Source: Psilocybe azurescens
Taxonomy: Eukaryota > Basidiomycota > Agaricomycetes > Agaricales > Agrocybaceae
Reading direction: 5' to 3'
Length of the DNA: 64,000 nt
NCBI GenBank assembly: GCA_023853785.1
Contig: JAJIRX010000521.1
Span: 52,232 to 116,231, forward strand
The first letter of the stretch is position 1, and each line of letters opens with the position of its first letter. A program made the translations under genes and the position numbers. The notes beneath the pieces were generated by a model. It was not told where the DNA came from, ran no database searches, and saw nothing but the letters and a program-made list of their open reading frames with translations. Of this stretch, positions 1 through 64,000 are shown piece by piece.

Positions 1-2
1 CC

Positions 3-952
3 ATCCTTCGCTATTGGGGGGCTCCTAACTCCGACCCCACCACCACTTCATCTGTCAGCGCACCTCTATTAGAAACAAATCTCCACCCTCTTAGCAACCC
101 CGCTGCCCCTGGTATTCCTACTCTGGGAGCTGCTGATCTCTCTCTCAACCTGAACATTGCTTTCGACTTTGCATCCCTCAAATTCCAAGTTAACGGTGCT
201 ACGTTCACTGAAGCTCCCGTTCCAGTCTTGCTACAGATTCTCAGTGGTGCAACTACAGCTACGGATTTGCTTCCTGCCGGTTCTGTCTATCTTCTTCCTC
301 CCAACAAGGTAATTGAGATTTCTATGCCTGGTGGATCCATTGGCAGTCCCGTAAGTCAGGTTTTCTTTCGAGAAACCTTCTACAAGGTTGACTTGTGTTA
401 CGTCCATAGCATCCCATCCATTTGCATGGGGTAAGTATATACACTCATTGCTCAGGTACGAGCGTTTAATTGACCTTATTTGTAGCACAATTTTGCTGTC
501 GTACGGAGTGCTGGGAGCTCGGTCTATAACTTCGCCAATCCTGTCAGACGTGATGTCGTCAGCCTCGGCTCTTCAACTAGCGACAACGTGACCATTCGAT
601 TTCAGACAGATAACAGCGGTCCTTGGATCATGCATTGGTGAGCTCCACTTATGTTTTTGTTTTTGTTTTTATTTTAGTTCTTCTAACATGTCGGTTGAAG
701 CCATATCGACTGGCATCTTGAAATGTAAGCCTTTTTACGCTCGTATCCCACGTAATGAATTGATTGCCTAATACAAACTATTTACAGTGGCCTGGCTGTA
801 GTCTTTGCTGAAGATGTCCCTGGTATTGCAGCCAGCGATCAACCCGGTGAGTCATCAGCACTGATTGGTGTAGTTGATCAAAATTTTGAACTGATTTCTC
901 AGTTGCCTGGGATCAACTCTGCCCGACTTTCAACGCTTTGCCTGGACATTGA
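3..952 (+). CDS. Laccase (multicopper oxidase), C-terminal part
   Basis: This is the 3' portion of a fungal laccase, a secreted copper enzyme that oxidises phenolics and reduces oxygen to water. The gene runs off the left edge. Exons read in frame as 3-350, 410-430, 486-637, 701-724, 788-846 and 903-952, with GT..AG introns of 55-63 bp and stop codon TGA at 950-952. Copper-ligand motifs are visible: HPIHLHG fills the 21-bp exon and continues as HNFAVV in the next, and HCHIDWHLEIGLAVV spans the 637/701 junction, giving the type-1 Cys and the paired His ligands. The residue ten after that Cys is Leu. The end reads [14 protein letters not shown], a usual laccase C-terminus without a long tail. 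No frame errors were seen. Confidence is high for the family; the substrate cannot be told. Confidence 0.95.
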
Positions 953-1599
953 GTGCACGGAGTTGAATACTGTAATTTTGTACCTTTACGCAGGAGGGAG
1001 GGCGTACAAATTCAAACGAAATCCTTTGTATCGAACATCAGATCATTAAAGCCTGTCTTTTTTAACTTTCCTACTGCTCTACAGGATGCTTCTGACAGGG
1101 ACTCTGGCATAATTATTGCACAAAGTTCTCTCATCAATACCTCTCCCATCGCCAGAATTATCGCCTTCGTCTTCACCCAGTCCTATGTTTAAGTCGAAGA
1201 CCTTTTACTCACATCCAGGCAGACGAATTTGTCCTTCGGGTATATAATATATCTCCACATCTCTGGCGAGTGGTGTAGGGAAACCGTGTGCATATCAGAA
1301 GCGAAAAAGACTCCGAGGATCATATTCCGGTCTCAAGGCTACAAGCGTAGGACCAAAGAATGTTCTTTGGATGCGACCCTTTGATTTCGCCCTTTGGAAA
1401 TCTATTGCTCAAGGTAACAAAGTAGAATAAGATAAGTTGTCATTTTGAAAATCCACTTTCTAGATACAAAATTAACAAACGTTAAGTCTCAGGAGATAGG
1501 AAAAATAGTGAGAAAGTCAAACATAATTATTCCTGCTTAACACGACCTGGCAGTAGAAAAATCATTGCGCTACTGTATATGAAACTGCTTTTCTAAACC
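953..1599. other. Laccase 3' flank
   Basis: No gene is visible. The laccase 3' UTR and terminator should lie here. The open frame at 953-1192 overlaps the laccase stop codon, has no recognisable motif and looks like chance. Confidence 0.5.
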
Positions 1600-2268
1600 T
1601 TGGCCGGCAGGAACTTCAACTGGGTATGGGATGTCCATGCCCGTTCATTTTCCTTAAACGCATTTTCTTGGAACCCCATGATACTAAAGGTTCTTCGGTG
1701 CGTCCAATTTCCCTCGCCTTTGAACCGTTCAATGCCGCTGAATATGTCCAAGTTTATCGTTACAACCAACAAAAAGACCGATACGAGCCACTGGAGTAAA
1801 ATATTTCCATTTTCATCGTCGTGTAGATGGTATGAATCGCGATAATATTGGATGTGGGTTCATCAGCATCTCCAGTATCGTGTCCATCAACCAAAAACCG
1901 ATCGAATGACCATTGATCTCAAGAAGATCCTGCAGTGTCTTATTCAGGCTGGCCAGTGGTGGATAGCCGCCTCCGAACTTCGTGGGGACCCATGCTTCAG
2001 AGACGAGCGGCTAAGAATCCGAGAGTTGAACGGATTCGAGAGGTGCATTTAACATCTTAGTTGAATTTGATAACAGGACAATTCGGGCGCCAAACACACG
2101 GAGATATCCTCGTTAATGTTAACCCCGCTGTCAAGCATTATCGGGTTTTTGAAGCCGATGATCCATGGAGGCTGGCATGATCAAAATTTGATCGAAGTCG
2201 TCTCATTGATCAAGAAGATATGCGGTTAGATGGGATATAACAGAAATCCTATATGGACTGGAAATAGT
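1600..2268. other. Unresolved, probably decayed coding sequence
   Basis: Short protein-like stretches occur on both strands but none extends more than about 60 codons. On the plus strand, pieces such as FNAAEYVQVYRYN (about 1727-1765) and GDILVNVNPAVKHYRVFEA (about 2105-2160) look protein-like. They are interrupted by stops and frame changes and I could not join them with plausible splice sites. This may be the 3' part of the neighbouring kelch relic or another dead gene. No function is claimed. Confidence 0.3.
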
Positions 2269-3590
2269 TTAACAAATAATAAATCGATCACGAAGATGAA
2301 AGACTACATTATCAGCTGTGTTGAGGAATGGAAGGAATATCAAGGTAAATATTCCACGAGTGTCCATTCGACCGTATATACATCGTCGTATGATCAGAGC
2401 CCAGCAGGAGCATCCGAACATCAGCGTTGACAGTAAAAACTGAGAATTCTGCACCCGCCTGCGAGATCTTCTCCATCACGTTGAGTTGTCTGCACTCGTC
2501 ATCGGGATAAAAGACGAAACGATGGAGTTCAGGAGCGAATTTGTGTTTTACTGCTTCAAAATTTCAGGATCCACTGGTAGATTCATCGTACCATCCAATG
2601 TTTTGAAGACCTTCAAACGTTTGATTGGAAGGGCGAAAATAAAAAATATTTTTATCAGTAAAGTGAATGAGTTGTGCATTGAAGGATTATTGACCAGTTT
2701 TTTGATGCCCCTCTGTACGATATAATTAATTCCAAGAGCTTACTCTGTTTTTTGTGTCTTGATCGTTTGTCTGGCCAGGAGCCAGGGAAATTAGCTTTCC
2801 CTGACACATCGCGACAGCCTGTCCGATAACCATCTTCGGAGGCATTGGCAACGTATATACAACATCTCGAACATTTCAGCTCCATCTACTTGACGTATTC
2901 CCGGCAATGCTGTATGAGTAAACTGCCTGAGAATCCGTGTCATAGAGTTTATAGCCACCAATCATGAAGATACGATCGTCTATGGCCACTGGGCGGGGTA
3001 ATATGCGAGGGTCCAGGTCCAGGTCGTCGGCCAAGGTTGTTTCGTACCACTACCTACGAGAATGCAGGTCGAGCATGATGACCTGAAAATTTGGATTCCT
3101 GGAGTGATAATTGGCATCTCTTTTTAACTCCGTACGACTAAACGGATGGAAAGGATCGCAAAAGGTAAATATGGCCTATAATTTTTTGTAGTCCAGACAT
3201 CAGACTCTGAAAAACAAGAAGTACATGATCATTGACTGACAGTTAAATCTTCAAACGTCATTGTGTTTGTGTCGTAGCAATACAAATCGCACTCCACCAA
3301 TCATGTAAATTTTATAGTTGAAGGGATCATCTACCCAGCATGCGTTATCGTTTGTGTGGTTCGTGCGTGCCCATCATGCCACTGATAATCCATTCTAAGG
3401 AAGTTTTTGAGTTTTTCGGTCCAGTTTGTAGCCGGCTGAGACCAACCCAATTGGTGTCTCTTCGCCACAACGGCATTGCTCGACTAATGTTTGCGCTTTT
3501 TGGGATGGAATACAGTTCTTCTACACTAAGTGACCCCGTAGGTGAAGGTGTGCTGTATATATCATCATAATCAATGTTCATCGCGTCCAT
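2269..3590 (-). pseudogene. Degraded kelch-repeat protein gene
   Basis: On the minus strand, two kelch-like blades are readable. One is centred near 2900-2990 and reads DDRIFMIGGYKLYDTDSQAV; the other near 3240-3330 reads KIYMIGG followed, one frame over, by DLYCYDTNTMTFEDL. Both have the hydrophobic run, the Gly pair and the Tyr-Asp spacing of kelch repeats, which fold as beta-propellers and bind partners. A further piece near 2750-2870 reads NVRDVVYTLPMPPK and follows an in-frame TGA; another near 2340-2530 reads YPDDECRQLNVMEKISQAG. A candidate N-terminus begins MDAMNIDYDD at 3590. In-frame stops and at least one frame change separate the pieces, so the gene is decayed or badly sequenced. 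Family is moderately sure; exact limits are not. Confidence 0.5.
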
Positions 3591-3757
3591 GGTTTATGGG
3601 AAAGTGGATGAGAGCTTAACCGAAAAGCGCGAACGACTCGAGACCGACGCGTCCAAAGAGGTTCGGCAACTTCCGTACGTTCCTGCTCGATACTTTTTCT
3701 GTTCTCAACACTCACGACCCGGTCCACGATACCATCTGTCCAACGAGTGCAACCAAA

Positions 3758-4807
3758 ATGGCGTTTACATACGTGATAGGTCTGATAAGCACTCCGATCT
3801 CTGTCCAGCTACAAAGTCATTCTGATCAGGAACCCAAAAAATCATAGAACACATGGAGGACGACGAGGAAACGACGAAATCGATACCACCATGGGTTGAA
3901 CTCGAGTATGCGGTATATACATCCCGGTTTGTTTTCATCACACAGAAAAGAATTAACAGCGTTTCTCATAGCACATGCGCAAGCTAGCCGGCCCAGAGAG
4001 CCACGTCCAATTCACATCCTTGTCCAAATCATCCTCCGGTTCCATATCTGCCGCGTTCAGCTCCGCCTCCGATCCAATGCTATCAAAGTTCTCCGTGCAC
4101 AGAGAGAGCATCATGGATCTAATGAAAGCCCGCGGGATCCCGCTCGACAAGGTCTGCCTGCTTGATCCCAAAGCCGAGAGCGAGCTCGCGCCAGAGGACG
4201 GCGACGGTCGGTTCGAGTGGTTTTTATTCGGGGTATGTGGTTTCAAATAAGCGTGTGCGTACGAGCTGTGAGAGCTCATGGGCCAACAGGGTATCCTAGG
4301 TGAGCAAATCCGATCTGAATCCGAGTTCAGGGTGGGCCGTCTCCTGACGATCTTTCTTCCTTTTTTCTTGTTTTTTTGTGGTTCCATTTCAAGGCGATGA
4401 TCCACCCCGGGATCGTACTTCTGAACTGCGCGTTCGTGGATTCCCCACACGCCATTTGGGCCCGGTACAGATGACTACAGACACCGCTCTTGGAGTAACC
4501 AAGCTGGTCGTGCACGATAAGATACCTCTCAAAGAGATACCTTACATCGTAAGTGCAAATTTCCGTGTCATTTTCTGCAACAATATTTGGTAAAACGCGT
4601 CCTACCCAGAATCATCCCACAATCAAGTTCAATGCTAAAGAATCTGTGGAGATGCCATTCAGTACGCCCCTCGCCGATACCAATTTATGCCTGTTCATAC
4701 TCATGCTATCTGAACTAGGATACATCGTTGACGGCGACGAACCCCGCCTACCTCCCGGGATGAAAAAGCTCTTGCACGAAGATCTTAACAAATCTTTCGA
4801 TTTCTAG
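3758..4807 (+). CDS. SFM1: SFM1-type SPOUT protein-arginine methyltransferase
   Basis: This is a homolog of yeast Sfm1, a SPOUT-fold enzyme that methylates an arginine of ribosomal protein uS3 (Rps3). Seven exons give an intact frame of 217 residues, close to the 213 of yeast: 3758-3779, 3848-3912, 3972-4232, 4290-4299, 4394-4548, 4610-4661 and 4719-4807 (stop TAG). The N-terminus reads MAFTYVIEHMED, matching the family's short strand before the acidic stretch. The core motifs PEDGDGRFEWFLFGGILG, DDPPRDRTSELR and FPTRHLGPVQMTTDTAL are the SAM-binding knot region. Exon 4 is only 10 bp. The start is fixed by joining a first exon whose donor is a weak GTCTGA; without it the protein would begin at the inner Met at 3853. 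No indels were found. Confidence is high. Confidence 0.93.
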
Positions 4808-5544
4808 TAGCACAGTAACAAAATCTTCGGATATCAATATTGATTCCGAGTCCTCACTCGGCATTTAGCTCATCTCCAGCAAATAAAATCGGTTGACGTC
4901 TACAGTACAGCAACTCCGATCTCATGGATGATGCACATTTACATGTCCCAAAAATTAATACAACCAGTTCGAGATAACAAATCACAATGTACAAAAAAAA
5001 GAGAGAATTTGAACTGCTAATAATACAACAAGCAAATTGAAGAAGAGGATGTGGTGGCGGCGATGGGGATGGGGATGGGGATGGGAAGTAGGAGATGAAA
5101 GCAGAAAGTCGGAGAAAGCGTAAAATAACGTGGATCGTGTCATGAGTCCGTAGTAATAATAGTAATAGTGAAAAATAGTGAAAGGGACGATGCGATGCGA
5201 TGCGATGGGAGAGTTTATCCAGATATCAATGCAGTGGTAAATATGTAGTCGTGCGGGAAGTGAGAGAGAAGGGTAATAATAGGGGAGAGAAAGGCGACAA
5301 GAAGGCGCAACGGCCACAGCTTCAGCCAAGGCGGCTGGGCAAAACATCTAAAGTGATACAGCTAGACGTAGGAGAGAGAGAAAGCCCGGAAGCAAAAAAA
5401 ACAAAAAATCTTCTTCCCAAAGTAAACCGGAAACAGAAATTGGGAGCCAAATTGGAGCCAATGAAAAAAAGAGAGAGAAGAACGCATGCCCAGAGCCAAC
5501 AAGTAACAAAGAAAGAAAGAAAGGCAGAGAAATAAGAAAAGCGT
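4808..5544. other. Intergenic region between convergent 3' ends
   Basis: This holds the 3' flanks of SFM1 (+) and ATG1 (-). A short GGGGAT tandem run lies near 5070-5092 and purine-rich stretches cover 5200-5540. Open frames here are low-complexity and unsupported. Confidence 0.5.
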
Positions 5545-8500
5545 TTACGACAGCGTAGTGTTGACATGCAACGGACTACCCGTCGTCGGCTTCGCATCCC
5601 AAGGCGCTGGGATCCTCGCCACGTCCGCCAGATTATGGTCCGCGCGCGCATCGTTCACTCGATCATGGTGGTTCATCGCCATCCGCGCACGACACCGCAC
5701 AAGCCGCAACTTTGTCCGTTTGATCCCTGTAGGTAGTAATTCACGACGCGTCAATAACATACGTAATATATAGCAAAAGCGAGGAGTGCGTACAGGTAGC
5801 GATCGTCTCCCGATCCTCGTCCATGAACGGGTTCCCGCTCTGCAAGAGGTTGTCCTGCAGCGCATATAAGCACCACAAGGACTCTTCGTATAGTTTCTCG
5901 CATTCATCCGGCGTCGTCATCTGATCGAGGAGTTCTTTCCGCGCAGCTGTCCGACTCTGTGTAAGGGTGAGGAGTTGAGAGTTAGTTAACCAAGAGAAGG
6001 AGGACGGACGCACGAGAATAAGCGCGCGATCGTACACCAGCTGATCGAGATAGCTCTTAGGCCCATCATACGTGACAGGCAACCAGGTCTTCACCAGATC
6101 CGCTCTATCATTACATTTTATAAAATGTTCCTTGAACCAATTTAGCGCTGCAATTTTTGAAAAAAATACATCAGCACATTCGAGAAGAGAAAAACAACAA
6201 CGCACCTTCATCAAACCCCTCACTGACCACAAAATCGCCCTCGGGGTGCCGCATCTTCATATGCTCCTGGAAGTTCCGCAGCTTGTCGATGCCCTTCTGC
6301 GAGAAGGACATGAGGAGCATGTACACCGCGACGCAGGTGACGGCGTTGAACTCGGCCTCCATGTCCGCGTGCTTGCGCCGGCGCGCGTGTTTGTCCGGCT
6401 CGCCCTCGCGCTGGGCGAATTTGGTCGGGTCGGGCAGGGGTTCTGGATCGCAGAAGAGTTGGGTGTGTGAGTGAGAGCGAGAGAAGAGAGGGAGAAGGAA
6501 ACAAGAAAAAGCACGCACTCTGCGGAATCGCCTTGACATACTCATACATCTGGTCCGCCCAGCGCGTCAGCACGTCCGTCTTCTGCGCGAGCTCCTCGAG
6601 CGCCGCGAGGAGCTCCTCCTCCATCGGGTCCCGCTCCCCTGCTGTGCCCTTATCGCCCTCGTCCCCAGGCAGCGGCACACCCTGCACGCGGCGCGGCGAC
6701 GACTGCGCACTCCCTGGCCCGCCGCCGCCGAAATACCCCTCCGCTGCCGCCCTCCGCGAAGTCCCGCGAGGGCGACGCCCTGTGCTTCCCGTTCTTATCC
6801 CCTGCGCCACCACCCCCGAATGCGAATGCGAGTGCCCGTGCCCAAACAGCTTCTTGCTCGCGATACTCAGCGCCCGATTCAGCGCGTTCGTCGCCGCGCG
6901 GGACGGCGAGCTCGAGAGCGGCGGCGGGATGGCCGCGCCTGCGGAGTGTGGGGGCGGCGGGAACGTCATGGCGTTCGGCGAGGTGGCGGTGGTGGTGATG
7001 GGGGAGGTGGTTGTGGTGGGGAGAGCAGGTTCACGACGGGGTATCCTGTGTGGGTGTGCGTGGGCGTGTCGGGGGATAGTGGTGTGTGGGCGTGGGTGGT
7101 AGGGTTGGAGGGACCAGGTGACGCGTTGGTGTTGTTGTAGTCCCGCTCGAACGTCTGCGCGCGCCGGTCGTGCAGCGGTCTTCGGGGCTGCGCGGATGAT
7201 ATCTCTGTGGGTTGTCGTCGACGCGCATTCATATTCGCAAAAACAGAAATAAGGACGGAAACATAAAAGCGCACCATCAACCGCCCGATTAAACTCAACC
7301 GCCCTTGTATCCCCCACGAGCACATACTCCCGCCTCAAATTCCCGTCCTCCTCCGTCTCGCCGGGGATGAAGGAGCCCTCCGTCGAGAGTCCCTGGCCCT
7401 GTCCTCCTCCCTCCTTGTCCTCCTGTGCCTGTGCCTGTGCCTGCGCCTCTTGGACTGAAGCCGACGCCCGCTCCATACCCCGAGCGGCGTTTTCCATTTC
7501 CTTTCCCTGCACCCGCTCCAGGCGACCCATCCCGTGCCGTCGAGCTCAGCCCCGCCCCCCGAGGGCTCACGCCCGCGCCCGCGCCTGCGCCTTCCACGTG
7601 CCCTCCCGCCGCACCAGCACCAGCACCGGCACCGGCATCAGCATCCACGCGCCGGAAATTAAACTTGCTCGGCGGGATCATCACGTTCATGTCCAGCACC
7701 TCCGGCGGGATCACGCGGTGGTGCTCGGGCGTCGGCGGGCGCCCGCCCATCCACGGGGCCCCCACACCCCCTCCCCCTTGCGCTTCTTTTCCTGCACCCG
7801 CGCCGCCACCACCACCACCACCACCACCGCCGCCGCCGCCGCCCAGCGACCCCGAGTCCTGCGGGCGCGGGAACTTGCTGCGCACCATCGCGCGGCTCCC
7901 GAAGAACTCCTCGTAGCTCGCGCGCGCGGCCGGCGTGCGCTGCAGCAGCTTGCGGATGAGCGCCTTGATGTCCTCCGGCACGGGCAGGTCCGCGCTCCCC
8001 CACGCTTCCTTTTTTCTCCTTCTCCCTATCCCTGTCCTTCGCTTTCTCCCTATCCCCGTCACCGCGCTCGGCCTCCTCGTCGGGGAACCGCACGCCCTTC
8101 GAGTGCTCGATGCGCTTCAGCAGCTCGATGTGGTTCTGCGCGCGGAACGGCGCGCGCCCGACGGCCATCTCGTACAGCACGGCGCCGACGGACCAGAGGT
8201 CCGCGCGCGCGTCGTATTTCTCGTAGCGCAGGATCTCGGGGGCCATGTATAGGCTGTATGTTTTTTTTTGGGGGGGGGTTGGGGAATTTGGGGGAATTTG
8301 AGTGGGGTTGGGTTTTCGTGTTGGTTGCGGTTTGGGTTCGGGATTGGTGTTTAGGCGATGGAGGTTGTAGGAATAGGTTCAGGAGTAAAATACGAAACCA
8401 AGGTCGTAAAACAGCAGTAGCAGAGATAAAAAAAGAAACAAAAACACCGTCAGCATTTAATCCCTTTACCCCAAAACCCAAAAAAAAAAACAGAAAGAAA

Positions 8501-9613
8501 GCAACTCACGGCGACCCACACAGCGTCTCCGCGAGCATCGCCTCAGGGAGGGAGCGTGCGAAGCCGAAGTCGGCGACTTTGAGGATGGGCACGCCGAGCG
8601 GGTGCCCGCGCGCGAGCTCGTCGGGGAGGCGGGGTTCAGGAGGAGGTTCTGGTTGGGAGGGAGGGGGTTAGTGGTGGTATATATTTGAGAGGAAGGGGAG
8701 AGGGAGAGGAGAGGGAGGGGGGAGGAGGGGGAAAGGGGGAGGGGAAGGGGAAATCGAGAGGGGAACGCACCTGTGGCTTTATATCCCTATGAATCAAATT
8801 CCGATGCCGCAGAAATTTCAACGCACGGCCTACGCTTCGTCTTCAGCACGCGCAAAAGCAAAACAAAACCCACTCTCGAACTCGAGACTCGAGACTCGAG
8901 CCTCCCTCACCACCCAAAAGCAAGAACTCACCCAGCTGTCTCAGAAAGCTGCGCACGGTCGTCTCGTCGAGCCCGCCCGTGCGCGGGTGCGGTAGTACTG
9001 CAGCGCCGCGCCGGGGCGGGGACGTACTCGAGCCCCTCGACGCGCCCGCGCTTCTTGATGTAGTTCGTGAGGTCCCCGCCGGCGCAGTACTCCATGATCA
9101 GGTATATGTGCTTCTCGGCGCGCTGTGGGGGTAAGGGTCAGGGTGAGAATGAGAATGATGACGAAGACGGGATGGATGCAGATGCAGCACACATTCCACT
9201 ACGGTGGAAGTGCAAGTGGAGACGAAAGAGGAGAGAAGGAGAAGAGACACGCACGACGATATCGATGAGCTTCGTGATGTGCCGGTGCGAGAGCGACTTG
9301 AGGATCTGGATCTCGCTCTGCAGGTTCTCGAACAGCTTCGTCGTCAGGTTGTCGCGCTTCACCTGCTTGATGGCCACCGTCTGCCTGGTGTCCTACAACA
9401 ATCACCACGACGGAGTGAACAACCGGAATCTCAGCACCTGCAGAGACGGAGGGGGATGATCGTGCGCACCTCGTGGTAGCCCTTGTACACGGTGGCGAAG
9501 CTCCCCTTGCCGATGTCGCCTACGATGACATAGGGCCGCGCATCGTCCTCGAACTCGCCCGCCGTCGTCCGCGCGGGAGCCTGCCGCTTGAAAGCCTGTA
9601 CAGCATTGGACAT
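5545..9613 (-). CDS. ATG1: Autophagy serine/threonine kinase ATG1 (frame broken as given)
   Basis: ATG1/ULK kinase starts autophagosome formation with ATG13 and ATG17. Exon 1 (9470-9613) begins [13 protein letters not shown] and holds the Gly loop [14 protein letters not shown]. Exon 2 (9255-9392) has the catalytic Lys in VAIK. Exon 3 (8932-9122) has the hinge [16 protein letters not shown]. Exon 4 (8771-8829) has [10 protein letters not shown]. The next exons carry [13 protein letters not shown], then ETLCGSP and [21 protein letters not shown] long Gly/Ala/Pro-rich linker (about 7.3-7.9 kb) leads to [11 protein letters not shown] and [20 protein letters not shown]-terminal MIT-like exons run to [20 protein letters not shown] and stop TAA at 5545-5547. 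The frame is broken by single-base indels in homopolymers: two near 8985-9025, one near 8628, one in a T6 run near 8010, and another between 7380 and 7650. Motifs are otherwise complete, so sequence error is as likely as decay. Confidence 0.88.
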
Positions 9614-10004
9614 CCTCTCGTCCAGGTGAGATTGCGGTGTGTATCGTCGATAGTCGATAGTCGATAGTCGATAGCGTGGTGTGGTGTAGCGGATGGATAG
9701 CGTTCAGTGTCGGTGGGTAAGCAGAGAAATGAGGAGTGTGCACATGCGGATAAGGTTAGGGACTAACCAAGAAATGCAAATGTTGAATCATCAGCTGACA
9801 AAGCATTTGACCCCTTGTTGGACTGGAATTGCCCGCTTTGCGCTTTCGCTCCCACTGCACTGTGCCTCCGCGTCGGCATGCATCTATAATTAATTATAGT
9901 CATGCACGAGCACTGTACCCGGTCATGTGTATCCCCACATACGAGTATAAAATAGCTCGCTCCGAGTCCTTCACACCAGCACCCTTACTCTTACACTGCG
10001 GACC
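9614..10004. promoter_or_regulatory. Divergent promoter of ATG1 and the GST-like gene
   Basis: The only spacer between the ATG1 start (minus) and GST-A start (plus). TATAAAA at 9946-9952 lies about 55 bp before the GST ATG and is followed by the leader preserved in the copies at 21.5 and 30.3 kb. A CGATAGT tandem run at about 9650-9675 lies in the ATG1 leader. Confidence 0.6.
9946..9952 (+). promoter_or_regulatory. TATA box of GST copy A
   Basis: TATAAAA about 55 bp upstream of the ATG. The element and the following leader are conserved in copies B and C, which supports function at least before duplication. Confidence 0.6.
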
Positions 10005-10912
10005 ATGCAGCCCCAGTCCCAGCCCAAATACACAGTCATCGGGACCCCCTTCTCCACCTTCACCCGCACCATCACGCTCGCGCTGCACTACAAATCCATC
10101 CCGCACACCCAAGTCCCCGTCTTCCCGCACTCGCCCGGCGCGGACGCCGCGCATCCCTTTGGCATTATCCCCACTCTCCTCATCCAGAACCACAGCGACG
10201 CAGAAGATGGGGCCGCGCACGCCGAGAATGAGCATACGATAAAACTCCGCGAGACACAAGCCATCATCCGGTACATCGACCGCATCGCGCCCGAGCCCAC
10301 CCTGCATTTCCACCCCCACAACCTGCAGGTGCGGATGGGAGTGCGGCTATGATTGAGGAGAAGATGTGGGAGTATGTGAGCTTCGTGGCGTCGTATGGTA
10401 TGTCTTGCCTTGTCTCCCCCTCGAACCACTTTTCGTCGGCCTCATTTCTTGCCCTCTTTCCTCTCCTCCCACCTATCCACCTATCCACCCATCCTCGCAC
10501 ACAACAGGCTTCCCAACAATCGAACACGGCCTCGTCAAACCGCGCCTCAAACACCTCGCCTCCGGGCTCTCCGCCGCCGCCATCACGCCGCTCCTCACCC
10601 CCAACCTCCCCGCGCTCGCCAACTTCCTCGACATCACCGCGCAGTGCCTCCCCTCCTCCCCTTCCCACCCCACCCCTCCCTTCCTATTCGCCCCGCACCC
10701 GACGTACGCCGACCTCCACCTCTTCCCCATCCTCGCCGACCTGCGCCCCACCTCCGAGTGGGCCGCCCTCCTGCGCACCCGCTTGGCCCGAGACTAGAAA
10801 GGTGGATGGAGAGTATGGACGCGCTGGAGTGTGTGCAAAGGACGCGGGAGGGGACGGTGAGTGCGGGGTCGGGCTGGAGGTTGGTGGTGGTGGTGTGCCA
10901 GGTGACGCATGA
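10005..10912 (+). pseudogene. Glutathione S-transferase-like gene, copy A
   Basis: The N-terminus reads YTVIGTPFSTFTRTITLAL, a GST thioredoxin-fold start. FGIIPTLLI and LRETQAIIRYIDRIAPEPTL follow, matching the cis-Pro region and the SNAIxRYI-type glutathione-site motif. Exon 1 runs to 10397, the intron ends at AG 10507, and exon 2 holds FPTIEHGLVKPRLKHLASGL and the alpha-helical C-domain. Compared with copy B, the frame breaks near 10325-10352, giving TGA at 10350-10352, and again near 10770 where one C is missing, giving an early TAG. The ending follows copy B to a TGA at 10910-10912. The family would conjugate or reduce small electrophiles; the substrate is unknown. It sits head to head with ATG1, an arrangement copied twice downstream. 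Confidence 0.75.
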
Positions 10913-11515
10913 GGTATGGACTCTGGAAGGATGCTCGTGGCCCCAAAAGTAATCACGGGCAATAATAAAACTCCTAATATCTCTGAACATGACCACAATA
11001 AAATTAGGGTCTCTTAGCTAGATCTGGATCATTTTTACAGATCTTTTGAACAAGGATATTAATTCCCTGAAAAGGGTCCCCTCCTTCCGTTTATGGTAGA
11101 TTTTTTGAATCGGTGAGAAACCTATCTCAATGAGGAGATGTCTATCAAGGCTGAAAATTTATCACAATATAAACAATACGTATACATACAATCATTTCAT
11201 TCTACTATATAAACCTAAGCTCTGACGTCCTTTGATCTCTGACAATTACTGAATTAAATTGGATTTAAATATTACATATTTACTGAAGTCCAATGACAGC
11301 ATCCCAAAGGACCCCCTGGCGTAAAGAAGGACCACTAAACCTAATCACCATCGTGGTTTAGATAAAAATAAGTTAGGCCATGAAGTTTCGGCCTAACATG
11401 AAACATTCTCGAACTGTTATAAACTGGAAAACTACGATGAAAACTGAGAGCGTCTCTCTCTTCGCTCCAGGAAAGCTCAAACAAAACATCTGCAGTTTAC
11501 GCTATCTAACACAAA
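10913..11515. repeat. Non-coding duplicate tail (A copy)
   Basis: This stretch matches 22465-23065 nearly base for base, with small indels; shared runs include GGTCTCTTAGCTAGATCTGG. Similarity stops abruptly near 11515 (GTTTACGCTATCTAACACAAATA here against GCTATACAACACAAATA in the other copy). No coding potential seen. Confidence 0.85.
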
Positions 11516-13050
11516 TAAGGTAGAGGACATGCGCTTGTGTCTACATCACGTGATCATTGCGTGACAAAATCACTGGAAAACATGTGCTTTATTAAAATAA
11601 TAATCACTTTTGAAACCATTTTTGAAGAAACTATGTCAAAAGTTGCCCCGCTGGAAATACGGTGACTTTGAAGCACAAGAGTAAGTCAACAGCATGGTCG
11701 GGTGTGGAAACAGCAGTGAGTCACACAGGAGGTCACATACACGTGATGTTGACAGTAGCGCATGTCTCTACCTTACTTGTATTGTGGGCCGAGGCTTTGC
11801 CCGGCATTACGAGTCCTTTTTATTTTTACACTGTATTCTTTGAGTCTCAGCATTGGCAATTATAGTATTTGTACCAGAACCTAAAGAAAAATATATTATA
11901 TAATTGTTATTTCTTATATTATCAATGGTACTAAATTGTTGAATCCACCTCTGTCAGCCTTAGATCCAAACAGAACATCAAACTTACATAAAGGGAATAA
12001 GTCAAATGGTCAAATGAGGAGTTGAACAGCAGACAGTCATAGGTGTGTCCAAAGAATGTGATTAGTTTGGTGGGATATATTTTATGAACTATACATCTTA
12101 ACAAAAGGAAAAATTAGTAAGTGGGGAATGAGTTAGAGAGGAATTAGCAAAAGTGATGTAAGTAATTGATGTGTGCAAGTGAAAGAGTTGAACTCTGAAT
12201 CACACAGAGAACACAATTCAGAGTGCATGCAAAGCTTATCAGATGGGCTCATGAACTACCATTGTGAATAAAAAGAATTGAATTCTTGAGTAAATTTAAG
12301 TGATTTCTTCTTTTTCTCTGCCAATAACTCTTTGTTACAATACTACTTGCTTCAATTTCAAATAGCTTTATACACTTTCATGTGTTCTACTGAGCAAGAG
12401 AATTCTCAGACTAAACATAAGAGTTCTATTAAACATTGGCTCAGTTTTTGCAGCATTGGCTGCTTCTTTATTGCAATATCTGGAGAATCTTAAAACATTT
12501 TGAACTTCAGGTTAGTAGAGTTTTTTCAATATATTCCTACCACACTGACAGGCAGCCAATGCATCCTCATACACACCACATTTTCTGTTGACACCATTGC
12601 TGTCTCTTTCTGTATTTTGGCTCCATCACCATAGCAGTCATTGACTTAGAAAAGAAACAGACTGGTTATTGATTGTATTTGTCCTTGGAAAATGGTATCA
12701 TTAGAAGAGACATAACACATTAAAGTTACAGACCACAGCAATAGGACTATACAGATTTCAAAATATGCTGAAACACTAACAAATATTCTTGTTAGGCACA
12801 ACCAAACATTACAGAAAGAAATAGTCTACCTGCCAAAATGTCTATTCAATTATTGGAGAACAATATATCAAAGTCCAAAGAACAGAAAAAAAGGGATACA
12901 AAACAGGTACAAGATACTACAGAATATAAAAATATAGTCAAATACTGAGGACATAATATCAAGTTTGAATACACCAAGTTTCATTGTTCACAGTAAGGAA
13001 GAGGTTAAAAGAAGAAAAACAAAGGTGTTGTATAATATAGCAACATATAC

Positions 13051-13593
13051 ATGACAGAATCACAAACAATACAAACATCAAGACAACAACCACAGTCCAT
13101 GGACCCCAGCTATGACTTGATAGAGGCCAAGGCCACATTGGAGCAGGTGCACACAGATGCACAGCACAATGTGAAAGAATCAACTGCAATGTCAGAATTC
13201 AATGTAAGTTTGTGCTATTATATTAACAAAACATTATCCACTAGCTGAAGACATTGTTGACAGGATGACAACTACCACACAGTGTTTGTCAAGCAACTGC
13301 ATTTATGGCATGTAACAAGAAAACCAAAGATGATAAAAAGATACTCACCACATAACAGCATGAAACATGTCAAACCAGTGGCATTTAAGACTGGAGACAT
13401 AGTATGGGTCACTATGTCCTTTGTAGCATATGTGAACAAGGACAATACTGCATCAATAAACATTGTGCTGAAGGCATTGACATTGATAGAAGAGAAGGTA
13501 GGCAACTTCTATGGCCTCACATTGAAACAAATTGTATTGCTATACAATGATATCAAAACAAATCCAATCAGAAACATGAAGCAGACTCACTGA
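13051..13593 (+). CDS. Small spliced hypothetical protein in the AT-rich island
   Basis: Two exons, 13051-13203 and 13264-13593, join in frame across a 60-bp GTAAGT..CAG intron to give 160 residues with stop TGA. The first exon begins MTESQTIQTSRQQPQSMDPS. The second reads DDNYHTVFVKQLHLWHV, then GDIVWVTMSFVAY and INIVLKALTLIEEK. The GDIVxVxxSFVxY and VLKALTLI pattern resembles, from memory, the GDIVE..SF and VLRAxxLLD segments common in uncharacterised agaricomycete proteins that often lie near transposons. No catalytic motif is visible and the N-terminus may be incomplete. Codon use is AT-rich like its surroundings and unlike neighbouring genes. Function unknown. Confidence 0.5.
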
Positions 13594-14676
13594 AGACAAT
13601 GCAGAAGATCATCATCATCAAAAGAAAGAGAGTATTTGATGAAGAGAAGAACATGTACCACAGCATGGAACACATGTTCATCAGCAGCTGAACAGTGCCC
13701 ATATAGGTAACACATGTCAACTATTACAATCAACATTACATATTTGACATGTAGCACTACATATAATTTAATGTGCATATAGCACTATTGTTATAGTATA
13801 TTTGCATTCCATAGATCCCTTTGCCTTTATTCTAAAATTCCAGCTCAAGACTGTTTCATTCTCTTCTCTTAAAGAACTGGCCAAATCGGCTGTACAATAC
13901 ACATTTAGGTAGTTAATTAATCCATCTAGATAGTGGACACTTTCTTTTTCTTGAAACTACATGTGATTTCCTCTTTAAATATGAATAGCAAGATTGCAGA
14001 AGGAAGCAATGCCTGTTTAAGCATCTCCAATAACTGAGCATTGCAGAGTCTGCTTAGAATAAAACAAGCATCAGTCCTTGGCCAGATAATAAGCTAGTAG
14101 TGTAGAACCTTACAGAATATGCTTTACAGTTGTAGAAATGCTTTCCTGTATTTAAGAGAGTTCAAATGAGGCCAGAAGAATCTTAACTCATTTTACTACC
14201 CATTCTTTGTGTGAACTTTCACAAGATATTCATAAAACTTGAACTCATTAAAGTCTCAAGCTTCTGAACCGCAAATTGCACAAAACATTACACTTACAGC
14301 TGAATCACCCTCTGAAGGACCACCTTTATTTTTTACTACTCAATCTATTTCATAGGTCTAGAGATACCCATTATGCTACTAGATATCTTACTTAGGATAA
14401 ATTCAATCTTATCTAAGTGTTCGGATACATCTTAAAGCATGTATTCAAGGATCAATACACCAATCATTATATAAGTCATAACAACTATAGACTTGAAATG
14501 AGACTTACAAATACTATTTTTTTGTAGACAGTAGCAGTAAATAATACTATCAATATACACAGAAGCCAGTTATACATGTAAGGACTATATGAAATTATTG
14601 ACAGATGACACAAAAGACTAATAATATGTTGCACTAAAAACACTGCAAAACTGTAGTCAGATCAAACAGCTACTTG

Positions 14677-14932
14677 GCATTACAAAAAGTGACTGAGCAC
14701 CATGTAATTTTATATTCACAATGGATATTCATGTTAAGGTTATTTTAAAAACAAAGGATGGTCATATACCTTTCTAAATTTGCTGAAGCACTCATGTATA
14801 TATATTCTTTATTATCTATAATTTTTGAAGTTCTACATTTCCTCGCTTCACTCAAAATTGTGAGTGAACAAACATGTCAATGAAGAGTTTTAATATGTAT
14901 GTCATGCAGTGCTCAGTCACTTTTTGTAATGC
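14677..14932. mobile_element. MITE with perfect 24-bp terminal inverted repeats
   Basis: GCATTACAAAAAGTGACTGA at 14677 continues with GCAC and is exactly matched, inverted, by the 24 bases at 14909-14932. The 256-bp unit has no coding potential. If the boundary is taken inside the repeat, TA dinucleotides flank CAAAAAGTGACTG.. at both ends, as expected for Tc1/mariner-type insertion, but no longer target duplication is clear. Confidence 0.75.
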
Positions 14933-15600
14933 TGAGTAAGGATATACACTATGTAGGACTGCATATCAACACCAACAAGAGTATAAAACTGTAGAAAGAC
15001 ATGCAGGAAAATAAGCAGACATATCCCAAGGGCAATGGGGAGACAACAATAATGGGGGAAGGAAAGAGAAAGAAAGAAAGAGATTTACCTCATGTGTCTG
15101 TATAGCCCCACACTGCAAAAAAATATTCGGAGTCAACCGAGCAACTACAATCACCACGTGCAATACAATCCATAAAAGAAAAATGTTTGAGCCTAAGGCT
15201 ATATCCTCGTGCCGCCAATAGAAGTGGAAATAACCGAGCGGCCAAATATGACCGGATTTAAATATAAATATCACGTGAAAACATTAACTAAAGAGGAAAT
15301 ACTTTCGGGCCTTCTATCCCCTTTTGATCTCCCAATCAACCAATTTGTCAACATCAGCCAATCAGCAATTATAACACATGCCGCAAAAAAATTAATATAT
15401 TATTATTTATCGTTATCGTATCATATCGGTCGGTCGGAAGTAAGCAGCTGAAAATGCCACTTTTGAGTAACACGTGCTTAATGTTGCAAGGTCACATCAC
15501 GTTGTACAATAAATCACGTTATCGAAGATAGATTTTGTGACAACAGCAGGGGTCCCTGGTTAAAAGAACGAGTCTATTACTACGTAATAGGACTCGTAAC

Positions 15601-16039
15601 ATGCGTGCTTCCCAACACATCCCAATCCCAATCTCCGCTCTAGGGCACCTCTGAGATCTGAGACTCTGATCTTTACAAGCGCCTGTAACCTCCTGATCAC
15701 CATGCTGATATGGCAGACTGCAAAATTAAACCGATCAGGTCTTGTAAGTTCATCAGCCGCCGATATGCTAATTTGTATTTTCCCAACACACCATTTAAAT
15801 GGTTATTAATAAGTCCATCTCACTGTCATGTTAATGTAAATCTGAACGGTGATCCCTAAAGTGTACTCATGATTACTACAGGCTAAAGCTGGCGTACACA
15901 TTTCTCCCTCAATGTGACCGGGTCCATGAAGCGGGTGTCGTCAACCAGAACAGTTTCAGAAAGAAACGAAACAGGCAAAAATCATTTACTACATACTTGT
16001 ACATCAACGTAGAGGTTCTCGATAACAATTGCTATATGA
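15601..16039. repeat. Downstream flank of module m1, shared with m2
   Basis: This matches 23529-23897; both contain CATCCCAATCCCAATCTCCG and the run AGAAACGAAACAGGCAAAAA. It marks the left limit of the duplicated caspase module. No gene seen. Confidence 0.8.
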
Positions 16040-19000
16040 CTATTCTTGCTTGACTATTGGGACTACAATTATATCCCAGAATGGTCTCATTGGTCTCATG
16101 GGCTTCCTTGCTCCGCCTCTGAGCCGCAATGTTTCTGATGTACTATTCGTAAAGGCATCATGAAGGTCTGATGAATCAGAAGGGAATTTGAAGAAGTCGT
16201 GCAGCTGCCCGTCGATATGAAGGGGTGAAGCTTGCTCGATGAAGGATAAGTCGACAAAAAGTTAGATATAAAAATTTTGAGGTAAGAAACACTTTTTTGA
16301 TCCCAGGAGGAAGGACAGTAAGCTGTTTTCCGCTGGAGACATTACTGAACTTAAGATGTCCTCGAGCTGGCAGGCATGCCTGGCCAAAGCACTGGGTTCG
16401 AACATCTACAAACGCTGGTTTGTAAATAGTATCTAACCCATGCGTCAAGATGCAATGAGTACCTGTAAATATATGTAGGTGATGTTCAACGTACCAATAC
16501 CCAGGTCAAGAACGTTGAAGGCGAATACCCACACAAATAACTCGTGCTCAGAGCTATTTGTTAATTTGAAACCCAACTTCAAGCTGGATTTGTCGGTATT
16601 CGCGACAGCGATCTTTATTATCCCATCCAGGTTCAAGTTGTCGCCATCAGGCAATGAGGCCGAGGTGTAGTGTCCATCAATGCTGCCGAGACGCCATGCC
16701 TCCAAGGTAATATCACGCACGCCCTTTTCGTTCTTCAAACTGGGAGACCGCCATAAATACCAAAGGAAATGCGAAGCATGCTCGAGAATACGGCCAATGA
16801 CGCTGACATCTGACGTTGCTACCGTGAGGAGGCGTGTCAATTCATCGCGATCCCTTATTTCAAAGACAGTGTTGCCATTTCGCACTAGCACGAGGACCTG
16901 ATGTGGATTATCTCTCCCTACGAAGCGGAGTGTGTCGGAATCCTGTCCTACGAGTTGCTCGACGACATCATGAGATAAAGGCGAATCATCCATGGCTATG
17001 GAGATACAGAGCTTGTGTCCCTGACCACGTTGTTCTCGGATATTTTGCAGAGCCTTAAATACTCTTTCATTTTGTCTATCCATGTCTGATTCTGTCGGTG
17101 TGACGTCACGGAGAGCGGTGGGTTTCTTCGTACTGAATATGAAGCGATCATTATGTTTCCCAAGACATAAAGGATTTTGTCTATAAACAATATCAGCCAA
17201 CTTCGTTCTCAAAGCGTGAGTGCATACAACAGACCCAGGTAGCTTTAAGCGTTGAATAATATCCCGATAAGTGCAGGTATATGTGCCACTTGCGAGTTTT
17301 ACCTCACGAAGAACGCGCATCAGATCTGAGGTAAATGCCCCGTGACCTGATGATTCTCTTGATTCTTCGAATTGTCGACATGAGGCTAGGAGGACATGCG
17401 AGGAAAAATTGGCGCTGGCGTAGCTATCTCCTTTGAATCCCCCAGCATGAGAGCAGTCTAGAATCAGGGTCTGCGGAAGTGGGAACTAGTTAGTAAGGCA
17501 TATCAGAAATGTTACAAGCCAACGAACAATATTGTTTCCCTTTACGGTGGCGACATGCGCAAGTAAATCATTAATAACGCTGGCCGAGATGACTCCGCCA
17601 TCAGGATAACCATATGGCACGATACATCCAGTATTTGAATTATCCAGCATGGCATGGCCAGCAAAGAAGATGATGATTGGATCATTGAACTTTATCTGCT
17701 CATTGTGTGCTAGCGACGAAATGTTTTCAATAATTGTTGCACGGGTAGCCCTTTCGTCGAGGAGAACGGATTGCCCGCTATCCGACATACCGAACGAGTC
17801 TGCGAGAAATGCTGAAAGGGAAAGAGCATCGCCAATGCATCCTGTGAGCAGAGGGAAGCCACCAGCATATTTATTAATGCCAATGAAAATAGACGAAAAA
17901 GGCGATATGGGACCTACATCGCAATGTTGAGCAAGCTTGCAATAGTAATCACATGTACAGATTTACTCACCAAAGCTATGGTAGAGTTTCCACCACGTAC
18001 GCGACTTCTTTGGGTATAAATTGTCCAAGAAAACCAGAGCGCAGAATCGTGAATGTAGCCAGGGTTTCGTGGAATAATCTCAAATGAATCCAATGCACCT
18101 GCCAAGGTGGCCGCGCGAAAATCTTTATCCTCCGGTTTATAACTTCTGTAGAACTCCTCTTGCAGGGCGGTAGTTAAAATGGTGCATGCATTGGGGAATT
18201 CGGTGATAGATCGTCTACTGATTTCTGAGGTATGACTGATATTCAATAGACGTCTTTGGTTTGAGATGATGAAGATGAAACACCAACCTGACGCAGACAC
18301 AGCAACGAGGGCATGGAAATGATGATCGTCCACTGCCTCCTGTTCTCCATGAGACTTCTCCAAGGCTCTTAGTGCCTCATCTGCACGAGAATAGGGATCG
18401 TCCTCGACCATTTTTTGTTTTTCCAGGGTCACTTTATCCCAACCAAGACCATTATCCCAAAACTTTGCGGCTGGCTCGTACTCTTTGTCTTCTGACCCCG
18501 TGGCAAAGACAGACTCGTGAATAAGCTGGCCGAGTAAAATTCGACGGGGACTCTGACGGCTAGGGGGCCTGAGCATACAGAAGTGTTTGTCAGCCTTGTC
18601 GTAGCCTGAATGAACCGACAAAGGCACTAACCAACGAATAATATCATCTCGGTCTTTATATGATAGTCGCGAGATCGGAAAATACTCGACGACCCTATAA
18701 AACATGTTCATGGAAGACATTGGAATGAGAGATTTGAAGGGGTGGCGGTGAGGTTCCATTTTTAGCCCTTTTTAATCGCTTCATACGACATCCAGCGCAG
18801 AGATGGGCCAAAATGATCAAGCTCCAGATTTGTAATGTTGCCACCACCGCTGTTGTAATACGTGGCTCGTATGAGAAACCACAGGACATGTTTATTGATA
18901 TTTTACTCACATATCTGAATGAGAACCGGCAAACCATACCTCTTTGACGTCCCCGAGAGGCGGGGTAATTCCTTCAGAGTCGGCTTCAGCATAGAGGGGA

Positions 19001-20168
19001 CCCTCGCCTCCATTTGCATATTCCGGCAGGAATTTAACTCGCAGCTCGTCGAGGGCTAGTGCGTGTCGGAAGGTACAAACATATCTCATGCCAGTAGTCG
19101 TCTCGGGAAGGTTCGGACCTCGGAAGATCCCAATGGCCGACACAGTGTCCCTAGTGGAGCACCGATTTAGCTTCATACTGGTTGAAGAACCGAGACTCAC
19201 CAAGCACCAACGAAATGAATTTTCACGCTTCGACGTGAAAGTGTTTTTTGAAACGTTTGCACAAGTCTTCAGACTCCTCTTTTTGTCACGCTTCTTTCCA
19301 ATGGTTTGGGTATACAGATCGTATGCGCTGTATAGCTATTTCTGAATAGAATTGTAGAATAGAACAGAATAGTTACTCACAATGCGATTTGTTCTTTGTT
19401 TCCCTTATGAAGAAGGCCAACCTGTATGCTCTAATGTTAGCGACGTTGAAGATAGAAATCATTGAAGTACTACGAACACCGCACCTTTTCTATCATCCCG
19501 GCAATGACGCGAACCTGATAAGCACCGCGAGAGAACCCTTGATGAAATGACTTCTGAAAAAGAGCAATAGACGCAGACGACACGAGCAAACTCACCGAAC
19601 AGAAAGATGCGGTCCCCAGGCCTATAGTTCTCTGACAGCCACTCGTAGGCACCGAGAACTTTGGCTTTGAAGTTTCTGTGACAGATATTAGAGGACCGAA
19701 AAGCTTGGAACAGGCCAAACATTCACGTTGCAAACAGTTTGTCGATGCCATGCCGAATAAATTGCTTCCATGCTTTATAAGAAAAGGAGTCTTTGACGTA
19801 TGTCCCAATCCCGCTGTTATAGTACGTCAACTGCTCATCGTTCTTGACGAGACGACTGTACAGCTCTACAACATTGGTGTTCTGGTGTTATACCATGTTA
19901 ATGCTGTACTCAATCGATTGGAGGCAAGTGATTGACCGTACATTTTTACCAAACTGATTCGCTGTTCCGTCAATGCAAACGACGAGGTTCCTACCACCGG
20001 GGAAGGCATACATTGGCATTCCTTCCCTGCTGTCGACCTGGTGTGTTGTTCCTCGGCTCCGTCGGTTGGAGCGTTGTCGACGTGAGAAGACATGTCCCGA
20101 TTATAACCGGGCTCCTCGTTGTGATCCAGCTCCTCCTCAGTAAATACAGAGTCACTTGAAACCAACAT
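16040..20168 (-). pseudogene. Module m1: DUF2235 hydrolase - caspase-like fusion, frames broken
   Basis: Read from 20168 downward. An acidic leader (MLVSSDSVFTEEELDHNEE) ends at CQC. The DUF2235 domain follows: RNLVVCIDGTANQFG, LTYYNSGIGTYVK, DRIFLFG, then GFSRGAYQVR (the GxSxG nucleophile) and RHALALDELRVKFLPEYANG. A helical linker leads through an intron near 17930 into a C14 caspase-like domain: IFIGINKYA, FNDPIIIFFAGHA (His kept) and LILDCSHAGG, where the expected Cys before His is Ser. The C-terminal region reads FVGRDNPHQVLVLVRNGNTV and ends near TLRLRGG. Single-base changes against other copies break the frame: at CQCMPS, in A runs near 19247 and 19280, near 18033, at GGCTAA near 18772 and near 16300. 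Tle1-like enzymes are phospholipases; a cell-death role is inference. Confidence 0.75.
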
Positions 20169-20628
20169 GCGAGAGAGATGGTAGAGAGAGGAAAGCAGGT
20201 GATGCTTGCCGACGAGGGCTCATAACCTTGCATGGCATCCGAACAAGATTAGCGAATATCGCACGGATGACATGGCGTGGGATTCTGCATTCTGGGAATA
20301 CTTGATACAAACATCTTATGCCTCTGGACCAAGCAAGATGTTGTTCTTGATTTCCATGCATTAGAAGCTTCATTGCTATATGTTAGTGGCGAACCTATCT
20401 GGAACGGCTTTGAAGGCTCGTATAAGCATATGACGTGAATGTTACATCTTGAATAAACTCGCCAAAAGGTGGTTAGGGTCTCTATTAGCCTCAATGCTGA
20501 CGGGAGGCACACTGTGATATTTAATCAGTTTAGAGAGCACCACCACTGGAGACAACAGTGTAAATTATAGGGGTTTAGGTCTCTTCAAGGCAGAAATGAC
20601 GCAATGGAGTACCACTGGAAAGGACAAG
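20169..20628. repeat. Upstream flank of module m1, shared with m2
   Basis: Similar to 28055-28525. It holds the presumed m1 promoter and the junction to the ATG1 fragment; shared runs include GACAAGATTAG and CTGGACCAAGCAAGATGTTG (CTGGACCGAGC in the other copy). No separate gene seen. Confidence 0.7.
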
Positions 20629-21162
20629 CTTCTTGATGTAGTTCGTAAGGTCCCCGCCGGCGCAGTATTCCATGATCAGGTATATGTGCTTCTCTGTGAG
20701 CTGCAGGGGGTAAGGGTACGGGTGAGAATGAAGACGAGATGGATTTCCACTGCCACTGTGGAAGTGGAGACGAAAAAGAAGAGAAGAGACACGCACAACG
20801 ATATCGATGAGCTTTGTGATATGCCGATGGGCGAGCGACTTGACGATCTGGATCTCGCTCTGCAGGTTCTTGAAGAGCTTCGTTGTCAGGTTGTCGCGCT
20901 CGACCTGCGTGATGGTGACCGTCTGCCTGGTGTTCTGCAATCATCACAATGCTATGGAGTAGAGTAAATATCAGAATCCCAGCACCTGCAGAGACCAAGG
21001 GAGATCCTGCACACGCACCTCGTGTTAGCCCTTGTAAATGGTGGCGAAGCTGCCCTTGCCGATGTCCCCCACGATGACATACGGCCGTGCATCATCCTCG
21101 AACTCGCCCGCCGTCGTCCGCGCGGGAGCCTGTCGCTTGAAAGTCTGTACTGCATTGGACAT
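20629..21162 (-). pseudogene. ATG1 5' fragment, copy B
   Basis: The minus strand repeats ATG1 exon 1, intron 1, exon 2, intron 2 and the first part of exon 3, then loses similarity right after TNYIKK near 20629. The start ATG is at 21160-21162. Exon 1 has a nonsense change: KGYHE became KG-stop-HE (TAC to TAA). Exon 2 reads TVTITQVERDN where ATG1 has [11 protein letters not shown], so the ATP-binding Lys is Thr. No DFG or HRD part exists. Introns are kept, so this arose by DNA duplication, not by reverse transcription. It sits head to head with GST copy B as in the parent locus. Confidence 0.9.
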
Positions 21163-21498
21163 CTTCTCGTCCAGATGAGATTGCGGTGTATCATTGATAG
21201 TTTAGTGTAGTGGATGGATAGAGTTCAGTGTCAGTGGGTAAGCAGAGAAATGAAGAACATGCACATCCGGATAAGGTTAGGGACAAGCCATAAATGTCAT
21301 AGTTGCACGAATTATCAGCTGACAAAGCATTTTGCATCGCTCTCAGACAGTCAGACCCCTTGTTGGACTGGAATTGCCCACTTTGCGCTTTCGCTCCCAC
21401 TGCACTGTGCCTCCGCGTCGGCATACGTATATAATTATAATCATGCACGCGCACTTTGCCCGGTCATGTGTGTCTCCACATAGAAGTATAAATTATAC

Positions 21499-21505
21499 TA
21501 TAAAA
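21499..21505 (+). promoter_or_regulatory. TATA box of GST copy B
   Basis: TATAAAA about 55 bp before the ATG, preceded by a second TATAAAT at 21487, part of a short TATA-containing expansion not in copies A or C. Confidence 0.55.
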
Positions 21506-21557
21506 TAACCCGCTCCGAGTCCTTCACACCAGCACCCTTACCTTTACACTGCGGACC

Positions 21558-22464
21558 ATGCAGCCCCAGCAGCCCCAGCCCAAATACACAGTCATCGGAA
21601 CGCCCTTCTCGACCTTCACCCGCACCATCACGCTCGCGCTGCACTACAAGACCATCCCGCACACCCAGGTGCCTGTCTTCCCGCACTCGCCCGGCGCGGA
21701 CGCCGCGCACCCCTTTGGCATTATCCCCACCCTCCTCATCCAGAATCACAGCGACGCAGACGCAGGGGACACTCACGCAGAGAATGCGCACACGATAAAA
21801 CTCCGCGAGACACAGGCCATCATCCGGTACATCGACCGCATCGCGCCCGAGCCCACCCTGCATTTCCACCCTGCACCTGCACAACCTGGGGACGCGGATT
21901 CAGGGATGATTGAGGAGAAGATGTGGGAGTATGTAAGCTTCGTGTCGTCATACGGTATGTCTTGTCTTGTCTCCCTTCGAGTCGCTTTTCGTCGGGCTCA
22001 TTTCTTGCCCTCTTTCTCTTCCATGCCCTGCCCATCCACCCACACAACAGGCTTCCCAACAATCGAACACGGCCTCGTCAAACCACGCCTCAAACACCTC
22101 GCCTCGGGCCTCTCCGCCGCCGCCATCACGCCCCTCCTCACGCCCAACCTCCCCGCGCTCGCCAACTTCCTCGACATCACCGCGCAGTGCCTCCCCTCCT
22201 CCCCTTCCCTCCCCTCCCCCTCCCTTCCTATTCGCCCCGCACCCGACGTACGCCGACCTCCACCTCTTCCCCATCCTCGCCGACCTGCGCCCCACGCCCG
22301 AGTGGGCCGCCCTCCTCGCGCACCCGCTAGGCCCGAGGTTGGCGCGGTGGATGGAGAATATGGACGCGCTGGAGTGTGTGCAAAGGACGCGGGAGGGGAC
22401 GGTGAGTGCGGGGGTCGGGCTGGAGGTTGGTGGTGGTGGTGGTGGTGTGCCAGGTGGCGCGTGA
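21558..22464 (+). pseudogene. Glutathione S-transferase-like gene, copy B (least damaged)
   Basis: The best preserved GST copy. Exon 1 (21558-21954) is open throughout: YTVIGTPFSTFTRTITLAL, FGIIPTLLI, LRETQAIIRYIDRIAPEPTL and IEEKMWEYVSFVSSYG. The GTATGT..CAG intron ends at 22050, and exon 2 opens FPTIEHGLVKPRLKHLASGL. One problem remains: in the pyrimidine-rich run near 22215-22230 this copy has one more C than copy A, so the frame leaves PFLFAPHPTYADLHLFPILA. The correct frame resumes to LARWMENMDALECVQRTREG and ends GVPGGA at 22462-22464. If that C is a sequencing error the protein would be intact and about 255 residues, normal for a GST. Neighbours: ATG1 fragment B upstream, duplicated tail downstream. 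Confidence 0.78.
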
Positions 22465-23065
22465 GGTATGGATTCTAGAAGGAAGGATGTACAGTATACT
22501 CGTGGCCCCAAAAGTAATCACAGGCAATAAAATCCCTGATATCTCTGAACATGGCCACAATAAAATTAGGGTCTCTTAGCTAGATCTGGATCATTTTTAC
22601 AGATCTTTTGAACAAGGATATTAATTCCTGAAAAGGGTCCCTCCTTCCGTTTATGGTAGATTTTTCAAACAGATGAGAAACCTATCTCAACGAGGAGATG
22701 TCTATCAAGGCTGAAAATTTATCACAATATAAACAATCATTTCATTCTACTATATAAACCTGAGCTCTGAAGTCCTTCGATCTCTGACAATTACTGAATT
22801 AAATTGGATTTAAATATTACATATTTGCTGAAATCCAATGGCAGCATCCCAAAGGACCCCTGGCGTAAAGAAGGACCACTAAGTAAACCTAAGCATCATC
22901 GTAGTTTAGATAAAAACAAGTTAGGTCATGAAATTTCGGCCTAACATGAAACATTCTCGAGCTGTTATAAACTGGAAAACTACGATGAAAACTGAGAGCG
23001 TCTTTTCTCTTTTGCACCAGGAAAGCTCAAACAAAACATCTGCAGTTTACGCTATACAACACAAA
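22465..23065. repeat. Non-coding duplicate tail (B copy)
   Basis: Counterpart of 10913-11515, with small deletions such as loss of about 10 bp at the AAACAATACG run. No coding potential seen. Confidence 0.85.
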
Positions 23066-23528
23066 TACATCTTAAGCTACGTCCGAAGCGATCATTGGAC
23101 AATGTTTACATTTTCTTGATTTATTTCGAGCGATTGGAAAACCATTATCTCGGAATATTTTGACGCATTATTTTCATCTCACCAAGTTTTGTAATCTGAG
23201 GTATCATTGAATGAAGGTTGTAAACCGTGAGAACCGTGATTACTTTCTGTGCCCACAAGTATGCATCGTGTACGTGTATTGGCCCTTATTGTAAGATTCT
23301 GTATTCAATCCATATCCATGTCCATATCCATCCTTCACAAAAGTGATAAAACCCGCAGCCTCCTCATCGACGGAGAATTTTCAACGGCACCTTCGTCGCT
23401 CAAGCGCTCACTGGCGTATCCAAGTCGCAAAATATCAGATTCTGAGTCGAATCCAAGACCCGAAGTACATATGCAAATGCAGAAAACTCTATCTGTGACC
23501 ATACGTCCTACGTTTGTACCTACATACA
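23066..23528. other. Spacer between duplicate tail and m2 flank
   Basis: This takes the place of the 4.1-kb AT-rich island of the first copy and does not resemble its ends. A short CATATCCATGTCCATATCC repeat lies near 23311. No gene seen. Confidence 0.5.
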
Positions 23529-23897
23529 TGCGCACTTCCCACAACATCCCAATCCCAATCTCCGCTCTAGGGCACCTCTGAGATCTGAGGCTCTGATCTG
23601 TACAAGCGCCTATAATCTCCTTATCACCATACTAATATGGCAGACTGCAAAAATTAAACCGATCAAGTCTTATAAGTTCATCAGCCGCCTCAGCCGCCGA
23701 TATGCTAATTTGTATTTTTCCGACATGCCATTTACATATGTAAAAGCTGGCGTACACATTTCTCCTTCAATGTGACCGGGTCCATGAAGCGGGTGTCGTC
23801 AATCAGAACAGTTTCAGAAAGAAACGAAACAGGCAAAAATCATTTACTACATACTTGTACATCAACATAGAGATTCTCAATAACAATTGCTGTACGA
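23529..23897. repeat. Downstream flank of module m2, shared with m1
   Basis: Counterpart of 15601-16039. No gene seen. Confidence 0.8.
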
Positions 23898-26800
23898 CTA
23901 CTCTTGCTTGACTATTCGGACTACAATTGTATTCCAGAATTGTCGACGAATTGAGGGATTAAAGGGCTTCGCCCCTCCGCCTCTGAGCCGTAATGTTTCT
24001 GATGTACTATTCATAATGGCGTCGTGAAGGTCAGATGAATCAGACGGGAATTTTGAGAAGTTATGCAGCTGGCCATCGATATGCAAGGGTGAAGCTTGCT
24101 CGATAAAGGATAAGTCAACAAAAAGTCAGATATAAAAATTTTGAGGTAAGAAACACTTGTTTCGATCCCAGGAGGAAGGACGGTAAGCTGTTCACCGCTG
24201 GAGACATTGCTGAACTTAAGATGTCCTCCAGCTGGAAGGCATGCCTGGCCCGAGTACCCGTTTTGAACATTCACAAACGCTGGTTTGTAGAGGATATCTG
24301 ACCCATGCGTCAAGATGTAATCAGTACCCGTAAACATATGTAGGTGATGTTCGCCTCACCAATACCCAGGTCAAGAATGTCGAAGGCAAATACCCACACA
24401 AAAAAACTCGTGCTCAGAGCTATTTGTTAATTTGAAACCCAACTTCAAGCTGGATTCAACAGTATTTGCAACGTCAGAGAGCCATATGGTGCGATAATGA
24501 TTCAAGTTGTCGCCAACAGGCGAAGAGGCGGAGGTGTAGCATCCATCGACGCTGCCGAGACGCCATGCCTCCAAGGTAATATCACGCACGTTCATTTCGT
24601 TCTTCAAACTGGGAGCCTGCCATAAATGCCAAAGGAAATGTGAAGCATGCTCGAGAATACGGCCAATGACGCTGACATCCGACGTTGCTACCGTGAGGAG
24701 GCGTGTCAATTCATCGTCATCACTTATTTCAAAGACAGTGTTGCCATTTCGCACTAGCACGAGGACCTGATGCGGGTTATCCCTCCCTACGAAGCGGAGT
24801 GTGTCGGAGTCCTGTCCTACGAGTCGCTTGACGACATCATGAGATAAAGGTGAGTCATCAATGGCTATGGAAATACAGAGCTTGTGTTCCTGACCGCGAT
24901 GCTCTCGGATGTCTTGCAGAGCCTTAAAGAGTCTTGTATTTCTGATTCGTCCATCCACGTCTGATTCTGTCGGTGTGACGTCACGGAGAGCAGTGGGTTT
25001 CTCCATACTGAATAAGAAGCGATCATAATGTTTCCCTTGACATAAAGGATGTTGACTATAAACAATATCAGCCAACTTCGTTCTCAAAGCGTGAGTGCAT
25101 ACAACAGACCCAGGTAGCTTTAAGCGTTGAATAATATCCCGATAAGTGCAGGTATATGTGCCACTTGCGAGTTTTACCTCACGAAGAACGCGCATCAGAT
25201 CTGAGGTAAATACCCCGTGACCTGATAATTCCGTTGATTCTTCGAATTGTTGACATGAAGCTAGGAGGACATGTGAGCAAAATTGGCGCTGGCGTAGCTA
25301 TCTTCTTTGAATCCCCCTGCATGAGAGCAGTCTAGAATCAGGGTCTGCGGAAGTGGGAACTAGTTAGTAAAGCATATCAGAAATGTTGCGAGCCAACGAA
25401 CAATATTGTTTCCCTTTACGGTGGCGACATGCGCAAGTAAATCATTGATAACGCTGGCCGAGATGGATCGGCCACCAACAAACCAATCATATGGTATGAT
25501 AAATCCAGTATTTGAATCGTGCGGGATGTAATGGCCGGAATGGCCAGCAAAGAAGATGATGATTGGATCATTGAACTTTATCTCCTCGTTGTCTGCTAGC
25601 GACGAAATGTGTTGAATAATTGTTGCATGGGTGGCCCTTTCGTCGAGAAGAACGGATAGCCCGCTATCCGGTATACCGAAAGAGTCTGCGAGAAATGCTG
25701 AGAGGGAAAGAGCATCCTCAACGCATCCTCCGAGCGAAGGTAAGCGATCATCTTTGTACGTATTAATGCCAATGCAAATAAACGAAATACGCGGCATAGG
25801 ACCTACATCGCAATGTTGAGCAAGCTTGCATTAGTAATCATATGTACAGATATACTCACCAAAGCAATCGTAGAATTTCCACCATGTACGCGACTCCTTT
25901 GGGTATAAATTGTCCAAGACAGACCAGAGCGTAGAATTGTAAATGTAGTCACGGTTCCGTGGAATAATCTCAAATGAATTCAATGCATCTGCCAAGGCGG
26001 CCACGCGAAAATCTGTATCCTGCGGTTTATAACTTCTGTAGAACTCTTCCAAGGCGGTAATTAAAATAGCGCGCGCATCGGGGAATTCGGTGATAGACCG
26101 TCTACTGATTTCTACGGTATAACTGATATTCAATAGACGTCTTTGGTTTGAGATGATAAAACACCTACCTGATGCAGACACAGCAACGAGGGCATGGAAA
26201 TGATGGTCGTCCACTGTCTCCTGTTTTCCATGAGAGTTCTTCAAGGCTCTTAGTGCTTCGTCTGCACGAGAATAGGGATCGCCCTCGACCATTCTTTGCT
26301 TTTCCAGGGACACTTTATCCCAACCAAGACCATTATCCCAAAACTTTGCGGCTGGCTCGTACTTTTCGTCTTCTGACCCCGTGGCAAAGACAGACTCGTG
26401 AATAAGCTGGCCGAGTAAAATTCGACGGGGACTCTGACGGCTAGGGGCCTGAATATACAAAAGTGTTTGTCAGCTTTGTCGTAGCCTGAACGAACCGACA
26501 AAGGCACTAACCAACGAATAATATCATCTCGGCCTTTATATGATAGTCGCGAAATCGGAAAATACTCGACGACCCTATAAAACATGTTCATAGAAGACAT
26601 TGGAGTGAGAGATTTGAAGGGGTGGCGGTGAGGTTCCATTTTTAGCCCTTTTTTATCGCTTCATACGACATCCAGCGCAAAGATGGGCCAAAATGATCAA
26701 GCTCCAGATTTGTAACGTTGCCACCACCTCTGTTGTAATACATGGCTCGTATGAGAAACCACGGGACATGTTTATTGATATTTTACTCACATGTCTGAAT

Positions 26801-28054
26801 GAGATCCGGCAAACCATACCTCTTTGACGTCCCCGAGAGGTGCGGTAGTTCCTTCGGAGCCGTCTTCAGCATAGAGGGGACCCTCGCCTCCATTTGCATA
26901 TTCCGGCAGAAATTTGACTCGCAGCTCGTCGAGGGCTAGTGCGTGGCGAAAGGTACAAACATATCTCATGCCAGTAGTCGTCTCGGGAAGGTTCGGACCT
27001 CGGAAGACCCCAATGGCCGACACTGTGTCCCTAGTAGAGCACCGATTCAACTTCGTACTATTTGAAGAACCGAGACTCACCAAGCACCAATGAAGTGAAC
27101 TTTCACGTTTCGACGTGAAAGTGTTTTTTTGAAACGTGCGCACATGTTTTCGGACTCCTCCCTGTCCTGCTTCGTTCCAATGGTTTGGGTATACAAATCA
27201 TATGCGCTGTATAGCTATTTCTGAATAGAATTACACAACAGAACAGAATGTATACTCACAACGCTATTTGTTCTTTGTTTCCCTTATGAAGAAGGCCAAC
27301 CTGTATGCTCTAATGTTAGCGACGTTAAAGATAGAATTCATTGGAGCGCTACAAATACCGCACCTTTTCTATCATTCCGGCAATGACGCGAACTTGATAA
27401 GCACCACGAGAGAACCCTTAACGAAATGACGTTTGAAAAAGAGCAATAGACGCAGATGACATGAGCATACTCACCGAACAGAAAGATGCGGTCCCCAGGC
27501 TTATAGTTCTCTGAAAGCCACTCGTATGCACCGTGGACTTTGGCCTTGAAGTTTCTGTGACAAATATCATGAACTGACAAGATTGGAACAGGCAAACATT
27601 CACGTTGCAAATGCTTGGTCTATGCCGTGTCGAATTGATTGTTTCCATGCTTCATAAGAAAGCCAGGACTCGGAGTCTTTGACGTATGTCCCAATCCCGC
27701 TGTTGTAGTACGTCAACTGCTCATCGCCCTTGACGAGACGACTGTACAGCTCTACAACATTGGTGTTCTGGTATTATACCACGTTAAGGCTGTACTCGAT
27801 CAATTGGAGGCAAGTGATTGAACGTACGTTTTTACCAAATTGATTCGCTGTTCCGTCAATGCAAACAATGAGGTTCCTACCACCGGGGAAGGCATACATT
27901 GGCATTCCTTCCCTGCTGTCGACTTGGTGAGTTGTTCCTCGGCTCCGTCGGTTGGAGTGTTGTCGACGTGAGAAGACATGTCCCGATTATAACCAGGTTC
28001 CTCATTGTGATCCAGCTCCTCCTCAGTAAATACAGAGTCAGTTGAAGCCGACAT
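23898..28054 (-). pseudogene. Module m2: DUF2235 hydrolase - caspase-like fusion
   Basis: Close duplicate of m1 and the least damaged of the pair. The leader starts MSASTDSVFTEEELDHNEE at 28054. DUF2235 parts are in frame across introns: NFKAKVHGAYEWLSENY, DRIFLFG then GFSRGAYQVR (near 27405), and FKKTLSRRNVKVHFIGAW, where m1 is broken. The caspase part has FNDPIIIFFAGHSGHYIP (His codon 25540-25542) and LILDCSHAGG, again Ser for the expected Cys (25324-25326). The C-terminal region ends near TLRLRGGG (23976-23993). It shares with m1 the one-base loss at CQCMPS (near 27890), an in-frame TAA after EAIKKG (near 26648) and a one-base loss before the last 60 residues (near 24113). An ATG in the DUF2235 frame just before the first lesion (MPMYAFPGG) could give a shorter start. 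Confidence 0.77.
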
Positions 28055-28525
28055 GCGAGAGAGATGGTAGAGAGAGGAAAGCAGGTATTGCTTGTCGACG
28101 AAGGCTCACAAGTAACCTTTCATTGCATTCGGACAAGATTAGTGAATATCACACGGGTGACATGACGTGGGATTGCGCTTGCATTCTGTTTGATGGCCGC
28201 CGGGGCATGGAATTCGTGGAATACTTGATATAAACATCTTATGCCTCTGGACCGAGCAAGATGTTGTTCTTGATTTTCATGCATCAGAAGCTTCATTGCT
28301 ATATGTTAGTGGCGAAGTTATCTGGAACGACTTTGAAGGCCCATATAAGCATACGATAAACTCGCCAAAAGGTGATTAGGGCCTCTATTAGCCTCAATGC
28401 TGACTGGAGTCACACTGTGATATTTAGTAATTAGTTTAGAAAGCACCACCACTGGAGACAACAGTGCAAATTGTAGGGGTTTAGGTCTCTTCAAGGCATA
28501 AATGACGCAATGAAGTATCACTGGA
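28055..28525. repeat. Upstream flank of module m2, shared with m1
   Basis: Counterpart of 20169-20628, with a local insertion near 28185-28215 and a deletion near 28345. It holds the presumed m2 promoter. No separate gene seen. Confidence 0.65.
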
Positions 28526-30030
28526 AAGGATGATCAGGTATATGTGCTTCTCTGTGTGCTGCGGGGAGTAAGGGTATGGGTGAGAATGAAGACGAGATGG
28601 ATTTCCACTGCCACTGGGAAAGTGGAGACGAAAAAAAAGAGAAGAGACATACATGACGATATCGATGAGCTTTGTGATATGCCGATGGGCGAGCGACTTG
28701 AGGATCTGGATCTCGCTCTGCAGGTTCTCGAAGAGCTTCGTCATCAGATTGTCGCGCTTGACCTGCTTGATGGTGACCGTCTGCCTGGTGTTCTGCAATT
28801 ATCACAATGCTATGGAGTAGAGTAAATATCAGAATCCCAGCACCCGCAGAGATGGAGGGGGATTCTGCACACGCACCTCGTGGTAGCCCTTGTACATGGT
28901 GGCAAAGCCGCCCTTGCCAATGTCCCCCACGATGACATACGGCCGTGCATCATCCTTGAACTTGCCCGCCATCGTCCGCGCGGAAGTGTCCTCTCCCCCG
29001 TCTCACACACGTGATCTCAGGGTTTCTAGGTACATGTCAGCTAACCTGATTTTTTTTGAAGTCTCTCACTCTCACTCAAATCCAGACTCATCCTACGTAA
29101 CCAGGGCTTCATTTTTTGGTATATAAACATTATATATTTTTATCTACTATGACAACATACACTATTTTTTAAAATAAGATACACATACATAAAAGAGGGC
29201 TACACAAATTGGAGGGGAGGCCGTCGTGTTTACTTGCAACATCCTGCGTGAAAGCCCAACTATCAAGCATGATGGGTAGGGTGAACATGACCGAGGGTGG
29301 GCTCGTTGGGGGTAGGGTGTCCGCACTATTGACAGAGCGGAGATGGCCACAGAGTCAGCAAGGAGGTGGTGAGGGGGCACAGCTGGGTGCGTACGGCGTA
29401 CGTGGGTGGGTGGGTGGACTGTGCGAGTGTCAGAGAGATGGCGTGGAGGTGTTGTTTTAAGGGTGCTTACCAGGGTGATCCCTCGTTCTACCGCTGTAAT
29501 GGGGTGTGCACAGTGGGCGCCGGCGTTATGTGCCCCCTGGTGATGCGGAATGGGTGTTAGCTGACATTGGCAGTCTTAGTGCCGGCGCTGGCCAAGAAGA
29601 GGGTATGTGGTCATTGTGTCGCATCGGCGTGTCGTCCTTCGCTATTGTCAATGGAGGTGTGTGTGGTTGTCCAGGTGCGTGGGCTGCATCGCATTAGTGA
29701 AAAGGGAGAATGATAGGAGCCGGTTGGGGCTTACCAAGGTGATCACCTTGCCGTGTCGTGAGGCTGCATGGACGAGGGGCATGGGCAGTCGGCGCCACTG
29801 GACAGGCAATGATTAATGAGTGGTCAAAGCTGTTGTGTTGTCGTGCTGGGCTTGTCGTTGTTGGTGGTGAGGTGGTCCTGGTTAAAAGAGAAATCAATAA
29901 ATGTTCGAATGCAAACACCTACATCACCTGAAAATAATTTGTTAGAATTTCCCTTTATGGAAATGTGAGACGAGGGAGAGCTGGGCCAGTTTCCGGCCTG
30001 TCGCTTGAAATTCTGTACTGCATTGGTCAT
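28526..30030 (-). pseudogene. ATG1 5' fragment, copy C, split by an insertion
   Basis: This repeats ATG1 exons 1, 2 and the start of exon 3, breaking off after EKHIYLI, earlier than copy B. The start ATG is at 30028-30030, but exon 1 is interrupted after a few codons by about 1 kb of foreign sequence (28985-29995). Exon 1 then continues with [20 protein letters not shown]; the Gly-loop Ser has become Gly. Exon 2 keeps the Lys ([11 protein letters not shown]). The missing hinge, HRD and DFG parts make it non-functional. It again lies head to head with a GST copy. Confidence 0.88.
28985..29995. mobile_element. About 1-kb insertion with imperfect terminal inverted repeats
   Basis: The insertion limits are set by comparison with copies A and B, which read straight through. 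Near its ends lie inverted 17-mers differing at one base: CTCTCCCCCGTCTCACA at 28991-29007 and its inverse at 29964-29980. The inside is GT-rich on the plus strand (about 29220-29850) with no convincing coding sequence, so it would be non-autonomous. No target-site duplication is clear. A second, internal inverted repeat (29034-29045 and 29556-29567) suggests a nested unit. Confidence 0.7.
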
Positions 30031-30337
30031 CTTCTCGTCCAGATGAGATTGCGGTGTATCATCGATAGTGTAGTGTAGTGGATGGATAGAGTTCAGTGTC
30101 AGTGGGTAAGCAGAGAAATGAAGAACATGCACATCCGGATAAGGTTAGGGACAAGTCATAGTTGAACGAATTATCAGCTGACAAAGCATTTTGCAATGCT
30201 CCCAGACCCCTTGTTGGACTGGAATTGCCCGCTTTGTGCTTTCGCTCCCACTGCACTGTGCCTCCGCGTTGGCATACGTCTGTAATTATAGTCATGCACG
30301 AGCACTTTGCTCAGTCATGTGTATCTGCAAATACAAG

Positions 30338-30344
30338 TATAAAA
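30338..30344 (+). promoter_or_regulatory. TATA box of GST copy C
   Basis: TATAAAA in the conserved position about 55 bp before the mutated start codon. Confidence 0.55.
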
Positions 30345-30396
30345 TAACCCACTCCGAGTCCTTCACACCAGCACCCTTACCTTTACACTGCGGACC

Positions 30397-31345
30397 ATGT
30401 AGCCCCAGCCCCAGCCCAAATACACAGTCATCGGGACCCCCTTCTCCACCTTCACCCGCACCATCACGCTCGCGCTGCACTACAAATCCATCAAGTCCCT
30501 GTCTTCCCGCACTTGCCCGGCGCAGACGCCGCGCATCCCTTTGGCATTATCCCCACTCTCCTCATCCAGAACCACAGCGATGCAGAGCATGGGGCCACGC
30601 GCGCCGAGAATGCGCACACGATAAAACTCCGCGAGACGCAGGCCATCATCCGGTACATCGACCGCATCGCGCCCGAGCCCACCCTGCATTTCCACCCCCT
30701 ACAACCTGGGGACGCAGATGCGAGGATGATTGAGGAGAAGATGTGGAAGCATGTGAGCTTCGTGGCGTCGTATGGTGTGTCTTGTCTTGTCTCCCTTCGA
30801 GTCGCTTTTCGTCGGTCTCATTTCTCGCCCTCTTTCTCTTTCCATGCGTTGCCCCTCCCTTCCCTCCCCTTCCCTTCCCTCCCCTCCACCCATCTACCCG
30901 CACAACAGGCTTCCCAACAATCGAACACGGCCTCGTCAAACCCCGCCTCAAACACCTCGCCTCCGGGCTCTCCCCTCCGCCATCACACCCCTCCTCACCC
31001 CTTCCCTCCCCACGCTCGCCAACTTCCTGGACAGCACCGCGCAGTGCCTCCCCTTTCCCCCTCCCTCTTCCCCTTCCCTCCCTCTTCCCCTTCCCACCCC
31101 TTCTCACCCTTCCTATTCGCCCCGCACCCGACGTACGTCGACTTCCACCTCTTCCCCATCCTCGCCGACCTGCGCCCCACGCCCGAGTGGGCCGCCCTCC
31201 TCGCGCACCCGCTCGGCCCGCGATTGGCGCGCTGGATGGAGAGTATGGATGCGCTGGAGTGTGTGCGGCGGACGCGGGAGGGACGGTGAGTGCCGGGGTG
31301 GGGCTGGAGGTTGCGGGAGGGGCCAAGGCAGGGGCGGGCGAGTGA
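30397..31345 (+). pseudogene. Glutathione S-transferase-like pseudogene, copy C
   Basis: The start codon (30397-30399) is followed at once by TAG where copies A and B have CAG, so translation from the normal start would stop after one residue. Eleven bases are missing near 30494 after HYKSI, shifting the frame. FGIIPTLLI, LRETQAIIRYIDRIAPEPTL and IEEKMWKHVSFVASYG are still readable in exon 1, and FPTIEHGLVKPRLKHLASG in exon 2, which starts at 30909. A CT-rich expansion fills about 31045-31115. The C-terminal RWMESMDALECV remains. This is the most clearly dead of the three recent copies. Confidence 0.88.
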
Positions 31346-32855
31346 GGGAGGGTGTAAGCGATGTATGCCGCACAATGTCATTGTTTGTAGGATGTAGGAT
31401 GTAGGATGGGCATGGTGCAACAGGCCTATACACGCAACGCGCGCAGCGATCCGTGCTAGAGTATACTATACGATACTGTGCACGATTTATCTAGAGTATC
31501 GCGTACCTCGCGAACATTAGAATTACATGTGTCGCCCCTCGATTACTACGGGTCTTCATCGCGTCGAATGCGCCGGAGGTGAATGGTGAACGGTGAACTG
31601 AACCTTCAAGCTTCAAGTTCAGAGGACAGCAGAACAGAGCCACCCCTAAATTATAATTATACTATCCACGCGACGCGATGCGACTGCCCGCGTGCCGGTG
31701 CTCTGCGAGCGACGTGCGTGCGTCCTGCCAATGGCCTGCCCCAAATTCTCATGCATATTTCCAAATTCCAAATTCCAAATTCCGACACAACAACTGTAAC
31801 TCACTGTAGCCGTACCATCACCACCGGCATCCGATATAACTGAGTACTTGGATTTTGGATTCAGATTTTCCGTGCTCGGCGCTCGCACTCGCACTGTGCC
31901 GCCTTCGAGCCAGCATTGGCACATGCACTGCGCTCGCTCTGAATCATAATTGATGTGGACGTGGCTCTATAAGAACCTCCTCCTAAAGCAAAAGTAGTCA
32001 TGCATATCTCACTGTAAGAAAGACGCAGCCATCACCCCGACAGCATGACCCAGACTAAGTCTAATATACAGGTCCCAAACCCTTCTCGCCTTCATCGTAC
32101 CGCGTCGTCACACGCGCGTGAGTCGCATTCCACTACATAGTACAAACCCGTCCCGTGCAGCGGCACACCCATCCACCCACCGCTGATGCTGCTGCCGCCC
32201 ATCCCATCCTTTCGCGTTCGCATTTGCGTACATACCCTACCCACTCTTTCTTTTCCGCCAGAAAAAGCAAAGCAACCCACAGGGGAACGATGATTATGAT
32301 GATAGTTGAGAATCGAGGCGTCCCTTGTTATGAGTTTATTGTCATTTATTATCCAAGTTGTCGTCCCAGTCTTCTTCAAGTTTACAACTCTGCCGGCGTG
32401 CAGATTGCCTGTGGACGATGACCTGCCTGCACACGTCAGTCATGACGCCGTGGGGCATTCCTGGAATGCTCGTCGCGCCGCCATGCGGTATAGCGTTGCG
32501 GGCAAGGTGCGTTATGGGTATGATTCCCAACTACCAAAGGCTAAATAAAGCGCTAATAGCTATAAATACAGACCTGTTGTAACAAGTTGTAGCTATAGAA
32601 CCCAAGTGAACAACGAACACCTATACCTGTCTATTTGTGCTCAGCCACCCCATAAAATCCGTACGCAATTCGGACAATCCATGTATAATACGCGTGTCGT
32701 GTTGGCCTGTCCTATGTAATCGAAACTCCAAAATTCCGACATCAGGCAGACACAGCTAATAAGTAACAGGTGTTGATTCTATTTATACAATGCACTGCCC
32801 TCACACCCTAGTACGTTTGTAACCCTCTGCCAACGTATCTTGTTATCCTCCCGCC
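31346..32855 (+). repeat. Old GST remnant D and flanks
   Basis: From about 31560 this resembles 36690-37960 and 43900-45080. Shared blocks are TTCATCGCGTCGAATGCG, CAGAACAGAGCCACCC, and a leader near 31999 followed by an ATG and a decayed GST start (CAGGTCCCAAACCCTTCTCG). The GST C-domain is not recognisable. Short tandem repeats occur at about 31386-31408 (GTAGGAT) and 31770-31795 (CCAAATT). The last 250 bp should hold the promoter of the next gene. Confidence 0.55.
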
Positions 32856-34395
32856 ATGGCCAATAGTTCTATCTATCGAGACTTACTCTTCAAGCATCGA
32901 CACGGCTTGCCTCTATGGAAGCCCGATCCTAACGCGAATCTCCTGGATATCTATACCAAAAAGGCATTAGCATTGGCGATCTCGGACTCCTTACTGATGA
33001 TGGCGGATTCGATTATCTGTTCAACGTACACGCTGGAGCGGAAGACCCGGTCAACCAGTTTCTAGGCACACCCCGACTTTTCAACCCCTCCCTCCCATTA
33101 CCAACCAAGATATTATAAAAACCGAATTTCAACACCCTGAGAAGGCTTGCATCACGCGCAACGCTAGTTATGAAGTGACAGGTGCCGGTAATCTTGGAGA
33201 GGCAATGTATGTCTGGTTTTCAGCTAATCCTTCATCATCATTTCTTCATCTAGCTTATCTCTGTATAGGCCAGGCGTTGAGGTCAACCTGGCGTTTGAAT
33301 TTGCCCTTAGTGAAGAACGTGCTGCCATGCTTATTCTTCCCCATGGCGCCGATCGTTATGATGCAAAAGCCAACGACATATACCTGGAATATGCCATCAA
33401 GTACGCCATACCGTGGTATCAATATCTCAACCAGGTTAAACGACGTGGGGCGAAAAATGGTTCCTTGTTCTTAGTGACCGGGTGCGATAAGTCTCATTCG
33501 TGGGGACTTGCAGCTGGCACGCCACACAGACAAAGCACAGTGAGTTTCGGCATCACGTTGGGCCTAGTGGCTTCAGGGACAGCAAGCATCCGTGCATCGT
33601 GGCGCAGCATAGGTGGGGTGGAAAGCCGCCAATATCCTCAGTCGGGATCGGCCATCACCGAATATATGAACCAATGCGTCTTTGCCAGAGGGTTTACCAT
33701 AGGGATCAATCAAAATTTCTTTACAAAGAAGTTGGTGGGCCCAGCGCGTGTTAAACCAATTGATTCTTCTTCAAAGTCGTTCCCAGGAATTGGCAACGAT
33801 TCGCCATTTCTGCCTTCTCTTTGGCGAGGTACTTCGGATGAGCAATCAACATCTCAAAATCCAGCCAACGAGCCCGGACCTGGTGATCTATTAGACAGTG
33901 AGCAGGACCAGGGTGATTTCGATTATTCAGACACCATGTCAGATTCGGATGCGAGCGACCTTGAATATCAGAAGCCGGTTGGTTTTCTTCCTACTTTTTT
34001 TTCAAAAATTTAATTTCTCAGACGTTGAGTCGCAACAGGTGTTGAGTCCTGGTTCCTACATATGCGATCATCTCCTGTCTTCCGTAAGTAATTGCTAGAT
34101 TACATTTGCAGTAGATAATCCAAACCTGCTTTCAGCGACAAGATATTGATATTGTCGTTGTCCACGACAGTGATTGGATCACGGCGACCAGCAATGATGC
34201 TGAAGACATCTTCACTCCTAACGGAACAAACTACGAACGCCTGACGAATCGCGTTCTGGAATTATCCCACCCTGTCACCAGAACAGCATCAGCTCCAAGC
34301 CAGCAAGGTATTATTTATGCTTTTCCCATGGATAAAGCGTTTATTTCACTGTGTAGATAATTCCTCGCCTACATTACAGCCATATTTGAGTAAAT
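32856..34395 (+). CDS. Module m3, N-terminal half: uncharacterised agaricomycete domain
   Basis: The protein begins MANSSIYRDLLFKHRHGLPL (32856). GISIGDLGLLTDDGGFDYLF and NVHAGAEDPVNQF follow one frame over, then GAGNLGEAM joined across a GTATGT..TAG intron (about 33208-33268) to PGVEVNLAFEFALSEERAAM. The core reads YEYAIKY-like AIPWYQYLNQVKRRG, NGSLFLVTGCDKSHSWGLAA and CVFARGFTIGI. A later piece has VVVHDSDWITATSND. From memory this matches a large uncharacterised family in mushrooms with openings like YRDLL..GYPLW and the phrase LVTGCDKS; no biochemical role is known to me. Two frame changes occur, near 32962 and 33105. There is no DUF2235 sequence here, unlike m1, m2, m4 and m5. It is probably spliced to the caspase half that follows. 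Confidence 0.6.
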
Positions 34396-36249
34396 CCGTA
34401 CGTGTTTACTACGTACATGTTTGCTCAACATCTTGACGTAGGTCCCATTCAGCCGTTTTGTGCTGTCATCATCGGCACCAATAGGCACACTGGCGAAATT
34501 TCATCATTTCTTACGGACTGTTTGAGTATAACGGATAGACAGATATCTATGGTTCCCGATGAAAAGGCTACTCGTGCAGGGATCATTGATTGCATTTCCT
34601 CTCTAGCAACAAACGAGATAGCATTCAATGATCCAATAATCATCTTCTTTACTGGCCATGCCATTCTGGAAAACTCGAATACTGCATGTATCGTGCCATA
34701 TGATTATCCTGAAGCCAAAGTCATCCCAGCTAGCGTCATCAACGATCTACTTGGAGAAGTTGCCGCAGTAAAGGGCAACAATATCGTTCGTCGCATCTTA
34801 ATATTCTGGAATATTTCATTGACTAGTTCGCGCTTTCACAGACCTTGATTCTTGACTGTGATCATGCTGGGGGATTCGGAGAGGATAGCTATGCCAGCGC
34901 CAATTTCTCCTCGCATGTCCTTCTAGCTGCATGTGGAATACGCGAATACTCAAAGGAAAGCCATATTCGCGGTTGGTTTACGTTAACTTTGATGCGCGTC
35001 CTTCGTGATGTAAAGCCTATGCACGGCGGATATACCTGCACCTATCGAAATATTATCCAACGTTTACCGACATCTATAGCCTTTGGTAATAGGCAAACTC
35101 CTTCATGTCAGGGCAAACACGACGATCGCTTTCTATTCCGCATGGAGAAACCCATCATTACTCCAACTCTCCACATGGTCATATCCACAAAACAAGAACT
35201 GGGCCGACAACGGGAAAGAGACAATGCTCTGGGAAATATCCAAGCAGGCCGTGATCAGAGCCACAAGCTTGATATTTCTGTAGCTATGGACGGCTCGGCT
35301 TCGTCGCATGAGATTGTCAAGCGACTCGTAGAACAGGATTCCGACACACTCCGCTTCGTAGGGAGGGATGATCCACATCAGGTCCTCGTGCTAGTGCGAA
35401 ATGGCAACACTGTCTTTGAAATAAGTGATCGCGATGAATTGACGCGCCTCCTCATGGCAACAACGTCGGATATCAGCGTAATTGGCCGCATTCTCGAGCA
35501 TGCTTCACATTTCCTTTGGTATTTATGGCTGTTTACCGGTTTGGAGAGTGATAAAGCTCATGTTGTGCGTGATATTACCTTGGAGGCATGGCGTCTCAGT
35601 AGCATTGATGGACGCTACACCTCCGCTTCATCGCCTGTTGGAGATAACTTAAACCAGGACGGTGTCATAAAGATCCCTGTCGCAGATGCGGACGAACCCA
35701 GCCTGAAGTTGGGATTCAAATTAATAAATACCTCTCAGTCCGAGTTATTTGTGTGGGTATTTGCCTTCAACATTCTTGACCTGGGTATCGGTGAGTCGAA
35801 CATCACTTGTACATGTTTCGGTGCACTCATCCTTTCTTGCATTGCGTGTCAGATACCGTCTACAAACCAGCGTTTGTGAATAGCATATATGGCTCAGGCG
35901 ATGCATGCCTGCCAGCTGGAGGACATCTTAAATTCAGCAATGTCTCCAACGGAGAACTGCTTACCGTTCTTCCTTCTGGGATCAAAACGAGTGTTTCCTA
36001 TCTCAAAATCTTTATATCTAACTTTTTGTCGACTTATCCTTCATCGAACAAGCTTCACCGTTACATGTCGACGGCCTGCAGCATGATTATTTGAAATTCC
36101 CTTCTGATTCATCTGACCTTCACGATGCCTTTACGAATACATCAGGAACATTGCTGCTCAGAGGCGGCGGAGCGCAGCAAGAGAGTCCCTCACCTAGTCC
36201 GATCTGGAATACAATTGTAGTTCCAATAGTCAAGAGGAGGGAAGGGTAG
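34396..36249 (+). pseudogene. Module m3, caspase-like half
   Basis: The intron before this exon (about 34398-34440) is itself similar to the matching intron of m4, so the caspase part was joined to a new partner by a break inside that intron. The domain reads PFCAVIIGTNRH, then lacks about 15 residues present in m1, and continues FNDPIIIFFTGHA (His at 34657-34659) and LILDCDHAGGFG, with Asp in place of the expected Cys (34860-34862). The C-terminal region has FVGRDDPHQVLVLVRNGNTV, WRLSSIDGRYTSASSPVGD and, after an intron near 35790-35850, DTVYKPAFVN and CLPAGGHLKFSNVS. A missing A near 36026, relative to m4, shifts the last 70 residues; in the other frame they read TLLLRGGG and end at TAG 36247-36249. 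Confidence 0.72.
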
Positions 36250-37099
36250 TCTTACACCGATTCATTTAGTCATTGAGGATCTCTACATTGATGTACAAGT
36301 ACGTAGTAAGTAAATCTTGTCTCCTTAGTATTATCCACCATCAAACAACGTCTGTCACAAAAGAGGCATCCTGAGTATGGTGTACCGTGCACCGCAGACA
36401 TCGCATGGCAAGACCCCAGATTCTTGATTCGCTTCACATATAATAATATGTTGTGCGTCCAACTGCTTGGGATGGGGATGGGGGTGGTGATGGGCAGAGC
36501 AGGGTTACCAGTGGACCGACCTCCCTGTCCGAAATACTTCAAGCCTCAGTTCCTTCAAGACCGTGACAGTCGATATCCATCGAATCTTGGTATTTATAAA
36601 CAGTACCCTCGGGCTATAACTTTACTTGGTAGCGTTTTCTCCGGAGTTGAACCCGACTCACTGTAATGGGCCATGGTGCATGTGGGCTTCATCGCGTCGA
36701 ATGCGCTCAGGCCGGAGGTGAACGGTGAACATTCCCTTCAAAGGAGGTTTCTCATTCTCATCCGCCACACGCCACATGAAACGCATAGTGTAGCATGCTC
36801 TGAATCAGGAGGATACTACTGAGACCAATTTGCCAGAAATTTGGCCTTGCCTCGTATTAAATCCGATCGCAATTCGAATTAAACCAATGGATCTTGCCCA
36901 GACCAGAACAGAGCCACCCGCTGAAAACAAACCGTAACATCACCACCGGCATCCACAACTGCAACTTGATACTCGAAGTTTCTTTGCTCGACGCTCGCAC
37001 TGTGCCTTGGCCCTTCGAGTCAGCACATGCACTGTGCTCGTTGTGCGCCCGCTCATAATTGATGTGTGTAGTTCATAAGAACCTCGTCCAAAACCAAAA
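36250..37099. other. Spacer after m3, start of GST remnant E flank
   Basis: No gene is seen up to about 36680. From there blocks are shared with 31560-31990, for example CTTCATCGCGTCGAATGCG, as the upstream part of a decayed GST unit. Confidence 0.5.
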
Positions 37100-37955
37100 T
37101 TCATGCATATCTCACTACTAGTAAGAGCCAGCCATCACCGCAACATCATGATCCAAACCAAAACAATATACAGGTCCCAAACCCCCTCCTCGCCTCCACC
37201 GCACCGTCACGTGAGTCGTACTCCACTCCACCACAAATCCGTCCTGCGCACACCCACCCACTCACGGTCCACCGCCGATGCTGCCCATCCTTCATGTTCG
37301 CGTACACACACTCTCTTTCTCTTTCTTTTTACACCAGAAAAACAAAACCAGCCCAGAGCGGGATAATGATGCTGCGGTAAAGGTAATCATTCCTATCTAG
37401 CCTACCCTAGCAAGCAGCTCGGGTCCGGAAAGGCTCGGAATGTTCGTCGAGCAGCCACTCGGTATAGCATTGCAGGCAAGGTGTGTTATGGTTATGATTC
37501 TCAGCCACCAGGGGCTACTCTAAAGCGCGCCAGCACACAAACTGTGCACAGTCGCTGATGGGATGGATGCTCTATACTATCTAATCTAATCTGCTTCGGG
37601 AAGCTCGGCCCAGATAGCTCTCTTTAAACCCCAAAACCTTTCTCGAGTTATGATTCATTGGCCCATCCCGCTTCTCAGATTTGACGGTCGCAAAATTTGA
37701 CAACCCTGTTCTTCATTCGATTGTTTAATATCAACACTGTTCCACTTTCTCGAATGAAATGGAGCCTTCACAGCTGTTCTCTGACATATATATATAGCAA
37801 AGAAGCTTCTAACGCATGGCACCCAATGAAGAGCAATACCCTAGGTATTCTCTTGTATAGCCTTTTTTGGTGTCGTCTGGTGCGGTTAATGGAGCGTATA
37901 GATGCTCTGGAGTGTGTGGTGAGGGGGCGGGAGGAAACGGTGAATAAGGGATGAT
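37100..37955 (+). pseudogene. Old GST remnant E
   Basis: A leader like that of remnant D (CATGCATATCTCACTA near 37101) precedes a decayed start (CAGGTCCCAAACCCCCTCCT). The C-terminal end is recognisable: RLMERIDALECVVRGREETV, ending in TGA at 37952-37954, corresponds to the RWMESMDALECV end of copies A-C. The middle is lost, with about 600 bp of unrelated sequence in between. Clearly non-functional. Confidence 0.65.
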
Positions 37956-38449
37956 AAAGTGTACAATGCATCTCTAGGACAGGATTGTATAGGATGAGAA
38001 TGATTCAATTAATAACACCTATAATTAAAAAAGCGCGAACTTTACTACATTGTGCGCGATTCGTTGCATAAATTATAAATATACCTGGACGTTTTATCCT
38101 TCAATTGCACTACGGGCCCAAGCACTATATAGACCAGTAAGTAAACATTCCGAATGAAATAGCGAAGTGTGCTTGAAGTGTACGACGGAGCAAAGACTGC
38201 AACAGGCTATAGGAAATAATGGGGGATATCAGCGATCGTCGCGGGAGGTCCGGCAGCTATGCAGCAAAATTAAGACGCGAGGTGTGTGTACAGAAAGAAG
38301 CAAAACATAACTATTGCCTCGCGTTCATTGCAAGGCAAACACACGACATCCGTGCAACATTAGTCGGCCTTGCTCGGATGCCATAGAATATGAACCTCTA
38401 TCGACAAGGACATCTGCTTACCTCTCTCTCCTATTCACATCTCTTTTGC
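37956..38449. other. Upstream region of m4
   Basis: No gene seen; presumed promoter of m4. It shows no clear similarity to the m1 or m2 upstream flanks except near the start codon. Confidence 0.4.
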
Positions 38450-41400
38450 ATGTCGGATATATACACTACCCTAGCTGAGGAGATGGACACCAGCAGTGAT
38501 CAGCCCACGTCTTCTCACCTTGAAGATGTTTCCGCGGACAGAGCCGAGGCACAACGAGTCACCGCGAGGACAGCAGAAAGATTACTCTCTTGCCAGTGCT
38601 ATATGACTTCCCCCAATGGTAGGAACCTCGTCATTTGCATCGATGGCACTGCGAATCAATTCGGTACAAATGTAAGTTTAATAAGTTGCGTCCGGTTGAC
38701 TGCTTACAGTACTGACATGGGTGCAACGCCAGAATACCAATGTCGTAGAGCTGTACAGTCGTCTCGTCAAGAGCGATGAGCAGTTGACGTACTACAACAG
38801 CGGAATTGGGACATACGTCAAAGACTCCGAGTCTTGGTATTCTTATGAAGCATGGAAACAATCAATTCGACACGGCATAGACCAAGCATTTGCAACGTGA
38901 ATGTTTGCCTGTTCCAATCTTGTCAGATCTAACATTTGTGACAGAAACTTCAAGGCTAAGGTCCTCAGTGCCTACGAGTGGCTGTCAGAGAACTATAGAC
39001 CTGGGGACCGCATTTTCCTGTTCGGTGAGTGTGCTCGTGTCGTCTGCGTCTATTGGTCTTGTTCAAAAGTCATTTCGTCAAGGGTTCTCTCGCGGTGCTT
39101 ATCAAGTTCGCGTCATTGCCGGAATGATAGAAAAGGTGCGGTGTTCGTAGCGCTCCGATGATTTCTATTTTCAACGTTGCTAACATTAGAGCATACAGGT
39201 TGGCCTTCTTCATAAGGGAAACAAAGAACAAATCGCATTGTGAGTAACCATTCTGTCTATTCTGCAACTCTATTCAGAAATAGCTATACAGTGCGTATGA
39301 TCTGTATATTCAAACCATTGGAACAAAACATGGCAAAAAGATTCCGAAGACTTGTGCACACATTTCAAAGATACACTTTCACGTCGAAACGTGAGAGTTC
39401 ACTTCGTTGGTGCTTGGTGAGTCACGTTTCTTCTCAGTAATTAATCGGGGTGGAAATGGATCGGTGCACTACTAGGGACACAGTGTCGGCCATTGGCGTC
39501 GTCCGTGGTCCGAACCTCCCCGTTACTACTACTGGAATGAAGCACGTTTGTATATTCCGGCACGCACTAGCCCTCGACGAGCTACGAGTCAAATTCCTAC
39601 CAGAATATGCAAATGGAGGCGAGGGTCCCAGCTATGTTGAAGCCGGCTCTGAAGAAACCACCCCTCTTTTCGGGGACGTCAAAGAGGTGTGGTTTGCCGG
39701 GTCTCATTCGGATATGTGCGTAAAATGTCAATGAGAGCTATTTTGTGGTTTCTCATACAAGCCATGTGTTACAACAGCGGCGGTGGCAATGTCGCAAATC
39801 TAAAGGCTGATCAGTTTGGCCCATCTCTACGCTGGATGTCGTATGAAGCTGTAGAACCTCCGTTCTGTCTCAGTACGGAAAGCGGAAGAAAGACGGCACC
39901 CTCGGACTAGGCATTAGGCGCTCCAAGTCCAATGAGCCGACTGCAGGCGAAACAAAGATCGACAAAATACCTACATTGCGTCATTCCGCACCTACTTGCA
40001 GCCTAATGCAGGCACCATATCCGCGCACCCATACGACACCTAAAAACCAAGAGAATGAAACCATTAAAAGGCGGATCAACAGCAAAATAAACCAATTAAC
40101 CAGAACCCGACGTGCCTCCGACGATCTAAACACCAAAAGCTTAGAATAAAACCAAGCACATAAAATTTAACGTACGAAAACATATTTAAGTAACCTACTT
40201 GTAATTGTTACGGTACTTGATTTTTCCCCCAAAAGAAATATCATTTCTATTCACACACGTACCGCTCAACCCTGCAAACGTTTCATACAAAGAAATCTCT
40301 ATATATTCGCTGCCCGCGTATCGTTCTCGTCGCCCAAATTCGTACGTATCGTTAAACTAAAGAACCCGTTCGGAATTCGCTCACCTACCTCGTCGTCGCT
40401 CGCTCGCTGTCTCTCGCCCTCGTTACACACCTGCCGCTTTTCGCTTCCACCTTTCGTACACGTTATCCTTCCGGGACACACCTACAGTCGTCCTACACTC
40501 AGAAACCCCCGTTTGCTGGAGAAATTCCCAGCAGACAAAATAGAAGAGATTACCGTCCGCCCCGGACAGTAAACAGCTCTTTTCAAAGCCATCAAGCAAG
40601 GGCTTAAAATGGAACCCCACCGAACGCCCTGGAAACCTCTCATTCCGAAGTCTTCCATGAACTGGTTTTATAGCCTCATCGAATACCTTCCGATCTCGCG
40701 ACTGTCGTACAATGGACCAGATGATTCCATTCGTTGGTGGGTGACTGTTTCAGTTCTTTCAGGATATGATGAGTCTGATAATTGCTTTGTATACTCAGGC
40801 CCCCTAACCGTCACAGTCCTCGTCTTATACTACCAGGCCAACTAATTCACGACTCTGTCTTTGCTGAAGAGTTGAAAAGGACTGGATATGAGCCGGCGGC
40901 ATTGTTTCGATATAAAGGTCATGGTTGGGATGAAGAGGCCCTGAAAAAACAAAATCGTTGAGGATGATCCCTACTCTCACGCAGGCAAAACGTTACAGTC
41001 TATAAAGGAGTCTAACGACAACAAGATGCCAGTGTCCAATGAAGATTACGATGCCCTCACTGCACTGTCCTCAACAGGTTGGTCTTTCAGCATTTCAAAA
41101 CGAAGACGTTTACTGAATATCAGTCATATTTTAGCAATTGGACAACGGTCTATCACTGAGTTCCCCGGCTCAAGCACCATTCTTGCAACCGCTCTGGAAG
41201 CTGAGTTCAACAAAAGCGTTGCAGCTGGGGATAAAAGCTTCGTCATAGATCTGGAATATGCACTGAATTCATTTTCAACTATTCCGCGGCAGGTCTATAA
41301 TTCTACTGTCTGGTCCGTCTTAGACAAGCTATACGTAAATGAGCCGCCTAAGTGGCACAAGTTCCATGATTGCTTTGGTGAGTGTGTCCGTGCAAGTGCT

Positions 41401-43322
41401 TACTACGCACAAGCTTGCTCAGCATATTGGCGTAGGTCCCATTCGGGAGGTTCTGCTCAACCCTGTTTCTGCTATTTGCATTGGCATCGATACGTACCAT
41501 GCCAAAGACATGCCTTCGCTCAGGGGACCCGTTGCCGATGCTCTTAGCGTTTCAGCATTTCTCACAGATTCTCTCGGTAGTCCGAAAAACCGGATAGCCA
41601 TCCTCCTCAACAAAATGGCTACCCGTGCAGCAATCATTCAACGCATTTGGTCTCTGGCAAGCAATGAACAGATAAAGTTCAACGATCCAATCGTCATCTC
41701 CTTTTCTGGCAATTGCTATATGAACTCAAAGACCGCATGTATCCTGCCATATGACTACCCTGATGCCGAACTTATCACCGCCGACGTCATAAACGATCTG
41801 CTTGCGTATGTGGCCTCGGTAAAAGGAAACAATATTGTTCGTCGCCTAGAAATATTTCTGGAATATTTTACTGATTAGTTCCTCTTTCATAGACTTTGAT
41901 TCTTGACTGCTGTTATGCTGGTTCATTTGGACGAGATAACTATGCCAACGCCAACTTCTCCTCGCATGTCCTCCTGGCTGCATGTGGAAAATCTGAAATG
42001 GCACGTGAAAGGGATGGTCACGGTTTGTTTACGTCAAATTTGATTCGCGTTCTTCGGGAGGTCGAACCTGCAGACGGCGGATATACCTGCACCTATCGGA
42101 ATATCATACAACGTTTACCACCACTTGGACCGTCTGTTATATGCATTTATTCTTTGTGTGCGAAGTTGTCTGACATTTTTCACAGTCAAACTCCTTCGTG
42201 TGAAGGGAAACACGACGATCGTATTGTATTCAGTACGAAGAAACCCACCGGTGATCCAGCTCTGGATGACATCACACTCGCAAAACAAAATACGGTTCTG
42301 ACAGATATCCGAGCATGCCGTGATCAAGGCAACAAGCTCAATATTTCTATAGCCAGGGACGACTCACCTTTATCTTGTGATGTCGTCAGACAACTCGTAG
42401 AACAGGACTCCGACACACTCCGTTTCGTAGGGAGAGATAATCCACATCAGGTCCTCGTGCTAGTGCGAAATGGCAACACTGTCTTTGAAATAAGTGATCG
42501 CGATGAATTGACACGCCTCCTCATGGTAGCAACGTCGGACGTCAGCGTAATTGGCCGTATTCTCGAGCATGCTTCACATTTCCTTTGGCATTTATGGAGG
42601 TCTCCTACTTTGGAGAGTATTAAAAATAAAGCTCATGTCGTGCGTGATATTACCTTGGAGGCATGGCGTCTCAGCAGCATTGATGGACGCTACACCTCCG
42701 CCTCGTCGCCTGTTGGCGATAACTTGAACCAGGACGGTGTCATAAAGATCTCTGTCGCGGATGCCGAAGAACCCAGTTTGAAACTCGGTTTTAGATTGAC
42801 AAATCGCTCTCGTTACAATTTATTTATTAGGGCATTTACTTTCCACACTGTCGACCTGAGCATTGGTGAGTCGAACATCACTTGTACATATTTCCATGCA
42901 CTCATCTTGTCTTGCATTATGGGTCAGATACCGTCTACAAACCAGCATTTGTGAATGGCGACCAGGCCTCGGGCGACGCATGCCTGCCAGCTGGAGGACA
43001 TCTTAAGTTCAGTAATGTTTCCACCGGCGAACAGCTTACCATCCTTCCTCCTGGAATTGAAAGAAGTGTTTCCTATCTCAAAATCTTTATATCTAACTTT
43101 TTAGTCGACTTATCCTTCATCGAGCAAGTTTCACCGTTACATGTCGACGGCCTCCGGCATGATTATTTGAAATTCCCTTCTGATTCATCTGACCTTCATG
43201 ATGGCTTTACGACTACATCAGGAACATTGCGGCTCAGAGGCGGAGCGCAGCAACAGATTTCCTCACCTAGTCGGATCTGGAATACAATTGTAGTCCCAAT
43301 AGTCAAGAGGAGGGAAGAGTAG
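38450..43322 (+). pseudogene. Module m4: DUF2235 - caspase-like fusion, split by a solo LTR
   Basis: The leader MSDIYTTLAEEMDTSSDQPT ends in SCQCY. DUF2235 follows: GRNLVICIDGTANQFG, LTYYNSGIGTYVK, DRIFLFG, then GFSRGAYQVR (near 39085) and GPNLPVTTTGMK. The gene is cut after SYEA at 39849 by a 736-bp LTR and resumes at 40586 with IKQGLKMEPHR. An intron after WHKFHDCFG leads into the caspase part: AICIGIDTYHAKDMPSLRGP, then NDPIVISFSGNC, where His is Asn (41711-41713), and LILDCCYAGSFG, where the Cys is kept but the next His is Tyr. The C-terminal region is the best preserved of all: FVGRDNPHQVLVLVRNGNTV through FLVDLSFIEQVSPLHVDGL to TLRLRGGAQQ (43227-43244), ending IVVPIVKRREE. One-base changes in A runs near 39336 and 40955 break the frame. 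Confidence 0.78.
39850..40585. mobile_element. Solo LTR of a retrotransposon
   Basis: A 736-bp block begins TGTAGAACCTCC and ends CTCTTTTCA, the TG..CA form of long terminal repeats. It is flanked by the 4-bp direct repeat AAGC (39846-39849 and 40586-40589). Removing it restores the GAA GCC ATC AAG reading seen uninterrupted in m1, m2 and m5. TCTATATATTC near 40300 may be its promoter. No gag or pol sequence is present, so it is a solo LTR left by recombination. Confidence 0.8.
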
Positions 43323-44219
43323 TCATACAGTAATTGTTATTGAGAATCTCTATGCTGATATACAAGTATGTAGTATACGATTTGTTGGTGTGAGATGTAT
43401 TGGCATTGGCTTGGTCCAGAAATCCGATTTTGCCTGTTTCGTTTCTTTCTGAAACTGCTCTGGTTTACGGCAACCACTTCATGGTCCCGGTCACATTGAG
43501 GGAGAAAATGTGTACACTAGCAATTCCGTGTCATTCGTCTCACTAGTAGTATCACAGGAGACTCGTTTATACGCCTAGTTTTTATCAGTATTATTCAGTA
43601 TGTTATGACCCATTACTCGTCGTAACCACTTTGAATACACTGTGACCTGTATGCCTCCTTAAACATTTGAATTGCTCTGGACGCATTGTCACTAGTCGGG
43701 CGATTGGTCCTGATATTCAGCAAACTATACAGGCACCCACTACGCTGTCCAAGCCTGCCATAATCTGACTCCATCATTCGACCGACTGAATTTTTGGCGC
43801 ATCTGGTCGCAATGGGGCAACTTTCCCAAATTGACAGCGGTTCAGTTGGAGAACTTGAACGACTTGATGCATGATGGACAGCTTCCCTTGAAGTTGTAGA
43901 TAGGCCCATCCGTCACACAACGGGCGTAATAGTGTGGCATGCTGGGGAGGATACCGAGAACAATTTGATAAAAATTTGCATCGTATTACGACTGCAACTC
44001 GAACAGAGCTTGAACAGAGCCACCCCCTAAAATCTGCACGCGACGACCAGCGTGCGCTTGTTAGCCTGCCCTAATATAAATTTCCAAATCCCGACCCGAA
44101 CAACATGCCAACCACCGGCCGTCTAACGTCTACTACTTAATACTTGGAGTTTCCTTGCTCTTTCCCCCACTGCAATTTTCTTATAATTGACGGAGTTCAT
44201 AAGAACCTTCTCCAAAGCC
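43323..44219. other. m4 3' flank and GST remnant F upstream part
   Basis: Up to about 43500 this resembles the m1 and m2 downstream flanks in inverted orientation (TTTCTGAAACTG and GGTCACATTGAGGGAGAAA). From about 43900 it shares blocks with remnants D and E. The minus-strand open frame at 43613-43909 has no recognisable motif. Confidence 0.45.
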
Positions 44220-45100
44220 ATGCGTATCTCACTATAAAATCAAGTCATCATCGGGATTCAGCCCAAATATACACTTATTAGGACCTCCTCACCTTCACCG
44301 ACCCGTCACCCTCGTACTCCCGTCCTGCACACGCCCACCGCCGATTCTGCCCATCCTCTTGCGTACATACCCACTCTCCTTATCCCGATTTACAAGCGAC
44401 GCACAGGGGAATGATGATGTGATCAAGCTCTGAGAGATGCAGACCATCGTGCGGTACATCGACCGCGTCGCACGCGAGCCGACGCTGCATTTCGGATCAC
44501 AGACAGGAGAATGGGGGATGCGATGATTGACGAAAAGATGTGGGAATTCGTCAGTTTTATTTTGTTGTACGGCACGTCTTCTCTCCCTTTCCTCATCTTC
44601 ATTCATTCCCATCTTTCGTTTCCTTGTCGTCCCCTCCCTTGTTCTTCGAAGCTCTTTCTTCCTTATCATCCTTCCCCTCCCTCCCTCCTCCTTTCTTTCT
44701 TTCTTTCTTTTACAGCCCCTTCCAGGCTAAACGTTCTTCCCTGAAACGCCCTACTCGCCCACCCATCCGCCCACACCACCATCAGGCTTTGAACCCTCCT
44801 CTCCCCAAACATACCCGCACCTACTACCTACCTATCCACCACCGAGTCCCTCCCAGATTCTTGTGGCAATAACGATAAAAGCACCCCGAATCTACGCCGA
44901 CCTTCACCTCCGAGTCTTCCCCATCCTTGCCGACCTGTGTCCGACGCCCGAGTGAGACGCCCTCCTGTCGCACAGTATCGGGTCGCAGTTAATAAGGTGG
45001 ATGGAGAGTATGGATGCGCTGGAGTGTGTGGTGCGGACGAGGCGGGGACAATTAGTAGTGGTATTGGGTCGATGGTTGGTAGTTGGTGTGGGTGAGGTAG
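44220..45100 (+). pseudogene. Old GST remnant F
   Basis: More complete than remnants D and E. Readable pieces are PKYTLIRTS (near 44262), QTIVRYIDRVAREPTLHF (near 44440-44495), IDEKMWEFVSF (44525-44560) followed by a GT donor, then after a CT-rich stretch RIYADLHL (near 44888) and RWMESMDALECVVRTR (near 44998-45045). Many indels and an in-frame TGA near 44955 (PTPE-stop) make it dead. It is clearly more diverged than copies A-C, so it belongs to an older round of duplication. Confidence 0.75.
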
Positions 45101-45777
45101 GGGTGCATGTACGTAGTGAGGGATATACAGTGTGTGTATGCGCGTGTGGGATGGAACGGAATGGGATAATATGATGAAACTACTTCATGCACTGCATATT
45201 ATTCCCAACAAAACAATCGTTAATCGTAGTGTTAAGAACGTACGCGATGTCCACCTTAACTAATTATCCCCAAAAGTGTTCGCTCTGCGTACGTTCCCTC
45301 CCAAGTCTACATTTAAGTAATGTGCATTCTACAATTCGACGCGCGACTGCATACATATATCTTACTGTACCATGGATCATGCCGCGCTCCATGTGTCTGT
45401 CTCTTGGAGTGGGTTGCTATTTTTATCAGACGACGAAGACCCCTATTTCTGGAGTATCTGTTGGACTCGGTGCTGCTTTATGTAGGAGGCTGTGTACCTC
45501 AATCCGCTTCTCTCCAGAGGGAAGTCGAAGCCCCATGAGATGCCAGCGCAACAGAGCGTAGCTTGATGCCATTGCTGTCGCTCCATTTGGGCGTACGAGT
45601 TTGGCCGGAGCTTAAACTTGAACGCGTATGCGATTCTCTAAGATTAAGGACCAGCCGGCAAGACAACACGACTTGCAGAACGAGAGTTGCCCTGATAATA
45701 AATACATAACATTTGACAGCGTTTTCAGTATTGAATTATGTGGTGTTGAAGTAGGCTTCAACTGATCAAGGAAGGAC
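45101..45777. other. Spacer between GST remnant F and the membrane protein gene
   Basis: Open frames at 45187-45561 and 45320-45538 carry no recognised motifs. Nothing else seen. Confidence 0.4.
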
Positions 45778-47096
45778 CTACGGTAAGTTGACAGCGCGCA
45801 GCGCTCTTGGGGTGGTGAGAAAGACCACGACGTTGACTGTATTCATGGAGAAAATGGCGAAGAAATATAGCAGGCCATCGCGCCAGATGATGTCGAATAT
45901 ACCATGGCTGCCGACGTTCATTTGCGTCTTCCACAATCCATATGCCCTCCACGCTGTCAAACTGCAAACAAGCGTTCTAATCAGGGCTGCCGTCGATCGG
46001 GCCACAATTGAAAGGTCTTACAGGAAAGTGACTGTGTCGAAGAGTAATGGCATTGTCTTTGAAGGAGTCCCCGATATGCAGTGAGTTCGATAGTACTGTA
46101 GCCTTGGAATGAATTCGCTCACCCAAAATGTGACGAGCCAGCCAAATGGACCCATGAGCACGCCACACGCTGGCTGGGAGCTCGCAGGCCCCCTGAGACA
46201 GGCGGAGGTGGAAAGATCTTACTGATCGCTATCCCACAAACAACGGCTTCTGCCATCAACATCCCCAGCAGAGACAATCCAATCACTTTGTGCTGCGAGA
46301 AGATCTGCCAACACAGTAATATCAGTGCTATTCTTCTCCAAGGGAGATTAAAAGGGAGGTTTTAAATGAATGATGCTTACTGCGTATACACGTCCTCCTA
46401 ATATCATCTGGGAGATTATGGTGGATATCAAACCCCAACAGGTTGGAAGTAGAATATTTCTATAGTAAATTTTATGTAATGAACGGGCGTCAGTTTGAGT
46501 ACGACTCAAGCTAGGCTCCCAGGGAGCCAGTAAGGTACTACTACTACTCACGCTTGCATGTCGCCGGAGTCCAGGCCCCGGAGAAAAGCGTTACAGCAAA
46601 AGTGAATCTTGTATCCCGTTGATTATCAGTAGACGCGTAGTCCAGCGCTGAAACTCGGTGCTCACTTCGCAAGCCCAAAATAACGATTTGCTAAAGTAAA
46701 GAGCCATCATCAACTTTTTATATACTATGATAATATGATGGTATTAAATACCTAGATACAATGCACTTGAGAACTGCAAGCGCGCGGCGTCGAGTGGCAA
46801 GACGGACTCATCAGCGCTTGTAAAAGAAATAAATAAAGGTAACCTGCATTCATGGGTCTCCTCCAAATTAACCAATACTCCCGAGGTAAACAAAGAATCA
46901 GCTCCCAGCCAAAAATACAGAATCTGAGAGTATGTGTCCGTCAGTGCAGGTCACTTAATCCTCAGTATTATTTTGGACCAACTCACGCCCCGATTGTCCA
47001 AATCATAATGGCTTGTCCTTGCTTCTGTTCGACCAGAACATCGTGAGGTATCTCTAGCGGAGGTACTCCTGTTATCGTCGCGGAGGGGATCGACAT
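45778..47096 (-). CDS. Multi-pass membrane protein, DUF6533/DUF6534-like
   Basis: The start MSIPSATITGVPPLEIPHDV (ATG 47094-47096) leads to QAIMIWTIGA and a donor. Further down are hydrophobic exons: ILYFWLGADSLFTSGVLV (near 46910), LPTCWGLISTIISQMILGG (near 46400-46460), KVIGLSLLGMLMAEAVVCGI (near 46235-46295), VLMGPFGWLVTFW (near 46120-46165), PLLFDTVTFL (near 46020-46055) and LTAWRAYGLWKTQ with LLYFFAIFSMNTVNVVVFL (45800-45960). The PLLFDTVTFxLTxWR..RDGxxYFF order fits the C-terminal half of the basidiomycete-specific seven-helix DUF6533/DUF6534 proteins, which sit in membranes and have no assigned role. I could not join every exon with certainty. The usual residues after the last helix are not seen, so the 3' end may be truncated. 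Confidence 0.55.
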
Positions 47097-49186
47097 TCTT
47101 TCGACACGAGGTGATGCAGGAGAGATAATAGTGGCTAGATTCTGGCAGGCGATTGTTAGGCTTTATATTAGATCTGACATTCATACCACATCATGGATCA
47201 CAAATGGGCAGTAGACGGAGATTATGATGTCAAAAACCAAGTATTTACTTGGTGTATAGACTGAAACGGACTGCTATTTCCAGATTTCAAAACTGTGTAT
47301 GGAGCTCCTCCCATATGATCGATGGGCGGTCTTTATGCGCAAGGCAGTTCTTTGACATCCCCCTGCGATCTGTTGCAGGTTGTGGCCAAGGCAAATATAG
47401 CCATGTCGCCTCGTTTCTGTAAAAGAAGTCGTATCAACACAACACATCAAGCCACAAACACATGCTGTAGAAGGAGATGTGTCAGCATCCGGAATATCTT
47501 CCATAGTAAATATCAATATACTAAGTCATAAGCAGCCTTAAAATCGATTTACACCACTTGTCAAGGTTATATCGTGGGCTCGTCGAAATATAAGTGGTGG
47601 TCTCCGATTATTACTATTTGCCTTTAGCTACGGCGTGCTTTGATGGAGAATGTGTCAAACCTGTAGAGGCTAATATCTCAAAAATTGAAGAAGCATGAAG
47701 GATATGACCTAGGCATATCGTATCCCTCGAATGCAACGAATGCATGTCAGTTGAGTGCAATAAGTTAACCCTCTTGACCGTAAATCAGTCAATGATGAGA
47801 AGTCAACTTCAAACGTTGTGCATCAAACAATATGAATCATGCGTAAATATGGCATCCCCAGAAAGGTCGACATATTTGAACATGAGTGACGACACCTCTA
47901 AGTGTCAGCAACAGAGGTTGCATGCTCAGCTGGATATCATTGTAGGTATCGCCTCATGACATCCCAAACTCTTAAAGAGCGCTTGGGCCAGAGTACCTGC
48001 CTCTCAACCATTTCTCTGCCCCGCCTTTCCGCCACTGAATAACAGATTCGATTGCCTCTTCTCAACTGAGGTGAAGCCGTCTCATACCCAGATATTTTTT
48101 ATAATATTTCCAAGAAACACGCTCCCCACCGGACAGAACAGCGACGTGAAGACTAGGGCATTCAGATTAAATTACAGAAGCGCTGGAGTATCCCAGATGG
48201 AGATCTTGGAGCAATGAGCACTACAGGTGGGATGGGGCATTTAATTTCAAGAGCGACCCAGACAGCTCACATGGCGGAAAGGGAAGGTGAACTTGAATTT
48301 AAAGGCTGGCGTCTGAGCATGAAGTGTTGTTGAAAACAAGTTGAAATAGGTTGGAAAAAGGGTTCAAGCTTTCCCTTCCACCGGTCCATCATAGATACAT
48401 ACAGCCTTGTCGACGGTTAGCATGATTCAGAGACATAATGCCCTTGAGAGATCAGCGGCACAGATAACTCGTATTCATTGCTTTTTCAGGTTCTCGGGTG
48501 CAACTTTGGTGTGCATTGGGGTGTAGAGTGGGTGCAGAGCCAGCTGCTTGCAATTGCATCCGTGTGAATTCGGCCGCGATGCCATAGGATGCCTGCCGTG
48601 CACATATGGCAAGCATGTTCCCACTTCTTTTGTCCGTCGTCAATGACGTCTTGCCACACTCCGTCAACGTGCGGACCTCTTGCGGACAACTGTATTGCAG
48701 TATACTGCAGGACTTCATATCAATTATTCTGAGGCCATGAGTCTGTTGGTCTGAATTGGCTTAACATCGTATGTTCTCCCTGCTATCAGAGTATAGCACC
48801 AGGATACATGGGTACTGACATGTGCTTAATCTGTATTAATGTTCATCAGCTATTTTCTCTCGATTAGCCAAAAGAAGGACATATAAACCAAGTATACGCA
48901 CCTTTCCAACCTGCCACCAGCCTTCCTTTCGCTTTGTTTGTATGCCTTGCTGATGCGGACTCAATAATAAAGGTCACCAGGACCATCGCTTTTGGTATAG
49001 TTCTTTTTGTTATGAGATGCTGCACCAGCCGTCTGAGGTGAATGCTCAAGGACGCATGCGTGATACCACCTCAGCAATCTTTCCCCTCACGTTTTGTGCA
49101 TGCCTTGTTCATGAGTAAACGTTAACGGTTATTTAACAGAGTCTAGCGAGAACAAATTGCTTAGCTCTCTCCCCTGCCTCAACTAC
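47097..49186. other. Gene-poor stretch upstream of m5
   Basis: About 2.1 kb with no supported gene. Short open frames on both strands (for example 47274-47516 minus and 48452-48718 minus) have no motifs and no exon partners. The last few hundred bases should hold the m5 promoter. Confidence 0.45.
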
Positions 49187-52100
49187 ATGCTGGCTCCGTC
49201 GCCATTCATCTCTACTACTGCTGAGAAGATGCACTTTGACCGGCTAGATGAGGAGACATTTCCTAGTGTTAACAACACATCCGTGGACCCTTCTAGAGCT
49301 GAACGACATCAAGAGATGTTTCCCAGTCTGAACGACGTGTCTTTAAGCCCTTCTGAAGACAAAGGACAGAAAAAAGAGCTACAGCACACCATGAAGACAG
49401 AAGAAGCGGACCATCCCTGCCAGTGCATATCTCCTCTAGGCAGAAACCTCGTCGTCTGTATTGACGGAACTTCGAATCAATTTGGTAAACAAGTGAGTTT
49501 ATTTATTTACCTCAATTCGATGATATTGTGCCGACGCTATATGTCACCAGAATACCAACATTGTAGAGCTGTATAGTCGTCTGGTGAAGAGCGATGACCA
49601 GCTAACATATTATAATAGCGGGATTGGAACATATGTCAAAGACGCAACGTCTTTCAGGGCATTGAGGCAGTTTTTCCACCATAGTGTCGATAAAGCTTTC
49701 GCAATGTAATTTCATTATCTCTTCCACTATTTTCTGAGGGTTCTGAATTCCTTTAACAGAAACTTCAAAACCAAAGTCCTCCGCGCCTACAGTTGGTTGT
49801 CAGAGAATTATAGACCTGGAGACCGTATCTTTCTCTTTGGTGAATTGACTTGCCTTGGCCGGATTTACAATGCTTTCTTAAAATGCATTCTGCTTAAGGA
49901 TTCTCCCGTGGTGCTTATCAGGTTCGCGTCATTGCTGGAATGATACATAAAGTATGTAATCCAGATGCGCCCATTAGCTTTTAGCATCATCTTCGTTAAT
50001 CGTGGACTGTGTAGGTCGGCCTTCTTCACAAGGGAAACAACGAACAAATTGCGTTGTGAGTACAATGGCATTGCTTATTGTGATTTGACCCAATAGTTTA
50101 TACAGTGCGTATGATCTGTATACGCAAACAATTTCAGCAAAAAAACGACCAGACAGAACAAAGGACAGAAGGAGTCAAAAAAGGATAGAGAGCAGAAGGA
50201 GTCCGAGGAACTATGCAGACGTTTTAAACAAACACTTTCGCGTCGAAACGTTCGAGTCCATTTCGTTGGTTCGTGGTCAGTCGCATGTCTTCTCCCGCCG
50301 GACAGCACGGCAATGAACCTATTACCCATAACAGGGATACTGTGTCGGCCATTGGGGTCATCCGAGGTCCTAACCTTCCCGAGACGACTACTGGTATGAG
50401 GCACGTATGTGCCTTTTCGGCATGCGCTTGCCCTCGACGAGCTACGCGTCAAATTTCTGCCGGAATATGCAAACGGAGGCGCAGGTCCGACTGCCGCGGT
50501 TGACTTAAACAACTCTGATGGATCTATGCGGCCTCTTGGAGACGTCAAAGAGGTATGGTTTGCGGGATCTCACTCGGACATGTGAGTAAAATAGTAACAA
50601 TTATTTTGTGAGTTTCTCAAGTGTGACACGCACTTCCACAGAGGCGGGGGTAACATTGCCAATCTGACACTTGACCGTTTCGGACCGTCTCTGCGCTGGA
50701 TGTCATACGAAGCGATAAAACAAGGGTTGAAAATGGAACCTCACCGAAGTCCCTGGGGACTTTCACTCCAAACACATCCATGAATTGGTTTTATAGACTT
50801 ATTGAATACCTGCCAATCTCTCGACTCTCGTATACTGGCCCAGATGAAATCATTAGGTGGTGGGTGATTATTTGAATGCTCTGATGGTATAAAATGGGTC
50901 TGATGGTTTTTTATACGGTCAGGCCCCCTAGCCGACAAAGTCCTCATCGTATATTACCAGGCCAACTTATCCATGAGTCTGTCTTTGACTGGATGTTGAA
51001 ATTTGCAGAGTACAGGCCAACCGCACTGTTTTGGGGGACAATCTGGTTTGGGATGAACGGAACCTAAGAGACCAAGCTATTGTCGAAGACGATCCCTATG
51101 CTCGAGCTGACCGTGCCCTACAAGCCCTCGACGAATCCAATAAAGGGAAGAACATAATGTCTCACGAACTTTACGATGCCCTTGCTGCATTGTCGTCGAC
51201 GTGTTAGTACCTTATTACTTCGAACTAAAGACGTTTTCTGATAGTAAATTATATCCTAGATATTGGTAGACAGTCTATCACCGAATTTTCTGGGTCGGGT
51301 CCCATTTTGCTCACTGCTTTGGAGGATAAGTGCCGCAAATGTGGTGCAGAAAATGACGACAGCAGCCTTGAAGTAATCACGACCTTGGTAAATGCGTTGG
51401 ATTCATTTGAGATTATACCTCAAAGAGCCAGTACAACTCTGATCCAGCAATCTGGTCCATTTTGGACAAAGTATGTCAAACAGAGTTGTTGAAATGGCGC
51501 AAGTTTCATGATCGTTACGGTGAGTTATTCGTATGTGCACATGTACAATGTCAAAGCTTACATAATACTCCATCTTAGGTCCAATTCCACTTCCTTCTGC
51601 TCTCATCATTGGCATTGATGCATACACAAGTAAGGATATACTACCGCGCAAAGGATGTGTTAACAGTGCTCGCGAAATTGCATCGCTTCTTATGGACACC
51701 ATGGCTCTACCATATAGCGAAATATCCATGCTCCTTAACGAAAGGGCTACCCATGCAAGGATCGTTCAATCCATTTTGTCCATGGAAACAAACGATCGGA
51801 TAGCATTTAATGATCCAATTATCATCTTCTTTTCTGGTTGCTCCTTGCGCAACGACTCAGGTATTGTGTTTATTGTGCCATATGATTACCCTGATAGCCA
51901 GGCCATCGCGGCGAGCGTCATCGATGATTTACTTACTCGGGTCGCTGCCGCAAAGGGGGAAAATATTGTTCGTCTCTCTTTGCTTACTTTTAGGTGTTCA
52001 TCACTGACCAGTTCCCACTCTTGCAGACCTTGATTCTGGACTGCCCTTATTCTGCAAGGTTTAAAGGAGATGCCTATACAAGCACCGATATACCTTCACA

Positions 52101-52323
52101 AAATCTCCTATCCGACTTCAGAAAACACCAGGAAACAAAAACTATCTACGGCCACCGTCATTTTGTTGAAATTTTGAAGGACATCCTTCGTAATTTTGAG
52201 TTGGTACGTGAGTATGGCGCTGCCTACTACACCCCACGGTTTCTTGTTCCGCCGCCTTCCAGAGAAGTTCAACGACTGCCAGACCCTATTGCGGAGTCAC
52301 CGTCTAGGGAAGCTGGATTTTAA
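49187..52323 (+). pseudogene. Module m5: DUF2235 - caspase-like fusion without the C-terminal region
   Basis: The most diverged copy. Leader MLAPSPFISTTAEKMHFDRL ends in PCQC. DUF2235 reads GRNLVVCIDGTSNQFG, LTYYNSGIGTYVK, DRIFLFG, GFSRGAYQVR (near 49905), GPNLPETTTGMRHVC, GDVKEVWFAGSHSD and EAIKQGLKMEPHR. The helical linker shows WDERNLRDQAIVEDDPY. The caspase part has ALIIGIDAYTSKD, FNDPIIIFFSGCS, where the expected His is Cys (51839-51841), and LILDCPYSARF, where the expected Cys is Pro (52045-52047). Sequence similarity to the other modules ends soon after, and the frame stops at 52321-52323, so the C-terminal region with LRLRGG is absent. One-base changes break the frame near 50140 (A run), 50414 (T run) and 50758. 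Both catalytic residues are lost, so protease activity is very unlikely. Confidence 0.72.
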
Positions 52324-52687
52324 AACCAACATACCAGTTCCAATCCCAAGGACCATGGCCGACAGAAGGTGACAATGACACTCAAATGTAAATTCATATA
52401 CCATCATCCTACCCATAGTATTCATTTCATTTAGATATTTTCATCTTCGGTGTAATATGGCACACATAGATATTTCCATCCCCAAGTTATCTGGGTCTAT
52501 GCATAGACTTTTATCATAAGCCGTATTCTGCCAGGTCAATTTACAACGCTCGAGAAAGAATTAATTGATACAAAAGCTGTGGTATATTGTATTATTACTT
52601 TTACATCTGCAACGATTCAAGGCTCTAACAATACAGTGATAACGAGAATGGGAAAAAGAGTACGAATGCCGATGTTTATTAGGGTGT
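52324..52687. other. Short spacer between convergent genes
   Basis: 3' flanks of m5 (+) and the Hsp20 gene (-). Nothing else seen. Confidence 0.5.
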
Positions 52688-53269
52688 TCAAGCAATGGTG
52701 ATTTTCTTAGGAGCAAGCTCCGGTGTCGATTTGGGGAAAGTGACTGTGAGGATGCCATTTTCCATGTTGGCTTTGATTTCTTCGCTCTGATAAACAAGTT
52801 TGATAAGCTTGCGCATCTAAATGTAGTGAGTTTGGGAGATACTAACCTTGACACCGGTAGGGAGTTGCAAAGTACGAGAGAATTTGCCAAACTGCCTCTC
52901 ACGTACGGCATACCCGTTCTCCTGGAACTCCTTGTCTTGCTTGGATTCAGCCGAGACCGTCAGTCGATTGTTGTGAACATCGATGTTCACGTCGTCCTTG
53001 ACGAGTCCGGGAAGCTCGAACGTGGCCGTTACAAGGTTCTTTTCAGTGTCTTCATGCAGATCCATTCTGTATTAAAGCATATTAAATCATGGATTGAATG
53101 TTGCGGACATTGTAAAGTACTCACCTTGGCCTGAATGACCTTACAGCGCCTTCTCCAGCAGCATTGCGCTGTTGAACTTGGTTTTGGAGCCGCCTTGACG
53201 AGCAGCGAAAGCCTCCTCAAAAAGGCGGTCGAAGTCATAGAAGGGTTCGTAGTAGAAAACGCTAGACAT
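52688..53269 (-). CDS. Small heat-shock protein Hsp20, gene 1
   Basis: Alpha-crystallin-type chaperone that holds unfolding proteins. Exons 53125-53269, 52847-53066 and 52688-52786 join at GT..AG introns. The first exon starts MSSVFYYEPFYDFDRLFEEA. The second has MDLHEDTEKNLVTATFELPG, LVKDDVNIDVHNNRLTVSAE and GKFSRTLQLPTGVK. The third ends NGILTVTFPKSTPELAPKKI then TIA-stop. The expected length is about 154 residues, normal for fungal Hsp20. One base is missing in exon 1 (ACCAAG near 53160, compared with ACTCAAG in gene 2), which as given creates TAA before the splice; everything else is intact. It is an inverted duplicate of the gene at 61.4 kb, about 8 kb away. Heat-shock elements and a TATA box lie upstream. 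Confidence 0.92.
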
Positions 53270-53324
53270 TTTATGAACTTTGTGGAGATGGTTTGTGTTG
53301 CTGAGTAGGCGAACAGTGTCCTCG

Positions 53325-53394
53325 TTTATATACCCTGCAGAACACTCTCGAGAATGCTAGAAACACTCGGTTTGTAATTCAGAATATTCCTTCA
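53325..53394 (-). promoter_or_regulatory. Heat-shock promoter of Hsp20 gene 1
   Basis: A TATATAAA box (53325-53332, reverse strand) lies about 55 bp before the ATG. Upstream are clusters of alternating GAA/TTC units: AGAACACTCTCGAGAATGCT running on to AGAAAC (53339-53363) and TTCAGAATATTCCTTC (53378-53393). Such nGAAnnTTCn arrays are the binding sites of heat-shock factor. Confidence 0.75.
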
Positions 53395-55044
53395 TATCAA
53401 GTCAAGATCCATCGTGTGACCCCTAGAAATGTCCAGAAACTCGCCCCACAGGCCATGGAACACTCAAAGAATACAGGAGAAAGGTGGACCGTGTCCGCGA
53501 AGCCTCACGAAGCATCGAGAAAACTGTGAGAAAGTTCTAGAAAAGGCGCCGCGGCAACACCTGGTAACAACAACATGATGTTGCTGAGTTTGAATCTTGC
53601 CATTGTTAAGATTGAAGCCGTGCGGCCTGTCATGATTTGACTGAGCAAAACTTAACTCGAAACATAGCTTGACTTCTCCTCTACCGCTGAACAAATTTTA
53701 ATCGTTAAGTTTCATAGCAAGTACCGGGCCGTGACCAGTTATACGGTACCATACTTTGAGTCACCGACTGACCCATAGGTCTTTCAATAGAAGGACTGAA
53801 GGGGATTCATTATATGGTAGTAATTAAGACAGGGTAGTATTAGAGGCGGTCCAACATAATTCAGAACGTTGAGTCTACAATGTTTATAAAATCCCTGACG
53901 ACATGTATTTCAGCCTACCTACGGGTATTAGGAAAAATACATTGCAATAGGTCATCCCAAGCCGGCGTTAACCCATGATCGAAAATGTTGGAAGATAACC
54001 TGGACGATTTTCTCTTTATTCACGGGGGATGAAAGAGCAGTAATAATCGATTGGTTGAAATCAGATAATATTCGCACCTATTGACACCATAAGAGAGTGA
54101 GTTCCCGGCTTCACTTAGAGAATCTAGTCTTCCGTTTCTCCAGCAGGACGCCAATACCGGTTTCATGCTCTAATATTTTCGATATTGCACCACCTACAGA
54201 ATCAGACCGAAACAGACGAAAGGAGGCAGTAGTGAGCAAAAGTAGAGCTGCAAAGTCCTACGTCATGAAGTTAATATTAACAGGACAGATTGTAGCGTCT
54301 GAAGAGAACATACCTCAGGATGTTAGCAATCTTAGATAATGTTTCTTCTAAGAGTCAAGCGAATGATAGCCTAGTCGAAGAACAATTAAGATGAGCAATG
54401 AAGGGAACTACTCTGGTGAGTGAATACGCACCTTGAAGAAGTCAATTTAATAGGCAAGAAGAATGGCTTGAATCACTGAGTCCCTTCCAACTGAAGCAGG
54501 CCTTGTCTCGCGCCAAACTTTAGGACGATCATTTAGTTTAATGTCGCAATGGGAGAAGGTTTGCCGATGCTTTCGACTTTGATTTCGATATAAGGGATAA
54601 TTCTACACGACCAATGTATGACACCACCTGCGGACGTCAGTTAACAAAATCCGCTGAAAAGATTGAAACATCTCACCGGTATATTCCAAGGGCATAACAC
54701 TGGACGTTGGAAGCCAACATGCTACATTGTAAGTCATACCATAAGTGCTATGTATCGGTGGCCAACTTCTGGACCGTAAGAGGGCCTGTTGCAGTATTTT
54801 GATAGACAACTAATGTTATTTCTTTCGTTAAGGCCTTCATTGATGGTTTGAATGCCCTGAACGCGCCGTAAACTGGACTATAGCCAAGGGAAATGATAGA
54901 CATGGTAGTTCACAGTAATGTGCGTCACATGCTCTTGGTGACAATGACATGTCGCGTTATTTGGTTTGTGTTGGTCAGTTAAATAGTTTGACCCACGCAA
55001 CAACTATCAATCTAAACTTTTATATTGATCCTCTGTATATACAT
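53395..55044. other. Intergenic region, no supported gene
   Basis: About 1.6 kb between the Hsp20 promoter and the amidase 3' end. Open frames at 54097-54339 (+) and 54603-54809 (-) have no recognised motif. The minus frame contains YNVACWLPTSSVMPLEYTGE, which looks protein-like, but no partner exons were found. Confidence 0.4.
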
Positions 55045-57371
55045 TCATATTCCTGAGTGAGCCTTCAGAGAAAAATCTACAACCTCTGCTATGGCAATGA
55101 CGGCTTCCTCTTCCATATTTCGACCTATTACCTGAATGGAAATAGGAGCGTCTTTGAATGTGTTGGCTTCATCTAAAAGCATGTTTAGCACCATCTCGGA
55201 ATATAAAATCAAGTCTTACAGAAGTCATAGTTGACTTTATCCATTTCCGTGAAGAATTTATGGGCAGGTTTCTTAGTATCGAGGGCTGGATCAACAGACA
55301 GGCCGGTTGGAAGAGCGAGAGAGGTATAATCGAGAGCATTCCATATCATTGTGTAGCTGGGTGTCCTATTTTGTGTGAAAATAAGAGCTGAAAACAGAAG
55401 TACAAAATTCTACTTACTTGGCCATTCCATGAGGAGCAGCAACATGTGCCGCGCATGGGGAGATGATAGCGTCGACGGGCCTTCCTGTTCCTGTCGACGC
55501 CACAGTAGCGTTCCAATGGTCCAGATATTCCTGTCGCAGCTCAGTGCGCTTGCGTTGTATTTGCCACAGCTGATACGCAGTGGCCCCTTCAGGTCTAACG
55601 AACGGTCTATCCGTCGCGCCCGAGTAGTCCGGCTCTTCAGCGGCGGGACTCATATTCGCAATGAGTGGCTCCCCTGAAGGAAGGATAGAGGCATGATAAT
55701 CTTCAGCTGCGCCAGCAGCCCAAATATTCACCTTGCCATACTAATCAAAACATTGTCGTTTTCCTGATTCTGCGAGCGAAGACATACGATTGCATTATAA
55801 ATTTCCCCGTGTTTTAAAGGCTTCCAGTCAATGACTAAATTCGAGTTTTTGTTAGCCAGACTTCACGTGGTAGCAGTTCTAGTTACTTGCCATTATGTCC
55901 AGCCTCAAGTAGGGCTTTCTTCGTTCTCTCAAGCGCTCTGGTAATAGGTGGATGAGGAAGTTCGACTTCATCGTGCCACAAGATACCAAAACACAGAGGT
56001 TTATCTTTTCCATGGTCAGATAGGCGATACTCCTCCTCATCCCAAGGTTTTCTGATAACCAAGGGGTCTTTGAGCCACGGGGTCTGACTGGACACAGCTT
56101 TCATGAATGTCTTGATGGCAGATAGGCTGTTGGCCAGTGGGCCGAGAACAGACAGGACAGAGTCTTGACCTTCAGACGTATTGACGCATCCGGCATAAGG
56201 AATGCGCCCATGTGAAGGACTCAAGCCATACAAGCCATTGAATGCTGCAGGAATCCTGACAGATCTGTGACGGTTCATGAGTACGAAGACTATACATACA
56301 ATCCATTTCAAACATACCCTGCAATGTCAGATCCTACACCTGAAGAAAAAGCTTCAGTAATGGACGTTAAATCGAGCAATAAATTTGGTGGACGCGACCT
56401 AATGGACTACCTCTGAGAGCTAATGGCCGTGGATTAGAGCAACGACAGATACTCTTAATGGAATTATGACCTACCTATCAGAGCGCCTTCCCCTCCCTGA
56501 CGACCCTCCGGAGGTGAGCGAGCGATTATGAGGATTAAGAGTACGGCCAAATATGTGGTTATATGTCTCTATCCACTGAAAATCCGACTCCGGTGTCAAA
56601 AAAGAAAAGATATAAAGGTAATCACATAACCGTACCATGAGCGTCTGTGGAACATTAGTTTTGACATACAAGACCGCTCCGCACGACTGAAGAATATCTG
56701 CGAGCACAGCGTTTTTATCTGCATATCGGCCAATCCACGAGACATAGCCTTCAATTAGATTAGCAGCAAGATCAGAAAAAAAGGTTGAAATAGATATTAG
56801 ATGGGATCGTACCTAAAGTCGACTCTAGTCCCTTGATATTAACCTGATCTTTTAGAGAGATAGGCAAGCCTATGGGATAAAATGAGTATAAGTACGAATA
56901 CGAGATAATTTGTAAGATACCATGGAGAGGACCGACAACCTTCCCGGTGGTTCTGAGATGCTCGTCCAACTCGGCAGCACGGACCAAAGCCCGTTCGATG
57001 AATATCTCTGTAAGACAGTTCACCTACGTACCACAACAGCAAGCGGAATAAGAAAGACCAATAGACAGATTTTATTATTGAAGTTAAGAAAGACGTACGA
57101 GCTGGTGGGCGATAATCGCCCGCTTGGAAAATGCCGTGGTCACTTCCACCGACGACCATGTTCCCTGTGCCAGCTTATCCAAGAGCACCTCGACCTCAGT
57201 ATTGGTGATTTCCACCTCTTTAGCAGTCAGGAGGCCGCTCTTCTCCGGAAAGCCGACTACATTGAGAGTGTCTTTGGACGGAAGATTTGTTAGGATCCAT
57301 TCCTTGGGGATTGAGGCGGCCTGTCGGCCCTTCTTCTCGGCGGCAATTTCTGTCCAGTGTTTAGAAGGCAT
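55045..57371 (-). CDS. AMT-type amidase (acetamidase / fatty-acid amide hydrolase family)
   Basis: Amidase-signature enzyme that hydrolyses amides with a Ser-cisSer-Lys triad. The start reads MPSKHWTEIAAEKKGRQAAS (57371). Catalytic Lys lies in PISLKDQVNIKG (about 56840-56875), the cis-Ser in LTSGGSSGRE (about 56490-56520), and the nucleophile Ser in a small exon as GVGSDIAG (about 56329-56348), followed by SVRIPAAFNGLYGLSPSHGR. The C-terminal half reads WDEEEYRLSDHGKDKPLCFG, ATAYQLWQIQRKRTELRQEY, ALDYTSLALPTGL and ISIQVIGRNMEEEAVIAMAE, ending at TGA 55045-55047. About nine exons. One extra G in a GGGG run near 56495 shifts the frame at SSGRE; removing it lets the frame run on. Substrate cannot be told. 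Confidence in the family is high. Confidence 0.9.
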
Positions 57372-58290
57372 ATGAGCAGATGCAACAACTTACGTTTGAA
57401 AAAGAGACGAATGCCTATGTCCACTGCTTAAATAGCAACAAAGCAAATATGCTAACGTCGATATAATGTCGTTGGCACCTGAAAGCCGGGAATGGAAAAT
57501 CTGCGCACATCCAAAAAGACGCGATCTGCGTGGCGCCAACGCCATTTGTGATTATGTTTTCTCTGCCCGGAGCATACAGATAACCAGGCTGAATAGAACC
57601 TACGCCCTTGTTCCTCGTAGCTTACCAATTCCGAGGACCCAAAATACGTGGCCGAAGCCATACCCGAGGTCCAATCCTCAGTCATTAATGGACCGAGCAT
57701 CCGGTAGATGCTAAGTCCAGCGAAAATTGTCTGCCAGGAGATTATGATGAGCAGACAGCCCTGTTTTTATCTGCGATTCGGTCTTTCTGAGCCAATACCA
57801 GGAAAAAGAGCATACGCAGAGAATGTCGCGTCCGTGCGCCGGATAAATGTGGGAACAACAAAAACCAGATTCTTTGGGAGACAGACGTATTATCATGATC
57901 ATAGCACAAGAAGAATGGTGGTTATTATTATTGAGAAACAAGATGGAAAAGTCGTAACTAGGATGAAATATAATCAAATCAGTAAATTTCGTAAGAAGGT
58001 ATAGGTATAAAGGGCATTGCAAGCAAAACAATATAACACGGGATGGGTAAAAGTTCAAAGATTGTGAAGAAGAAAGAAAGAAAGAAAAAACGTTACAGCA
58101 TCATAAGACAGCATCTTCCAAAAATGATCATTCGTGTCTCGTCTCGTTCGTTTGTTCGTAAAGCCAACGTGAAAAATAGATGGCAAGCAAGTCGTCCGAA
58201 ATTTGGGTCATCCAAAACATTATAACACCCTCCGACGACTTCACGGTAACACACCTCTACACCCACAACTCAAGTCCGTCTTCCCTTCAA
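57372..58290. other. Intergenic region upstream of the amidase
   Basis: Holds the amidase promoter and the 3' flank of the next minus-strand gene. A minus-strand open frame at 57452-57700 and another at 57711-58058 have no recognised motif. Confidence 0.4.
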
Positions 58291-60840
58291 TCACTTCTTA
58301 TCCTTATCCTGATCGAAAAACGCCACAAGCTGGCCAATCGGCACCTTCCCAACAGGCTTAGGCATCGCAATCGGCTTCGTCAGCGAGTCCCTGCTTTGCT
58401 TCCTCAGCACTAGCGGGTCCACGAACTTCGCGCTCCCCGGACCGAGCCCGCTCACCATCCCATCGCCAGTGCCAATACTCATACCTGCCTGCCCCGACCC
58501 CATCCCGGTGTTCAGTCGCTCAGTAGACTTCGACCGTGTGCGCAAAGGCGCGACGGAGGGTGCAGCCAGCGCCGCGGCGGCAGTAGTACCGCTCGCCCCA
58601 GGTATACTAGAGAACCCGTACGCAGACTGGGCGCGGAGGCGTCTGCTCGACATGGGCGAAGGCGAGGACGACGTCAATGCTTTGTAATCACCCTTGCCCT
58701 TACTGGCAGCAGCGATTTTGGCGGCGGCAGATTTGCCAATGGTCTCTCCGCCATAACCGTTCTCCTCATCGTCCTCGTCATCTTCGTTGTCGTAGTCGGA
58801 GGAGGATTTCAGGGATGATTTAGGCGTACTGACACGCTTGGGTTGTTGCTGTTGTTCAGCTGCGTTTGAAGACAGTTCTTCGGGAGGAGCGACGATGGGT
58901 CCACCTAGAGCGACAGTATATCGTTTCCGTGGAGTTGGGCTGACGCTTGTTTGTCTCTGACCAGCAGATTTAGGAGGCGGAAGCCCACTACTGCTGCTCG
59001 CACCCGTGCTGACATTCCCATTCCCAGAGGGCGTCGGACTCACAGCACTTGCACTTGCAATGGGATGGGCAGACATAGGACTCGGCGACATCGTCCGTCC
59101 ATAAGAGGACGTCGATGAGAATGACGCGGTAGAATAATTCGCCGAGGTTGTTGAATACGGCCCGCTATTTGTCGTCGGCAGTCCCGAGATCGACAGTCCT
59201 TGCGAGCGCCGACGTGCGGCATTGATGGACCCGGGAGGCGAGTTTGGCGGGGAGAATGCGTCGGGGGTGAGGTATAGTCGCCTTGAGGGTATGGCAACCG
59301 CGTGCCAGAAGGGGTCTTGGTGGACGCCAGCGGAGGGCTAGTGGATTCTAATGCGGATGCTGATATACGGCGATGGTGTGGGGTACTGGGTATCGAGGAG
59401 CCGGTGTTATGCTCTTCCACTATCATCGAAGACGTCGTCGCGAGGGGAGGTGAGACTGACGTCGTCTGTGTTGTGGGTCCCGAGGATAATCTAGAAGGAG
59501 AAGTAACGAGTTTAGCCATCTCCCGCCCAAGTTCGCCTACACGTCCTTGAAGCTCAGTCATCTCCTCCCGAATCCCATGTAGCTCATGCGTGACTTCAAG
59601 TTGCTTTGACGATGATGGCTCCTTTGTAGACGCCATGTCTTCCTTCTGGGTTTCTTTTTCTACTAACCACTTCTCCACATCGTTCATGCGGTCCTCGAGA
59701 GCACGAACATGCCCCACAGTCCATTTCTCCAGTTTCTCGAATCGCTTTGCGATGGCTAATAGTGTACCAGGAACGTCTAGTGTCCCTTGAGGATTGAACT
59801 GGACGTGAGGGGGGGAAGCATCACGGGAAGGAGAGGCTGAAATAGCATCACTAGCGCGCATAGGGGAAGGAGTTAAATTAGGCGGTAAGTTTGACAAGTT
59901 TGGCCGTGAAGGAGTGGGTGACTGAGGCGAAGAAGGGACGGGCTTCCTCTGTGGTGGAGCGACGGGTATATTGAGATTCGCAAACGCGGGATCGCTGAAC
60001 TTCCTTGACCCATTAGATGGCCATTCTTTCTCTTTTTCCTTCTCCTTGCCTTTCAGACTCTTCTTGTTGTCCTTTTCTCGAGCCTTGGCTTCGAGAATGA
60101 CTTGCTGAGCGGGGGTAAGCGGTTCCTTGTCCTTAGTTGGCGTCAATTTGTTCTTCGCAGCTGTCCACCAATTGGACTCCTTCTGTGAGTTTGATGGCGA
60201 CGGCGGATTCGGGGTTGTCTGCGAACGAGATGGGGGTGGAGGTAACGATTTGGCAGTCTCCATCATGGCCAATACGCGATCTTCTACTAGCTTACGCTGT
60301 TGTGCTTCGCGCGTAAGAATCAACTCTGCCTCTCGTCGACTACGATCGCGCTCTCTTTCAGCCTCTGCTTCCAGCTCTGCATCACTTGGCATGGGAGATT
60401 TGGGACCTATACCTCCTACGAAGTTGTTCATGCGCTGGACAAAGCTTGCAGCTAGATGAGAAACAGATGAAGCTGGGGATGGTGATCTCTGCCATTTCGA
60501 AGGATCATCGTCGTCATCGTCGTCGGATCCATCATCTGAACCATGGGGGTCGATTCCTGTTGAAGTATCCATGATGAACCCCTGGCGAAGCGGTGAAGGT
60601 GGACGCGACGATGGTCTTCGTCCTCCATCGGGCTACACGTCGATTGTATCAGCAAACATATTCATGCGAATTTCAATATGATCTGGGGGTGATCGAATGC
60701 ATAATACTCACCAAAGTAAGAGATCCAGCAGGCGAAGTCATCCTTCTCTGCTGCTTGAAGCTGTCCGTAGACCCCTGCCCAGGTGCCTGCAGGTTTGTGC
60801 TCGAAGATTGGGTCGAACGATGGGAAGGAGAACTTGCCAT
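58291..60840 (-). CDS. Large disordered Ser/Pro-rich protein with central coiled coil
   Basis: Not recognised. Exon 1 starts MASSPSHRSTQSSSTNLQAP (ATG 60838-60840). After an intron it continues with PDGGRRPSSRPPSPLRQGFI, an acidic run with seven Asp, then SFVQRMNNFVGGIGPKSPMP. A charged helix follows (RERDRSRREAELILTREAQQ), then long Ser/Pro/Thr-rich tracts. Two coiled-coil segments stand out: IAKRFEKLEKWTVGHVRALE and LHGIREEMTELQGRVGELGR. The C-terminus, PLVLRKQSRDSLTKPIAMPK to FFDQDKDKK, is more ordered and may bind a partner. One C is missing in a run near 59263 (SPP-D against SPPT), shifting the frame so the first part ends early and the rest reads in another frame. With that base the protein would be near 800 residues. 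A cytoskeletal or scaffold role is only a guess from composition. Confidence 0.7.
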
Positions 60841-61354
60841 CTCGCTTCACTCACGACCGGCGTATTGACCTGAATCCAATCCTAATATTCATGTAAGGTT
60901 ACAGTAAATTGAATAGGGTATTCCTGCAACTGACTGACAGTTTGAACCTTTCCGCACAATGTGCCGGATATACCAGCTCACGACGGTCTTGCGGAGAAGA
61001 ATACACACTTCTTGGTGGTGGTAGTAGTACTCGACGGTGGTGAGCCCGCTTCAGCAACCTGTGATCAGAATTTGGTATCTATTACGATACCGTTTAATCC
61101 AAACAATAAACGGACTGCCTAATTTGTCCACTTTTCTAGAACAACGGATCATTTGCTCGATGACTCCACCACCTTTCACCACGAATACTTGGGTTATTTC
61201 TGAAAATTTCTAGGGTTAATGAGAGAGATCTGAATTTAGTGAATGGGATTAACTCGTTCTTTCTAGAAATGTCGAGGCAATGCATTCCCCAATGTATTAA
61301 ATGCGAGGTGTTCTTTGACCTAGTAGCATCAGAAACATCTTCGACCACCACAAA
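60841..61354 (+). promoter_or_regulatory. Divergent promoter with heat-shock elements for Hsp20 gene 2
   Basis: TTCTAGAA occurs at 61134-61141 and 61261-61268, and TTTCTGAAAATTTC at 61197-61210, all matching inverted GAA/TTC heat-shock units. They sit 90-220 bp before the Hsp20 ATG. The other end of the region serves the disordered-protein gene. Confidence 0.65.
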
Positions 61355-61946
61355 ATGTCTAACGTCTTCTTCCACGAACCTTTCTACGACTTCGACCGCC
61401 TCTTCGAGGAGGCTTTCGCTGCGCATCAAAATGGCTCCAAGACTCAAGTCCAACAGCGCAATGTTGCTGGACAAGGCGCTGTGAGGTCTTTCAAACCAAG
61501 GTAAGTAGGCGCTTGTATTATTACCTCTATAGATTCTTTTGGTTTAACCCAACTTCAAATTCAGAATGGATTTGCATGAGGACATCTCAAAGAACCTCGT
61601 CACAGCGACTTTCGAACTCCCCCGGACTCGTCAAAGAGAACGTGAACATTGATGTCCATAACAATCGACTCACCGTTTCAGCCGAGTCCAAACAGGCCAG
61701 CGAGTTCGAGGAGAATGGATATGCAGTGCGCGAGAGGCAGTACGGGAAATTCTCTCGCACGCTGCAACTTCCCACTGGAGTACAGGTGTGTAGTTTTCAT
61801 ACTACTCGCGTTCAATCCAGAAGAACTTAGTCGTTTACATTTATAGAGCGATGAAATCAAAGCTAGCATGGACAATGGAATCCTCACCATCACATTCCCC
61901 AAATCGACTCCCGAACTTGCTCCAAAAGAAAATCACGGTCGCTTAG
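61355..61946 (+). CDS. Small heat-shock protein Hsp20, gene 2
   Basis: Paralog of the gene at 52.7 kb with the same three-exon plan: 61355-61500, 61565-61785 and 61847-61946. It starts MSNVFFHEPFYDFDRLFEEA and continues VQQRNVAGQGAVRSFKPR, MDLHEDISKNLVTATFELP, VNIDVHNNRLTVSAESKQAS and GKFSRTLQLPTGVQ. The last exon has MDNGILTITFPKSTPELAP. Two single-base insertions against gene 1 break the frame: a C5 run near 61620 (C4 in gene 1) and an AAAA run near 61923 (AAG there). Exon lengths are one base over the multiple expected at exactly those two exons. Both look like homopolymer errors, because the rest is under clear coding constraint. Confidence 0.9.
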
Positions 61947-62423
61947 ACATCCCTTCGATGAGCGCTGAATCCAATCAATTCCTATCACCAATAATGTAGC
62001 TGAAGACGGTACTAGGACCGTCCTTGTAAAAGTATACACAAGTAATAGTAATGTCAATACATGCATCATTCTATAATTTGCGAATTTTTTTTTACAAACA
62101 ATGGAATTGCTACATTATCACTCTTCCTACAACCTGTTACGAATCCTTTGGTATTTTGAATGCCAGACTAACACAGACCACCTGTTTGTAATTATACACA
62201 TCTTCCCGGGCGTTAGTAGTAGCAACACCATTCCCATCTCTTTCAATATCCTTGCTCCTTCTCCCACCAGTGAGCACATTTTTACCTCCCGGATTGGATC
62301 AGATGGCGACTTCTCGGGATCCCTTGTTGCTTGGTGAGGAGTAAGCTTCCAATATCGGTAGCTATAATGATGTCACCCATTAACTTCAAAAATAAGCACT
62401 GACGAGATTCAGGGAGTAACGGC
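61947..62423. other. Spacer between convergent Hsp20 gene 2 and aquaporin
   Basis: 3' flanks only. The open frame at 62101-62337 has no motif. Confidence 0.45.
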
Positions 62424-63396
62424 TTACTGCTTCAAAATTGCATAGATTGCGACCCGAGGAGTGACCCTAGGAAAGGACCAAGCCAGTACTAATATAAGGC
62501 GTTAGGTGTGAACGAAGGACGCAAAAAGGCTCAAAAGCCGACTCACAACCCAGTGGTTGGGAACAGGAAAACCGGTCACTACAGCTGGACCAAAGGATCT
62601 TGCTGTGTTCATACTGGCACCCGTGTAGAATACCGCGAAGCTTATACGCATAACCTTTGGGTTAGCCTATTTCGAGGATATGATAGAGGCCAGATAACGC
62701 TCACAGATGGCACGCAAATAGCGTCAAACCGATACCCACCTACATAAGGTGAATAAATCAGCCAGAAGCGTAATCAAGGTGGGAGACCTACAGGGGCGAA
62801 AGGCGTAACATGGTGCTTTTCGGCGGCCAGCATCAGCACGGCGATAACCAACGCTGCTGTGATGAACATCTCGATGAATACGCCTTGCGCACGATTTATT
62901 CCGGGAGCTAAGAACGTGCTGGTGGAATACAGATGAATAAAGTGACAGTTAGTACAAACATTGCGATTATGCAAGAGTCCGAATTAGAATAATAACTTAC
63001 TTCACGCCTAGCGGGGCCGAAGTCAACGACCGAACGATGGCAGCAGCGGCTATACCTCAGCTAACTGTGCAATGCAATAAAGCACAAATCTCAGCGGCTC
63101 AAGGCCTCCTATCAAGAACAACGCTAGCGAGACGTTCGGATTAAACAGCCCGCCTGTTACCCGGAAGAACAACCACGCGGACACGAGGAGGCTGAGGCCC
63201 ATGCACGTCGCAACGTACATAACGTGCGTCACTCCCGTAGAAGGGTGTTGTCCGTGGCGCTTTCCGCTGTCGCAGCCTGTATTCCACCTAGGCCAAAGAG
63301 GAGGAAGAAGACGGTCCCGACGAACTCGAAGCCAGCGGCTGCAACATCATCACGTAGGTTATCGAACAAGCTTGACGCCCTAAAGTCTTTCCGCAT
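62424..63396 (-). CDS. Aquaporin / aquaglyceroporin (MIP family)
   Basis: Membrane channel for water or glycerol. Minus strand from ATG 63394-63396: MRKDFRASSLFDNLRDDVAA, then AGFEFVGTVFFLLFGLGGIQ (helix 1), VTHVMYVATCMGLSLLVSAW (helix 2), VTGGLFNPNVSLALFLIGG (first half-helix with NPN), AAAAIVRSLTSAP, GVFIEMFITAALVIAVLMLA (helix 4), GIGLTLFACHL (helix 5), FYTGASMNTARSFGPAVV (second half-helix with NTA) and YWLGPFLGSLL (helix 6), ending AILKQ-stop at 62424-62426. Both NPA boxes are altered, to NPN and NTA, a pattern seen in some fungal aquaporins. Two one-base losses in G runs break the frame as given, near 63233 and near 62450. The N-terminus may have a further exon. Transport specificity is unknown. 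Confidence 0.85.
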
Positions 63397-64000
63397 CGAA
63401 TTGAGTAGGTGCCAGTGGTGTGATAGGTTAATATGCTTAAGTTTGACGATTTAAACTGTAACAGAAATGTCTGAGGCGAAACACTGATTTCTGGGGAGAA
63501 ACATATCTTCGTGCTGCGCTTTTATTTTCGATCGAGCCGAATAAGGAGGGCTGAAATGACATGGAGCTCAAGGAGTGTCGAGGCTTCGGTTGATAAATAA
63601 AACGCGAATTCAAACATTGAAAATGACCACAACATGACGCATCATCCACATCCAGCCGTCGGCTAGTAGTCATATTCTAGGGAAAGGCTCCATAAAGAAG
63701 ACAGGATGTTAACGTATTACTTGACTGTCGCCTTCCGGCGCTTATCAAACTTTACAAATGCAACACTGGCTCTACCAAATCTTTGTCGCTAGTACTCAAA
63801 ATGCCATACTGCCAATGGTATGATTCATGTCAGAAACATGTTTTCGCAGAAATGGTATGGGGATTAATTATTGATATGTTGGAGATGGGAACTTTGGGGA
63901 GTGCGAAAACCTCAGACAGGCGAATTTCCCATACTAGTACGAATTTGTATTAGCACATGTAATTTAAATAACACGCACAATACTAGAGTGAATTGCCGCC
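63397..64000. other. Upstream region of the aquaporin, no gene seen
   Basis: Presumed promoter of the aquaporin gene. Short open frames only, no recognised motif up to the window edge. Confidence 0.4.

Follow-up and report, generated by a model that had tools for sequence, protein, structure and literature searches.

Pseudo-caspases in a tandem cluster of Psilocybe azurescens, in part joined to a Tle1-like lipase domain

Do caspase-like domains that have lost their catalytic dyad still serve a purpose in a mushroom, or are they relics on their way to decay? The question is raised by a 64,000-nucleotide stretch of Psilocybe azurescens DNA (the window), for which an earlier note proposed five caspase-like domains that either lost protease activity and kept the fold or decayed from different directions. 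Pseudo-caspases are described in bacteria, protists, and animals in excerpts of PMC6426788; no fungal pseudo-caspase is named in the listed titles or abstract openings of open-licence papers on the subject, and a literature search found no paper on caspases in Psilocybe cyanescens. A fungal clade with no full-dyad copy, in which one form ends a lipase, offers a test case for a non-cutting caspase fold and for asking how NLR-like lipases of mushrooms get switched on. In this array, the role of the caspase domain may be binding or control instead of cutting, with some copies plainly decaying.

Results

The Array and Its Members

All five caspase-like domains were re-located in the window at the positions given earlier, the minus strand carrying m1 and m2 and the plus strand m3, m4, and m5. 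They form a tandem cluster of pseudo-caspases, and in every one a short intron lies directly before TLILDC. After manual splicing, m1 (50.9 bits), m4 (43.4 bits), and m5 (23.3 bits) scored above the Pfam C14 cut-off of 21.4 bits, as did m2 from its first caspase half alone (25.6 bits); m3, which is 67% identical to m1, by itself gave no Pfam C14 match up to E = 1. In the tree, the array copies are a single clade with a support of 100/100. Among the matches listed in three word-limited protein searches (at most 7,996 candidates scored in each; 120 of 207 matches listed in one), the subfamily was found solely in P. cyanescens.

The m1 gene region (16043..20219, minus strand, ends approximate) encodes an N-terminus, DUF2235 (Tle1-like) exons, a linker, the pseudo-caspase, and a C-terminal domain. 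Caspase exon A (17528..17913) keeps the His (AGH, codon 17656-17654), and exon B (16493..17470), which contains the second caspase half and the start of the C-terminal domain, has Ser at the nucleophile site (DCSHAG, codon 17452-17450). The m2 gene region (23901..27986, minus strand, ends approximate), which repeats the m1 unit in tandem over 5.3 kb (88.5%), comprises DUF2235, linker, pseudo-caspase, and C-terminal domain; its exon A (25402..25802) keeps the His (AGH, codon 25542-25540), and its exon B (24374..25344) has Ser (codon 25326-25324), behind which the frame shifts by one base in a run of T. On the plus strand, m3 (32856..36246) begins with a different N-terminal part that lacks DUF2235 and continues into pseudo-caspase and C-terminal domain. 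The His is kept in exon A (34441..34785; TGH, codon 34657-34659), where the stretch of one S1-pocket Asp is deleted, and exon B (34842..35792) has Asp at the nucleophile site (codon 34860-34862), or Asn in the C788 allele.

The m4 gene region (38506..43319, plus strand, ends approximate) consists of DUF2235 exons, linker, pseudo-caspase, and C-terminal domain, and is interrupted behind the DUF2235 catalytic part by a 736-base insertion (39850..40585) that has a 4-base target repeat and is missing from the C788 allele. Its exon A (41459..41836) has Asn at the His site (codon 41711-41713), and exon B (41893..42867) keeps the Cys (codon 41911-41913). In m5 (49115..52320, plus strand, start approximate), DUF2235 exons and linker are followed by a truncated pseudo-caspase (exons in 51593..52320) with Cys at the His site (codon 51839-51841) and Pro at the nucleophile site (codon 52045-52047); a stop follows EAGF, and the C-terminal domain is absent.

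The open frame of exon B is 346 codons long in m1, 350 codons in m3, and 353 codons in m4. The copies m0 and mY are broken. None of the DUF2235-caspase genes of the window is open end to end in this assembly. Of the two frame shifts of m1, a one-base shift after SYEAIKKG is common to m1 and m2 and another, before FKxTLSRRN, occurs in m1, m4, and m5; m2 is also frame-shifted within exon B. Near-identical copies differ by short indels in this assembly. The m1 counterpart P0001 (1153 residues) and the m3 counterpart P0002 (979 aa) are open, full-length models in an independent P. cyanescens assembly.

Loss of the Catalytic Dyad

The claim that no copy has an intact His-Cys dyad extends to every subfamily sequence covered: both residues occur in 0 of 17 (14 from this genome, with alleles counted as loci, and 3 proteins from the independent P. 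cyanescens assembly) and in 17 of 20 other C14 loci. Among the aligned rows, both are found in 0 of 11 from the subfamily versus 12 of 12 chosen intact paralogues. The Cys site had been chosen correctly, since the third letter of D-C-S/D/C/P falls opposite the Ala of C276A, a yeast mutant with a crystal structure. The copies are all altered, but in four ways and not, as proposed, each differently, since m1 and m2 share H/S (His site/Cys site), while m3 is H/D, m4 N/C, and m5 C/P. Thus the His is kept in m1 to m3, m4 retains the Cys, and m5 retains neither. The m3 allele m3b is H/N, and overall the subfamily shows H/S, H/D, H/N, N/C, and I/C, plus the C/P of m5. The His is kept in 7 of 11 rows, with m4, m5, and P0005 among those that lack it, and Ser is the most frequent replacement at the Cys site. 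The lost His that follows the Cys in m4, also noted earlier, is no sign of inactivation, because intact paralogues differ from one another at this position (H, N, Y).

As stated earlier, the changes are substitutions. P0001 carries the Ser of m1 and P0002 the Asp of m3, and homopolymer error as the origin of the dyad loss was rejected on these two grounds. A sequencing artefact of any kind has a negligible chance of explaining the dyad changes, which are common to alleles and, for m1 and m3, to the second assembly, even if short indels do separate near-identical copies.

The S1-pocket acids, which we take to correspond to D95 and D211 of TbMCA2, are mostly retained. The Asp of LILDC is present in all 11 rows and the other Asp in 7 of the 8 rows that have a letter there (m5 has Ser); m3, m3b, and P0005 lack the whole stretch that would contain it. 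The DC cysteine is found in 11 of 11 subfamily rows and, since it also occurs in 11 of 12 intact paralogues, does not mark the subfamily.

There were at least two routes to the loss of the dyad in the array. A single Cys loss is not favoured by the tree but is not rejected by the AU test either (p-AU 0.128 with the Cys-losing rows constrained to group). Grouping the Cys-keeping rows gives p-AU 0.062.

A Pseudo-Caspase Behind a Lipase Domain

P0001 is composed of a Tle1-like lipase (DUF2235; E = 1.7e-73, Pfam profile positions 1-285 of 287), a linker, the pseudo-caspase, and the C-terminal domain. It is no plain m1 orthologue: one DUF2235 exon (TKQDREESENMC) resembles m2. P0005, also fused to DUF2235, matches the end of the profile alone. 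The motifs GFSRGA, DTV, and GSHSD, presumably the Ser, Asp, and His catalytic motifs of a Tle1-like lipase, are present in the DUF2235 parts of m1, m2, m4, and m5. In Pfam, m3 and P0002 have no DUF2235 match, and P0002, its N-terminal part included, matches no family; no NACHT or NB-ARC NTPase was found in P0001 or P0002 (E up to 0.1) or in P0005 (E up to 0.01).

Agaricomycete DUF2235 proteins begin with the same N-terminal Tle1-like domain, matching the array at the lipase end and more weakly in the linker. While these proteins lead from DUF2235 and linker into repeats or an NTPase, namely WD40 (P0007-P0021), TPR (P0006, P0038, P0044, P0069), or NACHT (P0023) parts, the array ends in a pseudo-caspase and the C-terminal domain.

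The proposed modelling of the active site was informative for the fold: in the AlphaFold model of P0001, the m1-type domain comes out as a metacaspase. The model is, however, confident for part of the caspase domain only (mean pLDDT 43.6) and unsure beyond residue 720, the region of the nucleophile site; that of m4 exon B is confident nowhere (pLDDT 33.7).

Constraint and Its Limits

Comparisons along the domain, as suggested earlier, gave a mixed result. dN/dS is 0.36-0.47 for m1-m3, m1-m4, and m3-m4, with intervals that exclude 1, although the low m1-m3 value counts as post-loss only if the Cys loss of the two was one event. Comparisons among m1, m2, and mX are post-loss, as all three are H/S, and their caspase-part values are 0.65 (0.37-1.15), 0.92 (0.56-1.67), and 1.15 (0.67-2.11), with intervals that include 1. 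Because the close H/S copies lack clear caspase constraint, we weigh retention lower and relaxed decay higher. In the C-terminal domain, dN/dS is lower than 1 between m1 and m2 and between mX and m2, and neither interval includes 1. Exon B dS is very low (0.04-0.07) between close H/S copies, which suggests gene conversion.

In exon A, m4 and m4b differ by 10 replacement and 0 silent changes. Positive selection was rejected for this pair (0.763 to the tenth power is 0.067; dN/dS over both exons, 1.43, interval 0.46-5.23). The 1.43 of m4-m4b joins the values of the H/S copies in speaking against retention of the caspase part.

Discussion

The earlier alternative of pseudo-caspases with a kept fold or decayed copies is supported in part, by the dyad loss and the m1 fold model; constraint is mixed, and some copies are decaying. 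Tentatively, with a probability of about 0.43, we favor a loss of protease activity throughout the subfamily, some copies having retained the fold as a non-cutting module, which would control the lipase in the standard copy (m1, P0001). There, pseudo-caspase and C-terminal domain lie behind the Tle1-like lipase and linker, in the place that WD40, TPR, or NACHT parts occupy in related mushroom proteins. The module would bind a ligand or partner and, once bound, could control a putatively active lipase, like the repeat sensors of NLR-like proteins; m4, m5, m0, mY, and perhaps more would be decaying copies of the DUF2235-pseudo-caspase unit. A close rival, only somewhat less probable, is that the array, or at least its caspase part, became useless once the protease was lost, so that dyad residues disappeared at random, conversion kept some copies alike, and the low values among m1, m3, and m4 mostly date from the period that preceded it. 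The values among the H/S copies, whose intervals include 1, the low exon B dS, the frame shifts of m1, m2, m4, and m5, the broken m0 and mY, the truncated m5, and the insertion in m4 all speak for such decay. Against it stand the comparisons among m1, m3, and m4, the constrained C-terminal domain, the open exon B frames, and the open, full-length P0001 and P0002 models. On the favored reading, the caspase part itself would still be under selection after the loss.

The pseudo-caspases could also bind the genome's own intact C14 proteases, or what these cleave, and damp them, much as c-FLIP damps caspase-8. Intact paralogues do exist, and the pocket acids mostly outlast the dyad; still, we consider such a dominant-negative role unlikely, as it leaves the DUF2235 fusion unexplained and as metacaspases are described as monomeric in excerpts of PMC12914765, which makes a dimer block less likely. 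Cutting by H/S copies with the Ser, or the adjoining DC Cys, as nucleophile is very improbable: the retained His, the frequent Ser, and the invariant DC cysteine would allow it, but that cysteine is also kept in nearly all intact paralogues, m4, m5, and P0005 have no His, and Ser is the commonest state at this site in bacterial pseudo-orthocaspases, presumed inactive in excerpts of PMC6426788.

Returning to the non-cutting module, it is tempting to imagine, with little more than an outside chance, an integrated decoy, in which a protease domain that keeps most pocket acids but cannot cut stands where an NLR-like lipase would otherwise have its WD40 or TPR sensor. A microbial or non-self factor with affinity for caspases or metacaspases would then attach to the decoy and switch on the membrane lipase. 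Selection against cutting would account for the mixed dyad losses, and immune or allorecognition turnover, instead of decay, for the tandem array, the high dN/dS between close copies, and the strong divergence of the haplotypes.

With a p20 fold in the model, a sequence profile of C14 metacaspase type, and intact paralogues beside it, the array fits the pseudo-metacaspase kind. As far as excerpts of PMC6426788 (for cyanobacteria, also PMC5756287) describe them, bacterial pseudo-orthocaspases and Trypanosoma brucei TbMC4 likewise have a p20 fold without the dyad, and in the former Ser is frequent at the Cys site and intact paralogues often occur alongside. Pseudo-orthocaspases mostly replace both residues (Tyr/Ser), whereas the array usually retains one; they and TbMC4 are bacterial or protozoan, and the array is fungal, with P0001 and P0005 fused to DUF2235. 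Among fungal NLRs, PLP-1 (patatin, NB-ARC, TPR; excerpts of PMC12881547) resembles the array in its N-terminal lipase, its C-terminal control part (putative for the array), and its variable gene family, but the lipase of the array is Tle1-like and not patatin, an NTPase was not found by Pfam, and a pseudo-caspase replaces the TPR. Within the genome, the closest intact C14 proteins are those at the C550 and C730 loci (L007, L072). They resemble the array in their caspase exons and in a C-terminal domain related to that of the array, but their dyad is intact and no DUF2235 match lies near them.

Caspase-like domains without a catalytic dyad

The five caspase-like (C14) domains that the earlier note had claimed, none with an intact His-Cys dyad, were all found (m1 and m2 on the minus strand, m3 to m5 on the plus strand) in the window, which spans 52232-116231 of contig C446 (G000). 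Each consists of two exons, a His half (exon A) and a Cys half (exon B), with a short intron immediately 5' of TLILDC (57 bases in m1 and m2). The catalytic columns were defined by alignment with 12 canonical C14 rows from the same genome (70.4 Mb surveyed, 937 contigs). In this alignment, the His/Cys positions read H/S in m1, m2, and the copies mX, m0, and mY outside the window, H/D in m3, H/N in its allele m3b, N/C in m4 and its allele m4b, C/P in m5, and I/C in the Psilocybe cyanescens protein P0005. The dyad is indeed missing throughout, with both residues present in 0 of 17 subfamily sequences, which are not independent genes, as they include alleles (m2b, m2c, m5b, m5c) and the proteins P0001 and P0002. 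The residue mutated in the yeast Yca1 C276A structure aligns with the nucleophile column of the subfamily. P0001 and P0002 come from a P. cyanescens assembly with CVT25 tags; P0001 contains the caspase sequence of m1, while P0002 is 99% identical to m3 across both caspase exons. These matches suggest that the genome is that of P. cyanescens or of a close sister.

Outside the subfamily, 17 of 20 C14 loci, some of them near-copies of one another, have both dyad residues; two of the 20 (L014 and L016) were read in one half alone. Four more loci (L070, L072, L078, L082) also bear both. Another of the 20, L021 (G000:C189:65833-66159), is C14-like and dyad-less (FSGY, LLLDSP), and does not belong to the m1 to m5 subfamily.

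Beyond the dyad, the Asp of LILDC is present in 11 of 11 subfamily rows, and the second pocket Asp in 7 of the 8 rows having a letter there (Ser in m5), the stretch that holds it being absent from m3, m3b, and P0005. The Cys of DC is found in 11/11 subfamily rows versus 11/12 intact paralogues, the Cys of LLAAC in 10/11 versus 12/12, and the His of SHVLL in 9/11 versus 11/12. The Cys of TACIVPY (8/10) and that of YTCTYR (10/10) are not general among intact paralogues.

Order of losses and selection

Against 12 intact rows, the subfamily forms a single clade (support 100/100) with m4 as its earliest branch, whether the dyad columns are included or excluded. P0005 is unplaced with these columns in and groups with m1, m2, and mX with them out (91/86). 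Because H/S and N/C or I/C are not derivable from H/C by a single change, either at least two routes led to the loss of the dyad, or it was lost once and then altered again. Neither the Cys-keeping rows forced together (p-AU 0.062) nor the Cys-losing rows forced together (p-AU 0.128) were rejected.

The earlier note had set a retained fold against relaxed decay. Pairwise dN/dS, computed with a custom script by the Nei-Gojobori method and resampled 1000 times by codon, argues for constraint in part: across the caspase domain it is below 1 for m1-m3 (0.36, 0.23-0.55), m1-m4 (0.46, 0.30-0.71), and m3-m4 (0.47, 0.31-0.69), while for m1, m2, and mX, whose divergence surely postdates dyad loss, the caspase-exon intervals span 1 (m1-mX 0.65, 0.37-1.15; m1-m2 0.92, 0.56-1.67; mX-m2 1.15, 0.67-2.11). 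Five intact-paralogue pairs, three of which share genes, gave 0.21, 0.19, 0.29, 0.26, and 0.23. If a single Cys loss preceded the m1/m3 split, 0.36 would be a post-loss value; the tree without dyad columns lends no support to such a loss, and the topology test does not reject it. Judging from the C-terminal domain sequences (m1-mX 0.62, 0.38-1.01; m1-m2 0.44, 0.27-0.76; mX-m2 0.63, 0.40-0.98), this domain likely stayed under constraint after the loss. Allele pairs (m3-m3b 0.60, m4-m4b 1.43, m5-m5b 0.35) are too close to discriminate, 1 lying inside every interval. Among m1, m2, and mX, exon B has a dS of just 0.04-0.07 versus 0.14-0.21 for exon A, a pattern suggestive of gene conversion.

Fusion to a Tle1-like lipase

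Same-strand DUF2235 (Tle1-like) exons with the motifs GFSRGA, DTV, and GSHSD lie 5' of m1, m2, m4, and m5. P0001, the m1 counterpart, has DUF2235 at residues 60-335, a linker, C14 at 596-774, and a C-terminal domain; its DUF2235 half is not plainly m1-type, one exon giving an m2-like reading. By scored matches, which are lower bounds, adjacency of DUF2235 and C14 is confined to the window array and its copies, except on contig C779, where the two lie ~6 kb apart on opposite strands. In m3 (P0002) the pseudo-caspase follows a different N-terminus with no Pfam match. Window positions 32856-34010 hold this N-terminal part (P0002 about residues 1-390), a different partner for the pseudo-caspase.

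A search with whole P0001 matched 207 proteins, 120 of which were listed. Among 122 proteins compared, the caspase part matches only P0001, P0002, and P0005 (all P. cyanescens) and P0003 and P0004, which are without DUF2235. Residues 395-590 (lipase end and linker) match at least 44 other proteins, over at least 140 residues in 17. The linker proper (450-590) has at least nine other matches with E up to 0.01, strong in P0005 alone and including NACHT, TPR, and WD40 proteins. The pseudo-caspase thus occupies the place of sensor repeats or an NTPase in the proteins matched by the lipase end and linker. The C-terminal domain is shared with the DUF2235 protein P0047 (31%, E 2e-10) and weakly with P0063 (2.5e-5) and P0092 (8e-4), all three without a caspase match.

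PMC3482391 describes DUF2235 as a lipid-acting toxin domain, in fungi since before the ascomycete/basidiomycete split. In the most likely reading, DUF2235 would be the lipase effector, and the C-terminal part, here containing a presumably non-cutting caspase fold, would bind something and so restrain or free the lipase. Fungal NLRs have N-terminal lipases under such control, e.g., PLP-1, according to PMC12881547 and PMC10197012, which do not mention DUF2235. P0001 has no NACHT or NB-ARC domain; it may function in part as an NLR does, but it is not an NLR. Pseudo-caspases are already known as bacterial pseudo-orthocaspases and TbMC4, as PMC6426788 and PMC5756287 relate. Among the open-licence papers listed, no title or abstract start concerned such a fungal pseudo-caspase clade or lipase fusion; apparently new here is a fungal clade with more than one route of dyad loss and with a fusion to a Tle1-like lipase.

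Decay and layout of the array

Several copies are damaged. In m4, an insertion of 736 bases (39850-40585) bearing a 4-base target repeat lies 3' of the DUF2235 catalytic part; the C788 allele (other haplotype) lacks it. Beginning with TG, the insertion may be a solo LTR. m5 has an early stop; mY (C445) is broken, as is m0, which lies beyond the window at 41 kb on C446. A T5 run in m2 is one T short; m2b and m2c, which differ by 0 silent and 1 replacement changes across three regions, mismatch at two homopolymers, a G run and the T run just mentioned, as is typical of long-read error. A shift after SYEAIKKG, also 3' of the catalytic part, is common to m1, m2, m2b, and m2c, and one before FKDTLSRRN to m4 and m4b; being common to several copies, these shifts may be real decay in this strain. 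In the other assembly, the P0001 reading frame is open end to end.

The m1 and m2 units lie in a 5.3-kb tandem duplication (15885-21128 and 23743-28986, 88.5% identity), relative to which m3, m4, and m5 are inverted. mX (L032, L058; G000:C787:9932-11297) is 7.9 kb from m2b, a spacing like that of m1 and m2; its dS to m1 is ~0.2 both for exon A and for the C-terminal domain, and it is either a haplotype that has diverged strongly or a copy that was replaced. The duplicated stretches also carry a kinase-domain fragment (PF00069), presumably ATG1-like, at 20578-20940 (minus strand; E 1.8e-9 for this copy), with further copies at ~28530-28986 (minus strand) and 9094-9579. Three copies of a glutathione S-transferase-like gene (9579-10883, which matches PF13417, 21128-22429, and 29996-31313; 82-85% identity) alternate with the caspase units.
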